Origin: Bacteroidales bacterium
GTDB lineage: Bacteria > Bacteroidota > Bacteroidia > Bacteroidales > UBA932
Direction of reading: 5' to 3'
Length of the DNA stretch: 56,844 nucleotides
Assembly: GCA_017555965.1 (NCBI GenBank)
Contig: JAFZFH010000046.1
Span: 1 to 56,844, forward strand
Of this stretch, positions 1 to 56,844 are shown in pieces. Below the pieces are notes generated by a model. That model was not told the origin of the DNA. It worked only from the letters and a program-made list of their open reading frames with translations, and did no database searches. The translations under genes and the position numbers were made by a program. Position 1 is the first letter of the stretch, and each line of letters starts with the position of its first letter.

Positions 1-71
1 TTATATTTAAATGATACTCTATAATCCATATAGTCATCATACCATTCATCTCGTGTCTTAGTGATTTTCAT
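1..71 (-). CDS. start of an unidentified gene, cut by the window edge
   Basis: An ATG at 71-69 on the minus strand opens a frame of 23 codons that is still open at base 1; it begins MKITKTRDEWYDDY. It overlaps the 3' end of the recombinase gene by 14 bases, which is typical of translationally coupled genes. Tandem tyrosine recombinases are common in this phylum, so a second recombinase is a reasonable guess, but too little is visible to show it. Confidence 0.35.
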   Translation of the reverse strand, partial: MKITKTRDEWYDDYMDYRVSFKY

Positions 72-1335
72 GACTAAAAAGTTTATGGGTTATGGGGAAC
101 TCTTCTATGCTTATGGCACATTCTCTCAGCTTTTCTATATTAGAGGATAGATACTGGAGAGTCGTTTGTGGTGAGTCATGTCCTAGTACAGTCGATACAA
201 TAGATAGATCGCTTCCGGTGTTGATTAGAGCGTCTGCAAAACTATGTCTTAGAAGATGAGTACCTTGCCGTGCATTCTGTCTGATACCTACAACCTTGTA
301 GACCTTGTTAACAATATCCGGAATAGTACACTTTGCATAACGCCCTCTCAGTTTTTGCTTGCTAATAAAGATATATGGCAAGTCTGTTTCAGGGCGTTCA
401 TCCTTAATATAGTCATATAAGGTATTACCAATTATCGGTCTAAGAGGAATGATCTGTGCCTTTCTTGTCTTGGTCTGCCTGAATATTATCTGGTCCTTAT
501 TCCATTTAATGTCATCTAGCTTTAGATTGGATACATCCATTTGCCTCATGCCCGTATATAGAAGCAATATACAAATAGCTTTGTCACGCTTTGATAATGG
601 ACAATTATCATCAAGTAGAAATCCCTCAAACTTACTCCTCTCCCCTTCTGTCATCGGTTGATATACACTTCTGATGATTCTCTCCATCGGGAAATAGGAG
701 CTTTTTATGAGCAGCTCGTTATTCTTTATAGATTCCGCGTACCTTCTGATGAAAAGACCGATTCTGTATGGAAGTTCGGGTTTGCATTTACTGTAAACCA
801 TATATTTCCTTACATGGTCTTCTTCTAAATCTAGAATACAGCTGACTCCCAATTTCTGCAGATACGTAAAGAAATTTGCGCAACTGGATGCTTCGACGCT
901 GATAGTCAGATCTCTAACATGGGCTGACTTTGCTGCTCGCATGCAGTCATCCAGTAAAAGCCTGAAGTTATCATTCAGCTCATAATACGCAGAGTCTGCA
1001 ATTTTCCTGTTTGATGGAAGCATATCGTAATAATCATACAACAGCAACGATCTTAACTGGTAGTTGAGTTTGGGAAATTCCCTCCTGATCTGGTTGTATT
1101 TATCAATATCTCGCTTTGCTCTACGTCTATAAATATGCCCATAGGCCGAGATCATCATATCGACTTCAGAGGCACTATACCCTTGAGCTTTGATGTACTT
1201 GAGTAACTTATCCCACTTCTTATCTAACGGGACTTTTGAGACTTCTGCATCAGGATCTTTGAGGATGAATTCCCCATTCCTGATCAAAAGCCTACCTTCC
1301 GGTACATCCGGATTGATTTTGTCGATGAATGCCAT
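58..1335 (-). CDS. tyrosine recombinase / phage-type integrase
   Basis: This 425-residue protein is a site-specific DNA recombinase of the tyrosine (phage integrase) family, acting on DNA in the cytoplasm. The complete catalytic set is visible: Arg264 in TGMRQMD, His360 and Arg363 in HLLRHSF, His386 in VLGHD and the nucleophile Tyr395 in TLQYLS. The first 230 residues would be the DNA-arm/core-binding part. It is intact, so probably active. The next gene downstream overlaps it slightly, and a toxin-antitoxin pair lies just upstream, which fits a mobile or genomic-island end. I saw no att repeat in the window. Whether it mobilises an element or inverts a promoter cannot be told from this sequence. 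Confidence 0.93.
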   Translation of the reverse strand: MAFIDKINPDVPEGRLLIRNGEFILKDPDAEVSKVPLDKKWDKLLKYIKAQGYSASEVDMMISAYGHIYRRRAKRDIDKYNQIRREFPKLNYQLRSLLLYDYYDMLPSNRKIADSAYYELNDNFRLLLDDCMRAAKSAHVRDLTISVEASSCANFFTYLQKLGVSCILDLEEDHVRKYMVYSKCKPELPYRIGLFIRRYAESIKNNELLIKSSYFPMERIIRSVYQPMTEGERSKFEGFLLDDNCPLSKRDKAICILLLYTGMRQMDVSNLKLDDIKWNKDQIIFRQTKTRKAQIIPLRPIIGNTLYDYIKDERPETDLPYIFISKQKLRGRYAKCTIPDIVNKVYKVVGIRQNARQGTHLLRHSFADALINTGSDLSIVSTVLGHDSPQTTLQYLSSNIEKLRECAISIEEFPITHKLFSHENH

Positions 1336-1363
1336 AAATGATTAGTATTAAGTGATTAAAAAA

Positions 1364-1393
1364 GGCCCCACATCACAACAGTGATGCGAGGCC
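1364..1393 (-). terminator. intrinsic terminator of the toxin-antitoxin operon
   Basis: An imperfect 13-bp hairpin (two mismatches) with loop AACA is followed, on the minus strand, by six T residues (plus-strand A run at 1358-1363). It sits just past the toxin stop codon and before the recombinase, so the two are separate transcription units. Confidence 0.75.
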
Positions 1394-1417
1394 TGATAAT
1401 AATTCTTGCTAGATTGG

Positions 1418-1699
1418 CTACTTTTTGTAGTGCCCGAAAGCAGATAGAACTAGAACTTCAATAACTTCATCATAGATACGATACACAAGTCTGTGCTCAT
1501 GCGTTATACGGCGCGAATATACATTCCCGTCGTAACCCTTAAGTGGCTCAACCTGACCGGTACCAGTCCTGGGATGCTCCTGGATTTCTTCCAGAAGCTT
1601 TGACAGTTTCTTTACTGCCTGAGGTGCTTTCTTGCACAGTTCCTTAAGGTCCTTCTTTGCGTCGTTAGAAAATACTATTCTATACATTTCAGTCTTCAT
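1418..1699 (-). CDS. YoeB/Txe-family mRNA interferase toxin
   Basis: A 93-residue protein with the YoeB/Txe signature: EPLKGY, then SRRITHEHRLVY and a C-terminal GHY. In E. coli YoeB the corresponding Glu46, Arg65 and His83 are catalytic for cutting mRNA in the ribosomal A site; the same residues are present here. Its ATG (1699-1697) lies inside the last codons of the antitoxin gene (11-base overlap), so translation is probably coupled. A second Met four codons later (1687) is a possible start. All key residues are intact, so it should be an active toxin held in check by the upstream gene product. Confidence 0.92.
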   Translation of the reverse strand: MKTEMYRIVFSNDAKKDLKELCKKAPQAVKKLSKLLEEIQEHPRTGTGQVEPLKGYDGNVYSRRITHEHRLVYRIYDEVIEVLVLSAFGHYKK

Positions 1700-1961
1700 T
1701 AATCATTCGACTAAGGAAGCCATCAACACTCTCCCCTTCCTCCATTCTATGAACCTTACCCTGTTCATACTCCTCAATTCCGCGTCTGATTTTAGCCTCC
1801 AAAGTGGTCTGATCAATGAGCGTATCACTTTCTCTCACTGGCACAAGCCTATAGCTGCCGTGAGTCCTGGATGTAATCACGACATCATTTGTAAGGGCTA
1901 AGTCGAAGTATTTACGCTGGTTAGCCCTGAATTCTCTACTGCTTACAACAACCATTTTCAT
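1689..1961 (-). CDS. YefM/Phd-type antitoxin
   Basis: About 90 residues beginning MKMVVVSSREFRANQ; the segment VVSSREFRANQRKYFDLA is the usual N-terminal DNA-binding start of YefM/Phd proteins, and the acidic C-terminal half (IEEYEQGKVHRMEEGESV) fits the flexible toxin-wrapping tail. The open frame extends to 2018, but the start at 1961 (or 1955) is preferred because family homology begins there and a TAnnTTTG promoter lies at 1983-1976, inside the longer version. It should bind YoeB and repress its own operon. The toxin gene overlaps its 3' end by 11 bases. Confidence 0.9.
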   Translation of the reverse strand: MKMVVVSSREFRANQRKYFDLALTNDVVITSRTHGSYRLVPVRESDTLIDQTTLEAKIRRGIEEYEQGKVHRMEEGESVDGFLSRMINED

Positions 1962-1975
1962 TCTATTTAGTTTTG

Positions 1976-2014
1976 CAAATATATCATTTTTCAAATAAAG
2001 TACCCAATTGGTAC
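1976..2014 (-). promoter_or_regulatory. promoter and palindromic operator of the toxin-antitoxin operon
   Basis: On the minus strand, TATATTTG (1983-1976) matches the Bacteroidetes -7 element. Upstream, at 2000-2014, is an inverted repeat GTACC-5 nt-GGTAC in the expected -33 zone. YefM-type antitoxins bind palindromes with a TGTACA-like core, so this is a likely autoregulatory site. The predicted RNA start is only about 7-14 bases before the ATG, a very short leader. Confidence 0.6.
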
Positions 2015-2139
2015 ACATTTAAAATTTCTTGAGTTGTAATATCTATAAAAAAGAGATATATTTACACTGTTAAATCGGGATTTGTGCGTCACAAATAATG
2101 CTTTTAAAGCATCTATATAAAAGACTAAACACCAAGAAT

Positions 2140-3375
2140 ATGAAACGAACTCTCTTTTTCATAACCAGTTTACTATTTGTTTTCACATCATGTGATCCAG
2201 CAGAATGGCTTCATGGAAGTAATGAGACATGGTTTTTCAAGAATACTACTGATGTCGTCTTGAAGGTGTATCATTCTAATATGGATTTACAGACTATTGC
2301 CCCTGGTGACTCAATATGTATTTTGAGTAAAGAGAATTTGGAAGGCCACGGTGCTCCTGTATTTGATGATTTCGCTCCGATTGACAGTATTTACGTCGTG
2401 ACTGCTGACGGAATATCAGTTTCCGAATGGGTAAGATCACAATCAGAAGGATATGAACGCAATATATATTCTGAATCAGAATGGGAGTGTCATATCACTG
2501 AAGTGAATGGCCCGGACGATTATAGCTGGACTTTCTCTTTCGCCAACGAGGATATGATTTATTATGATCCTGCCAAGATAATCGGCAAATGGGCAGAAAG
2601 CTATGAGAAATATCCTGATTTCAATATGGATGCAGCCGTTTATCATTCATTCAAAGAAAATGCTGCATACAATATTGATGTGTATGATAGCGAGGGTGGA
2701 GTACTAAAGAATGAACAGCAATACACTTATTCAGAAGGAATCATTACCATATACTCATTCTCCGGTGATGATAAATATGCCATTGTCAAGCTCAGTGACA
2801 ATGAAATGGAGTGGCAGAAGATTGGCACTGACTTTTCTGAAGGTACAATTGGCACCGATTATAAGCATTTTGTGAGAACTGATCCAACTACTCAGCCTTA
2901 TGCCTCTCATTTTATTCATGATGGTTACAAGGTAATGTATGGAGAGTATGAAGTCAGCAGTGTAATCTGTTTTCAAGAAGAGATGCCTGAACATCTGATT
3001 GAACCGGCGACAGAAAAAATACCGGAAAGCAGATTACTTCAAGATGGATCCAAGCTGACTATCAATCAGGATATGACCTACTCTCTAAAGGAATCTGACG
3101 TGGTCGTAAGTTCCGGCAGATACGAAGTGGGAATCTATTATGCTGTTCCAGACATATGGTTCTGTTATTATCATCCTGGCCCTTGTAGCTTTATGGGATA
3201 TTTGTTACTAATTGACAATAATGGCGATAGACGTTCTTTTCAGATGCAGGTTTCCGCACACGAAGATAAAACAAAATCATACGGGATTCCATGGGCATAT
3301 CAGCATTTTCGCATTACAGAAGGCGACTGGTCCTATCATTATGGTATCAGATATGGACTGATTTACTGTGAATAA
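2140..3375 (+). CDS. hypothetical lipoprotein
   Basis: This 412-residue protein starts MKRTLFFITSLLFVFTSC: a lipoprotein signal with Cys18 as the lipidated residue. The open frame begins 14 codons earlier, but the start at 2140 gives the proper signal peptide. The mature part is acidic and aromatic, with a central stretch (IIGKWAES...YHSFKENAAY) that resembles lipocalin-like DUFs common in Bacteroidales lipoproteins. I recognise no enzyme motif. It stands alone between the toxin-antitoxin promoter region and a bidirectional terminator. Probably exported to the outer or inner membrane; function unknown. Confidence 0.8.
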   Translation: MKRTLFFITSLLFVFTSCDPAEWLHGSNETWFFKNTTDVVLKVYHSNMDLQTIAPGDSICILSKENLEGHGAPVFDDFAPIDSIYVVTADGISVSEWVRSQSEGYERNIYSESEWECHITEVNGPDDYSWTFSFANEDMIYYDPAKIIGKWAESYEKYPDFNMDAAVYHSFKENAAYNIDVYDSEGGVLKNEQQYTYSEGIITIYSFSGDDKYAIVKLSDNEMEWQKIGTDFSEGTIGTDYKHFVRTDPTTQPYASHFIHDGYKVMYGEYEVSSVICFQEEMPEHLIEPATEKIPESRLLQDGSKLTINQDMTYSLKESDVVVSSGRYEVGIYYAVPDIWFCYYHPGPCSFMGYLLLIDNNGDRRSFQMQVSAHEDKTKSYGIPWAYQHFRITEGDWSYHYGIRYGLIYCE

Positions 3376-3430
3376 TTCGGATTTATCTGCGAGAAAAATG
3401 CCTGGCACAAATGTATAGTGTCAGACATTT

Positions 3431-3468
3431 AAAAAATTAAGGACTTCAGCAGAAGTCCTTAATTTTTT
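3431..3468. terminator. bidirectional intrinsic terminator
   Basis: A perfect 17-bp stem (3431-3447 with 3452-3468) with loop AGCA, A6 on one side and T6 on the other. It lies between two convergent genes, so it can stop transcription from both sides. Confidence 0.92.
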
Positions 3469-3469
3469 G

Positions 3470-4108
3470 TTATAGCGAATGGAGATAGGTCTTTGTCTTT
3501 TTCCAATTGCCGTATTTCAGATCTGATTCCTTCATCATGGTGTCGAGTGTTCCGCAATCATAGAATCTGATACCTGCCCCTTCGTCCTCTTCCATATGAA
3601 GAAGTGAAATGTATTCAGGGTATGCATTCCTTACATCTTCATTGTATGGGACTCCAAGAAGCCTTGATGTCATTGCGTCATCTTCGCACTGGAAGAACTC
3701 CATCTCCATCTCAGGCTCTGTCAGAGTCTGGTCGTCGTCATCAACCAGCATACAGCTCTGGAATGTTTCGAAGTTGACGTTTTTAGCATATTTGACAACA
3801 AAAGATCCCTTCGGCCACTCGCCTATTCCATTGTGTGTCGGAGAATCGTAACCGATATACTCGTCAATTGCTCCGAAGAAATATAGCATTCCCTCATGAG
3901 GCAGCTTGTTTTCAGGGTCAAATTGGGCAATATCCTCACAATTTATCTGACAGATGAAGGTCAACGGATAATCAAATGTGTCACCGTCTTCGTCAGTGAC
4001 CCTTACGGTCGGATATTCCATCTGTTCTGGGAAATCCGGGTCGCCCCACCATTTGCTGGCGCAGAAAAGAATACGCTCAGTCTTCTTCAATTTAAATCCA
4101 ATAGCCAT
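3470..4108 (-). CDS. YwqG-like (DUF1963) protein
   Basis: This 212-residue cytoplasmic protein has the DUF1963/YwqG pattern: WWGDPDFPEQMEYP near residues 20-33, LTFICQINCEDIA at 49-61 and PHEGMLYFF at 70-78. YwqG-like proteins have no established biochemical role. It is shorter than many family members (about 250 residues), but the core motifs are present. It is 17 bases downstream of the barrel protein gene on the same strand, so the three minus-strand genes 3470-5276 may be one transcript ending at the 3431-3468 terminator. Confidence 0.8.
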   Translation of the reverse strand: MAIGFKLKKTERILFCASKWWGDPDFPEQMEYPTVRVTDEDGDTFDYPLTFICQINCEDIAQFDPENKLPHEGMLYFFGAIDEYIGYDSPTHNGIGEWPKGSFVVKYAKNVNFETFQSCMLVDDDDQTLTEPEMEMEFFQCEDDAMTSRLLGVPYNEDVRNAYPEYISLLHMEEDEGAGIRFYDCGTLDTMMKESDLKYGNWKKTKTYLHSL

Positions 4109-4125
4109 ATATAAATGTTTTAGTT

Positions 4126-4737
4126 TCAGAATGTCAGTGAAATTCCTAATGAAAAGGCGCTTATGTATGCATTGTTCCGGTTTGTCTTTTCACGCGCTAT
4201 ATCAGTGCCGTAATATTTTATGTCCGGGTGTGTGAGAACTGACCTCAAAGCCAGAATGAAGTCCATTTTTGTGTCCCTGCTCAACGATAGTCTGTATCCC
4301 GCCCCTATTTTTCCTGTCAGTATCTCCTGCGGCTGTCTCTTGACGCATATTCCACTTCCCAGGTCAATGAAGGAGAAAATCCTGTCCTTCATGTGATCAT
4401 TACCATAAAGTCGGGTCAACCTTACAGACAGCGGCAATGTGTGATGGTAGTCCTGTATTGCAGAGATTCCCATGTAAAAGGATACATTGTAATTTTCATT
4501 CAGATTGTATCCTATATGGAGATAGGCCTCTGCATTGCTGTCGTATGTGAACTCATACTTGCGTAAATCCACCCTGTAACCTTCCGGTGCGTAAAAATTA
4601 TAGTGGTAACCGGAATAGAAAGTACCTGTGTACCCCCATTCTGCACCGAAAGTGAGTCCGGGCATCGTGGTCTCAGCTCTGACACCGAGAGGAATCAGCA
4701 ACAAGAGAAGAATCTGTATGAAATGTCTTTTTCTCAT
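4126..4737 (-). CDS. small outer-membrane beta-barrel protein
   Basis: 203 residues with a Sec signal (MRKRHFIQILLLLLIPLGVRA) and a mature part of alternating aromatic/polar strands, glycine-rich turns, and a C-terminal Phe after SLGISLTF, the usual end of a barrel recognised by the BAM machinery. Eight to ten strands are plausible. No specific function is recognised. Its ATG is 2 bases after the stop of the preceding, similar gene, so the two are surely co-transcribed and may form a pair or be old duplicates. Confidence 0.75.
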   Translation of the reverse strand: MRKRHFIQILLLLLIPLGVRAETTMPGLTFGAEWGYTGTFYSGYHYNFYAPEGYRVDLRKYEFTYDSNAEAYLHIGYNLNENYNVSFYMGISAIQDYHHTLPLSVRLTRLYGNDHMKDRIFSFIDLGSGICVKRQPQEILTGKIGAGYRLSLSRDTKMDFILALRSVLTHPDIKYYGTDIAREKTNRNNAYISAFSLGISLTF

Positions 4738-4739
4738 TG

Positions 4740-5276
4740 TCAGAAGGCGTATTTAATTCCTATTTCCGGAAGAATCGTGCTGATCATGCCGCTCCTGTAG
4801 TACTTCATCTCAATGTAATCATCCCTCAGAATCGCGTGTGAGCCCAGGATTGGTGTTACACAGGCGGATATCGAGACATTCCTGTCAAATCTGCATTCGA
4901 CTCCTATGCGTCCTTTAAGACCGAACAGATAGCCCCTGTCCTTTATGTAATCGTGGGCATATCCGACGATCACTCCCGGGCCCGCAAATGCGTGAATTGA
5001 ATTACCGTTACGCGTGGTCCATCTTTTCACGATGAAGTTGCAGGATACTGATGCCGAGATGCCAGGACGGTCATTTCTGTCAATGAAGTATGAAAGCATC
5101 TCTGCCTTGATGTCTGCGTTGATATAGCTTTCTTCGTTCAGATAATGCTCATATGTAAGTCCTACTCCGCTGAATGAAAAGGTTGTGCCCAATGATTTGG
5201 GCTGAGCATGACCATATGACATGGCCGCACAGGCGACAATGAAAATGAATATCGTTCTTTTCAATGTATCATGCAT
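4740..5276 (-). CDS. small outer-membrane beta-barrel protein
   Basis: 178 residues, signal peptide ending near SYGHA-QP, then beta-rich sequence with repeated aromatic residues and a terminal Phe (IGIKYAF). It belongs to the general 'outer membrane protein with beta-barrel domain' class; no ligand or role can be read off. First gene of the minus-strand unit 5276-3470; a TAAATTCG element at 5303-5296 is a weak promoter candidate. Confidence 0.72.
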   Translation of the reverse strand: MHDTLKRTIFIFIVACAAMSYGHAQPKSLGTTFSFSGVGLTYEHYLNEESYINADIKAEMLSYFIDRNDRPGISASVSCNFIVKRWTTRNGNSIHAFAGPGVIVGYAHDYIKDRGYLFGLKGRIGVECRFDRNVSISACVTPILGSHAILRDDYIEMKYYRSGMISTILPEIGIKYAF

Positions 5277-5335
5277 ACGGTTCTGGTCTTGTTTGCGAAT
5301 TTAGGAAAAATAAGCCGATTTGAGAGAAAATTTCC

Positions 5336-5343
5336 TAACTTTG
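5336..5343 (+). promoter_or_regulatory. -7 promoter element of the acetyltransferase-rarA unit
   Basis: TAACTTTG matches TAnnTTTG and lies 28 bases before the ATG at 5372. Confidence 0.65.
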
Positions 5344-5371
5344 TAATCTGTACTAACCCATACCTGATATC

Positions 5372-6502
5372 ATGAGTGTAACAATCAAGACAGTTACCAC
5401 AAAGAAGGAACTTAAATCGTTTGTCCGTTTCGCCAACAAACTATATAAAGGAAACAAGTATTATGTCCCAAGCATGCCTTTGGATGACTTGAATACTTTG
5501 AGCAAGGACAAGAATGCGGCATTTGAATTCTGTGATGTCGAACTTTATCTTGCATACAAGGACAATAAGATTGTCGGACGAGTAGCTGCAATTGTAAACC
5601 ATAAGGCGAACGAAGCATGGAATGTTGAACAGGTCCGTTTCGGATGGTTCGACTTCATAGATGATATCGAAGTGTCTTCATCATTGCTTGATGCCGTCAT
5701 CGCATTCGGTAAATCTCACGGAATGAAGCAGATAGTTGGACCTCTCGGTTTTACTGACTTTGATCCTGAGGGAATGTTGGTCGAAGGATTTGACCGCCTC
5801 AGCACAATGGCTCTCATCTATAACCATCCATATTATCCTGAGCACATGAAGAAGCTCGGATACTATAAGGAGACCGGTTGGGTTGAATACAGGATCTCTC
5901 TTCCGGAGGAACTTCCCGAGAAGCATGTAAAGTATGCGGAAATCATAAGGGAGAAATACAATCTTAAGGTAAGGAAGCTTACAAAATCTGAAATCAGGAA
6001 GGAAGATTACGGACGTAAGGTATTTGATCTTGTTAATAAGACGTATTGCGTACTTTACGGATATTCGTTGTTGTCTGAGAAGCAGATCGATCAGTATGTT
6101 GATCTTTATCTCACATTGGCAGATCCTAGAATGTTCAGCTTTGTAGAGGATGAGAACGGAGATCTTATCGCTCTGGCAATTACAATCCCATCTCTCTCAA
6201 ATGCACTTCAGAAGTGTAACGGAGAGATCTTCCCATTCGGTTGGTGGCACCTTCTCAAGGCCATGTTCTGGAAGAAACCGGATACCCTCGATATGCTTCT
6301 GATCGGTGTCAGACCTGACTATCAGAGCCGTGGTATCAACGCTCTCCTATTCAACGACCTCTTCAAGACTTATAAGGACCTCGGTTTCAAGTATGCTGAA
6401 ACCAATGCAAATCTTGAGACAAACGCCAAGGTCCAGGCAATGTGGACACCATTTGAAAAAGAACAGCATAAGAAACGTTGGGTATTCGGAAAAGAGATAT
6501 GA
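5372..6502 (+). CDS. GNAT-fold N-acetyltransferase-like protein
   Basis: This 376-residue cytoplasmic protein has features of the GNAT superfamily: an N-terminal part with VELYLAYKDNKIVGRVAAIVNHKAN (about residues 58-82) and a C-terminal part with LIGVRPDYQSRGINALLF (about 310-327), where the R-x-x-G-like turn would contact acetyl-CoA. Proteins of this type are widespread and uncharacterised in Bacteroidales; the substrate is unknown. Its stop codon overlaps the next start (ATGA at 6499-6502), so it is translationally coupled to rarA. Confidence 0.75.
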   Translation: MSVTIKTVTTKKELKSFVRFANKLYKGNKYYVPSMPLDDLNTLSKDKNAAFEFCDVELYLAYKDNKIVGRVAAIVNHKANEAWNVEQVRFGWFDFIDDIEVSSSLLDAVIAFGKSHGMKQIVGPLGFTDFDPEGMLVEGFDRLSTMALIYNHPYYPEHMKKLGYYKETGWVEYRISLPEELPEKHVKYAEIIREKYNLKVRKLTKSEIRKEDYGRKVFDLVNKTYCVLYGYSLLSEKQIDQYVDLYLTLADPRMFSFVEDENGDLIALAITIPSLSNALQKCNGEIFPFGWWHLLKAMFWKKPDTLDMLLIGVRPDYQSRGINALLFNDLFKTYKDLGFKYAETNANLETNAKVQAMWTPFEKEQHKKRWVFGKEI

Positions 6503-7809
6503 TTTCCCAAGAAGAAAATATAGGCCGTGGCAGAATGCTTCCTCCCCTACCGGAACGAATGCGTCCCCAGAACCTTGACGGTTATGTGGGACAGACACAT
6601 CTGATAGGTAAAGGGGGTATCCTTCGTAATATGATAGAGAGTGGAAATCTCTCTTCCTTCATATTGTGGGGCCCTCCAGGTGTGGGAAAGACTACCCTTT
6701 CGCGAATTGTAGCCAAATCTCTCGGACGAGAGTTCTATACGCTGTCAGCTGTAAGCGCCGGTGTAAAGGACGTCCGTGAGGTTATCGACAAGGCACGTTC
6801 CGGATCCATATTTTCGTCAGGAAACTCTCCGATCCTCTTCATCGATGAGATTCACCGTTTCAACAAGTCCCAGCAGGATGCTCTTCTTGGAGCTGTAGAA
6901 GACGGAACAGTCATTCTTATCGGTGCCACTACTGAGAATCCATCGTTCGAAGTCATAACTCCTCTTCTTTCACGTTGTCAGGTCTTTGTGCTGAAGTCGC
7001 TGGAAAAGGCTGATCTTCAGAGGCTTCTGGAGCGCGCAATCAAGGAGGATGAGATACTGAGACATAAGAAGATAGAGGTCAAGGAGACCGATGCACTTTT
7101 CCGCCATAGTGCTGGAGATGCGCGCAAGCTTCTCAATATTCTTGAAATCGTTGTCGGATCTTTTGCGGGAAACAAGACCATAGTGATCGACAACAAGACA
7201 GTGACATCCTGCCTTCAGGAAAATATAGCAATCTATGACAAAGGAGGAGAAATGCATTATGATGTTATTTCTGCCTTTATAAAGAGTGTACGTGGATCTG
7301 ACCCGAATGCGGCCATATATTATCTTGCAAGGATGCTGCATGGAGGTGAAGATCCTTTATTCATCGCACGCCGTCTCTGTATTCTGGCGGCAGAAGACAT
7401 AGGTCTGGCAAATCCTAATGCGATACTCCTTGCAAACTCATGTTTCCAGATCGTTCACAATATAGGTATGCCTGAGGCACGTATTCCGTTGGCTGAAGTG
7501 ACGATATATCTTGCGTCTTCTCCAAAGAGCAATTCCGCCTACATGGCTATAGATGCTGCATTGGAGGCAGCAAGGAACACCCAGACCGCATCTGTTCCGC
7601 TATATCTGAGAAATGCTCCGACCAAGCTGATGGCAGATTTAGGATATAAGGACGGATATAAATATGCCCATGACTATCCTGGACATTTTGTAGATCTGGA
7701 GTTCATGCCGGAGGAACTGGCCGGTCATAAATTCTATGAACCTGGTGATAATAAGCAGGAAGAGGGTCTTCGTGCTCGTCTGGAAGCTATGTGGCCTAAA
7801 TATTACTAG
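6499..7809 (+). CDS. rarA: replication-associated recombination protein A (RarA/MgsA)
   Basis: A 436-residue AAA+ ATPase. Walker A is GPPGVGKTT, Walker B is LFIDEIHRF, followed by the sensor region GATTENPSF, and the C-terminal tetramerisation part contains the [13 protein letters not shown] and family-typical [13 protein letters not shown]-like blocks. RarA acts at stalled replication forks with SSB. The start at 6499 is chosen over 6478 because it gives the ATGA overlap with the upstream gene and the usual family N-terminus. Its TAG stop shares the sequence CTAG with the stop of the convergent tamL gene. Confidence 0.95.
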
Positions 7810-9998
7810 AAAGGATATCCCACGCCAAAGTGCAGTGTATGTCCGTCTTGTTTGAGCCAGAGGTCAGGAGTCACCCATTTATCAAGTCTTGCAGGATCGT
7901 GCAGCTTGATACCCATATCCAATCTCAGAAGAAGGAATCCGAAGTTAAGACGTACGCCGGCTCCCCAGTTTGCGGCTATACTTTCACCGAATGTATCCCA
8001 TCTGAACATGGATTCGTAACTGTTGCCTTCTTCGCTGCTTCTGAGTGTCCACACATTTCCTGCGTCGACAAACACTGCTCCGGCAACTTTCCAGAAGATG
8101 TTGAATCGATATTCGATGTTCGCTTCAAGCTTCATGTCTCCTGTCTGGTTTGGAATCACGAATGATTTGTCCATCTGAGACAATCCAGGGCCTACAGTTC
8201 TGGCCTGCCATCCACGTAAGCTGTTGGAACCTCCTGCGTAGAAATGCTTTTCAAACGGAAGCGCCGTGGAGTTTCCATATGCGTATCCCGCACCTGCAAG
8301 CAGTCGCGTTGCGATTGACTGACCTGAATTTCTTCCGAATATCCAAGTACGTCCCAACGTTATTTCTCCTCGTACGAACTGTGAGTAAGGAGTGTTCCAT
8401 ATCATTCTCGTACCATTGCTGTTCTGCTCCATATACTGGTTGAAGCACGACAATAGGTTACCGGCGATGTCAAACTGGAATCTTGTATAGAAGAAGCTTG
8501 ATTTAGGAATGCTTTCAGCGTCAGTAGTATAGTACATCATGAGACCGGATCCGAGATCGAAGTGATCCTGATATGCATATCTGAGGAATGGGTCGTCAGC
8601 AAGACTTTCGTAGAAGTCCGGATCAAGGTTGGACAGTCTTACCACATTCAACTGCAGAGGATAAGCCTGATAGAAGAATCGGTTCTTTACATTGCCGCTG
8701 TATCCGTAGGATGTAGAAATGATGTTTCTGGTGTATTCCGGACGATCCTGGTAGTTATATGATGCATTGACATCTGTACGAGGTATGGCTCCGGTGAAAA
8801 GGCTGTACGGCAGCGGAAAGAACTTCGGAAAGCTCAATCCGCCTGATATACCGAACTCATTTGAGCGGACTGAATCCTTGAACTTTGACTGGAAATTTCC
8901 CATGAAGCTCAGGTTCAGCGTTTCTCCTCCTCGGAAGATGTTCTTATGATAATATGACAGCTGAGGTGAGATACCGAAGAGTCCTGATGAGTTTGAAGAT
9001 GCCTCCAGGTTTGCCTTGATGCCCTGGAGTTTGGACTGGTTCAGTGTTATGTCACAATCCACAAGGTTAGTGTCCTTCGGGGTCATGCCGATATTTACGG
9101 CACTGAAGATCTTCAGGGCTGAAAGTCTTGAGTATGTGTTATTTACAGCGTCTTCGCTATAAACCTGTCCTGGAGCAATCGTAGTAAGCTCTCTCAGTAC
9201 CTTCTGCTTGATTTCAAGGTTTTCAGGATAGGAGATGTCTACCTTGTCGATATAGTATTTCCTGATAGGACTTGCATCGCGCGGATTTTCATTACGGGTA
9301 TACTCGTTGACTGTAATTGTCAAGGCAGCTTCTCCCGGTCTTGAAAGAGTATCCGCTTCAAAGAAGAAATGGTTCTTGTTGAAGTCGTAGAATCCTTCGT
9401 TCCTCATGGTAGAGCTGTAGCGCTCTGATTCTGTTTCCAAAGATGCTTCCGAAAGCATTTCCCCAATTTTCAGAGACATGTCTGTAGTGTCATTGAGGAA
9501 GGCTGTTCTGAATTCTCCCCTTTTCGGAAGGACATATTGTATAGAGCTTATCGGATACTGCTTTCCAAGAAGTACGTTGTATGCAACAGATACCTTTCTT
9601 CCTTTTACCTTTATATCAGCATCAACCTCGGAACCATAATAACCCTGGTATTCCAAGTGGGTCTTGATGTTGTCGATGGAACTTTCCACAAGGTCGGCAT
9701 CATATATTACCGGAGCCTGACCGATCTTCCTGACAAGCTTGTCCCATCCGCTGTCCTCTCCGTCTGACCAGTTGTATACGCTGAGAAAAGGATTCCAACC
9801 GAAGAATATCGATGGATTAGGTTTCTGCTTGAGGTATGGGGTTAGGGAACTTGTGTTGAACTTCTTGTCGTTGATGACCTTTATCTTATTGTCAGTCAGA
9901 CGGTATTGGTCTTCCTGCAGTACACGTGTCGTGCTGCAGGATGATGCGGCGAGAGCTAATATGACCGCCGTTAATATGCCGGATACCTTTCTTAACAT
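7806..9998 (-). CDS. tamL: TamL, lipoprotein TamA homologue (Omp85 family)
   Basis: A 730-residue outer-membrane protein with a lipobox (LAASSC, Cys21), POTRA-like repeats in the first 320 residues and an Omp85 barrel in the rest, ending in GVGYPF with a C-terminal Phe. The conserved barrel segment FYAGGSNSLRGWQARTVGPG is the Omp85 'GG.NSLRG' motif. In Bacteroidota this lipid-anchored TamA variant is called TamL and is thought to work with TamB in envelope assembly. No tamB is visible here. The divergent neighbour is an RNA methyltransferase. Its promoter element is TAAATTTG at 10014-10007. Confidence 0.9.
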   Translation of the reverse strand: MLRKVSGILTAVILALAASSCSTTRVLQEDQYRLTDNKIKVINDKKFNTSSLTPYLKQKPNPSIFFGWNPFLSVYNWSDGEDSGWDKLVRKIGQAPVIYDADLVESSIDNIKTHLEYQGYYGSEVDADIKVKGRKVSVAYNVLLGKQYPISSIQYVLPKRGEFRTAFLNDTTDMSLKIGEMLSEASLETESERYSSTMRNEGFYDFNKNHFFFEADTLSRPGEAALTITVNEYTRNENPRDASPIRKYYIDKVDISYPENLEIKQKVLRELTTIAPGQVYSEDAVNNTYSRLSALKIFSAVNIGMTPKDTNLVDCDITLNQSKLQGIKANLEASSNSSGLFGISPQLSYYHKNIFRGGETLNLSFMGNFQSKFKDSVRSNEFGISGGLSFPKFFPLPYSLFTGAIPRTDVNASYNYQDRPEYTRNIISTSYGYSGNVKNRFFYQAYPLQLNVVRLSNLDPDFYESLADDPFLRYAYQDHFDLGSGLMMYYTTDAESIPKSSFFYTRFQFDIAGNLLSCFNQYMEQNSNGTRMIWNTPYSQFVRGEITLGRTWIFGRNSGQSIATRLLAGAGYAYGNSTALPFEKHFYAGGSNSLRGWQARTVGPGLSQMDKSFVIPNQTGDMKLEANIEYRFNIFWKVAGAVFVDAGNVWTLRSSEEGNSYESMFRWDTFGESIAANWGAGVRLNFGFLLLRLDMGIKLHDPARLDKWVTPDLWLKQDGHTLHFGVGYPF

Positions 9999-10006
9999 TA
10001 TCTCCG

Positions 10007-10065
10007 CAAATTTATCTCAAACTGCGCTTTTCTCAAAATTTTAGCCAGAAAAATTGCTATATTTG
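10007..10065. promoter_or_regulatory. divergent promoters for tamL (-) and the RNA methyltransferase (+)
   Basis: TAAATTTG on the minus strand (10014-10007) and TATATTTG on the plus strand (10058-10065) both match the Bacteroidetes -7 element and lie 9-24 bases before the respective start codons. Confidence 0.7.
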
Positions 10066-10088
10066 TGAGATTGAGAACAGAAATAATT

Positions 10089-10847
10089 ATGGCATCTATA
10101 TCAAACAATGAAATAAAGAAAGTCAAGTCGCTGTCACAGAAGAAGTTCAGGGATGAATTAGGCCTTTTTGTGGTGGAAGGAGAGAAGATGGTAGAAGAGG
10201 CATTGAACTCTGATATGACTGTTGAAAAGGTATATAGAGCAGCTGAGATCGGAAGTGATGCAATGTCAAGAATGTCTGCCCTATCTTCACCCTCTCCTGC
10301 CCTTGCAGTAGTCAGAAAACCTTCCGATATCTATGTTGACGATGCATCTGATCTTGACAGAGTCATATCTTCAGGAGGATTGTTCCTTGCACTTGACTCC
10401 ATCAGGGATCCAGGCAATCTCGGTACGATACTCAGGATTGCTGACTGGTTTGGTATAGAGGCTGTTTTTGCCGCACGTGATACTGTCGATATCTTTAATC
10501 CAAAGGTTGTTCAGGCTACTATGGGCGCCGTATTCAGAGTGAAGATGCATTATGTGGACCTTCATGAGCTTTCGCGTATGTTCCTTGATAAGGGTGGCAG
10601 GATATTCGGAACTTTCCTTGATGGAGAAAACATGTATGGAAAACAGCTGGATAACGGTGAGCAGGCTCCTGCCATGATTGTCATCGGCAACGAATCTGTC
10701 GGTATTTCTGATGCCATGGGTACCTTGGTGACTGACCGACTCTACATTCCGCCATACCCTTCAGATCAGCCCGGATCTGAATCCCTGAACGCGGCGATCG
10801 CAACCGCAATTACAGTAGCTGAATTCCGCAGAAGACTTTACAGATAG
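10089..10847 (+). CDS. TrmH/SpoU-family RNA 2'-O-methyltransferase
   Basis: About 252 residues. The C-terminal SPOUT domain shows its three motifs: DSIRDPGNLGTILRIADWFG (motif 1), VIGNESVGIS (motif 2) and PPYPSDQPGSESLNAAIATAI (motif 3, knot and SAM site). The N-terminal part is the short substrate-binding SpoU_sub_bind domain (VEGEKMVEEAL). It should methylate ribose in rRNA or tRNA; which nucleotide cannot be told. The start is ATG 10089, since an upstream GTG frame start lies inside the promoter. The next gene starts 2 bases after its stop. Confidence 0.93.
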   Translation: MASISNNEIKKVKSLSQKKFRDELGLFVVEGEKMVEEALNSDMTVEKVYRAAEIGSDAMSRMSALSSPSPALAVVRKPSDIYVDDASDLDRVISSGGLFLALDSIRDPGNLGTILRIADWFGIEAVFAARDTVDIFNPKVVQATMGAVFRVKMHYVDLHELSRMFLDKGGRIFGTFLDGENMYGKQLDNGEQAPAMIVIGNESVGISDAMGTLVTDRLYIPPYPSDQPGSESLNAAIATAITVAEFRRRLYR

Positions 10848-10849
10848 AT

Positions 10850-13831
10850 ATGAATACGATAGAACCTGTTCTGCTAAAGGAACTTAACGAAACCGATTAT
10901 GAATCACTGATCAGTTACAGGATCAGAAAGATTCTCATGATATGCAGCAATTACGATGCATTCATTCTTGAAGAAGATGGTCAGATAGAGTCGCAGATCT
11001 ATAAGGAATATATTGATCTCAACCTCAGTAACCCGCCTAAATTCATCTGGGTACAGACAGCCGCAGAAGCGCGTGTGCTGCTGAATACTGTAGTGGGTAT
11101 AGATATGGTCATGTGCATGTATAATGTGACCGACAAGGAGGTATTCTCGCTGGCTACTGAAATCAAGCAGGACAGACCGAATCTGCCTTTTGTACTTCTT
11201 ACTCATTTCTCTAAAGAGGTGTACAGAAGACTTGCCCTTCAGGATACATCTGCCATTGACAATATGTTCTGCTGGCATGGAAATGCAGACCTTATTGTGG
11301 CTATTGTAAAGCTGTTCGAGGACTTGAAGAATGCAGAACATGATATAAACGATGTCGGAGTGCAGGCAATTCTGCTTGTGGAAGACTCTGTCAGATATTA
11401 TTCTACATATCTTCCGGAGCTTTATAAGCTGATTCTGATGCAGACCCGCGAGTTCCTTACAGAGACTCTTAACGAGCAGCAGAGAAAGATACGCAAACGT
11501 TCCCGTCCGAAGATTCTTCTTGCAACCAATTATGATGATGCTCTTAGTCTGTATGAAAAGTACAAGCACAATCTTCTTGGTGTGATATCAGATGTCGGTT
11601 TTACTTTACATAAGGACGAAGGAAGCGATAAGGAAGTATTGGATGCAGGAGTTTCACTCGTACGCCATATCAAGGAAGATGATCCGATGATGCCGGTTCT
11701 CCTTCAGTCGTCTCAGGCAAGCATATCCGATGTGGCTCAGGAGATTGGAGTAGGTTTCCTAAAGAAATACTCCAAGACATTGATGCTACAGTTGGCTGAC
11801 TATATCAAGGAGGAATTCGGCTTCGGAGACTTTGTCTTTCGTGACGATAACAGGGTCGAGTACGGCAGGGCTGCTAATCTCAAGGAGCTTGAAACCCTGG
11901 TGCGTACCATACCTGATGATGTGCTTCTCAAGGCCACATCAAAGAACATGCTTTCAAAATGGTTCTATTCAAGAGGACTCTTTACCCTTGGTGGAAAAGT
12001 GAAGGCTGTACAGGAGAGCCATTTTGCGACAGTAAGCGACATGCGTCATTACGTATCTCAACAGATACATGATTTTCATGCACTGATGGGACGCGGAGTC
12101 ATTGCCCACTTTGATGAGGATAATTATGGAAGACATATCTGGTTCTCCAGAATGGGAGACGGTTCGCTTGGAGGAAAGGCTCGTGGACTTGCATTCCTTA
12201 ACAGCCTGGTAGACAAGCATAATCTGGCTGACAAATACCCGGGAGTCAAGATATCCATACCAAGAACTGTGGTCATTGCAACTGACTATTTCGATCAGTT
12301 CATCCTTGAAAATGACCTTCAGTATGTCATCGATTCTGATGTTTCAGATGAAGAGATACTTTCTGAGTTTGTAGCCTCACGTCTGCCTGAAAAGCTCGTA
12401 GAACAGCTTAGGGTTTATGTAAATCAGGCGCATTCCCCTTTTGCAGTGCGTTCTAGTTCAAAACTTGAAGACAGCAGCTATCAGCCATTTGCAGGAGTTT
12501 ACTCGACATACATGGTTCCGCTTGTAGAGAACAAGGATCAGATGCTCCGAATGCTCGGCAAGGCAATCAAGAGCGTATATGCATCAGTGTTTTATGCAGG
12601 AAGCCGAACATATATACAGACCACAGCAAACCTTCTCAGCGAAGAGAAGATGGCGGTAGTTGTACAGAGCATCTGCGGTACAGAGCATGACGGTCTGTAC
12701 TATCCGCTGCTTTCTGGTGTGGCCAGATCCATCAATTTCTATCCGATCGGATGTGAAAAGCCTGAAGATGGAATCGTAAACCGTGCATTCGGTCTTGGTA
12801 AGACTGTGGTAGACGGTGGTAACACATTGAGATTCAGTCCTAAGTACCCTAAGAAGATCCTTCAGCTTTCAGATCCCAAACTGGCTCTGAGAGATACTCA
12901 GAAGGATATGTACGCCCTCGATCTCAGACCTGGAGCATTCAAGATTTCAAAAGACGAGGGTATTAACCTAGCTCACCCTCAGGTGGCAGAAATTCTTACG
13001 TCATATCCACATCCAGAGCTCGTCGCATCCACATTCAGCATTGAAAATAACCGCATGGTTCCAGGAATCACTGCGCGAGGACCTAGAATCGTATCATTTG
13101 ACGCCATACTCAAATATGGAAGATATCCTCTAGCTCAGATCATCACTGACCTGATGGCAATCTGTAAGAAAGAGCTTATGTGTGACGTTGAGATTGAGTT
13201 TGCGGCAGACATCAATAACGGACAGAACGGTCAGGGTCTGGTGATGAAGCTTCTTCAGGTGCGTCCTGTCGGAGAATTCTCAGAAGATAAGACCACTACA
13301 ATTGAAAAGGCATCAGAATCCATCTCAAATGTCATTCTGAGATCCGGTAAGGCCCTCGGTTCCGGATATTCTGACAAGATGAAATATATCATCCACGTGC
13401 CTTCCGCATCTTTCGACAGCGCAAAGACAAAGGAGATGGCAATGGAAATCTCCGCCATGAACGACAGGCTGAAGAATGAGGGTGGAAACTACCTTCTCAT
13501 CGGTCCTGGCAGATGGGGATCTTCTGATCCATGGCTCGGAATACCTGTATTGTGGAATGAAATTTCGGAGGCGAGAATGATTGTGGAGACCGCAATTCCT
13601 GGCTATCAGATAGAACCAAGTCAGGGTACACATTTCTTCCAGAACATCACTTCTCTAGGTGTCGGCTATCTTACAATTGATACTGTAAGAGGTGACGGAT
13701 ATATCGATGAAAATGCCATTTCAAAGCTCGAATGTCTCGAAAACGGTGAATTTGTAAAGCTTTATAAGGCTCCGGAGGGCTTGGTTGGCTTTATTGACCG
13801 ATCTTCTAATAAGGCAATTGTAGGATATTAA
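10850..13831 (+). CDS. PEP/pyruvate-binding (PPDK N-domain) protein with receiver-like N-terminal half
   Basis: A 993-residue cytoplasmic protein. Residues 1-340 look like two receiver-type alpha/beta domains (KILMICSNYD..., and KILLATNYDDALSLYEKYKHNLLGVISDV...), and residues about 440-800 are the PPDK/PEP-synthase ATP-grasp domain (GGKARGLAFLN, FAVRSSSKLEDSSYQPFAG, KLLQVRPV). The remaining 190 residues include LLIGPGRWGSSDPWLG and QGTHFFQN. The swivelling phospho-histidine domain and the PEP barrel of true PEP synthase are absent, so it should not make PEP by itself. It is probably co-transcribed with the methyltransferase (2-base gap). The family is common in Bacteroidales and has no known reaction. 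Confidence 0.85.
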   Translation: MNTIEPVLLKELNETDYESLISYRIRKILMICSNYDAFILEEDGQIESQIYKEYIDLNLSNPPKFIWVQTAAEARVLLNTVVGIDMVMCMYNVTDKEVFSLATEIKQDRPNLPFVLLTHFSKEVYRRLALQDTSAIDNMFCWHGNADLIVAIVKLFEDLKNAEHDINDVGVQAILLVEDSVRYYSTYLPELYKLILMQTREFLTETLNEQQRKIRKRSRPKILLATNYDDALSLYEKYKHNLLGVISDVGFTLHKDEGSDKEVLDAGVSLVRHIKEDDPMMPVLLQSSQASISDVAQEIGVGFLKKYSKTLMLQLADYIKEEFGFGDFVFRDDNRVEYGRAANLKELETLVRTIPDDVLLKATSKNMLSKWFYSRGLFTLGGKVKAVQESHFATVSDMRHYVSQQIHDFHALMGRGVIAHFDEDNYGRHIWFSRMGDGSLGGKARGLAFLNSLVDKHNLADKYPGVKISIPRTVVIATDYFDQFILENDLQYVIDSDVSDEEILSEFVASRLPEKLVEQLRVYVNQAHSPFAVRSSSKLEDSSYQPFAGVYSTYMVPLVENKDQMLRMLGKAIKSVYASVFYAGSRTYIQTTANLLSEEKMAVVVQSICGTEHDGLYYPLLSGVARSINFYPIGCEKPEDGIVNRAFGLGKTVVDGGNTLRFSPKYPKKILQLSDPKLALRDTQKDMYALDLRPGAFKISKDEGINLAHPQVAEILTSYPHPELVASTFSIENNRMVPGITARGPRIVSFDAILKYGRYPLAQIITDLMAICKKELMCDVEIEFAADINNGQNGQGLVMKLLQVRPVGEFSEDKTTTIEKASESISNVILRSGKALGSGYSDKMKYIIHVPSASFDSAKTKEMAMEISAMNDRLKNEGGNYLLIGPGRWGSSDPWLGIPVLWNEISEARMIVETAIPGYQIEPSQGTHFFQNITSLGVGYLTIDTVRGDGYIDENAISKLECLENGEFVKLYKAPEGLVGFIDRSSNKAIVGY

Positions 13832-13836
13832 AAATC

Positions 13837-13887
13837 AATCGGTTTAACAAATATGTTCGCACGTGTAACATTTTTGTTAAACCGATT
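13837..13887. terminator. bidirectional terminator between convergent genes
   Basis: A perfect 15-bp stem, AATCGGTTTAACAAA at 13837-13851 with its complement at 13873-13887, loop of 21 bases, T run at 13886-13890. It separates the PEP-binding gene from the GH13 gene. Confidence 0.88.
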
Positions 13888-13912
13888 TTTATTCCTTTCT
13901 GACCCAAAAACA

Positions 13913-15577
13913 CTAAATCAGAGTCACTATTTTTGCGTCCATCGGACCTACTTGTACGCTGATTGACTTTCCAGGATAAAGATCTTCTGAAACAGGGATT
14001 CCCATCCACTCGAATGCATGGTCAGGAATGACGATGTTCATCTCCGTTTCCCTATTTGAGAAGTTGGCTGCTACAAGAATCGTGTGGTCGAGATGATCTC
14101 TTAAGAAGGCGAAATGTCTGTCTTTGTCAAATCCTTCCGAACCGGAATTGCAGTAACATAGGTCGTATGTCGTTCCTTGTCTTACAGCCTCGTCTGAAGC
14201 GGCGAATCTTGTAGCTTCCGCAAATCTGCAGAAGACTTCAGCTTCCTTTTCTGTCAGTCCCTCCTTTGCAATTTCTGCAGGGTCGAGTGTTTTGTATACA
14301 CCCGATTGAATCACATTTCTCAGACGGCGTACTGCGTTGATGCTCCACCAGTCGAATATGGTGCTGCGTCCGTCGCATCCGCTGAATCCTTCTTCGTCCA
14401 TTCCCCTTTCTCCTACCTCTTCTCCGAAGTAGATCATGAATGGTGCTGTGTTAAGCAGAAGGGATGTATAGAGAGGAGCATATGTGTTGCGTGCATCCTT
14501 TCCGAAGAAGTCGGATGCAAAGCGCTGCTCATCATGATTCTCAAGGAAATTGAGCATATAAGGCTGAAGATCGCCGAGGAACTGCCAGTTTCGGGTGATT
14601 CCTGTAGCTGACTGCCATAATTCTACAGGCATGCCGTTGTCTGCAGCGTTCTTTTCCACTACAGTTCTGAGCGTGTCGTACAATCCAGATTTGTCGTACA
14701 GATAGTCGAATCCTATGTTTCTGATATATTCTGAATAGAGTTCCTTCTTATATACTTCTGCAATGAAAATAATTTCAGGGTGTTTTACCTTGATCTTCTC
14801 AATGACCCATTTGAAGAACTGCGGAGGTACAAGTTCTACCATGTCACATCTGAAACCGTCTACACCCTTCTCTGACCAGAATTCAAGTATTTCATACATC
14901 TTCTCCCATGTCGGTGTGTATGAATCTCCGTAGTTGATCTTTACTGTCTCATACCAGTCGTTGATGCCAGGAGTCGGACTATAACAATTGTTGCCGGTTG
15001 CCATCGCAGGATATTCCTCATATGGCTCTATTCCTGCAGGTACAGGAGTCGGTAGATTGAGCTTTTCGCCCGGATAATAGAAAAAGTCGTTTTCCGGTTT
15101 CCAATGGACTGTCTTGTCGTCACCGGAGCCAAGGATACTGTGGCCTTCAGCATGTCCGACCTTGCCATAATCTCTTGATACATGATTAGGGACAAAGTCT
15201 ATTATAAGCTTAAGTCCGGCTTCGTGAGTCCTGTTGATCAACTGCTCGAATTCAGCAATTCTATTCTCTGGATTATCAGCAAGATATGGATTTACATCAT
15301 AGTAGTCGCATATAGCATATGGCGATCCTGCCTTTCCTTTTACGAACTGAGGATGAGATGGTATGCAACCATCCTCTGAAGACTGAGTAGAATGTCTCAG
15401 AATGCCCGTATACCAGACATGGCTGCATCCGAGCCATTTGAGGTAATCCAGCGTGTTGGTGTCAATGTCAGAGAACTTGCCAGTGCCATTCTGGCTGAGA
15501 TTTCCGTTCTTTACAGGCTCTGCAGTATTGTTGCCCCATAGACGTGGGAGCATTTGATATATTATAGGTTTGTGCAT
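13913..15577 (-). CDS. GH13 alpha-amylase-family glycosidase, cytoplasmic
   Basis: 554 residues without signal peptide. The four GH13 regions are visible: DFVPNH (127-132), GFRCDMVE with nucleophile Asp245, AEVYKK with acid/base Glu274, and ENHDE with Asp349. It starts as MHKPIIYQMLPRLWG, with the family's early beta strand; a small C-terminal beta domain closes the protein (about 460-554). It should cleave alpha-glucan linkages inside the cell, perhaps maltodextrins. A TIM barrel of this length with all residues intact should be active. It is transcribed alone, toward the terminator at 13837-13887. Confidence 0.93.
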   Translation of the reverse strand: MHKPIIYQMLPRLWGNNTAEPVKNGNLSQNGTGKFSDIDTNTLDYLKWLGCSHVWYTGILRHSTQSSEDGCIPSHPQFVKGKAGSPYAICDYYDVNPYLADNPENRIAEFEQLINRTHEAGLKLIIDFVPNHVSRDYGKVGHAEGHSILGSGDDKTVHWKPENDFFYYPGEKLNLPTPVPAGIEPYEEYPAMATGNNCYSPTPGINDWYETVKINYGDSYTPTWEKMYEILEFWSEKGVDGFRCDMVELVPPQFFKWVIEKIKVKHPEIIFIAEVYKKELYSEYIRNIGFDYLYDKSGLYDTLRTVVEKNAADNGMPVELWQSATGITRNWQFLGDLQPYMLNFLENHDEQRFASDFFGKDARNTYAPLYTSLLLNTAPFMIYFGEEVGERGMDEEGFSGCDGRSTIFDWWSINAVRRLRNVIQSGVYKTLDPAEIAKEGLTEKEAEVFCRFAEATRFAASDEAVRQGTTYDLCYCNSGSEGFDKDRHFAFLRDHLDHTILVAANFSNRETEMNIVIPDHAFEWMGIPVSEDLYPGKSISVQVGPMDAKIVTLI

Positions 15578-15611
15578 GTGTCAAATTTAAATTTCGTGCA
15601 CAAATTTAACA

Positions 15612-15648
15612 AAAAAGATGCAGTAGTCTTTACCTACTGCATCTTTTT
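15612..15648 (-). terminator. intrinsic terminator downstream of the GH9 gene
   Basis: 15-bp perfect stem (15612-15626 with 15634-15648), 7-base loop, ending in a T run on both strands. It lies 27 bases past the GH9 stop codon; it may also shield the GH13 promoter. Confidence 0.9.
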
Positions 15649-15674
15649 ATCGGACGAAATGTTCATCTCCTTGA

Positions 15675-18215
15675 TTACTTTCCTGTTACAAGGTTCTTGA
15701 ATGCTGAACCGAAGATGAGGTAGCTGATGTTACCTGCGATGGTTCCCTCATTCTGTCCCCAGAAGAATGGCCAGTCATCATAGTTCTCGAAATGGTCAGG
15801 ATGTCTGAAGAGAAGACCAGGAGCAACGTTACCAGGGATTGCTGAGAAATCAGCTCTGTTGTTGCCGTAGAATACTTCCTTTGGACGTGCTGCACCCACA
15901 GCTGCTACGAGTGAGTAGTTATGATATGGGTGGCAACCGAAATGCCATTCAGCAGCCTTGTATGCATGTGACTTGTCAATGATGTCAGGGAAATAGATGC
16001 TTGCGTAGCATACTGTTGTTCCATGGCTGAGGATCTGTCCGCCACCTGCCCAGTTGCCGAGTCCGATAGGAACTCCATAAGGGTTCACCTTCTCAAGTTC
16101 CTCTATGTAAGTCTTGAACTTCTCAACATATGGACGGAGCTTCTCCTTGTATGCCTCATCCATGTATGGAATGGCGTCGAGGGCAGTCATGAGTGACATG
16201 TTGACATTTCTGTCGAGTGAAGGCCAGAGTGTCGCATTGAACTGGTCAAGATACTGCTGTTCGCCTGTCGCTACATAAAGCTGGAGGTTTGCGGAAATGT
16301 TTCCACCTGCGCCACCGCGGTTTCTTCCGTTGCCTGTCTGGTTCTTTGCCATAAGCTCGGTAGCCTCCTTGAGAAGTCTCTTTGACTGCTTGAGAGCTCT
16401 TGCTGCGAGTTCGTCATTGTATCCCTTAAGAGCACGGCTTGCAGCAGCGAACATTGTTGCAGCATTGAAGTCACGCATAGGGTCACGAGATGTGAATGCC
16501 CACATGTCATCTGGAGTACCGCTGTACTTACCATCCTTTGACACCTCATATGGCTTGAGCTTAGGGTCGTAGATGAGGCCGTCTGTGAGTGAGCCAGCAT
16601 CGCCAAGGTGGTGATAGTTATCAAGAACTGAGTTAGAAAGTGTCTGTGACATGTGTCCGAGAATCTCAGCCTGAGCTACGAGGTTAAGTACACCATGCTC
16701 GATATACTGGAGGATATCAGGTGTTCCGTCCGGACGATGAAGGTCAACATAACGCTGCTCCTGGCTTACGAATGTCTGGTCTCTGTCTGAACGGAAGAGT
16801 TCCCATGCACGTACGAGGTTCTGTACAACGCTGATGTTTGAATGTGTTTCGATATCGAAGTCACCGGCGTCGAAGTAACCACCTACATTAAGACCTGGGA
16901 TAAGTTCGAGATCCTTGAAGCGTGTGTCTGTTGTAGGACCCTGATCATGGAGGTCGAAGTGGTCTGTGTTTCTAGGTGCCTGACGATAACCCTCTCTGAA
17001 AGGCTCTCCGTGCCATACGCGGTATCCTTCATTCACATACATGTGGTTCATATGGATAGGAATCCAGATGTCACTTGTTGCGTCAGTGATCTTGTCGTAT
17101 ACATCGTCGTTGATGATGAAGTTGTTTGTCTTTGTCTCACCATACTGGATGTAATATACACCAGGCTCAGTAACCTTAGAGAAATCGAATCTGTCGTAAT
17201 TGTACTTGTAGTACATACCCCAGTTCTTAACCTTACCTGAATAAGCTACCTTCTCGGTACCGTCGTTCTCAACCTTGATCACCTTTGCAGTTGACTCTGA
17301 CTTGTAATTCTTGTCAAGCTCGATTACTGCAATCTTTGGCTGTTCAGGGAGATATCCTACCTGTGAGAATCCGATATTAGGCTCACGTACCCATCCCTTG
17401 ACTGCGTTTGGCTCTACAGTCCATGTAACGACCTTACCGGTCTTTCCTGCAGGAAGAAGGCTTCTGAATACATACCAGCCGTTCTGTGCAAGGATACGAC
17501 CGTCATAAAGCATGATGTCGGCGTCCTCAGAAGTGATTGTCATCATACGCTCAGGAGCATCCGGTGCAATGATGAACTCTCTACCCTGCTCGAGCGGAAG
17601 CGGATCGATGTAACGGTCTGTGCCGCGGTCATCATAAGTCTTGTAACCCTTGAACTGCTTAGGCTTTTCAGCATTTGGCTTTGTTGTAGTCTCGCTGGCA
17701 GCATACTTAGGGAATCTGTCAGGTCTTCCATCAACGATGAAAGTCTTTGCCCAATACTGTGATGGGAGGAATTCGAGGTTGAATCCTGCATGTCCGACGA
17801 GCTTCTCTGGAAGTGGCTCATCAAGATATACTGCGATTTCAAATGCCTTGCCCTTAGGAGTGACAACGATTCTCGAATCGAAATCGTAATCTTCGTAGCG
17901 TAATGCCACTTCGATAGTTCCGTCTTCTGCGTTGACTGTTCTTGAAGGTGTCGCAGGAACAAGGTCCCACTGCTCAGGAGTGCTTGAAAGTCTTACTGCA
18001 CCACCCTGAACCGTTCTTACACCATGATGGATGATTTCGATACCTGAGTTCTTCTCATCGTTGAAACCGCCATTGTAGAGATTGCTGTACACAAGCACAT
18101 TCACACCCTGGCGCTCGAAGTACTCTGACTCGTTCAGAATGAGGTCCTGTTCCTTCGGGCCGCAGCATGATGCAAGCATGATTGCCGGCAGCATAAATAA
18201 ACTGATTCTTTTCAT
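15675..18215 (-). CDS. GH9 glycoside hydrolase (endoglucanase-type), lipoprotein
   Basis: 846 residues with a lipoprotein signal (MLASCC, Cys17), so probably anchored in a membrane facing outward. After an N-terminal beta-rich part (about 25-270), residues 275-370 form the Ig-like CelD_N domain, and 370-846 the GH9 (alpha/alpha)6 barrel. The catalytic base motif DAGD is at 449-452, and the likely general acid is Glu823 in WGQNEG. GH9 enzymes cut beta-1,4-glucans or xyloglucan. The region before CelD_N is unusually long for a cellulase and might be an extra carbohydrate-binding domain. It is its own transcript, with terminators on both sides. Confidence 0.92.
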   Translation of the reverse strand: MKRISLFMLPAIMLASCCGPKEQDLILNESEYFERQGVNVLVYSNLYNGGFNDEKNSGIEIIHHGVRTVQGGAVRLSSTPEQWDLVPATPSRTVNAEDGTIEVALRYEDYDFDSRIVVTPKGKAFEIAVYLDEPLPEKLVGHAGFNLEFLPSQYWAKTFIVDGRPDRFPKYAASETTTKPNAEKPKQFKGYKTYDDRGTDRYIDPLPLEQGREFIIAPDAPERMMTITSEDADIMLYDGRILAQNGWYVFRSLLPAGKTGKVVTWTVEPNAVKGWVREPNIGFSQVGYLPEQPKIAVIELDKNYKSESTAKVIKVENDGTEKVAYSGKVKNWGMYYKYNYDRFDFSKVTEPGVYYIQYGETKTNNFIINDDVYDKITDATSDIWIPIHMNHMYVNEGYRVWHGEPFREGYRQAPRNTDHFDLHDQGPTTDTRFKDLELIPGLNVGGYFDAGDFDIETHSNISVVQNLVRAWELFRSDRDQTFVSQEQRYVDLHRPDGTPDILQYIEHGVLNLVAQAEILGHMSQTLSNSVLDNYHHLGDAGSLTDGLIYDPKLKPYEVSKDGKYSGTPDDMWAFTSRDPMRDFNAATMFAAASRALKGYNDELAARALKQSKRLLKEATELMAKNQTGNGRNRGGAGGNISANLQLYVATGEQQYLDQFNATLWPSLDRNVNMSLMTALDAIPYMDEAYKEKLRPYVEKFKTYIEELEKVNPYGVPIGLGNWAGGGQILSHGTTVCYASIYFPDIIDKSHAYKAAEWHFGCHPYHNYSLVAAVGAARPKEVFYGNNRADFSAIPGNVAPGLLFRHPDHFENYDDWPFFWGQNEGTIAGNISYLIFGSAFKNLVTGK

Positions 18216-18337
18216 TTTGTATTGTTTTAGTGATAATATTCCAATGTGTAAAAGTAATCAAATACTTACAATCTATGAAATGATGTCGTCACTAAGTATT
18301 AAATGTCACACTTTATGATACATTTCCGACAAAAAAA

Positions 18338-18364
18338 AGAGTGCCGCATCACCTGCGGCACTCT
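18338..18364 (-). terminator. intrinsic terminator downstream of the carboxylesterase gene
   Basis: 11-bp perfect GC-rich stem (18338-18348 with 18354-18364), 5-base loop, followed on the minus strand by eight T residues. It begins 8 bases past the stop codon at 18372. Confidence 0.93.
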
Positions 18365-18371
18365 GTATTGA

Positions 18372-19838
18372 TTAGAACCATCTCATCGGTTTCGATGCTG
18401 GAATCGGATCTCCCATGCATGAATCCTCAACATCGTTCTCGTCAAGCTTGAAGAGCATGAACTGTGCGTTATCCTGTGTGTAAGGTTTCCACTCGCCGCC
18501 GTCAGGACCGTTAGGGTCGCCGTACTTAGCGAAGTTTGTCCAAGCTGTAAGCATAACCTCAGAAAGATCCCAGTCACCCTTTGCCCAAGGTCTCCAGCAG
18601 TGCTGAAGTGACTTGAATACGTACCAGAGGTCTGAAGAGTGGAATGCACCCTCAAGAACATTTGAACGGCCGTCAGTAGGAAGAGGACGTGCGAACTCGT
18701 ATGCATAAGCCTTGTCACCTACAGACTCTCTGTTGAGACAGAACTCTGCGATACCAGGAGCCATGCTTCCCATATCATCCTGAGTATAACCGATCATATA
18801 AGGAATGTTAGGAAGTGCGTTTGCATATGCTGCATTGTCGAAGCTCTGGAGAGAAACATAACCGTCAACCATTGGGCTGCCTGTCACTCTACCTGTTCTG
18901 TCGCCTGTAACTGCAGTATAGAAGTTACCAACTGTGTACAACATCTCAGTAGAAGCCTTACGCATCTTCTCGAGGCTGTCGAAACCTGCCCAGTCCATAA
19001 CCTTCTTTGTAGCCTGCTCTGCATCAGCAAGTGTCATAGGAGCGCCCATCATACCCATGCCTCTTCCTGCAGGAGCTGCATTAGGGTTAGTGATACCGCC
19101 ACCGCTCATGATGACTGCCTTGTTGAAGAGACCCTTAGAAAGAGGAGACTCGCAAACTGTCTTTACGCTACCTGCACCAGCGCTCTGTCCGAAGATCATT
19201 ACGTTTGCAGGGTCACCACCGAACTGCTCGATATTCTTGTTGATCCACTTGAGTGACTCGATCTGGTCGAGGATACCGTAGTTACCAGATACACCATGTG
19301 GGCTCTCAGCAGAGAGCTCAGGATGTGTGAGGAATCCGAATACGCCAAGACGGTAGTTGATGGATACGAGGACAACGCCCTTAGCTGCCCACTCCTGAGC
19401 ATCGAATTCAGGCTCTGAACCCCAACCTTCGCGATATCCGCCACCATGGATCCACAATGCTACAGGAAGTTTTGCGTCAGTCTTTCCAGGAGCTGGAGTC
19501 CATACGTTAAGATAAAGACAATCCTCGCTATATGGAGATTCTTTACCGTAACCCCACTCAGTTGTATAACCGCCTGGATAGTGAACTGCCTGATAACCAG
19601 GATGTCCGAATGTATCACAAACCTTTACGCCATCCCAAGGAACCACTGGCTGTGGCTCTTTCCAACGAAGGTCACCGATTGGTGGAGCTGCATAAGGAAT
19701 ACCGCGGTAAACAGTTACGCCTTCGATGTCAGCTGCAACACCCTGTACCTGTCCACCTTCGATTGTGAGGATAGGACTCTCCTGCTGTGCACATGAAGCA
19801 AACAGCAACGGGAGAAGGAGATAGAACAATTTCTTCAT
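18372..19838 (-). CDS. type-B carboxylesterase, lipoprotein
   Basis: 488 residues with lipobox LFASC (Cys16). It has the carboxylesterase type-B hallmarks: SEDCLYLNVWTP (104-115), oxyanion HGGGY, nucleophile Ser219 in GQSAGAG, and His400 in FHSSDLWYVF. The acidic triad member is probably Asp354/355 in YTQDDMG, where most relatives have Glu. Such enzymes hydrolyse carboxylic esters; next to xylan esterases it probably removes acyl groups from plant polysaccharides. It is 26 bases downstream of the CE1 gene (same strand), and the pair ends at the terminator 18338-18364. Confidence 0.88.
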   Translation of the reverse strand: MKKLFYLLLPLLFASCAQQESPILTIEGGQVQGVAADIEGVTVYRGIPYAAPPIGDLRWKEPQPVVPWDGVKVCDTFGHPGYQAVHYPGGYTTEWGYGKESPYSEDCLYLNVWTPAPGKTDAKLPVALWIHGGGYREGWGSEPEFDAQEWAAKGVVLVSINYRLGVFGFLTHPELSAESPHGVSGNYGILDQIESLKWINKNIEQFGGDPANVMIFGQSAGAGSVKTVCESPLSKGLFNKAVIMSGGGITNPNAAPAGRGMGMMGAPMTLADAEQATKKVMDWAGFDSLEKMRKASTEMLYTVGNFYTAVTGDRTGRVTGSPMVDGYVSLQSFDNAAYANALPNIPYMIGYTQDDMGSMAPGIAEFCLNRESVGDKAYAYEFARPLPTDGRSNVLEGAFHSSDLWYVFKSLQHCWRPWAKGDWDLSEVMLTAWTNFAKYGDPNGPDGGEWKPYTQDNAQFMLFKLDENDVEDSCMGDPIPASKPMRWF

Positions 19839-19864
19839 AATGTGTATTAATTAATGGGTTGTTT

Positions 19865-21076
19865 TTACTTGAAAAGAAGCTGTGCGAACTGATAGAGGCT
19901 TCTTCTCCATGTCTGCCACTCGTGTGCAGTCTCAGGAGATACATAGTAATGAGCGTTCATTCCTGAAGCCTTGAGGTCTGCTGTAATCTTACCTGGGTCT
20001 ACACCGCCGCGTGGATTCTCAGTCTCACGGCTACCGAAGCTTACGAATACAAGGTCGTATGCCTCTCTGAAACCTGGAGTGCTGTTCGCTTCATCAACTG
20101 AGATTGTGCCGCCGCTGAAGAGACCGATCTTTGAGAATACTTCAGGCTTAGCCATTGTGATGGATTTTGTCTGCATAGCACCCATTGAAAGACCTGCCAT
20201 TGCACGGTGCTCTCTGTCTGCGATTGTACGATACTTGGCGTCAACCATAGGGATGATGTCATTCACGAGAGTGTTCATGAAGCCGTCAGCCCAACCTGAA
20301 GGCATTCCCATAGGACCGCCGCCCTGAGGTCTCTGACCACCCTGTGGAGCCTGTGGTCTCTGTCCCTGAGGTGCCTGAGGACGTGCCTGAGGAGCAGCGC
20401 CTGCTGCAGGACGTGGCATTGACCATGTACCGTTATCCATTACGATGATGAATTCTTCTGCGAGACCTGCTGCGATAAGGTTGTCCATGATGAGACCTGT
20501 CTTACCCTGAACTGCCCAACCATACTCGTTCTCACCGCCACCATGCTGGAGGTAAAGTACAGGATATCTCTTAGTGAGGTCAGTGTCGTAGCTTGCTGGA
20601 GTGTAGATGAAGCAATGACGCATTGCGTCGTTTGTCTTAGAATAGTAGTAAACCTCTCTTACGTCACCGTGAGGTACGTTCTTTACTGCATAGAAATCCT
20701 CATCGTGTGCAGGGATGTCGATACCGCTTCCCCAACGGCTAGCGCCATAGTAATAAAGGCTGTTAGGGTCTGGAGTAGCAGCTCCGTCAACCCAGATCTG
20801 ATAGTAGTGGAATCCTTCGTCCTGAGGAGCAGTGTCACCTGTCCATACGCCGTTCTCATCTTTAACGAGGTCATATTTTACACCTCCGATGTCGAACTGA
20901 ACATACTTTGCATCCGGTGCAGTTACCTGAGCACGTACAACTCTTTCAGAGTTTACCATCGGATACTGTTTTCCCTGCTGATTGGTAGAAGCAGGCTTGA
21001 AATCTTCCTTAACCTGTGCAGTGGCAAGCGTACAAGCCGCAAGTGCCATTGCAGAAATCATTAGAGTTCTTTTCAT
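19865..21076 (-). CDS. CE1-family esterase (feruloyl/acetyl-xylan type) with CBM48-like N-domain
   Basis: 403 residues, Sec signal ending near ATA-QVK. Residues 40-125 form the Ig-like CBM48-type domain (VQFDIGGVKYDLVKDENGVW) often fused to CE1. The alpha/beta hydrolase follows: YLQHGGGENEYGW (oxyanion region), nucleophile Ser297 in GLSMG, His385 in TAHEW. Inside the hydrolase, residues about 222-254 are a Pro/Gln/Gly-rich insert with repeats of the APQGQRP type, absent from the paralogue at 27933-29078. It should free ferulic or acetyl groups from arabinoxylan in the periplasm or outside. Upstream gene of a two-gene unit with the carboxylesterase. Confidence 0.9.
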   Translation of the reverse strand: MKRTLMISAMALAACTLATAQVKEDFKPASTNQQGKQYPMVNSERVVRAQVTAPDAKYVQFDIGGVKYDLVKDENGVWTGDTAPQDEGFHYYQIWVDGAATPDPNSLYYYGASRWGSGIDIPAHDEDFYAVKNVPHGDVREVYYYSKTNDAMRHCFIYTPASYDTDLTKRYPVLYLQHGGGENEYGWAVQGKTGLIMDNLIAAGLAEEFIIVMDNGTWSMPRPAAGAAPQARPQAPQGQRPQAPQGGQRPQGGGPMGMPSGWADGFMNTLVNDIIPMVDAKYRTIADREHRAMAGLSMGAMQTKSITMAKPEVFSKIGLFSGGTISVDEANSTPGFREAYDLVFVSFGSRETENPRGGVDPGKITADLKASGMNAHYYVSPETAHEWQTWRRSLYQFAQLLFK

Positions 21077-21152
21077 ATTGTTATTAGTTTTAATGTGGTA
21101 TTTACCTAAAAAAACATATCAAAAGTACATTTTTATTTAATAAAATAAAAGA

Positions 21153-21187
21153 ATAAGAGTGTCAATCTTGATGAATGACACTCTTAT
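21153..21187 (-). terminator. intrinsic terminator downstream of the CE6-GH51 gene
   Basis: 12-bp perfect stem (21153-21164 with 21176-21187), loop of 11 bases, followed on the minus strand by an AT-rich run. It lies between the CE6-GH51 stop (21222) and the CE1 start. Confidence 0.8.
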
Positions 21188-21221
21188 CGTATAAAATGAA
21201 GTATTTTTCAAAGGTAAAAGT

Positions 21222-24200
21222 TTATTTGACAGGCTTCAGACGTATGATTCCGACTGAATTTTCAGGCATTGTCATCACGAATGACTTCTTGACTTTACCA
21301 TAGTCTTTTGTCTGAGGAACGACAGCTTCGGTGTATTTCACCTTAGGTCCGAATCTCCATGCCATCTCTCGCAGACCTGGTCTTTCAGCTGCACCAGGAC
21401 CACCGAATGACTGTGTCTTGTTGTAGTCAGGATGAGTTGAATAGTAGTTCTGGCCACCCTGGTTCTTCACAGTCGTGTCATGAGAAGAAATGAATTCTAC
21501 AGTTGCCTCATAAGTTGTCTTGTTTCCGGTATTGATTGTGAATACCTTGTTCACGCACTCCGAGTTCACGAACTTGATGAAGATCTCGCCAGACTTGGTG
21601 TCGATTGTAGGAGACATGTATACAGTAGAGTCTGCAACTGCACCTTCCATTGCAGGAGACATTTCAAACGCTCTGTCACCGGCAACTGAGAAGAGTTTCT
21701 GGTAGTAGTAGTTTGTAGAACGCCAGAGACCATGGTTGTCAAACCAGATGAGGTTCGAATCCCACTTGTTGAATCCCTTCTTGCAGAAGAGAGGTGCGTA
21801 TGCAGCCATGATCACCATGTCAGAGTTTCTCTCAAGGCTTGTCCAGTAAGCAGCCTCAGCGAGTGTAGATGCATATGCATTGTTTGTGTTGTTGTTTGCA
21901 AACTCACCGACGAATACTCTTGTAGGCTTGCTTCTGTCGTATGTGTTGCCCTGTGCACCGCGCTCTTTACCAGGAGCATATCTGTCACCGTTGGTGTAGA
22001 ACCACTGGTCATTCTTGTAGTAGTGCTCGTCAACGACAGTGTCAGGATAGAGCTCATCGATCTTCTCCATATTTGCATTGAATTCACGACCTGCATCGAA
22101 TGCACCTGATGTGGTTACGATCACGATCTCAGGATACTTCTCCTTGACAGCCTTGTAGATGATGTCGAATCTTTCCCAGAATGCATCTCCCCTGTTCTCG
22201 TTTCCGATTCCGAGATACTTGAGGTTGAATGGCTCCGGATGACCCATTTCTGCTCTCTTTGCTCCCCACTCTGTGTCAACTGAACCGTTGCAGAACTCGA
22301 TGAGGTCAAGAGCATCCTTTACATAGATTGAATAGAAGCGGTCTCTGTCCTCCTGAGTTTCAAGCGGTGCAATGTACTTGTGGCCTGCGAACTGGCATGT
22401 CACACCGTTGTTGAGTACAGGGAGAGGTGTTGCTCCAAGCGACTCAGCCATGAGGAAATACTCATAGAAACCGATGTGCTGTGAAGTCCAGTATCCCCAA
22501 TGGTTACGGAAGCCGATACGCTCTTCGACAGGGCCGATAGAGTTCTTCCAGAACACCTGTCCCCAATAGTCAGAACCCTCTGATGCACATCCGCCAGGGA
22601 ATCTCATGAATGTAGGATTGAGGTCGTCAAGAACCTCGATAAGGTCTTTGCGGAATGCTCCGTACTCGCCGTTCTTCCAAAGCTGTGATGCTTCTGGAAT
22701 GAGGCTTACGAAATCGAGGTAGAAAGTACCCGCAGCGTCTGCAACGATGCAGAGACGGCTGTCTGAAGTACGCTCAGCCTTGAGAGAACCTTCATGTTTC
22801 TTCCACTCATCATCAAGCTTTTCAATAGTGATAACGTTAGAGTTGACCTTACCGTCCTTATCCTCAAGATAAACGCTTACCTTACCAGGATATGAAGCAC
22901 CCTGGAGGTAGAGAGAGAGGTTATAGGTAACATCCTGCTTCACCGGAATCGATGGAGTCTGGGTGTTGTTCGAGTAGATGGCGCTTCTGTCTCTCTTGTT
23001 GTATTCTGAGATGCCGTATCCGTTTGCTGCGATACCGTAACCTGCACCGGCCTCGTCGATGTCGAATCGTACGCTGTACTGCTGATACTTGAGTGCATCG
23101 TCATATGCGTCATTAGGGTCGAAGTCATAAAGAGGCTTGAGATCCTTTACGAGAGGCTTCTCATTTACTGTGCGTGCATTACCTGCTGCACCTTCCTTGC
23201 TGATCACTGTCCATCCGAAGAATACTGTATCTGTCTGTGAGAACTCGTTTGCGCTACCTGTAGGAACGTTGTATGCCTGGAATGAGTTGTTCTGGATAAG
23301 CTGTGCAGAGATACCACCGTCAACAGACTGGTTGATGTCCTCGAAGAAGATACCGCTGAGTGTAGGGCTGATCTCGATGCCGAGGTTCTTTACATTGAGG
23401 GTGAGAGTACGCTCCTCTACTTCCTTGTAACCCTTGAGTTCGAGCATCTTGTCAGCGAAACGGTAGCCGAGAAGACGCATTCCTTCAGTGTTGAAGTGGA
23501 ACTGGTCGCCTGTGCTCTGGCAGCCGAGGGCAGAGATGATATGTGCGTTAGGAAGTACTTCAGGGAGACGTGGCATGATGTCTCTGTTGAAACGCCAGCA
23601 GACACCGTCCTGCTCCTCATACTTGAGCTCACCTGCGAGAAGCGGAGTCTCCTTAGGATTGAGACCGAGGTCCTTGCAGAGATTGTCATAGATTCTCTTG
23701 ACTCTTTCTGGCCAGAGCGGATCTTCAGAGTTTGACTCACCCTGATGCATGAGGATACCCTTAATGACACCGTCCTTCTGGGCAAGCTTCGCCATGTCGA
23801 TGAGTCTCTGGTAAGGATTTCCGCCGTACTGTTCGACGATGGCCTTCATCCAGTCACGCTCGTTGTCGATGTACTCCTTATAATCCTTCTTGTCCCAGAG
23901 TTCGATCTTTGCACCTGCAACGGAAACATTGATCACTCCGACTTTGATCTCTTCGGGGAGATTCTCGATCATCTTGCGTCCGAAGAAGTCAACCGGACCC
24001 ATGTTGTTGCCCTCACGGCAGATAGGTGGCACTGCAGTGTACCATTTACCCATCTCACGATTGAGGTTCGGCATATCGACAGCAGCCATGAAACTGAATC
24101 GTGGATTGTTGAAATCAAGATCCTGCTCTGCAGGTCTTGCACCTGCCTCCATGTTCGACTGGCCGATGCACAGATAGATGTGGAAGTTAGGATCCGGCTT

Positions 24201-24266
24201 CTGAGCAAAAGCAGCCACACAGAAGATGGCAGCGATGATAGTAGTCAGTAATTTTTTCATATTCAT
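21222..24266 (-). CDS. bimodular CE6 acetylesterase - GH51 alpha-L-arabinofuranosidase
   Basis: About 1014 residues from the start at 24266, which gives a clean Sec signal (MKKLLTTIIAAIFCVAAFA); the longer frame would run into pta. Module 1 (about 24-275) is a CE6/SASA acetylesterase: nucleophile Ser37 in GQSNME, and Asp254/His257 in DQFHF. Module 2 (about 290-1014) is GH51: a carbohydrate-binding-like part (about 400-525), MRFPGGC, acid/base Glu690 in GIGNENRGD, and nucleophile Glu788 in VFVGEF. One secreted protein can thus remove acetyl groups and arabinose side chains from arabinoxylan. It is a single-gene transcript next to the CE1/carboxylesterase pair. Confidence 0.92.
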   Translation of the reverse strand: MNMKKLLTTIIAAIFCVAAFAQKPDPNFHIYLCIGQSNMEAGARPAEQDLDFNNPRFSFMAAVDMPNLNREMGKWYTAVPPICREGNNMGPVDFFGRKMIENLPEEIKVGVINVSVAGAKIELWDKKDYKEYIDNERDWMKAIVEQYGGNPYQRLIDMAKLAQKDGVIKGILMHQGESNSEDPLWPERVKRIYDNLCKDLGLNPKETPLLAGELKYEEQDGVCWRFNRDIMPRLPEVLPNAHIISALGCQSTGDQFHFNTEGMRLLGYRFADKMLELKGYKEVEERTLTLNVKNLGIEISPTLSGIFFEDINQSVDGGISAQLIQNNSFQAYNVPTGSANEFSQTDTVFFGWTVISKEGAAGNARTVNEKPLVKDLKPLYDFDPNDAYDDALKYQQYSVRFDIDEAGAGYGIAANGYGISEYNKRDRSAIYSNNTQTPSIPVKQDVTYNLSLYLQGASYPGKVSVYLEDKDGKVNSNVITIEKLDDEWKKHEGSLKAERTSDSRLCIVADAAGTFYLDFVSLIPEASQLWKNGEYGAFRKDLIEVLDDLNPTFMRFPGGCASEGSDYWGQVFWKNSIGPVEERIGFRNHWGYWTSQHIGFYEYFLMAESLGATPLPVLNNGVTCQFAGHKYIAPLETQEDRDRFYSIYVKDALDLIEFCNGSVDTEWGAKRAEMGHPEPFNLKYLGIGNENRGDAFWERFDIIYKAVKEKYPEIVIVTTSGAFDAGREFNANMEKIDELYPDTVVDEHYYKNDQWFYTNGDRYAPGKERGAQGNTYDRSKPTRVFVGEFANNNTNNAYASTLAEAAYWTSLERNSDMVIMAAYAPLFCKKGFNKWDSNLIWFDNHGLWRSTNYYYQKLFSVAGDRAFEMSPAMEGAVADSTVYMSPTIDTKSGEIFIKFVNSECVNKVFTINTGNKTTYEATVEFISSHDTTVKNQGGQNYYSTHPDYNKTQSFGGPGAAERPGLREMAWRFGPKVKYTEAVVPQTKDYGKVKKSFVMTMPENSVGIIRLKPVK

Positions 24267-24279
24267 GTGGTTATAAGAC

Positions 24280-24305
24280 AAAGGAGCCCCTTTTGAAGCT
24301 CCTTT
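24280..24305 (-). terminator. probable terminator downstream of pta
   Basis: 8-bp stem AAAGGAGC/GCTCCTTT with a 10-base loop, between the pta stop and the CE6-GH51 start; the T run after it on the minus strand is short, so it may be leaky. Confidence 0.6.
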
Positions 24306-24319
24306 GGAAGTTTTCAGTT

Positions 24320-25327
24320 TTATTTCGCGTCCATCGCCTGGCAAGCTGTGATAGCGACCATCTTGTAGATGTCGTCTACCGAGCAGCCGCGGCTGAGGTC
24401 GTTCACCGGACGGGCGATACCCTGGAGGATAGGTCCGATGGCGTCAGCGTTTCCGAGTCTCTGAACGAGCTTGTAAGCGATGTTACCAACCTCGAGGCAA
24501 GGGAATACGAGAACATTTGCGTGACCTGCAATCTCAGAGCCTGGAGCCTTCTTCTGGCCAACAGAAGGAACGAGAGCAGCGTCTGCCTGAAGTTCACCCT
24601 CTACCTTGAGAGTAGGATCGAGTTCCTTGGCGAGCTTTGTAGCCTCGATGACCTTGTCTACAACCTCGTGCTTTGCAGAACCGAGAGTTGAGAAAGAAAG
24701 CATTGCAACCTTAGGGTCAGCGAATCCTGCTACGCTCTTTGCTGTCTGTGCTGTACAAACTGCGATCTGAGCGAGCTGTGTTGCATCCGGCATAGGAGTA
24801 ACGGCAACGTCACCTACTACGAGTACTCCGTCCTCACCGTACTCAGGAGTGTTTGTGATCATGAGCATTGCACCGCTGACGCATGTGATGCCAGGAGAGC
24901 ACTTGATGATCTGAAGTGCAGGACGAAGAGTCTCGCCTGTTGTAGAAAGAGCACCGCTGATCTGACCGTCTGCATCTCCGCTCTTGATGATGAGGCAACC
25001 GAAATAAAGTGGGTCGAGAACGAGCTGAGCAGCCTTTTCAGGAGTCATGCCCTTGTTCTTGCGGAGTTCATAAAGAAGGTTTGCATACTCAGCAGTCTTC
25101 TCGCTGGTTGCAGGATCGATGATTGTAGCCTTGTCAATGTTCTTGAGTCCGAGCTTCTCAGCGAGTGCGAAGATCTCATCAGGATTACCGATGAGGATGA
25201 TTTCTGCAATCTCGTCAGCGAGAGCCTGGTCTGCAGCTGTAAGCGTACGCTCTTCGAGTGATTCAGGGAGCACGATGCGCTGCTTGTTTGATTTGGCACG
25301 TGCGATGATGCTTTCAATAAGTGACAT
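24320..25327 (-). CDS. pta: phosphate acetyltransferase
   Basis: 335 residues, the length of the short (single-domain) Pta. It converts acetyl-CoA and phosphate to acetyl phosphate and CoA in fermentative acetate production. Family blocks include QRIVLPESLEERTL at the N-terminus, YFGCLIIKSGDADGQISGA, SFSTLGSAKHE and, near the end, VFPCLEVGNIAYKLVQRL and RPVNDLSRG. The usual partner ackA is not in the window next to it. Cytoplasmic. Its promoter region is shared with the divergent secreted amylase. Confidence 0.95.
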   Translation of the reverse strand: MSLIESIIARAKSNKQRIVLPESLEERTLTAADQALADEIAEIILIGNPDEIFALAEKLGLKNIDKATIIDPATSEKTAEYANLLYELRKNKGMTPEKAAQLVLDPLYFGCLIIKSGDADGQISGALSTTGETLRPALQIIKCSPGITCVSGAMLMITNTPEYGEDGVLVVGDVAVTPMPDATQLAQIAVCTAQTAKSVAGFADPKVAMLSFSTLGSAKHEVVDKVIEATKLAKELDPTLKVEGELQADAALVPSVGQKKAPGSEIAGHANVLVFPCLEVGNIAYKLVQRLGNADAIGPILQGIARPVNDLSRGCSVDDIYKMVAITACQAMDAK

Positions 25328-25384
25328 ATTTGATTGTTTTTAGTTTGTATTCAAATTAACCCTCAAATTTAATCAATAATTCAA

Positions 25385-25392
25385 TATCTTTG
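25385..25392 (+). promoter_or_regulatory. -7 promoter element of the GH13 lipoprotein gene
   Basis: TATCTTTG, 41 bases before the ATG at 25434; it matches the TAnnTTTG consensus. Confidence 0.65.
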
Positions 25393-25433
25393 TACGATTT
25401 TTATCATTTCGAAGTAAATAAAGTTTAAAAGTT

Positions 25434-26873
25434 ATGAATAAGATATTTTCAATCCTCGCCTGCCTGTCAATGGCAGCTTGTGCATCAAACACAACAACAG
25501 GTCTTGTAGACCGTATGACCCATAATCCTGAAGCGACCAATACTGAGACAATCCTTCATGTCTGGAGCTGGAATTTCCCTACAATAGCTGAGAATATGCA
25601 GAAGATTTCAGATGCCGGCTTCACCATGATTCAGACTTCTCCTGTAAACGCCTGCTTCAGTCCTGATGGCGGAAATGTGAAGATTCTTGATGAGAAGGAA
25701 GGTAACTGGTACCATTATTATCAGCCTGTTGACTGGACTGTCGGAAATAATATTGTCGGTACAGAAGAAGAGATGCGCGCCATGCTTGATTCTGCGAAAA
25801 AGTATGATATCCGCGTACTTGTGGATGTGCTTCCTAACCATACGGCATTCGACATCGATCTTGTTACAGATGAGTTCTATGCTGCTGTCGGGGGAAGGGA
25901 CAAGATGTTCCACACATCAGGTCTCAAGGGTATTGAGGACTATAATGACAGGACACAGTGTACTCTTCAGGGTGTAGGCGGACTTCCTGACGTGAATACT
26001 GAGAATCCTCTTTTCCAGAAGTATTACATGGAGTTTGTCAACAAACTTCTCGACATGGGTGTAAGAGGCTTCCGTTATGATACTGCCAAGCATATCGGTG
26101 TACACTCTGATCCACTTGATACAGAAGCTGGAGTCAAGGAGAACGACTTCTGGGATGTGGCTACAGGACGCAAGTCAGTTCTCGGAGTGTCACTTGCACT
26201 TCCTTATGACAGCCTTTTCGTTTACGGTGAGGTACTTCAGGACAGGAATGTACCTGAAAATGAGTATGCAGGATATTTCGGACAGACAGCTTCAAGCTAC
26301 GGACATGTTCTTCGCGAAGTTCTCGCGCAGCGCAGTGCAAAAGACCATGACCTTCTTTCATGGTATCATTCGGCTGCACCTGAATATCTTACCACATGGG
26401 TCGAAAGTCACGATACTTACTGCAATGCCAATGAAAGTGCAGGACTTACTGACGCACAGATAAGGACCGGATGGGTGTTCCTTACAGCACGTCAGAACGG
26501 TACTCCCCTCTTCTACAGCCGTCCTATGAATTCTACACGTGACAATTATTTCGGAGATAATATCCTCGGAGCAAGAGGTAACGATGAATTCTTCCATCCG
26601 GAAGTTGTCGCTGTCAATAAGTTCCGTCAGGAGATGGAAGGCGCAGTCGAAGATATCCGTATTTCAGAGGATGGTGAAGTGATCGTAGTGAATCGTGGAG
26701 ATAAGGGTGCAGCAATTGTAAACTTTGCATTGGAGAATAACGTAGTGGAGCTTGCTACATCTCTTCCTGACGGCAATTATACCGACAGGACATATGGAAA
26801 GGAATTCGTGGTGGAGAACGGTATTCTTAAAGGTACAGCATCTCCTGAGACCACTTATATCGTAGCAAGATAA
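25434..26873 (+). CDS. GH13 alpha-amylase-family enzyme, secreted lipoprotein
   Basis: 479 residues. The N-terminus MNKIFSILACLSMAACASN has a probable lipobox (SMAAC, Cys16). All four GH13 regions are seen: DVLPNH (131-136), GFRYDTAKH with Asp216, GEVLQ with Glu266, and ESHD with Asp327, followed by a small beta domain. The layout (VWSWNFPTIAENMQKISDAGFTMIQTSPV) is that of a classical short alpha-amylase. It should cut starch-like polymers outside the cytoplasm, upstream of the cytoplasmic GH13 at 13913-15577. The HAD gene follows after 11 bases and is probably co-transcribed. Confidence 0.93.
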   Translation: MNKIFSILACLSMAACASNTTTGLVDRMTHNPEATNTETILHVWSWNFPTIAENMQKISDAGFTMIQTSPVNACFSPDGGNVKILDEKEGNWYHYYQPVDWTVGNNIVGTEEEMRAMLDSAKKYDIRVLVDVLPNHTAFDIDLVTDEFYAAVGGRDKMFHTSGLKGIEDYNDRTQCTLQGVGGLPDVNTENPLFQKYYMEFVNKLLDMGVRGFRYDTAKHIGVHSDPLDTEAGVKENDFWDVATGRKSVLGVSLALPYDSLFVYGEVLQDRNVPENEYAGYFGQTASSYGHVLREVLAQRSAKDHDLLSWYHSAAPEYLTTWVESHDTYCNANESAGLTDAQIRTGWVFLTARQNGTPLFYSRPMNSTRDNYFGDNILGARGNDEFFHPEVVAVNKFRQEMEGAVEDIRISEDGEVIVVNRGDKGAAIVNFALENNVVELATSLPDGNYTDRTYGKEFVVENGILKGTASPETTYIVAR

Positions 26874-26884
26874 TCATCCGAACA

Positions 26885-27526
26885 ATGACTAAGATAATCA
26901 TATTGGATTTTGACGGAACCCTTGGAGATACCACAGGAGTGATTGTCAGAACGACACAGGCAACCATCGCGGAACTCGGTCTTCCTGCAAGGACAGACGA
27001 GCAATGTGCATCGATGATCGGTCTAAGATTGATCGAGATTCCTCCTGTGCTTTTCCCGGAATGCGAGGTTGATGGCGAACTCTATGCACAGACCTACCGC
27101 AGACTGTTCAACATATTCAACACTGAAGGTGCAGTAGAACTTTATCCGAATGTAAAGGAGACCCTCAAAGCACTTAAGGAGCGCGGAATGGTCCTTACAA
27201 TCGCGAGCAGCAGAAGTAATGCTTCATTGGTCGCATATGTGGATTCACTTGGTCTAGACGGAGCTATCAGTCTTGTGTTGGGAGCCAATGACGTAAAGGA
27301 AGGAAAACCAAATCCAGAGGCAGTAAACCTGACTCTGGACAAATACGGTTTCAAGCCGGAAGATGCAATAGTTGTAGGTGATACCGTCTTTGACGTAAAG
27401 ATGGGCATCAATGCAGGCACCAGGACATGCGGCGTGACCTATGGCAACGGCAGTCGTGAGAGCCTTGCAGAAGCAGACTGGCTCATTGACGATTTCAGCC
27501 AGCTGCTTGATATTGTTACTGCTTAG
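26885..27526 (+). CDS. HAD-superfamily hydrolase (phosphoglycolate phosphatase / phosphoglucomutase-like)
   Basis: 213 residues with HAD motifs: LDFDGTLGDT (nucleophile Asp9, acid/base Asp11), TIASSRS (motif II), Lys in KEGKPNPE (motif III) and VVGDTVFDVKMG (motif IV). A helical cap (about 15-85) makes it a subclass-I enzyme like phosphoglycolate phosphatase or beta-phosphoglucomutase. Being 11 bases behind an amylase gene hints at sugar-phosphate metabolism, but the substrate is unproven. Its 3' end overlaps the convergent cupin gene by 11 bases. Confidence 0.88.
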   Translation: MTKIIILDFDGTLGDTTGVIVRTTQATIAELGLPARTDEQCASMIGLRLIEIPPVLFPECEVDGELYAQTYRRLFNIFNTEGAVELYPNVKETLKALKERGMVLTIASSRSNASLVAYVDSLGLDGAISLVLGANDVKEGKPNPEAVNLTLDKYGFKPEDAIVVGDTVFDVKMGINAGTRTCGVTYGNGSRESLAEADWLIDDFSQLLDIVTA

Positions 27527-27866
27527 GGACTACAGCATAAAATACAAGGTCACTCTCCTCTGAAGTGTTCTGCAGACTATGTGAATGACCTTTAGGACAA
27601 TACAGACAGTCCCCTGCCGATACCGGAGAGCTTGTCTGTGTTTCAAATTGTGGAACACTTTCCAATATTGTTCCGTTTCCTTCAAGAATGAAGATGATCT
27701 CGCAGCTGTCATCATGGGTGTGCATTCCGATTGTTGCTCCCGGGATGAGTCTGCCTTTGAAGATTCTGTTTGTTCCGTCAAAGAACATGTTAGCGGCGAA
27801 CTCTTTTTCGCCACCTTTGAAATTAGGAAGGACTGTCACGTCCATCTTGCTGAAATCTATAATCAT
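27516..27866 (-). CDS. small cupin-domain protein
   Basis: 116 residues forming one cupin barrel. Motif 1 is GATIGMHTHDDSCEIIFILEGNG (metal-binding His, His, Glu), and motif 2 around GDCLYCPKGHSHSLQN supplies another His. Single-domain cupins of this kind may be sugar isomerases, dioxygenases or sensors; nothing here decides. It is monocistronic: a terminator lies upstream of it and the convergent HAD gene overlaps its end. Confidence 0.85.
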   Translation of the reverse strand: MIIDFSKMDVTVLPNFKGGEKEFAANMFFDGTNRIFKGRLIPGATIGMHTHDDSCEIIFILEGNGTILESVPQFETQTSSPVSAGDCLYCPKGHSHSLQNTSEESDLVFYAVVPKQ

Positions 27867-27885
27867 ATCGATATTTCCTTATAAA

Positions 27886-27912
27886 CAGAAAGCCGCATTA
27901 AGCGGCTTTCTG
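27886..27912 (-). terminator. intrinsic terminator downstream of the second CE1 gene
   Basis: 11-bp perfect stem (27886-27896 with 27902-27912), loop ATTAA, T-rich tail on the minus strand. It separates the CE1 transcript from the cupin gene. Confidence 0.88.
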
Positions 27913-27932
27913 TATTTATGTTCCGTAGTATT

Positions 27933-29078
27933 TTACTTGAAGAGCATTGGAGCGAACTGATGGAGTGAACGTCTCCATGTAAGCCACTCGTGACCTGTGC
28001 CTGGTGACTCATAATAAACGTGGTTGACTCCGAGGTTATCAAGAGCTACGTGAAGGTCGTAGATACCCTGATACATTCCGTTAGGCTCGTCAGTACCGAT
28101 GCTGATGTAAAGGAGATGGTACTGGTCGTTGATTGACTGAGGGTACATCTCTGCATCGCGACGGTCGCCAGGACCACGGCCAGAGCCGCTGAATCCTCCG
28201 ATCCATCCGAAAAGGTCAGGATGGTTGAGACCGATTGTGTATGACTGGAATCCACCGAGTGAAAGACCGCAGATAGCGCGGTTGTCACGGTCAGTGAGTG
28301 TACGGAGTCTTGAATCAAAGAACGGAACGCTCTCTTCAACCATCACCTTCTCGAATGCGTCGAAGTTGAAGAGGTTGAATCCTGCCTTAGGATCAGCGTC
28401 GACAAGAGTTGCTACACCGTGCTCACATACGATGATCATAGGCTCGCACTCACCTGCTGCGATGAGGTTGTCCATGATGTCGCGCATCATACCCTGAGTT
28501 GCCCAACCTGTCTCATTCTCACCTGCACCGTGCATGAGGTAAAGTACAGGGAAACGGCGTGATGGCTCTGAACTGTACTGTGGAGGAAGGTATACGTAGC
28601 ACTCTCTTACAGCGCCTGTAAGCTTTGAGTCATATCTTACGATCTCGATAGATCCATGCGGAACATTCTTCTCAAGATAGTAATCAACACCAGCTTCAGG
28701 AACCTCAATACCGCTTGACCAATAGAATGAACCGAAGTACTGCTTGCTGTTAGGGTCGCAGATACGCTTTCCGTCAAGATTCATGGTATAGTAATGGAAA
28801 CCTGGTACGAGAGGTTCTGTAGTCACTTCCCAAACTCCGTCAGCTCCCTTGGTCATGTCATAGTTCTTACCACCGACATTCACTGAAAGTGTCTTTGCAT
28901 CAGGCATGTCATTGCGGAAAGTAGCGCTGAGGTCAGGATTGATCTTAGGATACTCCGATCCAGGGAAGTTTGTAGTTGCACTTGTAGGCTCTGTAATGAC
29001 TCCTACCTGAGTGTTGTTGCTTGTGCAGGAAAGAAGGGTTGCAAGAGCAACAAGTCCGAGTGTGAATTTGATTTTCAT
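27933..29078 (-). CDS. CE1-family esterase lipoprotein with CBM48-like N-domain
   Basis: 381 residues with lipobox LLSC (Cys18). Same design as the CE1 protein at 19865-21076: Ig-like N-domain (about 40-125, VNVGGKNYDMTKGADGVW), then hydrolase with LMHGAGENETGW, nucleophile Ser273 in GLSLGG, and His363 in GTGHEW. It lacks the Pro/Gln-rich insert of the other copy. A feruloyl or acetyl esterase acting on plant polysaccharide at the cell surface is likely. It starts 17 bases after upp on the same strand, an unexpected partner, and ends at the terminator 27886-27912. Confidence 0.9.
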   Translation of the reverse strand: MKIKFTLGLVALATLLSCTSNNTQVGVITEPTSATTNFPGSEYPKINPDLSATFRNDMPDAKTLSVNVGGKNYDMTKGADGVWEVTTEPLVPGFHYYTMNLDGKRICDPNSKQYFGSFYWSSGIEVPEAGVDYYLEKNVPHGSIEIVRYDSKLTGAVRECYVYLPPQYSSEPSRRFPVLYLMHGAGENETGWATQGMMRDIMDNLIAAGECEPMIIVCEHGVATLVDADPKAGFNLFNFDAFEKVMVEESVPFFDSRLRTLTDRDNRAICGLSLGGFQSYTIGLNHPDLFGWIGGFSGSGRGPGDRRDAEMYPQSINDQYHLLYISIGTDEPNGMYQGIYDLHVALDNLGVNHVYYESPGTGHEWLTWRRSLHQFAPMLFK

Positions 29079-29095
29079 GGTAATTATGTTCAGTT

Positions 29096-29719
29096 TTATT
29101 TTGTTCCGAAAATTCTGTCACCAGCATCACCAAGTCCTGGGAGGATATAGTTCTTATCATTCAATCCCTCATCGAGCGCTGCAAGATAGATGTCTACATC
29201 AGGATGCATTTCGCTCACTGCCTTTACGCCCTGAGGAGAAGCTACAAGAGCCATCATTCTGATCTGTGTGTAGCCGTCTTTCTTGAGTCGTGTAATGGCA
29301 TCACATGCGCTGCCACCGGTTGCAAGCATAGGATCAGTAAGGATTACAAGACGATTCTTGTTTGCCGGCATCTTATAATAATAGAATACAGGAAGGCATG
29401 TCTCCTCATCACGATACATACCGATATGGCCTACACGAGCCGAAGGAATCAGGGTTGTAAGACCTTCCACCATTCCGAGACCTGCTCTGAGGATCGGAGC
29501 GATCACCACTTTCTTACCTGAAATCTTAGGTGCGTTCATCTTCATCAAAGGAGTTTCGATCTCCTCGTATGTCAACGGGAAGTCTCTTGTGATTTCGTAT
29601 CCCATGAACATTGAGATTTCCTTGAGGAGTTCACGGAACTTCATTGTCGAAGTTTCCTTCTTACGCATGATGCTGAGCTTGTGCTGCACAAGCGGGTGGT
29701 CTATTAGATGTAAAGCCAT
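29096..29719 (-). CDS. upp: uracil phosphoribosyltransferase
   Basis: 207 residues, full family length. It joins uracil to PRPP to give UMP (pyrimidine salvage). The PRPP-binding motif is [14 protein letters not shown]; the uracil site at the end includes [18 protein letters not shown]. The promoter is TATATTTG at 29754-29747. Just across this promoter, facing away, lies the wreck of a uracil permease gene, its natural partner in uptake. Confidence 0.96.
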
Positions 29720-29738
29720 AATTAGCTGGGATTAATGT

Positions 29739-29754
29739 TATCTTTGCAAATATA
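29739..29754. promoter_or_regulatory. abutting divergent -7 elements, upp (-) and the former uracil permease (+)
   Basis: Plus-strand TATCTTTG (29739-29746) is directly followed by CAAATATA (29747-29754), the complement of a minus-strand TATATTTG. The two form a near-perfect 16-bp palindrome, so polymerase cannot use both at once, and a repressor could cover both. Confidence 0.6.
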
Positions 29755-29799
29755 GCATGTATTTTTAAAATTTGGCATGTCTAATAACCTTCTGTTGAT

Positions 29800-29960
29800 A
29801 TGAAAAACAATAGTAACCTCAATCCGGCCAAAAGACAGTTCTTGTTCCGCTTCTTGTCGGACTTGATCCTTCTGTCGCCCTGTTCACTGCAGGTATCGGA
29901 CTTGCAGCCTTGGTAGGTGTGATTCTCAATGTAGTACTTCCACAAAGTAAGCAGAACTAA
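29800..29960 (+). pseudogene. uracil permease (UraA-type) remnant with internal deletions
   Basis: Beginning at an ATG (29800), the frame MKNNSNLNPAKRQ resembles the start of Bacteroidales uracil-xanthine permeases. From 29835, in a shifted frame, the sequence reads TVLVPLLVGLDPSVALFTAG, the first transmembrane block of UraA, then IG directly followed by LAALVGVILNVVLP, which is the usual C-terminal block, and the stop TAA at 29958-29960. Some 350 codons of the middle are missing, plus a shorter stretch (with frame change) near the start. The gene cannot make a working transporter. The rest of the 29720-30019 interval shows nothing else. Confidence 0.82.
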
Positions 29961-30019
29961 AGCTTTGGTATAGAATTGGAGAGAGGTCCGCAAAGTTACC
30001 TGCCTAAAAGGCATCGGAT

Positions 30020-31159
30020 ATGAACTTTCTGGATAACTCTCTGGTAGTCTTATCATTGGCGATTGCCATTGGTAAGCTGATTGGAAATATAAAGATTCTT
30101 GGAATCTCATTTGGAGTGACCTGGGTACTTTTTACAGGTATTCTATTCGGCCACCTTGGTCTGACTGTAGACCAGGATCTCCTTCATTTTTTAAAAGAAT
30201 TCGGCCTGGTCCTGTTTGTATACTCTATCGGTATGCAGGTGGGACCAGGTTTTTTCAGAAGCTTCCGATGCGGAGGAATGGGTCTTAACTGCCTCGCACT
30301 GCTGGTCATTCTTCTGGGTGTCGGCATGACCCTACTGATCTTCCGTATGACAGGCATATCCATTACTACAATGGTCGGAGTAATGTCTGGAGCAGTGACC
30401 AATACACCGGGAATGGGTGCGGCTCAACAGGCATTTTCTGAGATTTCAAGTCACTCTGCACCTGATATAGCCCTGGGATATGCTGTGGCCTATCCATTCG
30501 GTGTCATAGGATGCATACTCGCCTTCATAATAATACGTAAGACTTTCTACAGGACTTCCCCAGTAAGCTCCGATGCTGAAGGTACAGCTCCAGCGGATCC
30601 TGTCAGACACTCTGACCATCCTAATCTGATACCCATATTTATCGGAATAGCATCGGGTGCACTTCTTGGAAGCATACCTGTTCCTATACCCGGAATACCT
30701 CAGCCGGTGAAGCTCGGTATGGCAGGAGGCCCATTGATAGTATCTATACTTATCAGTCATTTCGCACCTAAGACCCATACCACTACAAGTGCTAACCTGA
30801 TGATAAGGGAAATCGGCATATCTTTATTCCTGGCCTGTGTCGGGCTGGAAGCAGGCGAACATTTTGTGGACACCCTCATCAATGGCAGCGGACTGAAATG
30901 GATCCTTTATGGAGCATTGATAACAGTTGTACCTGTAATGATAGGTGGATTGGTCGGACGATATGTGCTTAAGACAGATTACAATACTCTGACAGGAGTG
31001 ATTTCCGGAGCATGTACCAACCCTCCAGCCCTGGCATATGCCGAGGATCAGGATTCGGAAAGCGAAAACACTTCAGTCGGATATGCTGCAGTCTATCCCC
31101 TGTCAATGTTTCTTAGAATCCTTGCTGCCCAGATTCTTATAGTAATCATGTGCCAGTGA
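30020..31159 (+). CDS. AspT/YidE-family transporter lacking the central RCK domains
   Basis: 379 residues, integral membrane. Two homologous halves (about 10-172 and 195-379) each carry the YidE/YbjL duplication pattern, e.g. GAVTNTPGMGAA in the first and GACTNPPALAYA in the second. Usual members are about 550 residues, with two TrkA-C/RCK domains between the halves; here the halves are joined by a 25-residue hydrophilic linker rich in Ser, Pro and Asp. It is probably an anion or amino-acid exchanger. Its 3' end overlaps the convergent DUF1232 gene by 57 bases, unusually long. Confidence 0.85.
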   Translation: MNFLDNSLVVLSLAIAIGKLIGNIKILGISFGVTWVLFTGILFGHLGLTVDQDLLHFLKEFGLVLFVYSIGMQVGPGFFRSFRCGGMGLNCLALLVILLGVGMTLLIFRMTGISITTMVGVMSGAVTNTPGMGAAQQAFSEISSHSAPDIALGYAVAYPFGVIGCILAFIIIRKTFYRTSPVSSDAEGTAPADPVRHSDHPNLIPIFIGIASGALLGSIPVPIPGIPQPVKLGMAGGPLIVSILISHFAPKTHTTTSANLMIREIGISLFLACVGLEAGEHFVDTLINGSGLKWILYGALITVVPVMIGGLVGRYVLKTDYNTLTGVISGACTNPPALAYAEDQDSESENTSVGYAAVYPLSMFLRILAAQILIVIMCQ

Positions 31160-31489
31160 GGATGCCTTATCGCGTATTTCAGGCGTTATGTTGGCATTGA
31201 CAGCCTTTATACATGCCATGATTGCAGCCAGGTCATCTGCAAATCCGGCTATCGGCAGGAAGTCGGGAACGATATCCATAGGAAAGATGAAATATCCCAA
31301 TGCTCCTACGATAGTTGCCTTGTGATGAAATGGAGTGTTCTTGTCGACCAGGACATAATACAGCAGCAGAGCGTGGTAGATGACTTTTTCGCCAGCCTTC
31401 CTGAAGACTTTCCCTATTTTAGCAAACAATCCCTTTTCAGAATAATGCTTCTGATATTTTTCGAGATCTTCCGGTTGTATATTGCTCAT
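31103..31489 (-). CDS. YkvA-like (DUF1232) small membrane protein
   Basis: 128 residues. The DUF1232 core HKATIVGALGYFIFPMDIVPDFLPIAGFADDLAAI (about 54-88) is clear, with one hydrophobic helix. Function of the family is unknown. It starts inside the end of the threonine aldolase gene (ATGA overlap 31486-31489), so the two are coupled, and its own tail overlaps the AspT-like gene on the other strand. Confidence 0.85.
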   Translation of the reverse strand: MSNIQPEDLEKYQKHYSEKGLFAKIGKVFRKAGEKVIYHALLLYYVLVDKNTPFHHKATIVGALGYFIFPMDIVPDFLPIAGFADDLAAIMACIKAVNANITPEIRDKASSLAHDYYKNLGSKDSKKH

Positions 31490-32529
31490 GACTTCTGATT
31501 CAAAATAGATTCAAGTGTATCGATGTCGTTGTCTGTAGTTGTCCAACCTGTCACGAAGCGGACTACAGTTTCTGTTTCGCCGCGAGGTCCCCATAGTTCA
31601 AAGCTGACATCTTCCTTCAACCTGTCTATTACATCGTTAGGAAGTCGGAAAAACTGCTGGTTTGTAGGAGAATCCACTTCGACCTTATATCCTTTTTCTG
31701 TGAAAATATTCCTGACCCTCATCGCTTTACCTACGCAATCCTTCGATATTGTATCATAGAGACCGTCAGTGAACAGAGCCCCAAACTGTACGCCGAGCAG
31801 ACGGCCTTTTGCCAATAAGGCACCGTGCTGTTTGACCAGAGGAGTGAAGTTCTTCAGAAGATTCGGATCCGTCACCACTACGGCTTCGCCGAAAAGGGCT
31901 CCTACCTTTGTACCTCCGATATAGAACACATCGCTAAGACGTGCGATGTCCTTGAGGGTGACGTCTCCCCCATCTGCAGCAAGTCCGTAACCGAGTCTGG
32001 CACCATCAATGAACAGAGGGATGCCGGCCTTATGGCATACATCGCTGATATCTTGAAGCTCCTTCAGCGAATATATTGTTCCATATTCTGTAGGGAATGA
32101 GATGTAGAGCATGCCTGGAGCGACCATGTGCTCATATGTCTCGTCGCTGTAGAATATTTCGATGTACCTGCTGACATCTTCTGCGGCAACCTTTCCTTCG
32201 TACGACGGAAGGATCAGGACCTTATGGCCTGTAGCTTCGATTGCTCCTGATTCATGGACATTAATATGGCCGCTCTCCGCGCAAAGGACACCTTCGTGTC
32301 TTGCGAGAACGCCGTCGATCACGGTAGAATTCGTCTGTGTGCCTCCGACAAGGAAAAAGACCCTCGCATCAGGTGTTCCGCACGCTTCAAGTATAAGCTC
32401 CTTAGCCTCAGCTGTATATGTGTCTGTTCCGTATCCGGGAGTCTGGTCGAAGTTGGTTTCCATAAGTCGCTCCATCACCTTTGGATGAGCGCCGGACATA
32501 TAGTCAGTGTCGAAATGTATCTTTGCCAT
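31486..32529 (-). CDS. low-specificity L-threonine aldolase
   Basis: 347 residues, PLP-dependent beta-eliminating lyase fold. It splits L-threonine/allo-threonine into glycine and acetaldehyde. Visible are TPGYGTDTYTAEA near the N-terminus, the substrate-side GGTQTNS, FIDGARLGYGL (PLP-binding Asp) and the Schiff-base Lys in YIGGTKVGAL. Cytoplasmic. First gene of a two-gene unit with the DUF1232 protein. Confidence 0.93.
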   Translation of the reverse strand: MAKIHFDTDYMSGAHPKVMERLMETNFDQTPGYGTDTYTAEAKELILEACGTPDARVFFLVGGTQTNSTVIDGVLARHEGVLCAESGHINVHESGAIEATGHKVLILPSYEGKVAAEDVSRYIEIFYSDETYEHMVAPGMLYISFPTEYGTIYSLKELQDISDVCHKAGIPLFIDGARLGYGLAADGGDVTLKDIARLSDVFYIGGTKVGALFGEAVVVTDPNLLKNFTPLVKQHGALLAKGRLLGVQFGALFTDGLYDTISKDCVGKAMRVRNIFTEKGYKVEVDSPTNQQFFRLPNDVIDRLKEDVSFELWGPRGETETVVRFVTGWTTTDNDIDTLESILNQKS

Positions 32530-32598
32530 AGTCTTCAGTTTACAGCTTGCGAATTTACCGATTTTTGATGCAAATTCAAATTTATCCTGGAGGATGTA

Positions 32599-32679
32599 GA
32601 TAGCCGGTCAAGCCGGCTATGACGACTATCCTGGATATGACGGCTGTGTACCGTGTCATGCCCGACTTGATCGGGCATC
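32599..32679. repeat. palindromic repeat cluster A (two full units and a short one)
   Basis: Unit 32599-32623 (minus sense) has arms AGCCGG/CCGGCT; unit 32655-32679 (plus sense) has arms GCCCGA/TCGGGC; both have the frame GTCAT-arm-CTTGA-arm-ATC. Between them, 32624-32641 is a shortened form, GTCATATCC with its complementary half. The repeats fill the 190-base gap before the gene at 32722. Confidence 0.75.
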
Positions 32680-32721
32680 ATTGTTGCTTTGCTGGCCGGT
32701 GTTCAATAACAGCTCAGTATT

Positions 32722-33168
32722 ATGGAAACACAATTCGTAAAAGTCCGCTCCGTGACTGACATTGCAGTATCTGTATTGCTTATCGCTTCCGGATTCATCC
32801 TGCTTCTTCTGCCGACCAATGCCGGAATCAACATCGTCGGATTCTTTCTGATCTTTACAGGAATAATATTGGCCCTCTCTGTCAGATCGGACTATAAAAA
32901 CCCCCTGACAGGAGAAAAGTACAAGAAGAAGGAACACTATTTCCAGCAGGATATGCATCCTCTCATCGCCTCTGTACTTGCAACAGCACCGGATTCTATC
33001 GATTTGAGCAAGGCACAGAAAGGACAGACCGTAAAGTTGGATATCTACTACAGCAGATCGACAGGCAAGGCATATCTCCAGCTCTTTGAATATATTCCAT
33101 ACAAATATGAACCATGTTCCGATATATATGAACATGAAGTTGCGAAAGTAGAAAAGCTGATAAAGTAG
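32722..33168 (+). CDS. hypothetical small membrane protein
   Basis: 148 residues. Two hydrophobic helices (about 13-29 and 33-50: VSVLLIASGFILLLLP and VGFFLIFTGIILALS) are followed by a soluble tail of about 95 residues with several Lys/Tyr-rich strands. No known motif. It sits between the palindromic repeats and the riboswitch promoter, as a single gene. A probable inner-membrane protein of unknown role. Confidence 0.6.
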   Translation: METQFVKVRSVTDIAVSVLLIASGFILLLLPTNAGINIVGFFLIFTGIILALSVRSDYKNPLTGEKYKKKEHYFQQDMHPLIASVLATAPDSIDLSKAQKGQTVKLDIYYSRSTGKAYLQLFEYIPYKYEPCSDIYEHEVAKVEKLIK

Positions 33169-33189
33169 AGGAATAAATAAAAAAGTTTA

Positions 33190-33197
33190 TATCTTTG
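33190..33197 (+). promoter_or_regulatory. -7 promoter element upstream of the TPP riboswitch
   Basis: TATCTTTG 8 bases before the aptamer, matching TAnnTTTG, so the RNA would begin at or just before the riboswitch. Confidence 0.7.
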
Positions 33198-33204
33198 CGC
33201 CATT

Positions 33205-33280
33205 GCAGGGGTGCCCGGGCTACCGTGGCTGAGATTACACCCATGAACCTGATCCGGATAATGCCGGCGTAGGAAAGCAG
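33205..33280 (+). promoter_or_regulatory. TPP (thiamine pyrophosphate) riboswitch, THI element
   Basis: The conserved THI sequence is easy to read: GGGGTGCCC, GGCTGAGATTACACCC (CTGAGA at 33229-33234 holds the pyrimidine), then GAACCTGATCCGGATAATGC and CGGCGTAGGAA for the pyrophosphate side. It lies directly upstream of the TonB receptor gene. In Bacteroides, TPP riboswitches control thiamine uptake and synthesis genes, so this one should shut the receptor off when TPP is plentiful. Confidence 0.96.
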
Positions 33281-33306
33281 AATCTCATGTGCGCATTGCG
33301 TACTCC

Positions 33307-33343
33307 CCTTGCATAAATGTAGTTACATTATGCGAGGTTTTTT
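33307..33343 (+). terminator. riboswitch expression-platform terminator, overlapping the start codon
   Basis: A 13-14 bp stem with one bulged A (arms 33307-33320 and 33325-33337, loop AGTT) is followed by TTTTTT at 33338-33343. The probable ATG (33330) lies in its 3' arm. The arm's first part, CCCCTTGC (33305-33312), can instead pair with GCAGGGG at the aptamer's 5' edge (33205-33211), a ready antiterminator. Confidence 0.75.
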
Positions 33344-35597
33344 ATTTTATGCAGCGATTCTATCGCTGATCCCTTCCGTTGCACAAGGTGCGGTGGAAGA
33401 AGCGGCCGATGAAAAGGTCGAGAGACTCGACAGTGTCGTGGTCTCATCATCACGTGCAGGCAGAAATACGCCCGTCACATTCACAATGGTCGATAAGGAT
33501 GAACTCAGCAGAGCCAATCCCATCAATTCCCTTCCGATGAATCTTGCCCTTCAGCCCTCTGTAGTATCCGTAAATGAGGGCGGAACCGGTCTTGGCTATT
33601 CCAAAGTCTCAGTCAGAGGCTCCAAAGGCTCTCAGATCAATGTCACACTCAACGGCATCACTCTCAATGATGCAGAGTCACAGGAAGTCTTCTGGGTCAA
33701 CATTCCGGCACTGTCGTCGATGATTTCAAGCGTCCAGCTTCAGAGAGGATTGGGTACCTCTGCCAATGGAGCAGGCGCATTCGGCGCAAGCATCAACATG
33801 AGTACGGCTTCAGTCGGCCCGGATCCGTTCGGATCAGCAGAAATGTCAGTAGGATCATATGGTACATTCATGAGTACATATTCGGCAGGTACCGGTCTGA
33901 TGAAGTCAGGACTATACTTCAACGCTGCATATTCGCGAGGTCTGACAGACGGATATATCCGCAATGCCTTTGCGGATGTCCACTCTGCCATGGCGGTTTT
34001 CGGCTGGATCAGAGGCCATAATTCAGTGCGTTTCACGTACCTGATGGGATCTCAGAAGACCGGCATAACATGGGAAGGCATCAGTCCCGAGCAGTATGAA
34101 ATTGATCGTAGGTACAATCCTGCCGGCGAATATTATGACAGCTTTGGAAATGTGCATTATTATGATAATGAGACGGATAACTATGCACAGCATCATTTCC
34201 AGCTGAATTATGCACATTCGTTTTCGGACAGACTGGCGTGGAGTACAACCTTCAATTATACCCGTGGAGACGGCTATTATGAAAACTACAAAGCAGGAAA
34301 GTCATTCTCCAAATATTTGATGAAGAATCCGGTTATTGACGGTGTGGTTTATGAGGGAGGTGACTTCATTACACGTGAGGGTCTTGCAAATGATTATTTA
34401 GTGCTTAATACTGATCTCAGGTATGTTTCTGATAAGACCAATCTTACCTTCGGTCTAAATCTGTCCCGCTACGACGGAGATCATATCGGCAGCGTCATCT
34501 GGAGTGACGTACTAGGAGACAGTTTCGACTATGACAGTCATGAGTGGTATCTTAACAGAGGTCTGAAACATGAAGCAAACGTCTTTGCAAGAGGTGAGGT
34601 ACTGTTTGCTGACAGACTGACAGGATTCATGGACCTGCAGTATAGAGGCGTGTGGCTTTCTATGTCCGGACCGGAGGATGACGGAGTCCTGCTGGACCAT
34701 GAAGACAACTGGCAGTTCTTCAATCCGCGTGCAGGTCTTTCCTGGCGTGTGAATTCCAGATCTCGCGTTTATGCTTCTGCATCATTAGGTCATAGAGAGC
34801 CAGGAAGAAGCGACATAAAGGAGCTCATCCTCGATGCCAATAAAGCGGCTTCTGCCGGTACAACCAGCAGAGGTGTGGACATCAGACCGGAAAAGATGCT
34901 TGACATAGAAGTGGGTCATGAGTATTCTTCGGAGAAATTTTCCATGTCTGCAAATCTGTATCTGATGGAATATTGGGATATGCTTCTTGAAACAGGTAAA
35001 CTCAGCGATGTGGGTTATGCCATCAAGGAGAATGTGCCACGAAGCTGGCGTCGCGGTATCGAACTTGCAGCCTCATGGAGTCCTGTAGAATGGCTTCAGT
35101 TAGGAGGTAATATCACATTATCAGACAATAAGATACGTGAATATACCGCATATTATGAGATGTATGATAATATGAACGATTGGAACTATCTCGGTCAGCA
35201 TAAAGTTGACTATTCTGATACTGATATTCTTATGTCGCCGTCGCTTGTGGGTATGGCATCGGTGACATTCAGGCCGTTTGTAAATTCAGCTGGATCATGT
35301 AAATCAATGTATCTCGGATGGACAGGAAAGTATGTAGGCAGGCAATACTACGACAACACTTCTTCTGACGAACGCTCGATTCCTGCATATTTTGTTGGAG
35401 AACTTTCTGCCGGATATGAACTGTTGCAGTCCTTGTCAGTATCTATCCATGTAAACAACGTCTTCAATAGGCATTACTTTGCAGACGCATGGCTCTGGAG
35501 AGCCTACTTCCAGCAAGAGGATGATTTCTACAACAGCATAGGAATCTATCCGCAATCCCCTGCCAGTTGGATGGTGAAAGTAACGTGGAAGTTCTAG
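33330..35597 (+). CDS. TonB-dependent outer-membrane receptor, probably thiamine uptake
   Basis: 755 residues from ATG 33330 (a TTG at 33309 is an alternative). Signal peptide MRGFLFYAAILSLIPSVAQG, then a plug (about 30-150: SVVVSSSRAG, VSVRGSKGSQINVTLNGI, VQLQRGLGTSANGAGAFGASI) and a 22-strand barrel ending KVTWKF with terminal Phe. No CarboxypepD-like N-domain. The TPP riboswitch in front points to thiamine or a precursor as ligand, as known for Bacteroides receptors behind such riboswitches; no PnuT or thiamine kinase gene is next to it. Confidence 0.92.
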   Translation: MRGFLFYAAILSLIPSVAQGAVEEAADEKVERLDSVVVSSSRAGRNTPVTFTMVDKDELSRANPINSLPMNLALQPSVVSVNEGGTGLGYSKVSVRGSKGSQINVTLNGITLNDAESQEVFWVNIPALSSMISSVQLQRGLGTSANGAGAFGASINMSTASVGPDPFGSAEMSVGSYGTFMSTYSAGTGLMKSGLYFNAAYSRGLTDGYIRNAFADVHSAMAVFGWIRGHNSVRFTYLMGSQKTGITWEGISPEQYEIDRRYNPAGEYYDSFGNVHYYDNETDNYAQHHFQLNYAHSFSDRLAWSTTFNYTRGDGYYENYKAGKSFSKYLMKNPVIDGVVYEGGDFITREGLANDYLVLNTDLRYVSDKTNLTFGLNLSRYDGDHIGSVIWSDVLGDSFDYDSHEWYLNRGLKHEANVFARGEVLFADRLTGFMDLQYRGVWLSMSGPEDDGVLLDHEDNWQFFNPRAGLSWRVNSRSRVYASASLGHREPGRSDIKELILDANKAASAGTTSRGVDIRPEKMLDIEVGHEYSSEKFSMSANLYLMEYWDMLLETGKLSDVGYAIKENVPRSWRRGIELAASWSPVEWLQLGGNITLSDNKIREYTAYYEMYDNMNDWNYLGQHKVDYSDTDILMSPSLVGMASVTFRPFVNSAGSCKSMYLGWTGKYVGRQYYDNTSSDERSIPAYFVGELSAGYELLQSLSVSIHVNNVFNRHYFADAWLWRAYFQQEDDFYNSIGIYPQSPASWMVKVTWKF

Positions 35598-35607
35598 AAT
35601 TTATTTT

Positions 35608-35633
35608 TAAATTTGCTGAAACACGTAATTTTG
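35608..35633 (+). promoter_or_regulatory. two candidate -7 elements before the DUF1593 gene
   Basis: TAAATTTG (35608-35615) and TAATTTTG (35626-35633) both match TAnnTTTG, so the lipoprotein gene at 35652 need not depend on the riboswitch-controlled transcript. Confidence 0.5.
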
Positions 35634-35651
35634 ACACTAATTCTACTAGTC

Positions 35652-37055
35652 ATGAGAAAAATCCTGTTCACTTTGCTTGCTGCAGTTCCCCTGCTGACCA
35701 TGTGCGGAAAACCTACTGCTGAACCTCAGCTGAAACCTAGAATCGTTGTGCTTACAGACATCGCTCCAGGTAATATCGAACCAGATGACATGGAATCAAT
35801 GGTCCGTCTTATGACATATGCCGATCAGTATGAAATTGAGGCACTTATAACGACTACAGGATGGAACTGCGACCCTTATCCCACATCATGGGCAGACTCT
35901 CTTCATAGAGTCATCAATGCTTATGAGATGGATGTCAACAATCTCATGAAGCGTTCTGAACAGACTGATTTCCTGACACTTGAAGAAGAACAGGGACAGC
36001 AGGTCTTGGGATATTGGCCTAGCCCTGAATATCTCAGAAGCAGGGTTGCTATGGGAAGTCAGCGTTCTGGAATCGGTGTCATCGGTGCGGACAATGACAC
36101 TCCGGGAAGCGAACTCATCATCCGTCTTGTGGATGAGGAAGATGATAGACCTCTGTGGATCACATGCTGGGGCGGCGGAAACACCCTGGCTCAGGCAATC
36201 TGGAAAGTTCAGCAGGAGCGTTCCCCTGAAGAACTGAAGGAATTCCTTCATAAGCTGAGAGTATATACCATCACAGACCAGGATATGGTATGGGCCATGA
36301 GAATGGACCGTGCATACAGTTCGCACCAGTGGATGCGCCGCGAATTTGCAGATGACCTTCTGTTTATCTGGGACGAAAGTGCATGGCTTTCACAGAATGA
36401 GCTCGGAAGCAGCAGCTGGGACAGATATGCTGAACGCATTCAGGGCAGAGGCAATCTTGGAAAGGCTTATCCTACATACAAGTGGGGTGTAGAGGGTGAT
36501 ACGCCAAGTTTCCTTAACGTGATGCCTAACGGACTCCATGATCCAAGTTGTCCTGAGCAGATCGGATGGGCAGGATGTTTCAGACGAGGAATATGTCCTG
36601 ATTCGCTGACAGTTGCATGGACAAACTGCAACCAGCCGATGAAGGGTATCTCAAGAAAGTATGAAGAGAGATTCTATCCTGATACCTTCAATGATTTTGC
36701 TGCCAGAATGGATTGGGCGGCAGATGGAAAAGGTAACAGAAACCCTGTAATTGTTCTTGACGGAACTGTCAGCTATATGCCTGTTTATCTGACTGTGGCA
36801 GCAGGATCTGTAATCAACGTCGATCTGACCGGAAGTTATGATCCGGACGGTGACGACGTAGAATACACTTGGTGGATGCAGGGTGATGCCGGTACATTCG
36901 ACGGTGGCGTCAACATTCAGATCAAGGACAATATCTCGACCATATTCATACCTGTAGAGGCTGCCGGAACAGAAATCCACCTCATCTGCGAAGCACGAGA
37001 CAACGGCGAACCTTCACTTGTAAATTACCGCCGAATGGTCTTGACTGTCAATTAG
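35652..37055 (+). CDS. nucleoside-hydrolase-like (DUF1593 / Sde_0182 type) lipoprotein
   Basis: 467 residues with lipoprotein signal MRKILFTLLAAVPLLTMC (Cys18); the longer frame from 35613 would spoil it. Residues 28-350 are the DUF1593 domain: RIVVLTDIAPGNIEPDDMESMVRL (Asp cluster as in nucleoside hydrolases), then LWITCWGGGNTLAQA and GAEGDTPSF-like VEGDTPSFL. The last 100 residues (VNVDLTGSYDPDGDDVEYTWW) are an Ig/cadherin-like domain. Related proteins sit near polysaccharide genes; the reaction is unproven. Confidence 0.82.
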   Translation: MRKILFTLLAAVPLLTMCGKPTAEPQLKPRIVVLTDIAPGNIEPDDMESMVRLMTYADQYEIEALITTTGWNCDPYPTSWADSLHRVINAYEMDVNNLMKRSEQTDFLTLEEEQGQQVLGYWPSPEYLRSRVAMGSQRSGIGVIGADNDTPGSELIIRLVDEEDDRPLWITCWGGGNTLAQAIWKVQQERSPEELKEFLHKLRVYTITDQDMVWAMRMDRAYSSHQWMRREFADDLLFIWDESAWLSQNELGSSSWDRYAERIQGRGNLGKAYPTYKWGVEGDTPSFLNVMPNGLHDPSCPEQIGWAGCFRRGICPDSLTVAWTNCNQPMKGISRKYEERFYPDTFNDFAARMDWAADGKGNRNPVIVLDGTVSYMPVYLTVAAGSVINVDLTGSYDPDGDDVEYTWWMQGDAGTFDGGVNIQIKDNISTIFIPVEAAGTEIHLICEARDNGEPSLVNYRRMVLTVN

Positions 37056-37061
37056 CTATAA

Positions 37062-37931
37062 TCAGAAACCAGTAATATCACACATACCGCCGTATAGGGT
37101 GCACACGAATGCTGAGACTTTGACTGCCAGCTCGTGTGCATCTCTGATTTTATAGCCTTTCATGATGGAGGCCATGAATGTTCCTATGAACGAGTCGCCC
37201 GCACCGACTGTATCAGCTACTTCTACTTGCGGTGTCTCCAAGAATGATTCTTCAGTTTCAGCATAGATATAGCTTCCGTTGGTTCCGCAAGTGAGTATCA
37301 GGAATTTAAGATTCCATTCCGATATGAAATTCATGCATGCTTCCCTATCAGATAAAGATTCATAACCGAACATTTCCTTGACGACGGCAAGTTCCTCGTC
37401 GTTGATCTTGAAGACATTGCAATGATTCAGAGATTCTGTAATGATCTCCTTGCTGTAGAAATTCTGACGAAGGTTTATGTCAAAGACCTTGTAGGTGCTC
37501 TCTGTCTGCGGCATTGCCTCAAGAAACCTTCTGATCGTATCTCTGGTCACATGATTTCTCTGTGCAAGAGTACCAAAGCAAACGACATTGCATTTTCTTG
37601 CAATCTCATCAATTTTTGGGGTATATGATATATAATCGTAGGCTACCCCCTCTATAATCTTATAAGTAGGTATGCCATTTTCATCAAGATTTATGATGAC
37701 TGTTCCTGTAGGATGGTCTACAACTTCCAGAACACTGTCCAGACCGATCTTATCAAGAACCTCTTTGGCTTCTGCTCCAAGACTGTCTTTGCCGATTGCG
37801 CTTATCATCAGCGATTCGAACCCGAACTGCTTTGCATAATAAGCGAAATTTGCCGGAGCGCCTCCTATCTTAAGTCCATCCGGAAAACAATCCCAGAGAA
37901 TATCCCCTATTCCTACAACATAATATTCCAT
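37062..37931 (-). CDS. PfkB-family sugar kinase, probably fructokinase
   Basis: 289 residues. The N-terminal PfkB signature GGAPANFAYYAKQFG (22-36) and the C-terminal one DTVGAGDSFIGTF (catalytic Asp in GAGD) are both clear. Sequence and size fit the fructokinase branch (WDCFPDG near the start), phosphorylating a free hexose with ATP in the cytoplasm. Single gene; it stops 6 bases from the end of the convergent DUF1593 gene. Confidence 0.9.
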   Translation of the reverse strand: MEYYVVGIGDILWDCFPDGLKIGGAPANFAYYAKQFGFESLMISAIGKDSLGAEAKEVLDKIGLDSVLEVVDHPTGTVIINLDENGIPTYKIIEGVAYDYISYTPKIDEIARKCNVVCFGTLAQRNHVTRDTIRRFLEAMPQTESTYKVFDINLRQNFYSKEIITESLNHCNVFKINDEELAVVKEMFGYESLSDREACMNFISEWNLKFLILTCGTNGSYIYAETEESFLETPQVEVADTVGAGDSFIGTFMASIMKGYKIRDAHELAVKVSAFVCTLYGGMCDITGF

Positions 37932-38005
37932 GTTCCCTTGATTTGATTGAATGCGAATTTAATAAAAATAAATTGTTTATATTCGCATCCTTTATTTTAG
38001 AAGAT

Positions 38006-39190
38006 ATGAAAAAGATCAACGATATATTGATGACCTGGTTCGAGCAGATCGGCCTGGCTGACGGCAATATTATTTTAGCAAATAAGATAGGTATCATTGT
38101 CGGCATCGTGATCACTGCATTGATCATTGACCTTATTTATAAGAAAGCCGTAATTCCTGCAATCAAGAAGGTTACATCCAATACGGAGTCAGAATGGGAT
38201 GACCATCTGTTGAGCGATGAACTCCTCAAGAATATCCGCAGACTTCTCCCTCCTATAGCTTTGTATGCTGTGGGACATCTGGTTTTTCCCTTCCCTCCGG
38301 TGATAATCTACTTCAATAAGTTCTGTGGAATCTATATCACCATCGTGATGGTAAAGCTGATATGTTCAGTCATATCCTCGATTTATGCTTTTTCCAGCGG
38401 ACATGAAAAGTTGAAGAGCCACGCTTTGAAGGGTTTCTATCAGATGCTCAAGCTTGTGGCCATCTGTATCGGTGCCATAATAATAGTAAGTACTGTTCTC
38501 GATAAGAATCCATTGGCGATTCTTACAGGACTCGGAGCCGGAACAGCTATACTTATGCTGGTTTTTCAGGATATGATCAGAAGTCTGGTGGCCGGTATCC
38601 AGCTTCTTGCAAACGATATGCTTCGTACAGGAGACTGGATCACAGTGCCTAAATATGGCGCAGACGGAGATGTGATGGAAGTGAATCTGACCACTGTAAA
38701 GGTGCAGAATTGGGACAAGACCATAGTTACCGTTCCGCCTTATGCCCTTGTCAATGACTCCTTCCAGAACTGGAGAGGTATGTTCGATTACGGTGGCAGA
38801 CGAGTGAAGAGGTCGATCAATATCGATATGAATACCGTACGTTTCTGCACTGAAGCGGAAATGGCCGAATTCAGGAAGCAGCCATGGATGGAAGGGTTTG
38901 AAGCGAACGGAAAACAGGAAGTGAACCTGTATATCTTCCGTCATTACATCGAGTACTATCTGCGCACCCATCCGAAGGTCAACCCGGAAATGATCATGAC
39001 TGTACGACAGCTTCAGCCGACAAATCAGGGTATGCCGATCGAACTTTATTTCTTCTCGGCAGAAACCGCATGGATCAAATATGAGCATCTGCAGGCAGAG
39101 GTCTTTGATCATGTCCTCGCCATGATGCGCACCTTCGACCTTAAAGTCTTCCAGAGCCCTACAGGTCTGGATTTTCAGAAATTGAATTAA
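38006..39190 (+). CDS. YbdG-like mechanosensitive channel (MscS family)
   Basis: 394 residues from ATG 38006. About five N-terminal helices lead to the pore helix [23 protein letters not shown] and the MscS beta domain; the string [39 protein letters not shown] is typical of the YbdG/MscM subgroup rather than MscS itself. It should open under membrane tension or act in osmotic adaptation. The DnaJ-type gene follows after 13 bases. Confidence 0.92.
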
Positions 39191-39203
39191 TGGACAACAG
39201 AAT

Positions 39204-39929
39204 ATGGGATTAGGTAAATGGATAGCAGGAGCTCTCGGATGGGCAATGTTCGGCCCTATCGGAGGCATTTTAGGATATTATCTTACATCAAGACTTGAGA
39301 GTCTTGCAGAAGCTGGTGTTGTATATGGAGACGGCCAGACAGTAAATCAAGGACAGAGAAACAGCTTCCTGATGAGTCTTCTTGTACTGTCTGCTGCAGT
39401 AATCAAGGCTGATGGTAAGACCACATCACAGGAACTGGCCACACTTCGCAGCTTTTTTGCAAGCAACTTCGGTCCACAGGCAGGTAATGAAGCTGAAGAA
39501 ATTGTAAATGAACTCCTCAAAAAGGACTTCAATGTCTATGAAGTATGCGGTCAGATCCGTTCATGCATGGATTACTCACAGCGTCTTCAGCTGTACCATT
39601 ATCTCGTTTCTCTTGGTGCCTGTGACGGTCTCCATCAGAGAGAGAGCGATCTGCTCGAAGTCATAGCCAGCTATATAGGTATATCAAAAGCAGAAGCAGA
39701 TTCCGTCATTGCGCAATTCAGACCAAGCAATGACAGCAATTACAGAATTCTTGAAATTGCTCCGGCAGCAACTGACGAAGAGGTAAAGAAAGCATACAGA
39801 AAGATGGCTGTGAAATATCACCCTGACAAGGTTGCTACTCTTGGTGCAGACGTACAGAAAGCTGCAGAAGAGAAGTTCAAGGCTGTCTCTCAGGCATACG
39901 AAGCCATCTGCAAAGAACGCGGAATCTGA
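39204..39929 (+). CDS. TerB-domain / DnaJ-like co-chaperone (DjlA-type)
   Basis: 241 residues. An N-terminal glycine-rich hydrophobic segment ([22 protein letters not shown]) can anchor it in the membrane, residues 50-165 form a TerB-like helical domain, and the last 65 residues are a J domain with the HPD motif ([12 protein letters not shown]). The order matches DjlA, a DnaK co-chaperone at the inner membrane. It follows the channel gene by 13 bases. Confidence 0.88.
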
Positions 39930-39953
39930 TGTCCGATCAGGTGGATCCTGACA
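39929..39953 (-). repeat. degenerate palindromic repeat unit
   Basis: Minus-sense unit ending GATCGGACATC with a partly decayed second arm; it begins at the last base of the DnaJ-like gene's stop codon. The rest of the gap to 40036 shows nothing clear. Confidence 0.5.
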
Positions 39954-40035
39954 GAAATTCAAATTATATCTGCAAAAATCTGCAACAGAACACCTAAACT
40001 GTCGTCATATAGACAGGAAAAATAAAACGTAACTA

Positions 40036-42342
40036 ATGAAAAAGACTATCATCACCATCATCTTATGTGCAGTTGCATCATCATTCAGCCTTGTCGCACA
40101 GACAATTACAGGTAAGGTTGTCGATGAGTTCGATGCTCCGTTGGCATATACGAATGTAATTCTACAGACTTCGGATTCGACCTATCTTGACGGTGCGGTT
40201 ACTGATACTACAGGAAGATTTATACTTCCCGGCCGTACAGATGCAGTCAGACTACAGGTAACTTTCATCGGTTATAAGCCTGAATACAGAACGTTGGACA
40301 ACATCGAAATCATCAAACTTACACCTGATACTGAAGTACTCGGAAAAGCCGTTGTAAAGGCAACTCTTCCAAAGACTGAAATCAAGGGTGATGCATTTGT
40401 GACCAAGATCGAGAACAGTGTGCTTTCGGAGGCCGGATCTGCAAACGATGTGCTCACAAAACTCCCCGGAGTAACCATGAAAGATGATGTTTTCGAGGTG
40501 TTCGGTAAAGGTACCCCTCTTATCTTCATCAACGGCCGACAGGTAAGGGACAACACTGAACTAGAGCAGCTTAACTCGACAGACATCAAGGCAGTGGAAG
40601 TGGTTCAGAACCCTGGAGCAAGATATGATGCTTCTGTAAGGTCTGTCATCAGAATCCAGACAGTAAAGAAGCAGGGTGACGGATTCAGCTTCGATCTTCG
40701 TTCGACCACATATCAGTGCGAAAATACAGACCTTATCGAGACAGTAAACATGAACTACAGATATAAGGGATTCGATATTTTCGGTACTGTCAATTACACA
40801 AGAAACGACTGGTTCCAGAAATCGAATATAGTAGAAACACTTCAGGGCAAACAGCTTCTTAAGGTTGATCAGTATGCGGAGTTCACAGGACTTTCCAACA
40901 ATCTCTCAACCACTCTGGGACTTAACTATCAGTTCAATGAGAACCATTCTGTCGGAGTTCGTTACCGTCCCGATTTTCTCTTATCAGGAAAGAGCGGAAA
41001 CCATGTTCTTGCAGATGTGACTCTTGACGGCGTCCTTGACGATGTGAGCGAAACTAAAGCAGAAGGCTATACAGAACCGAAGACAGATCATCAGGTCAAC
41101 TTCTACTACAACGGCAACGTCGGTAAACTCAACATTGACTTCAATGCTGATATCCTGAACGGAAAATATTCTGAGATCAAGAGATTTGACGAGTTCAGTG
41201 AAATGCAGGAAGACCGTGTCCTTAACACCAGCAACTACATTACTAACGAGCTTTATGCATCGAAGCTGATCTTCTCTTATCCTATCGCAAAAGGTAGTTT
41301 GTCAGCCGGTACAGAATATTCACACACATACAGAACTGACGATTATCTCAATCCAGAAGGATATGTAGCATCTTCAAATACAACGATCAAGGAGGATAAT
41401 GTCAATGTGTTCATGGACTTTTCATATCCGTTCAGCTTCGGTAGCCTCTCAGCCGGATTGCGCTATGAGCACCTCGATTTCAACTATTATCAGGATGATG
41501 TATTGAAGACTGATCAGAGCCGCGTATATGACAATATTTATCCGAACATCTCATTTGATGCATTCGCCGGAGACTTCCAGTTCATGCTCAGCTATGCGGT
41601 AAGTACTCAGAGACCGACATACCATCAGCTCAGAAACTCTGTAATCTATCTGAACAAGTATAGTGTCGATATGGGTAATCCATATCTTCAGCCGGAGATC
41701 ATACATGACCTTTCATTCATGACCATCTGGAAATATATCCAGCTGGGAGCAAGCTATCAGCACACAAGAAATGCGATTCTCCAGCCTGGTTTCCCTATGG
41801 ACGGCAATGAGAATATGATCATGACCAAGACGGTCAATCTGGAAAAGGGCTTTCCTACTATGGTTGCATTCGTCTCAGCAAATCCTACCATCTCCTTCTG
41901 GTCTCCGAATGTGGGCTTGAGCATTGAAAAGCAGTGGTTGACAATCGAATATGATCTGTATACAGTTGAATGCAACAAGCCTGTAGTACAGTTCGAGTTC
42001 GGCAATACCTTCAGCTTAGGAAAAGGATATACACTCAGCGCTGATTATACATTTATCAGCAAAGGTCATTGGAGAGATTTCTGCGTCGTGACAGAAGCTC
42101 ATAATTTTGACATTGCGCTCAGAAAATCATTCCTGAACGATGCTCTGACCGTAGAACTCAGAGGCCATGACCTTTTCCTCGCAAAGGAAGACATCAATAT
42201 GCAGACCCAGGTATATTCAATCTTCCAGGACTATAGAAGAGACAGAAGAAAGGCATCTCTGACTATCCGATACAGATTCAACAGTACCAGAAGCAAATAT
42301 AAAGGTACAGGAGCCGGAGATCTCCAGAAGAGCAGAATGTAA
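40036..42342 (+). CDS. TonB-receptor-like outer-membrane barrel (OMP_b-brl_3 type)
   Basis: 768 residues. Signal peptide (SSFSLVAQ), then a carboxypeptidase-regulatory-like Ig domain (about 22-105: TITGKVVDEFDAPLAYTNVIL), a plug (about 120-215: DVLTKLPGVTMKDD, PLIFINGRQV) and a large barrel with no clear TonB box. Such proteins are common in Bacteroidales next to signalling or nutrient genes, with unknown ligand. The C-terminus (SLTIRYRFNSTRSKYKGTGAGDLQKSRM) continues past the last strand, with an unusual basic tail. Confidence 0.85.
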   Translation: MKKTIITIILCAVASSFSLVAQTITGKVVDEFDAPLAYTNVILQTSDSTYLDGAVTDTTGRFILPGRTDAVRLQVTFIGYKPEYRTLDNIEIIKLTPDTEVLGKAVVKATLPKTEIKGDAFVTKIENSVLSEAGSANDVLTKLPGVTMKDDVFEVFGKGTPLIFINGRQVRDNTELEQLNSTDIKAVEVVQNPGARYDASVRSVIRIQTVKKQGDGFSFDLRSTTYQCENTDLIETVNMNYRYKGFDIFGTVNYTRNDWFQKSNIVETLQGKQLLKVDQYAEFTGLSNNLSTTLGLNYQFNENHSVGVRYRPDFLLSGKSGNHVLADVTLDGVLDDVSETKAEGYTEPKTDHQVNFYYNGNVGKLNIDFNADILNGKYSEIKRFDEFSEMQEDRVLNTSNYITNELYASKLIFSYPIAKGSLSAGTEYSHTYRTDDYLNPEGYVASSNTTIKEDNVNVFMDFSYPFSFGSLSAGLRYEHLDFNYYQDDVLKTDQSRVYDNIYPNISFDAFAGDFQFMLSYAVSTQRPTYHQLRNSVIYLNKYSVDMGNPYLQPEIIHDLSFMTIWKYIQLGASYQHTRNAILQPGFPMDGNENMIMTKTVNLEKGFPTMVAFVSANPTISFWSPNVGLSIEKQWLTIEYDLYTVECNKPVVQFEFGNTFSLGKGYTLSADYTFISKGHWRDFCVVTEAHNFDIALRKSFLNDALTVELRGHDLFLAKEDINMQTQVYSIFQDYRRDRRKASLTIRYRFNSTRSKYKGTGAGDLQKSRM

Positions 42343-42368
42343 TCCGTTCATCCAGTAAAAGTTTTTCG

Positions 42369-42376
42369 TATATTTG
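42369..42376 (+). promoter_or_regulatory. -7 promoter element of the SDR-YjbQ-DUF3667 unit
   Basis: TATATTTG 23 bases before the ATG at 42400. Confidence 0.65.
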
Positions 42377-42399
42377 CATCTTTGTATCAGATGTAAAAT

Positions 42400-43059
42400 A
42401 TGAGAATACTAGTTACTGGTTCTTCACAAGGCATAGGTAAAGCGATAGCTGAACTGTTCATATCGAAAGGACATGATGTCATCGGTATTGACAGAATGGC
42501 TTCGACTATTGAAGATAATCATTATGTACATCATCAATGTGATGTGAGGGATCATGAATCTCTCCCTGACATTGATGATGTTCACGTTCTTATCAATAAT
42601 GCGGGAACTCAGAATGAGGATGACATCAACATCAATCTCAAGTCGCTCATCAAGATTACTGAGAAATATGGCGTACGCAAAGGAATCCGTTCAATTTTGA
42701 ACATCGGTTCGGCCAGTGGACATACCGGATCGGAATTTCCTGAATATTGCGCAAGCAAGGGCGGAGTCATCGCATATACAAAAAATGTCGCTTTACGTGT
42801 CGCACAGTTCGGTGCCACATGCAACAGCCTTGATCCTGGCGGTGTCCTCACTCCCCTTAATGACTGTGTCGTGAATGATCCGGTGCTATGGAACGAAATC
42901 ATGGAGCAGACTCCGCTCAAAAGGTGGGCTGCTACCGATGAAATCGCACAGTGGGCATATTTCATGACTGTCGAGAACACATTCTGCACAGGACAAAGCA
43001 TCATCGTCGACGGAGGCGAATCAATCAACTCACATTTCGTTTGGCCTACATCATTATGA
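42400..43059 (+). CDS. short-chain dehydrogenase/reductase
   Basis: 219 residues, Rossmann fold. Cofactor motif TGSSQGIG (6-13), NNAG at the end of strand 4, catalytic Tyr and Lys in YCASKGG, and the family's DPGGVLTPL after strand 6. A classical SDR, substrate unknown. Its stop overlaps the next start (ATGA, 43056-43059). Confidence 0.92.
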   Translation: MRILVTGSSQGIGKAIAELFISKGHDVIGIDRMASTIEDNHYVHHQCDVRDHESLPDIDDVHVLINNAGTQNEDDININLKSLIKITEKYGVRKGIRSILNIGSASGHTGSEFPEYCASKGGVIAYTKNVALRVAQFGATCNSLDPGGVLTPLNDCVVNDPVLWNEIMEQTPLKRWAATDEIAQWAYFMTVENTFCTGQSIIVDGGESINSHFVWPTSL

Positions 43060-43469
43060 TCAGACAGACTACATTCCACCTTTCTGCAAAGCGCAGAGGT
43101 TGTCATCTTGTGACTCAGGAAATACTCACACAGTTACCGAAGCCACTCCCCCAGTTCGGAATGCTGAATCTTTTCGTTCAGCACACTTCATGTGCACTGT
43201 CCATCAACGAGAATTATGACCCGGATGTTCGCACTGACATGGAGGCCATCCTTAACCATATGGTCAAGGAAAGAGAACCATATTACGAACATACCATGGA
43301 AGGCTCTGATGACATGCCGGCACACGCAAAATGCTCACTTTTCGGCGTCAGTCTCACAATCCCGATCACCGACGGTCGTCTGAACATGGGCACATGGCAG
43401 GGCATCTATCTCTGTGAATTCAGAAACTACGGCGGCTCACGAAAGATCGTAGCCACTATTTATGAATAA
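43056..43469 (+). CDS. YjbQ / UPF0047 family protein
   Basis: 137 residues from ATG 43056, which overlaps the SDR stop; the longer frame from 42951 is a shadow. Family marks: HTSCALSINENYDPDVRTDME, EGSDDMPAHAKCSLFG, and IPITDGRLNMGTWQGIYLCEFR. YjbQ-type proteins have been reported with weak thiamine-phosphate synthase activity, but their real role is open. Three neighbouring conserved His residues fit a metal or phosphate site. Confidence 0.92.
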   Translation: MIRQTTFHLSAKRRGCHLVTQEILTQLPKPLPQFGMLNLFVQHTSCALSINENYDPDVRTDMEAILNHMVKEREPYYEHTMEGSDDMPAHAKCSLFGVSLTIPITDGRLNMGTWQGIYLCEFRNYGGSRKIVATIYE

Positions 43470-43486
43470 AATTATATCTATACAGG

Positions 43487-44557
43487 ATGTCAATGAATAA
43501 CGAAAACAACACAGAATACAAGTACTGTCTGAACTGTCAGACAGAGCTTCATGGCAAATATTGTCATGCATGTGGTCAGCTGGCCACCCAGCAGAAACCG
43601 ACAGTGAAGGAATTCCTTATGGAATACCTTAATATTGCGTTCATTTGGGATCTGCATTTCGTAAAGACAATCAAGAAGCTTCTGCTGAAGCCGGGATATC
43701 TGACAAGTGAATATGTATCAGGAAAGTTTGTGTCGTATACACATCCAATCAAGCTGAACATGTTCCTGCTTTTTGTGTTCATCACTATGTTCCTGCTCTT
43801 CCACAGTGATGAAAATATGGGTAATGCTATACAGAACTTTACCCAGAGAGAGGAGGTTCAGTTAGAATTGATAACAGAAGATAAGGCTTACATGGAATCA
43901 CTGAACAGCAGCAGAACAGATACTGTCCAGCTGTATGCACCACTTAACCTTTCTCTACATTTTCCAGAAATAATTGCCAATGCAGATAAGCAGGTTTCAG
44001 TTTATGATGACCAGATCACAGTATGGAATGCAGCCTTGCCTCATAAGCTTATAGAAGACGGTGTCCTGACATTGCATAGCGATGGATATTATGTGTTCAA
44101 TGCAGATGAGGGCAGAGAAATTGAAGGTCAGAATGAGTTGGAAACCATCTGGAAACAGATGATTACGCTGACTACTAAATTTTTCCCGATCATCATCCTC
44201 TTTACTGTCCCATTCCTAGCATTCCTGATACACATTCAGACAAGAAATAGAAATCATTCCAAATTCAAGCATTTCATTTTCTCGTTGCATTACACAGCTT
44301 TCCTCGAGCTTGTGATAATATTCCTGTATATTCTTAATCTGACCGTTTTGCCTCCATCATGGTTCATGCAGACTATCATAATGGCAGGATCAGTCATATA
44401 TCTGACATTTGCAATCAAGTATGTGTATGAAACCAAGAGATGGACAGGAGCGCTCTTAAAGTCAATCATGACAAATATCGGATACTTCCTGATATTGTTG
44501 TCCATTTTAATTTTCCTCTTCTTCATTGCATTGATCATAACAGTAACACAGCTATAG
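43487..44557 (+). CDS. DUF3667 membrane protein with N-terminal zinc ribbon
   Basis: 356 residues. The start CLNCQTELHGKYCHACGQ is a four-Cys zinc ribbon, followed by the DUF3667 core (PTVKEFLMEYLN...LLLKPGYLTSEYVSGK, residues 37-87) and about four to five membrane helices in two groups (96-110 and 225-355). A periplasmic or cytoplasmic loop of about 110 residues lies between. Function unknown. The broken patatin gene follows by 10 bases, so it was the next gene of the same operon. Confidence 0.88.
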   Translation: MSMNNENNTEYKYCLNCQTELHGKYCHACGQLATQQKPTVKEFLMEYLNIAFIWDLHFVKTIKKLLLKPGYLTSEYVSGKFVSYTHPIKLNMFLLFVFITMFLLFHSDENMGNAIQNFTQREEVQLELITEDKAYMESLNSSRTDTVQLYAPLNLSLHFPEIIANADKQVSVYDDQITVWNAALPHKLIEDGVLTLHSDGYYVFNADEGREIEGQNELETIWKQMITLTTKFFPIIILFTVPFLAFLIHIQTRNRNHSKFKHFIFSLHYTAFLELVIIFLYILNLTVLPPSWFMQTIIMAGSVIYLTFAIKYVYETKRWTGALLKSIMTNIGYFLILLSILIFLFFIALIITVTQL

Positions 44558-44567
44558 TGTATAGTAT

Positions 44568-44702
44568 ATGAGAATTTCCAGACTCTTTCTTTATGTGTTG
44601 TTTACATCAGTCATTTCATTGACAACAGCACATTCTCAAGATACAGATACCCTTAAGGTACGTCCTAAAATAGGACTTGTATTGTCTGGTGGCGGTGCGT
44701 AA
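44568..44702 (+). pseudogene. patatin-like phospholipase, N-terminal stub
   Basis: 44 codons: signal peptide (MRISRLFLYVLFTSVISLTTAHSQ) and then RPKIGLVLSGGGA, the opening of patatin-like lipases up to the oxyanion-hole glycines, followed at once by TAA. The GxSxG nucleophile, catalytic Asp and the whole barrel of the usual 700-residue protein are missing. The sequence continues in another frame with a different gene's 3' part, so this is a deletion junction, not simple point decay. Confidence 0.85.
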
Positions 44703-44907
44703 AGATATTGCTGAGGCATTGGCTGTATTGGACGAAATAGACCTCAAAGGCATGAAAACCGAGGCATCAAACAAGTATCTTAAAAGTTTCGCCTCCTCTA
44801 TTGACGAGAAGGCGATATCAGATTTTGTCATGGTAACTGAGGATGACAAAACGAAGACCCTCATGTACATGGCAGGTAAAATTGATATAGAGTCGTTAAA
44901 GAAATAA
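44695..44907 (+). pseudogene. 3' fragment of an unidentified gene joined to the patatin stub
   Basis: In the frame shifted from the patatin stub, VRKDIAEALAVLDEIDLKG... runs for about 70 codons to a stop at 44907, ending ...MYMAGKIDIESLKK. The tail looks like the last strand of a small Bacteroidetes DUF (possibly DUF4252-like), but I am not sure. It has no start of its own apart from a weak TTG. It overlaps the end of the convergent sstT gene by 12 bases. Confidence 0.6.
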
Positions 44908-46116
44908 CCTGTTGCGCATGTCTGTGGCGATGGTGAAGAAGGCATCACCGCTTGAGTTGAGAGCGGTCTCTACAGAGTCCTGAACGACTCCGATGATGAA
45001 TCCTACAGCAACGACCTGCATGGCAACATCATTGCTTATACCGAACAGTGAACATGCCATAGGAATCAGCAGGAGCGAACCTCCTGCCACTCCTGAGGCA
45101 CCACATGCACCAAATGTCGCTATGATACTGAGCAGCATTGCGCTGCCGAATGATGGCACAATGCCCAATGTGTAACATGTGGCCATCGTCATAACTGTAA
45201 TTGTAACTGCCGCGCCATTCATGTTAATGGTACTTCCCAGTGGGATACTTACAGAGTAAAAGTCCTCATCAACTCCCATCTGCTTGCATAAGTTCATGTT
45301 TACAGGAATGTTGGCTGCCGACGAACGGGTAAAGAAGGCACTGACTGCACTTTCCTTCAGACATATCCACAATAGCGGATATGGATTGCGACGAAGTATG
45401 CATCCGACGATCAGAGGATTGAGAACTAGCGAGACTGTCAGCATACAACCTACAAGAAGCAGAAGCAGTTTACCGTAAGTGGTAAAGATCTCGAGACCGC
45501 TTTGTGATACTGTTGTATATACAAGACCAAGGATTCCGAATGGAGCACATTGGATGATCCAGGCAACGACCTTTGATACGGCATCAGCCCAATGACGTAC
45601 GCTGCTGATTGTCTGTTCGCCAGCTGCTGTCTTAAGTGCAAGACCGATCAGTGCTGCCCAGAAAAGTATGCTGAGATAGTTTGCGTTTGCTATAGCAGTG
45701 ACCGGATTGCTCATCACCTCACGTACTATGTTGCGGAATACATCACCAAGAGCTCCAGGTGCAGCAGTCGAAGCTCCGGAAACATCTGTCAAGGCGATTT
45801 GCGCAGGGAAAATAAAGCTGGCAATGACAGCCACTACTGCAGCCAGCAGAGTTGTCAGAAGATAAAGTGTGATGACTGTGCGGAATCTGCTGCCCAATCC
45901 AGGTCGTGCAGTTGCCACAGAAGATGTGACAAGCACCGCCACGAGCACTGGAGCGATTGCTTTGAGTGCTCCGACGAAAAGGTCGCCCAACATAGATATT
46001 ACACCTGCTCCAGGTACTGTGAGAGCCAATACGGCACCGATTACAATACCTGCCAATATACGCAGCATCAGATTTGTCTGCTGCCATCTGTTAAGAATGG
46101 ATTTCGCTATTCCCAT
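44896..46116 (-). CDS. sstT: serine/threonine:sodium symporter
   Basis: 406 residues, about 8-9 membrane helices plus re-entrant loops; a DAACS-family (glutamate-transporter fold) protein. The N-terminus NRWQQTNLMLRILAGIVIG and the ion/substrate motif STINMNGAAVTITVMTM mark it as SstT, taking up serine and threonine with Na+. Promoter TATCTTTG at 46146-46139. Intact apart from the 12-base overlap at its end. Confidence 0.95.
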   Translation of the reverse strand: MGIAKSILNRWQQTNLMLRILAGIVIGAVLALTVPGAGVISMLGDLFVGALKAIAPVLVAVLVTSSVATARPGLGSRFRTVITLYLLTTLLAAVVAVIASFIFPAQIALTDVSGASTAAPGALGDVFRNIVREVMSNPVTAIANANYLSILFWAALIGLALKTAAGEQTISSVRHWADAVSKVVAWIIQCAPFGILGLVYTTVSQSGLEIFTTYGKLLLLLVGCMLTVSLVLNPLIVGCILRRNPYPLLWICLKESAVSAFFTRSSAANIPVNMNLCKQMGVDEDFYSVSIPLGSTINMNGAAVTITVMTMATCYTLGIVPSFGSAMLLSIIATFGACGASGVAGGSLLLIPMACSLFGISNDVAMQVVAVGFIIGVVQDSVETALNSSGDAFFTIATDMRNRLFL

Positions 46117-46158
46117 AATTCAAATTTAATTCAACTTACAAAGATAAACAAATTATCA

Positions 46159-46258
46159 GATGCCCGGTCAAGCCGGGCATGACTGTATAAGTATGCCCGT
46201 CATTGCCGGCCCAAGTATTGGCACACGTATACCGTCATTGCCTGCTTGACCGGCAATC
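46159..46258. repeat. palindromic repeat cluster B (three units)
   Basis: Unit 46159-46183 (minus sense, arms GCCCGG/CCGGGC), a diverged unit 46199-46223, and unit 46234-46258 (plus sense, GTCAT-TGCCTG-CTTGA-CCGGCA-ATC, arms with one mismatch). They occupy most of the 220-base space between sstT and the next gene; the remainder holds the two promoters. Confidence 0.78.
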
Positions 46259-46276
46259 TGTCGATTTACATGACAT

Positions 46277-46310
46277 TTTGTGGAACTAATAACATTTACC
46301 ATTAACTTTG
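46277..46310 (+). promoter_or_regulatory. promoter of the TapB-like gene
   Basis: TAACTTTG (46303-46310) with an upstream TTTG (46277-46280), 22 bases apart, close to the Bacteroidetes -33/-7 arrangement. Confidence 0.65.
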
Positions 46311-46337
46311 TAGGAAAGATCGTAAAATCATAAAACC

Positions 46338-47108
46338 ATGAAAAGAATCACATTCAGTATTGTATCTTTTATATGCATGAGCTTGTGCTGCCTGTCAAAT
46401 GCACAGAACAACGATAAGACAGCTGCAGACGTCTACCTTGTTCCAAATCCAGAGACTGCCAGATGGTCGTATATCCAGAGTGATGAGGCAGGAAAGCAGA
46501 CATCTACCGTTTACTATTCTGTTGAATCGGTGACTGGTGATGCCGTAAATGGCTTGGTGAAGATGCTGGTCGAAGAAGTTTCGGTTGCGTCACCTGCAGA
46601 CACAACCAAGGATTTTGTATTCTATCGTTTCAAAGATGGAGAATACATGCTGGACATGAATGCTATATTAGAAAGCGATGCCTTGCAGGATGCTACCAAG
46701 AGCGCTATTGATGAGGAAGGAGTTGAACTCACAGAAGAAGAGCTGAAAGAGGTTTATGAGGCCTTGAAGGAAGAGTTGAAGATATCAGGAGAGGTAAGAG
46801 GCATACCTCGCTATCCACAAGTCGGAAAACTTCCTGATTATGAATTCAAGTTCAAGGTATTCATTGCTACAGTAAAGGTATCAGGTGAAAAACGTAGGAT
46901 CGTGGGAACTGAACGCATTGAAACCAAGGCAGGTACATTTGACTGCTTCGTAATGGAAGAGACTCTTGTCACAAAGGCCATGCTGATGAAGGAGGTTGAG
47001 AAGACAAAATCATGGTATGCATATGGTATCGGTCTTGTCAAAGAAATCACCTACGACAAGAATGATAACGTCGTTTCATCCGTCATCCTAAACGAAATCA
47101 ACTGGTAG
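46338..47108 (+). CDS. secreted TapB/DUF3108-like protein
   Basis: 256 residues with Sec signal ending CLSNA-QNN. The mature part is beta-rich; GIGLVKEITYDKN near the end and the WYAYG turn before it resemble the DUF3108/TapB family, a lipocalin-like fold of unknown function. An acidic helix (ELTEEELKEVYEALKEELK) interrupts the beta region. Single gene ending at the terminator 47139-47180. Confidence 0.72.
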   Translation: MKRITFSIVSFICMSLCCLSNAQNNDKTAADVYLVPNPETARWSYIQSDEAGKQTSTVYYSVESVTGDAVNGLVKMLVEEVSVASPADTTKDFVFYRFKDGEYMLDMNAILESDALQDATKSAIDEEGVELTEEELKEVYEALKEELKISGEVRGIPRYPQVGKLPDYEFKFKVFIATVKVSGEKRRIVGTERIETKAGTFDCFVMEETLVTKAMLMKEVEKTKSWYAYGIGLVKEITYDKNDNVVSSVILNEINW

Positions 47109-47138
47109 TACTAGTTACAGTTTAAAGATCAACAATAC

Positions 47139-47180
47139 AAAGACTCTCCGCTACAGAGCGAATCTGTGCGGAGAGTCTTT
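47139..47180 (+). terminator. strong intrinsic terminator
   Basis: 13-bp perfect outer stem (47139-47151 with 47168-47180) capped by a further 5-bp stem (ACAGA/TCTGT, loop GCGAA), T4 at the end. It ends the TapB-like gene's transcript. Confidence 0.92.
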
Positions 47181-47189
47181 TATGTATGA

Positions 47190-47214
47190 GATGTCCGATC
47201 AGTTCGGTCATGAC
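47190..47214 (-). repeat. palindromic repeat unit D
   Basis: Minus-sense 25-base unit with arms GACCGA/TCGGAC between GTCAT and ATC, between the terminator and the next gene. Confidence 0.65.
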
Positions 47215-47217
47215 TGA

Positions 47218-47724
47218 TTATTTCAGTTCGATGAGAATGACGCCGTTTGAGGTGTCGCCGAAGGTCTTGTAAGGTTCCACCTTATCATTTTTAAAGACAT
47301 GGATACTTTTGATGGAGTCAGGCGAGATTGAAGACAGTTCGCCTTTTGACAGTGTGCCGTCCGGAGACTTGAGAATGCAAAGAGGGTCTGCTTTTACCGC
47401 ATCCACAGGTGGTGTAGTGGTTCTGTATGTGATTGTCGCAACTGATTGATATTCTGTATTGTTCGTTGACTCATCAGTATTAGTCGGACGAATGCTGATA
47501 ACCGGAGTATCTGCGGCTGCTTTTGCCTTTGTAGTAATTACCACAACGGATTCCACGCCTTTGATCACTTCCATATTATTGATCAGATCTTTAGGCAGAA
47601 CATCTACGAATGACTTCTGTGACACAGCTCCATCAACAATATAAAGAGTCTTGTCGGTGTTTTCCTGTGCAAAGGCAAGGCTGCTTGCCAATGCCATACT
47701 GATAATGAGAATCAACTTTTTCAT
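47218..47724 (-). CDS. secreted protein with two TonB-plug-like modules
   Basis: 168 residues with Sec signal (SSLAFA-QEN). Two short modules have the plug-domain pattern: TLYIVDG...DLINNMEVIKG...VVVITTK (about 26-68) and LCILKSPDG...SPDSIKSIHVFKND...GVILIELK (about 118-168). There is no barrel. Similar free plug modules occur in Bacteroidales regulators and BlaR1-like proteins. The partner is unknown. Promoter TATATTTG at 47760-47753. Confidence 0.75.
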   Translation of the reverse strand: MKKLILIISMALASSLAFAQENTDKTLYIVDGAVSQKSFVDVLPKDLINNMEVIKGVESVVVITTKAKAAADTPVISIRPTNTDESTNNTEYQSVATITYRTTTPPVDAVKADPLCILKSPDGTLSKGELSSISPDSIKSIHVFKNDKVEPYKTFGDTSNGVILIELK

Positions 47725-47845
47725 AACAATATTGGATTTAAGATTTCGACAGCAAATATATAGACATAAAATCGTAATCTGAGTTAACTCTACGTTAATA
47801 AATGTTAACTATTGTTAAGTCTTCCGACAGAGCGGAATTTATTGC

Positions 47846-47853
47846 TACTTTTG
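47846..47853 (+). promoter_or_regulatory. -7 promoter element of the two-component operon
   Basis: TACTTTTG, matching TAnnTTTG, 17 bases before the kinase ATG. Confidence 0.6.
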
Positions 47854-47870
47854 TATAAAATCTGCCGAAG

Positions 47871-49094
47871 ATGTCACGAAAATTCTTTAGAAACATATCG
47901 ATTCTTGCAGTCCTGTCGCTGCTTACCCTTGCTGTAGTTGAGTCTGTCTGGGTATATCGTATGTATAATGATTCTGTGACAGACTTCAGAAGAAGGGTTG
48001 AATCTGCAATCTACAAAAGCATCTATAAGGCGTTCCGTATGGATGCTATTCCTGGGTTGGCTGAGGCTACCTATATAAAGATCAATCTTGATGAATTTTC
48101 CCTCTATTTTGAGCCGAATCTGATAGAATTGGATGCATATCAGCCCTATTATGCGGAAGTTCTTGTGAATGATGGTGAGGATCCTCGTGTCATTATGACA
48201 AAAGGAGAACAACCAGCCTTGAATGATCCGATGACCACCGTCATACCGATCGATGATGACGGAAGATACTCACTCCTTCTTTCCATTGAAATGCCATTTA
48301 AGGTCTTTCTGAGCAGAATGTGGGGACTGATTATGTCATCAGTTGCAATCGTCCTGCTACTGGCAGGAGTACTTCTGTATCTTGTCAGGACCATGTTCCG
48401 ACAGAAGACTCTTGAGGAAATGAGACGTGATTTCACCCACAATATCACCCATGAACTGAAGACACCTATTTCTGTTGCTGTTGCAGCAACAGATGCTTTA
48501 AGAAACTTCTCTGCTGATGCTGACGTAGAGAAACGAAGCCGATATCTTGAGATAATTGAATCACAATTGACCCAGCTTTCAACGATGGTGGAACACATCC
48601 TTTCAGTGTCAGTGGAAGGTCGTGAGTATAAATACAATCCTACCCGGGTATATCTTAACGACATCGTTGGTCAGCTCACTCAAGGAGCAGTAATGAACAG
48701 TGGAAAGACACCGGTGTTCAATATTGACTGCGCTGAGGACATCAAGATCATGGCGGATGAATTCCACATCAAGAATCTTCTTGCTACTGTAATCGACAAT
48801 GCCGTCAAATATTCATCAGATCCTATTGTAGATATCACGGTGTCTTATGAGTCCGCAGATGTGTCCATTGAGATAGAAGACAACGGATGCGGAATATCGA
48901 AAGATCACCTTTCACACGTCTTTGAGAAGTTCTATAGAGTGCCGACAGGTGATATTCATACGGTAAGAGGATATGGACTTGGATTATACTATGCAAAACA
49001 GGTTGTAGACCTTCACAAAGGAACAATATCAATGAAAAGCCGCGTCGGCGAAGGAACAACAGTAACGATAAAGCTGCCAGTTAATGAGCAATAG
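47871..49094 (+). CDS. sensor histidine kinase
   Basis: 407 residues: membrane helix at about 10-28, a periplasmic sensor region of about 120 residues, second helix at 152-172, then HisKA with phospho-acceptor His194 (NITHELKTP) and HATPase with the N, G1 and G2 boxes (VIDNAVKYS, IEDNGCGISKDH, GYGLGLYYAK). A class-I transmembrane kinase; the signal is unknown. The response regulator starts inside its 3' end (11-base overlap). Confidence 0.95.
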   Translation: MSRKFFRNISILAVLSLLTLAVVESVWVYRMYNDSVTDFRRRVESAIYKSIYKAFRMDAIPGLAEATYIKINLDEFSLYFEPNLIELDAYQPYYAEVLVNDGEDPRVIMTKGEQPALNDPMTTVIPIDDDGRYSLLLSIEMPFKVFLSRMWGLIMSSVAIVLLLAGVLLYLVRTMFRQKTLEEMRRDFTHNITHELKTPISVAVAATDALRNFSADADVEKRSRYLEIIESQLTQLSTMVEHILSVSVEGREYKYNPTRVYLNDIVGQLTQGAVMNSGKTPVFNIDCAEDIKIMADEFHIKNLLATVIDNAVKYSSDPIVDITVSYESADVSIEIEDNGCGISKDHLSHVFEKFYRVPTGDIHTVRGYGLGLYYAKQVVDLHKGTISMKSRVGEGTTVTIKLPVNEQ

Positions 49095-49773
49095 GATAAA
49101 GATACTTTTAGCAGAAGATGAGCGGATGCTTGCTGAGATTCTCTCAGACACATTGTCAGACAGAAATTTCGATGTACATCTTGCTTATGACGGTCTTCAG
49201 GCACTGGAGACTGTCAGAAAAGAGGCATTTGATGTCATTGTAAGTGACATTATGATGCCAAACCTGGACGGTTACTCTCTGACAAAGAAACTCAGAGCAG
49301 AAGGATATAATACGCCTATACTTTTCCTTACTGCACGTTCTTCAACAGAAGATGTAGTGAAGGGATTTGAAGTTGGAGGCAACGACTTCCTGAAGAAACC
49401 GTTTGCCATCGATGAACTCATCGTAAGAGTCAGAGCACTTGCAGGAAGGCTTCAGACTCAAGAATCAGCTGAAACCGTTTATAAGATAGGCCAATACGAA
49501 TACATTCCTTCTTCGAAGGTGTTGAAAATCCACCAATGTGACACTACCCTGTCGGCAAGAGAATCTGAGGTGTTGCTCCGTCTCTGCCGTGACTTCGGAA
49601 AGACTGTGAATACATCAGCTCTGCTGAAGGAGCTCTGGGGTGACGACAATTACTTCAATCTCCGCAGCCTCAATGTCTATATCACCCGCCTCCGCAACCA
49701 TTTCAAGGAAGATCCTTCCATAGAAATAGAAAGCATTCGCGGTGTCGGCTACAAGCTGAAATTCTCTACTTAA
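49084..49773 (+). CDS. OmpR/PhoB-family response regulator
   Basis: 229 residues. Receiver domain with phospho-acceptor Asp55 (VSDIMMP), the Thr in LFLTARS and Lys in FLKKPF; then a winged-helix DNA-binding domain (about 130-229, ending ESIRGVGYKL). It should act with the overlapping kinase. The MMPL gene directly downstream is a natural target, though it has its own promoter. Confidence 0.95.
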   Translation: MSNRIKILLAEDERMLAEILSDTLSDRNFDVHLAYDGLQALETVRKEAFDVIVSDIMMPNLDGYSLTKKLRAEGYNTPILFLTARSSTEDVVKGFEVGGNDFLKKPFAIDELIVRVRALAGRLQTQESAETVYKIGQYEYIPSSKVLKIHQCDTTLSARESEVLLRLCRDFGKTVNTSALLKELWGDDNYFNLRSLNVYITRLRNHFKEDPSIEIESIRGVGYKLKFST

Positions 49774-49789
49774 TCTTCTGTAGAATTAT

Positions 49790-49797
49790 TATCTTTG
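49790..49797 (+). promoter_or_regulatory. -7 promoter element of the MMPL gene
   Basis: TATCTTTG, 29 bases before ATG 49827 and just past the response-regulator stop codon; a place where the regulator could act. Confidence 0.6.
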
Positions 49798-49826
49798 TGC
49801 GGAAAATCAGCCTGAACATTAAACAG

Positions 49827-52800
49827 ATGAAACGTATCGCACGGATTCTTATAAGATATAGACATTTCCTGCTTGTCCTGATGATTGCATTAGGAGTGGC
49901 GGGAGTATGTGCGCTTCCTGAAGTCAGGATCGTCTCCGATATGACCACTTATCTCCCTGACGATTCCAGGATGAAGCATGGACTGGACACCTTGAAGTCA
50001 TTATTCAGCGGTATCGACATAAATGGTCCAGGAGTAAGTGCCATGTTCACAAACGAGGCCGTACACGATTCTCTTGCCGCGGAACTGACGGAATTGGACG
50101 GCATTGCTGCAATAATCGGCAACCGCTCCAACGACCGACATACGCTTTACCAATTTGTCTTGAACCCGAGCGCATCGCCGGATGAAGTTGCAGACGCCAT
50201 AAGTGGCAGATATGGCGACAGCGTAACAGTAGAAACAGCATCAGCCAATCTGCTCCCGGACAACATGATGTTCATTGCCATCGTCTGTGTCGGACTGCTG
50301 ACATTGATTCTGGTAATAATGTGTGCTTCCGTCATTGAGGCAGCCTTATTTCTTGTTCCAATAGGCATCGCTGTGGCGATAAACATGGGAAGTAATGTAT
50401 TCCTTCCAGGGGTCTCAGTGGTGACAAGCGCCATTGCATCCATTCTTCAGCTGATTCTGTCCATGGATTATTCAATCATATTGGCCAATAGATACAGGAA
50501 GGTAAGAGAACGGAATAATGATAAGGTCGAGGCCATGACTCAGGCACTTGCAGACACCACTTCTCCAATCATCGGTAGCGCAATGACCACGATTCTGGGT
50601 ATGTCAATGCTGGCATTCATGGACTTCAAAATCGGTCTGGATATGGGACTTGTCCTGTCTAAGGGCGTATTCCTCAGCCTTGTATCCATCTACCTAGTGC
50701 TTCCATCCCTTATATTATCCTTCGACAAACTCATCAGGAAGACGACGAAAAAAGTACCCCTGCTGCATACATACAAACTTTCGGGGTTCGAAGTACGCCA
50801 TCGCATGCTCATAGCAGTGTTTTTCGCAATATTCTTTGTGGCCTCATATTTTCTCTCAAAGCGCACAGCGATTTCATTTTCAAATACTTGGCCTACAGAA
50901 ATTACACGTGAATTCCCTCAGCAGAATCAGACAGTGCTGCTTTACAGGACCGATGAGCAGGAGAAGATCATACCTTTGATAGACTCACTCGCAAGCGACT
51001 CGAAAGTGGTAACTGCGTTGAGCTATCCATCAATTATGCTGAAGGAACGCACGGCAGATGAGATGATCGGATTCATCAGGGAAATGAGCACCCTGCTGCC
51101 AGCAGGAGCTGAATCCATCGACAGTACCATGCTGTCGCCTGACCTTCTAGGCATCGTATATTATGCAGCTGCACATCCGGAAAGGAACGAGGAGATGAGT
51201 TTCTCGGATATTGAGAAGTTCGTAAGTGAACTTCCTGCGGAATATTCTGCAGGATTTGACATTGACAATATGATGCAGGACATCATGAACGGTCTCATGG
51301 AAGAGGAAGAAGAAGCGCAGGTGGATGTCGCTCCCCTACAGGTCGCTGAACCTGAAGCACCAGCTTCCCTTGAACCGGAAGTCGCGTCTTCTCCAGAACC
51401 AAGTCCGCGCGATACAGTCGCTGTTAAGATATCTGTACCGGATACCACCATACAAAGTACTCTGGCCTCGAGATTCACATTCGAGAATTCAACTCAGAAG
51501 ATGACATCGCGCGAGATGGCAGAATTCCTTGGATTTGATCACACACAGGCATCTATAATCTACAGATTGGCAGGACACTCAAAATCCGGCATGACTGCGC
51601 AGGATTTCATCAGATACATCAATGAAAATATCCTTACTCGTAAGGCCTACGCAAGAATGATTTCTGATGAGCAGAAAAGTGAACTGGCGGAAGTAAGGCA
51701 TCAGATTGATTCAGCAGTGACTGCCGGACCAATTCAACCGTCTGTGACTCCTATTCAGGAAGATTCTGTAGCTGAAATCATTATGCAGACAGATAGTACA
51801 GCGAAAGCGGAAACTCCGACACCAATTGTAACAGAAACTCCGAAGGTCGAAAAACCAAAAAAGATTACCCCAGTAGAGGTTCTGTTGGATATGGCAGTTT
51901 CTGACAAGAAATATTCGGCGGAAAAAATAGGCAGTACCCTGCGCAATGCAGGAATAGACGTGGCACAAAGCGACATAGACCTGCTGTTCATGTTCTACGG
52001 AAGCCGTAACAACGACACCTCCACTCTTAAGATGTCGATAGCTGACATCATGGATTTCCTGACAGGAACACTTCTCAGCGACCCTATGTATGAGCGATTC
52101 ATTGACGAAGCCGCAAAAGAGGGCATTGTATCCATGAAACAGTCTATGACAGAGGGGCTTGGAAACCTTAGAGGCGAAAGATATTCAATCGCGACCATCG
52201 TATCGGACTACGAAACAGAGTCCCATGAAACCTTTGACTTCATAGGAAGACTGAGCGAAGAATGCGACAAAACTTTTGACGGAGAATGCTACCTTATCGG
52301 AGAATCTGTGATGTACAAGGAGATGAAAGACGGGTTCTCGCATGAGATGACGGTGGTGACTTTGCTCACAATCATCGTCATCTTCATAACGGTAGCCTTG
52401 ACTTTCCGTTCGATGATTGTGCCGGTATTCCTGCTTCTCATAGTTATGTCAGCTGTATATGTGTGCGCATTCGTGGGAGGGCTTGGAGGACAACCGATGA
52501 ACTATCTCGCATATCTGGTCACACAGAGCATCCTGATGGGAGCCACCATAGATTACGCCATCCTGTTCACAGACTACTATCGTAAGAAGAGAATGTATCA
52601 TCCGATATGGCAGGCTCTCCGCAAGGCATATAAGAACACGATCCACTCTATCATGACGTCAGGACTGATACTGATTCTCTGTCCTTACATCATGTCAATG
52701 CTGTTGACTGACCCTACAATCTCCCTGATCCTCCACAGCATATCAGTAGGAGCTCTCTCAGCCATACTGCTCATAATATTCATTCTGCCGGGACTGCTTG

Positions 52801-52850
52801 CAGCATTTGACAAAATCGTCGTAAAGAAGGGTGCACATCCTCCGGTATAA
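49827..52850 (+). CDS. MMPL/RND-family membrane transporter with a large repeat-bearing loop
   Basis: About 1007 residues from ATG 49827. Two MMPL halves (about residues 1-330 and 830-1007), each with several helices, including ILSMDYSIILANRY and GATIDYAILFTDYY, the twin helix-4 motifs. The outer loop between the halves, about 500 residues, contains three related helix-loop-helix modules (see findings) and an acidic/Pro-rich linker (about 500-545). RND family proteins export lipids or drugs with proton force; the cargo is unknown. It follows the two-component genes. Confidence 0.9.
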   Translation: MKRIARILIRYRHFLLVLMIALGVAGVCALPEVRIVSDMTTYLPDDSRMKHGLDTLKSLFSGIDINGPGVSAMFTNEAVHDSLAAELTELDGIAAIIGNRSNDRHTLYQFVLNPSASPDEVADAISGRYGDSVTVETASANLLPDNMMFIAIVCVGLLTLILVIMCASVIEAALFLVPIGIAVAINMGSNVFLPGVSVVTSAIASILQLILSMDYSIILANRYRKVRERNNDKVEAMTQALADTTSPIIGSAMTTILGMSMLAFMDFKIGLDMGLVLSKGVFLSLVSIYLVLPSLILSFDKLIRKTTKKVPLLHTYKLSGFEVRHRMLIAVFFAIFFVASYFLSKRTAISFSNTWPTEITREFPQQNQTVLLYRTDEQEKIIPLIDSLASDSKVVTALSYPSIMLKERTADEMIGFIREMSTLLPAGAESIDSTMLSPDLLGIVYYAAAHPERNEEMSFSDIEKFVSELPAEYSAGFDIDNMMQDIMNGLMEEEEEAQVDVAPLQVAEPEAPASLEPEVASSPEPSPRDTVAVKISVPDTTIQSTLASRFTFENSTQKMTSREMAEFLGFDHTQASIIYRLAGHSKSGMTAQDFIRYINENILTRKAYARMISDEQKSELAEVRHQIDSAVTAGPIQPSVTPIQEDSVAEIIMQTDSTAKAETPTPIVTETPKVEKPKKITPVEVLLDMAVSDKKYSAEKIGSTLRNAGIDVAQSDIDLLFMFYGSRNNDTSTLKMSIADIMDFLTGTLLSDPMYERFIDEAAKEGIVSMKQSMTEGLGNLRGERYSIATIVSDYETESHETFDFIGRLSEECDKTFDGECYLIGESVMYKEMKDGFSHEMTVVTLLTIIVIFITVALTFRSMIVPVFLLLIVMSAVYVCAFVGGLGGQPMNYLAYLVTQSILMGATIDYAILFTDYYRKKRMYHPIWQALRKAYKNTIHSIMTSGLILILCPYIMSMLLTDPTISLILHSISVGALSAILLIIFILPGLLAAFDKIVVKKGAHPPV

Positions 52851-52902
52851 AAAACAATTCCCTCGTCATCCCCGGCTCTACCCTTGTCACGTTGGCGATA
52901 TA

Positions 52903-52927
52903 GTCATCCCCGGCTGGACCGGGGATC
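52903..52927 (+). repeat. palindromic repeat unit C
   Basis: Full 25-base unit with arms CCCCGG/CCGGGG between GTCAT and ATC; a half unit (GTCAT, CCCCGG) lies at 52865-52880. The 180-base gap also holds a promoter at 52982. Confidence 0.75.
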
Positions 52928-52981
52928 CGATTATCAGTTGATTTTCACGGAATTCTATTCAATTTCAAATAAATAATATGC

Positions 52982-52989
52982 TACATTTG
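52982..52989 (+). promoter_or_regulatory. -7 promoter element of the deaminase gene
   Basis: TACATTTG, matching TAnnTTTG, 43 bases before the ATG. Confidence 0.6.
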
Positions 52990-53032
52990 TAGGAAGTAAA
53001 ATTGCATATACAAGTAATAAAGAAGAATTACT

Positions 53033-53545
53033 ATGTGTAAAATGGATAAATGCCTGAAAGAAACGACTGAGTATTCAGCAGAAGATGCGAAGTTCATGGA
53101 GATGGCCATTAATTTGTCAATAGAAAACATTGATGCAGGTGGTGGCCCTTTTGGAGCAGTGATAGTGAAAGACGGAGAGGTAATTGCAACCGGTGCAAAC
53201 CGAGTTGTGCCAAATTCCGACCCTACAGCTCATGCCGAGGTGATGGCTATCAGGAACGCATGTAAAAATCTAGGAACATTTCAGCTGACAGGTTGTACAG
53301 TATATAGTTCATGCGAACCTTGCCCAATGTGTCTCAGCGCCCTTTATTGGGCTGGTGTAAGCAGAATTTGCTATGGCAACACAAAGGATGATGCAAAGGC
53401 TATTAACTTCGATGATTCATTCATTTACGATCAACTCGAGCTTAAATATGAAGATCGTTCTATCAAATGTGAACATTTTATGCGATCGAATGCCCTCCGC
53501 GCATTCAGAAAATGGAATGATAAGACTGACAAGATCGAGTACTGA
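53033..53545 (+). CDS. guanine-deaminase-like nucleoside/base deaminase
   Basis: 170 residues of the CDA-like fold. Zinc ligands are His67 in HAEV, with catalytic Glu69, and Cys97/Cys100 in EPCPMC. Length and the C-terminal tail ending FRKWNDKTDKIEY fit the B. subtilis GuaD type (guanine to xanthine) better than TadA. Cytoplasmic purine salvage. A fragment of a second, diverged copy of its 3' end lies at 53633-53713. Confidence 0.88.
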   Translation: MCKMDKCLKETTEYSAEDAKFMEMAINLSIENIDAGGGPFGAVIVKDGEVIATGANRVVPNSDPTAHAEVMAIRNACKNLGTFQLTGCTVYSSCEPCPMCLSALYWAGVSRICYGNTKDDAKAINFDDSFIYDQLELKYEDRSIKCEHFMRSNALRAFRKWNDKTDKIEY

Positions 53546-53564
53546 TAACCTTGGTAAGCATCAA

Positions 53565-53597
53565 AAAAAAGAGAACAACGTAAATGCTCTCTTTTTT
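53565..53597 (+). terminator. intrinsic terminator of the deaminase gene
   Basis: 10-bp stem AAAAAAGAGA/TCTCTTTTTT, 13-base loop, ending in a T run, 20 bases past the stop. Confidence 0.7.
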
Positions 53598-53632
53598 ATC
53601 TTAGACTATCTAATTAGCCCATTATCAATAGA

Positions 53633-53713
53633 TTGCGTATTATCGCCTTCAGGAAATGGGATGAGAAGACGGATAAGATAGAGTTTAAGACATCTGAGAG
53701 CGGATACGCTTGA
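53633..53713 (+). pseudogene. 3' remnant of a second deaminase gene
   Basis: From 53645 the plus strand reads AFRKWDEKTDKIEF, the same as the C-terminus of the intact deaminase (AFRKWNDKTDKIEY). By hand, 33 of 42 bases match, and most differences are at third codon positions, so it is an older paralogue that was under selection, not a recent copy. A stop at 53615-53617 is just upstream; nothing else of the gene remains. It overlaps the chimeric ORF on the other strand. Confidence 0.75.
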
Positions 53714-54275
53714 TGAATGCTATGGTATTCGGCTTCTGAGGATTGTCAAAGATCTGTTCCGGCGTACCGTCTTCATAGATGATTCCCTGGTCCATAAAGA
53801 AGATGCGGGTACTTACCTCTTTGGCGAACCTCATTCCGTGCGTCACTATCAGCATAGTCATACCTTGCTTGGCAAGGTTACGGATAACTCCCTCCACCTC
53901 ACTTACCATTGTAGGATCGAGAGCAGATTCCTTCGCCTGAGAAGCATCGCATAGTAAGGCATAACCATTCCAGTCTTCCTCGAATGTCTTCGGGTCATCT
54001 ATTTCCTTGGTGACCGCCACGAAACCCTCAGAACCTAAGCATACAAAAGGATAAGTCATATCCTTGAGGGACTTATTCTGTGATTTCACACCGGTAACCT
54101 TCACTCCATAGTGTTCCAGAACCTTCTTGATACCCCACAAAGTGTTTACCTTTTCCTGGTTCCTGATCACTTCTGATGCATAAGGATATGTCCATTTTAC
54201 GCCTAAAGCATTGAGAATTCCATACAGACTGTCCGTAGTTCGGATCGTTAGAAAATCTATCCCTAAAATTAACAT
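53685..54275 (-). pseudogene. chimeric ORF: C39-peptidase-like N-part joined to ABC ATPase C-part
   Basis: 196 codons open without a stop, but of two origins. The first 117 ([21 protein letters not shown]...[15 protein letters not shown]...WNGYALLCD) match the C39-like domain at the front of Bacteroidales vitamin-K-epoxide-reductase-type proteins. From [11 protein letters not shown] on, it is the last third of a GlnQ-type amino-acid ABC ATPase (D-loop SALD, switch His in [22 protein letters not shown]), without Walker A or B. The junction is near 53925. Neither half can work as in its parent; the fusion is in frame. Confidence 0.8.
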
Positions 54276-54481
54276 TATTTCTCTATAACTCCTCCTCAAT
54301 GTGCATCAATGTTCATGGATACCTCCCACTTAAATGTCACTTAATTATCTTGATTTCCTTGGAAATCCAATTTTGAATTATCCTCATTTATTATCAAAAT
54401 AGATTTCGCCAGCTTTTAGCCTACTTATGCGTACAAAAATAATTTCATACTATTCTCATTCGGATAATTGCAAGCAACTAC

Positions 54482-54511
54482 AAAGCCTGACCAGTTACTG
54501 AGTCAGGCTTT
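54482..54511 (-). terminator. intrinsic terminator downstream of the secreted-protein gene
   Basis: 10-bp perfect stem AAAGCCTGAC/GTCAGGCTTT with a partly self-pairing 10-base loop. The rest of 54300-54482 is AT-rich, with no feature recognised. Confidence 0.8.
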
Positions 54512-54582
54512 ATTGCGAATCCGATTATCAGCATTCCGCCGTTAGGACCAAGAACTTCAGGTTCTACTGGTAGAGGTAATTA

Positions 54583-55116
54583 CTACCGCTCTGTATCCCT
54601 CATCGGGATATAGGTAAATCTTGTATTCCTGAAGTTAAAACTTAATCCTTTGAAGTCTACACCCCACATAACTCCAGAATTCACGTTCACAAGGACTATA
54701 TCATTATCACCTGTACCAAACTTGATCAGCTGATAGTTAACAAGCTGCTCCTCATCAATCACATCTTCAGGAACATTATCCCTGAGGATTCTCCATCTCA
54801 CTGGTTCATTCTTGTAGTATCCTACAACTGTTACTTCTCCAGTATATTTATCCAGAAAGTATTTACCTATATTCTCTACTCTTGGACCAGTCAGTGAAGT
54901 CTCGGATTTGAGCCCGAACAGCTTCTTCAGTTCCTGTTCAACTGAAGGTCCGGATTTCTCCACAACCTTCTCTACGACCTTTTCTTTTTGCTCGTCCTTC
55001 TTCTCCTTATCGCCAGTTCCAACCTTCACAGAAACTGTCTGGGCATTTACATCAACGGAAAACAGCATTATGAATGACAGCAGGACAGCTGCCGCTAAAG
55101 CTCTTGAAATCTTCAT
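54583..55116 (-). CDS. secreted hypothetical protein
   Basis: 177 residues with Sec signal (VDVNA-QTV). After a Lys/Glu-rich coiled segment (KEKKDEQKEKVVEKVVEK, about 37-54) comes a compact beta domain (about 85-177). No known family recognised. It lies downstream of the lipoprotein/DUF4249 genes on the same strand, 59 bases away, and ends at the terminator 54482-54511. Confidence 0.7.
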   Translation of the reverse strand: MKISRALAAAVLLSFIMLFSVDVNAQTVSVKVGTGDKEKKDEQKEKVVEKVVEKSGPSVEQELKKLFGLKSETSLTGPRVENIGKYFLDKYTGEVTVVGYYKNEPVRWRILRDNVPEDVIDEEQLVNYQLIKFGTGDNDIVLVNVNSGVMWGVDFKGLSFNFRNTRFTYIPMRDTER

Positions 55117-55175
55117 GATCGTTCGTTTTAATGATTAGACATTTTTCATTTACTGCATAAAACATGTCTAGAACA

Positions 55176-56060
55176 CTACTCTATCCATGGTTGAAGCGTT
55201 GCACTATTTGCGTAAAAGATCTTCGATTCCGGGGACAGCAAATCTGGGTTTTCGTTTTCTGTAATATCTATGAATCGGAATCTGTAATGATATTCATATC
55301 TATCATAATCATCCATTACTTCACGAGTAAGAATCTTCATATAGTTAAGGTTCATCATGTCAAGTGTGTAGTAAGGTTCTCCTGTAACATATCCTTCTTC
55401 AGATTGCACTAGAAATTTCTTAGTGATCTCTGATCCGTGAATGTCTGGCTGTTCAAATTCGTCAGCAAGGTATGTCAACTCCATCATTACTGTTGTGTCA
55501 CAATCATGGAATCTGCACTTTGCATCAAAAAGATATTCAAGGTCACCGTTCTCCTGATTTTTCCTACATATTTTGATATCGTCTGACGGCGACGGATAAT
55601 CAAATGCGATAACAGTACCAATGGCAAGACTGTTCTGACTATTATGTATCTCCATCATATTGTATGCTTTGACAATATGAAGATTAATGCTGATTGATTC
55701 TCCGGTATCTTCATCAAGGATTTCCATCGTGGTGTCTCCGAGCTGACGAGGCTGCAATGTCAGATTCGCCGCTTCAACACCAGAATCAAGGAATGTTTCG
55801 ACTGATGCCTCTCTGTATATAAATGCAAGCAGTTCAGGATCAGACACAGTCACTATGTGATTCTTTCCTTTGCCACCATATATTTCCAGCACATATGGTC
55901 TCGTGCTTTCTATTGGAACATACAGATGAGCTCCATCAGTCTCTATCAAGCCGTACTTGGTCTGATAGACTCGAAGAATCTGACCGTCATAATATGGATT
56001 GTATTCACATCCACTCAATATCATTAAAACGGCTATTGCAGCCAATATATATCTTTTCAT
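55176..56060 (-). CDS. hypothetical lipoprotein
   Basis: 294 residues with lipobox ILSGC (Cys18). Beta-rich mature part with a middle Ig-like stretch (LPRQLGDTTMEILDEDTGESISINLHIVK-type strands, about 105-130). No known domain recognised. It begins 2 bases after the stop of the DUF4249-like gene, so both are in one operon, probably exported together. Confidence 0.7.
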   Translation of the reverse strand: MKRYILAAIAVLMILSGCEYNPYYDGQILRVYQTKYGLIETDGAHLYVPIESTRPYVLEIYGGKGKNHIVTVSDPELLAFIYREASVETFLDSGVEAANLTLQPRQLGDTTMEILDEDTGESISINLHIVKAYNMMEIHNSQNSLAIGTVIAFDYPSPSDDIKICRKNQENGDLEYLFDAKCRFHDCDTTVMMELTYLADEFEQPDIHGSEITKKFLVQSEEGYVTGEPYYTLDMMNLNYMKILTREVMDDYDRYEYHYRFRFIDITENENPDLLSPESKIFYANSATLQPWIE

Positions 56061-56062
56061 TT

Positions 56063-56844
56063 CTACCTGTTATTTTCAATGAATTCCTTTGTTATCCAGC
56101 CAGTTTCTACAACGTTGATACCCGCAAAGGCTCCGAATCCGTTATCAATGTTTGAATAGCAATAGTTAGACGGGGCCACAAAACCGATAAATCCATCATA
56201 ATCTGCCTGAAATTCATAGGCAACCGTGTATTTATAAAACTCCTCTGACATTGTATAGAGAAGAAGCTTATTCCTATTGATGTAAGGGACAGTTCCAAGC
56301 TCATTACCAAAGTCATCATACATCATTCTTTCACCTTCGTAGAGAAAGAATGAATCATATGAATCAAGATAATTTATACCGTAAGTCTGGGGCTCTATTG
56401 AGAATGTGGTTGCACCTTTTTTAAGAGACCGTCCCTCCCAAGCCCACAGATATTCACCGTATAGACTTATATCAACTGCTTCAAGAGAAACCGGAACGAT
56501 ACCATCAAAATCTTCCTGTTTTGGATAAAGGTTACCAGCATATCTGTCTAACCACCTTTCTTGACCAGTCGGATACTCATAGATGGTTTCATTACATACT
56601 TGCAGTCCGTATCCATACGCTACATCTGCATCATATATAGTTACATACAGCACATTATCATATTTATCTATTCCACTTGGTATCATCTGATAATCAATAT
56701 TTCTCTCAGGAAAAGCTTTAGGAATGGTTGTTTCGGCATAAGCACTGATAAAGCCTTCACTGGCTACTGAAATGCTCATCTTATCTCCCGACTGCGAACT
56801 ATATTGAGCTCTATATATTCCTTCACTCGCATCGATGCATTCAA
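56063..56844 (-). CDS. DUF4249-like protein, 5' end outside the window
   Basis: The frame is open from 56063 to the right edge, about 260 codons; the visible sequence starts ...CIDASEGIYRAQYSSQSGDKMSISV. An internal Met at 56779 is probably not the start. The pattern SGDKMSISV...FISAYAETTIPKAF, FYKYTVAYEFQ and the end block YSNIDNGFGAFAGINV is that of DUF4249 lipoproteins, which often sit behind a TonB receptor gene; one may lie outside the window to the right. Confidence 0.75.
   Translation of the reverse strand, partial: ECIDASEGIYRAQYSSQSGDKMSISVASEGFISAYAETTIPKAFPERNIDYQMIPSGIDKYDNVLYVTIYDADVAYGYGLQVCNETIYEYPTGQERWLDRYAGNLYPKQEDFDGIVPVSLEAVDISLYGEYLWAWEGRSLKKGATTFSIEPQTYGINYLDSYDSFFLYEGERMMYDDFGNELGTVPYINRNKLLLYTMSEEFYKYTVAYEFQADYDGFIGFVAPSNYCYSNIDNGFGAFAGINVVETGWITKEFIENNR

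Follow-up and report, generated by a model that had tools for sequence, protein, structure and literature searches.

A dispersed family of CGTC-tagged REP hairpins in a Bacteroidales genome and its persistence at sites shared with a related species

The window, i.e., the whole 56,844-nt stretch of Bacteroidales DNA analyzed herein, carries six copies of a 25-bp palindromic repeat, each of which spells GTCAT...ATC on its given strand (Table 1). The first-pass annotation had named seven units. Six of these are real and scored 30-42 bits against a covariance model, versus 11.4 bits for the next-best match in the window. The unit at 32599-32623 folds into a hairpin with all 8 bp paired (folding energy as DNA, -8.5 kcal/mol; z -5.7), and the score of the unit at 46159-46183 was the highest genome-wide. 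Two further units are probably truncated: one lies within the spacer between the paired units 46159-46183 and 46234-46258, and the other is located 20 nt ahead of unit 52903. The seventh named unit, described as a decayed copy, was not accepted: its score is at the chance level, and its 25 nt lack the fold of the unit. Three related sites inspected by eye (two paralogs in genome G090 and one site in G153) were also without a REP. The 28 nt at this site are 82% similar to 47190-47217. At the gathering score, no unit matched an Rfam family, and membership in one was rejected; the sole match in the window was a TPP riboswitch (33197-33293). When orthologous sites of the window units were sought, some relatives were found to carry one of the flanking genes, but the aligned position held neither a unit nor a cleanly empty site, and the window units thus yield no filled/empty pair.

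Table 1. Repeat units and related features in the window
Feature	Position	Strand	Remarks
REP unit GTCATAGCCGGCTTGACCGGCTATC	32599..32623	-	35.5 bits (covariance model); head-to-head with 32655..32679 as left member, spacer of 31 nt
REP unit GTCATGCCCGACTTGATCGGGCATC	32655..32679	+	41.1 bits; perfect hairpin; right member of the pair with 32599..32623
First-pass "decayed" unit, not accepted	39929..39953		7.1 bits, E = 8
REP unit GTCATGCCCGGCTTGACCGGGCATC	46159..46183	-	42.2 bits; perfect hairpin; head-to-head with 46234..46258 as left member, spacer of 50 nt
Probable truncated unit GTCATTGCCGGC	46199..46210	+	Tag and left arm only; by eye, no model match
REP unit GTCATTGCCTGCTTGACCGGCAATC	46234..46258	+	32.9 bits; hairpin with one stem mismatch; right member of the pair with 46159..46183
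REP unit GTCATGACCGAACTGATCGGACATC	47190..47214	-	30.3 bits; one stem mismatch; convergent ORFs on either side
Probable truncated unit GTCATCCCCGGC plus loop start	52865..52882	+	By eye, no model match
REP unit GTCATCCCCGGCTGGACCGGGGATC	52903..52927	+	37.8 bits; perfect hairpin; flanked by co-directional ORFs

The covariance model was seeded with the six window units and eight variants from the genome. Since all six are in its seed, the window units match the model by construction, and the genome search provides more independent evidence. A degenerate pattern had 21 exact matches in the genome, versus none for the same pattern read backwards. The covariance model gave at least 106 matches at E≤1 from the 150 scored out of 1370 candidates. 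The weakest few matches (e.g., C93:19803 and C147:4759) appear to be chance matches in genes. Composition and pairs were counted in 97 units, with nine of the 106 matches excluded for not being exactly 25 nt long. The genome of the host, an uncultured gut bacterium, contains approximately 100 scattered copies of a CGTC-tagged REP, some of which are intragenic. Within the genus, copy number is very uneven, with no units in seven of 37 genomes, which indicates that the family is dispensable.

The consensus of the unit is 5'-GTC-[AT NN CCG R]-C NN GA-[Y CGG NN AT]-C-3'. The unpaired positions G1, T2, C3, C12, G15, A16, and C25 are fixed, each being kept in at least 95 of the 97 units, and the GTC tag is nearly invariant (95, 97, and 96 units). 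The base preceding GTC is C in 44 units, T in 30, A in 18, and G in five. The first-pass annotation described six-base arms; the true stem is 8 bp long and includes the AT opening (pair 4-24 is A-T in 88/97 and pair 5-23 is T-A in 95/97). CCG/CGG in the stem is nearly fixed. The 5-nt loop follows the pattern C-N-N-G-A with positions 13-14 free, and the tail begins with C in 95 of 97 units, mostly followed by T and then by any base.

The arms co-vary across the larger set. Among 64 distinct units, 95.3% of stem cells were paired versus 82.3% in shuffles, both sides had changed in 80 cells versus 25.0, and the covariation score was 0.357 versus 0.121; none of 500 shuffles reached any of these values. 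Further pair types numbered 12 versus 10.4 in shuffles, which was not significant (54/500). In the window, the proposal that the partner arm changes to match holds for the four perfectly paired units. However, 46234 (TGCCTG/CCGGCA) and 47190 (GACCGA/TCGGAC) each have one mismatch, and the claim is therefore incorrect for the GACCGA arm. The broader proposal that the hairpin is what is kept is supported by the covariation in the 64 units and by compensated stem changes at the shared sites described below.

Unit and pair counts bear out a REP-like family that is scattered through the genome, lies in both orientations, and forms head-to-head pairs. Thirty-four pairs of neighbors lie within 150 bp (21 HH, 11 HT, and 2 TT), and 15 of 20 head-to-head pairs are heterodimers of two stem types (p 0.013). 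The units had been considered to occur only between genes. This is correct for the window as its genes were read, but not for the genome, in which in-frame copies are present inside metH, folA, and other genes. Many units are located just past ORF ends, with 66 of 106 between co-directional or convergent ORFs according to a crude ORF caller; some are within ORFs or between divergent ORFs. When 50 metH orthologs were screened by alignment, a single insert (L227) was picked out as a REP, and most inserts were other sequences. Searching 110 distinct metH ORFs (130 loci) directly gave 37 candidates, of which many were chance matches with two mismatches. Inspection by eye left at least 12 ORFs with clear units, or 13 with L195, which the filter had missed. 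Occupancy of the metH linker is patchy on the tree, and several near lineages are empty.

We compared the host with its relative G024, in which 15 units are common to both genomes; two of these pairs are ambiguous because of extra host units at the same place. The compared regions were selected for having units in both genomes and only recognizable units were counted, and, thus, the count favors survivors. The proportion of differing four-fold synonymous sites is 0.667 for metH; for neighboring ORFs, it is mostly 0.4-0.66. In the shared units, 18 of the 30 bases at loop positions 13-14 differ, whereas the seven fixed unpaired positions (the tag, the loop-closing bases, and C25) differ at only two of 105. 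Among 120 stem pairs, 110 were unchanged, six were doubly compensated, and four were otherwise changed. The loop center drifts in the same manner as four-fold synonymous sites, while the tag, stem, and loop clasp are held. Loops of shared pairs differ as much as those of permuted pairs (18 versus 15.5). The hairpin is nearly intact at sites common to both species despite heavy neutral change around it. At E1 and E2, which are away from the window, G024 carries whole abutting dimers and the aligned host site has none. Next to the dimer are a few additional bases with no counterpart in the alignment, and these two sites therefore fix neither the insert boundaries nor a target site. Several host sites are empty or ruined; E3-E5 are better read as ruined or partly deleted host units. 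The persistence site by site appears to be the new part of this finding: in the literature searched, neither CGTC REPs from this genus nor such persistence had been described.

The units are probably CGTC-tagged REPs as defined by Di Nocera et al. (2013), the nearest class being that with an 8-bp stem and 5-nt loop; placement in CGTC-2 is based on these lengths (PMC3733652). REPs of this superfamily are described as having an unpaired tag that reads CGTC or, in many cases, TGTC or CCTC, a stem of 8-9 bp that almost always opens with AT, a loop of 4-5 nt, and a short unpaired tail, for most of them CCA. Head-to-head dimers predominate, with heterodimers in CGTC-2 and CGTC-3, and the superfamily, for which Bacteroidetes is among the listed phyla, is described as having no dedicated transposase gene (PMC3733652). 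The present units share the (C/T)GTC tag, AT opening, 5-nt loop, head-to-head heterodimers, intragenic copies, and, in the RAYT-like flanks examined, the lack of a flanking transposase. However, their tail is mostly CT rather than CCA, A or G precedes GTC in 23 of 97 units, and HT pairs are more common than in that description. The retention of many copies at the same sites in two species with heavily diverged synonymous sites goes beyond that paper, as far as the parts consulted extend (PMC3733652). Two palindromic elements of Rickettsia, RPE-4 (placed in CGTC-4) and RPE-6 (placed in CGTC-1), also have in-frame copies in genes; set beside the present units by description, they belong to the same superfamily, but to another sequence class and host (PMC3733652). 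Short imperfect palindromes, inverted pairs, and a conserved unpaired tag beside the stem are also features of GTAG REPs and REPINs, in which some groups have fixed loop positions and REPIN spacers show compensatory changes (PMC3116915, PMC8266576). Unlike these, the present units have an NGTC tag and no consistently flanked RAYT gene (PMC3116915, PMC8266576). Because of the tag, the AT-opening 8-bp stem, the 5-nt loop, the heterodimers, and the lack of a flanking transposase, the units fit the CGTC superfamily, not GTAG REPs with RAYTs.

The first-pass annotation likened the units to REP elements moved by a RAYT-type transposase. This was not supported, since the tag is mostly (C/T)GTC, not GTAG, and RAYT-like genes are not consistently beside units. 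In the host, the only match to Pfam Y1_Tnp at E≤0.001 was an IS200/IS605 tnpA adjoining a tnpB-like gene. RAYT-like genes of approximately 300 aa are present in the genus, with four in the host, and the three proteins tested against the NCBIfam RAYT model scored 38.6-46.3 bits (cut-off 80). These genes resemble class 2 tnpA-REP, subclass 2.6, of Bacteroidetes in lying near structured repeats of their own, but differ from it in protein length (listed mean near 179) (PMC6006769). None of the first 10 genes examined had a unit beside it. Among 82 loci with flanks of approximately 1.5 kb, including these 10, a unit scoring 19 bits or more was present at four, and one more locus had a 13.8-bit match; for subfamily A4, units were present at two of 14 loci. 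Consistent flanking, suspected from units near the host C86 and C133 genes, was rejected on these counts and because the flanks of the four genes read contain other repeats. The C133 units are inside a tsaB-family gene, approximately 1 kb from a host RAYT-like gene. We found no dedicated mobilizer among RAYT-like genes and their flanks, and no later dedicated transposase for CGTC REPs in the literature searched.

A RAYT-like Y1/HUH protein of the genus may still move the units in trans, as proposed for REPINs, although we regard this as unlikely. HxH and Tyr are invariant in the RAYT-like proteins, the C86 gene of the host has a unit at a distance of 255 bp, and a unit pair is located approximately 0.3 kb from G032:C5. 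There is a nominal association between genomes: a relative of alignment A2 was present in 17 of 17 genomes with at least 10 units versus 14 of the 20 below that number (Fisher p 0.022), and A2 correlated with unit number in 37 genomes (Spearman 0.43, p 0.007, a statistic that ignores kinship and completeness). Full-length A4 was found in 11 of 17 unit-rich genomes versus three of 20 others (p 0.003, again ignoring kinship). However, A4 was selected because its first members were in unit-rich genomes; without those seven, the comparison was four of 10 versus three of 20 (p 0.18), and its candidacy as the cognate enzyme is weak. Full-length A4 is missing from six unit-rich genomes, the drafts of which are incomplete, Pfam Y1_Tnp alone was not significant (15/17 versus 12/20, p 0.073), and the lack of consistent flanking and the other repeats described above also argue against mobility in trans.

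We consider it very unlikely that the hairpin functions in transcripts, in 3'-end protection or termination. The many units past ORF ends favor such a role, whereas those inside ORFs or between divergent ORFs and the absence of Rfam matches do not. T-runs (at least six T in 8 nt) were present on the tail side of three of 97 units and on the other side of one, and an intrinsic terminator was rejected because nearly all units lack one. The hairpin had been proposed to act in RNA or single-stranded DNA; on the transcribed strand, G-U mismatches numbered 10 and A-C nine in 114 strand-assigned units, a small test with crude ORF calls that did not point to RNA pairing as what constrains the hairpin. 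Since stems are held and G-U does not exceed A-C, hairpins that survive are retained at their sites, and it is probably the DNA on which this retention acts. Mutational repair without function, in which template switching copies changes between arms and produces covariation without selection, appears rather unlikely. The Watson-Crick replacements on both sides of the stem at shared sites, where mismatches are few, the lack of excess G-U intermediates, and the template-switch mechanism described for RNA hairpins (PMC8794818) are consistent with it. However, such repair leaves unexplained that the unpaired tag, C12, G15, A16, and C25 are held while positions 13-14 drift, and that CCG/CGG is nearly fixed. 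Least probable in our view is the separate arrival of same-place units in the two species at insertion hot spots, without long upkeep. The patchy metH occupancy and uneven copy number may be read in this way, but the stem class agrees in 10 of 15 shared pairs versus 2.5 when permuted (0/50,000), N6 agrees in 13 of 15 versus 6.2, and dimers at aligned sites have the same order and orientation in both species.

Our preferred explanation, which we consider reasonably likely, is that CGTC REPs spread and were then retained, and are recognized as folded single-stranded DNA by a putative protein. The family has dispersed across the genome, probably in many cases as head-to-head pairs that combine two stem types, and a large number of copies have since remained where they were. 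The unit is most likely recognized as a folded single DNA strand, with the tag, stem, and loop-closing bases as the proposed recognition parts; one recognizer may be common to all copies, and selection may have maintained them. Recognition of a folded strand accounts for the fixed unpaired bases, co-varying arms, and free loop center. Tentatively, and with some doubt, we speculate that CGTC REPs may be long-lived, individually maintained chromosomal sites rather than decaying selfish leftovers, with a hairpin bearing a fixed tag and loop clasp that one putative recognizer would bind in intergenic and intragenic positions alike and that selection would have held through species splits with nearly saturated synonymous sites.

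No dedicated transposase is described for CGTC REPs by Di Nocera et al. (PMC3733652). The contrast between the drifting loop center and the held tag, stem, and clasp offers a concrete bait for a recognizing protein. Moreover, the shared units, some of which are in frame in conserved genes, may allow a choice, site by site, between selection, mutational repair, and reinsertion.

On direct reading, the six strong units in the window are each 25 nt long and are bounded by GTCAT and ATC. Folded as single-stranded DNA, each gives a hairpin with a 5-nt loop and a stem of at most 8 bp; four stems are perfect and two have one mismatch. The first-pass annotation proposed a seven-unit family; six were confirmed by covariance-model scores of 30.3-42.2 bits (best other window match, 11.4 bits), and the decayed copy at 39929-39953 was not accepted (7.1 bits). 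A degenerate exact pattern occurred 21 times in the host draft genome (2,564,929 bases, 165 contigs, 86.5% complete, 4.9% contamination) and its reverse 0 times. The covariance model gave at least 106 matches at E≤1 (150 of 1370 candidates scored), far beyond the few copies in the window.

The proposed covariation of the arms was upheld among 64 distinct units. Stem cells were paired in 95.3% (82.3% shuffled), both sides had changed in 80 (25.0 shuffled), and the covariation score was 0.357 (0.121 shuffled); none of 500 shuffles, which leave kinship among copies in place, reached these values. The signal was lost when the partner column was shifted by 1-3. The number of pair types in these units was not in significant excess (54 of 500 shuffles reached it). 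The stem varies at pair 6-22, where all four Watson-Crick combinations occur, and at pairs 7-21 and 11-17, with CCG/CGG at 8-10/18-20 almost invariant. Unpaired G1, T2, C3, C12, G15, A16, and C25 were each kept in 95 or more of the 97 units, and loop positions 13 and 14 were variable. The occurrence in pairs noted previously extends to the genome, with 34 neighbor pairs within 150 bp (21 head-to-head, 11 head-to-tail, and 2 tail-to-tail). Both units measure 25 nt in 20 of the head-to-head pairs, of which 15 combined C with non-C at position 7 (shuffle mean 9.6, p 0.013).

We consider a folded single DNA strand, bound by a putative protein, to be the best reading of the recognized form. Template switching between arms, a mechanism described for RNA hairpins (PMC8794818), could produce double changes but leaves the fixed unpaired bases unexplained. 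An RNA function, with the hairpin pairing in transcripts, appears improbable: more G-U than A-C would be expected on the transcribed strand, but 10 versus 9 were found (114 units, crude ORF calls), and T-runs are rare beside units. In the proposed mechanism, the putative protein would recognize the unit as a folded single DNA strand, and the family would spread as head-to-head dimers. Such spread is suggested by two abutting dimers (E1 and E2) in the relative G024, the aligned host site lacking the dimer in each case (presence/absence only).

The host repeats are of a known kind, CGTC REPs, in a genus that is new for them as far as searched. As described in PMC3733652, CGTC REPs have the tag CGTC, often TGTC or CCTC, a stem of 8-9 bp opening with AT, and loops of 4-5; they form head-to-head dimers, also lie within genes, occur in five phyla including Bacteroidetes, and are given no dedicated transposase. 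Host units agree with this description in tag, stem, loop, dimers, intragenic copies, and the lack of a consistently adjacent RAYT-like gene. They depart from it in having A or G before GTC in 23 of 97 units, CT in most tails where CCA is usual, and a larger share of head-to-tail pairs. Across 37 genomes of the genus, the host among them, counts at E≤0.01 ranged from 0 (7 genomes) to at least 127, high counts being lower bounds because 128 candidates were scored per genome; 17 genomes had at least 10. At least 41 of 393 evenly drawn Bacteroidales genomes had a match at E≤1e-4 (19 candidates scored per genome), many of which, scoring near 25.7 bits, are perhaps other REP families. Two further genus members in this draw had no match among the 19 candidates scored in each.

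The earlier statement that units occur only between genes holds in the window on our reading of its genes, but not in the genome. A crude ORF caller placed 48 units in co-directional, 18 in convergent, and 11 in divergent gaps, and 29 inside ORFs, part of the 29 resting on spurious ORFs. In-frame units were found in metH (two), folA, a tsaB/tsaD-family gene (four), and an S9/DPPIV peptidase gene, and in genes for a protein containing a partial Ogt-type domain, a NusG-like protein, and conjugative-transposon TraM. The Pfam match of the tsaB-family protein covers residues 32-106 of 303, with the units downstream at 114-209; in folA of G024, just one unit is present, in the position of the host unit.

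Locations of CGTC REP units in the window and in two host genes
Feature	Position	Strand	Setting
Unit pair	32599/32655		Between ORFs 31486-32529 (-) and 32722-33168 (+); divergent, genes read by eye
Unit pair	46159/46234		Between divergent ORFs
Unit	47190		Between convergent ORFs
Unit	52903		Between co-directional ORFs
Putative tsaB/tsaD-family gene, four in-frame units	L175:2657-3565	+	Host contig C133
folA (DHFR), one in-frame unit and its 18-bp partial repeat	L170:2789-3325	-	Host contig C117

The crude caller chose an overlapping antisense ORF at 32599/32655 and, hence, labeled this gap co-directional. Neither flanking ORF had a Pfam match; the right-hand one likely encodes a membrane protein. 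A TPP riboswitch (Rfam RF00059, 56 bits) lies at 33197-33293 (+), upstream of an ORF at 33309. A CGTC REP directly precedes the same riboswitch in the relatives G024 and G026, a ruined one in G090, and none in the host or G007. Elsewhere in the window, a hairpin at 13837-13887 (21-nt arms 95% complementary, 9 nt between them), flanked by convergent ORFs 10850-13831 (+) and 13913-15577 (-), looks like a terminator common to both. Two regions of similarity, one of 99 nt (81%) and one of 87 nt (72%), suggest that ORFs 19865-21076 and 27933-29078 (-) are paralogs.

Seven related genes carry a unit in the same metH linker. Its pair 6-22 is G-C in two of them, those of the host and of locus L317, the latter having a wobble at another pair; the other five have T-A, and one of these five contains a mismatch elsewhere. 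Of the 110 distinct metH ORFs, 12 or more carried clear units. MetH linkers of the genus (loci L192-L241) contain many in-frame inserts, with widely varying ORF lengths; inserts such as RSAPPLAS..APVPPLNVPRVA and LRQAQG look like translated copies of other dispersed repeats.

The suggested link to a RAYT-type transposase was not sustained: RAYT-like genes exist, but units are not consistently adjacent. The sole Pfam Y1_Tnp match in the host (E≤0.001) was an IS200/IS605 tnpA, which adjoins a gene with OrfB_IS605 domains and has no unit nearby. RAYT-like proteins of approximately 300 aa occur in the genus, four of them in the host, and their HxH and Tyr are invariant. No unit lay beside the first 10 genes examined; among 82 loci (60 new and 22 re-including these 10), four had a unit scoring 19 bits or more, and another had a match at 13.8 bits. 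Two of 14 loci of subfamily A4 had a unit, both among the 20 loci of 8-20 kb, in which the nearest units were at 255 bp (host contig C86) and approximately 0.3 kb (G032:C5). Over the 37 genomes, with statistics that ignore kinship and completeness, relatives of alignment A2 were present in 17/17 unit-rich (10 or more units) versus 14/20 unit-poor genomes (p 0.022), Y1_Tnp in 15/17 versus 12/20 (p 0.073), and A4 in 11/17 versus 3/20 (p 0.003); without the 7 genomes that suggested A4, the latter became 4/10 versus 3/20 (p 0.18). Other repeats, judged by eye, flanked all four RAYT-like genes whose flanks were read. PMC6006769 describes atypical structures on the flanks of Bacteroidetes subclass 2.6 genes. 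The C86 gene sits between two similar stretches (locus L113, about 9480-9660 and 10690-10880), each with a strong hairpin, the left one around CAGGTACCCC...GGGGTACCTG; they look like its own repeat system.

Host REP loci were compared by alignment with the REP loci of G024, the top-scoring metH relative; L317, L200, and L370 were nearer to the host in a metH tree, with weak support. For fifteen host units, G024 has a unit at the corresponding position and in the same orientation, two pairs being ambiguous because of extra host units. Of 120 stem pairs, 110 were unchanged, 6 were double-changed with pairing kept, and 4 were changed otherwise. Loop positions 13-14 differed in 18/30 cases and the seven fixed unpaired positions in 2/105. 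Four-fold sites differed by 0.667 in metH and mostly by 0.4-0.66 in neighboring ORFs (lowest 0.33; the pooled 0.51 includes a few apparently antisense frames near 0). Stem class agreed in 10/15 shared pairs versus 2.5 permuted (0 of 50,000) and N6 in 13/15 versus 6.2, whereas loops were no closer than permuted (18 differences versus 15.5). Therefore, the loop center drifted and the rest of the unit was held. The clearest case is a dimer on contig C93 (TACCGG/CCGGTA versus TGCCGG/CCGGCA; CCTCGA/TCGAGG versus CCCCGA/TCGGGG).

This count takes only recognizable units in regions chosen for units in both genomes, and survivors are favored because a unit that changed as fast as synonymous sites could not be recognized. 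Other sites were empty or ruined. The shared-site data fit upkeep plus turnover but, taken alone, do not distinguish host function from mutational repair or reinsertion. That CGTC REPs are long-lived, individually maintained chromosomal sites, selected through species splits, is a tentative and rather doubtful reading in view of the real survivor bias. Of all the findings, the evidence that units are kept up in place most merits pursuit.
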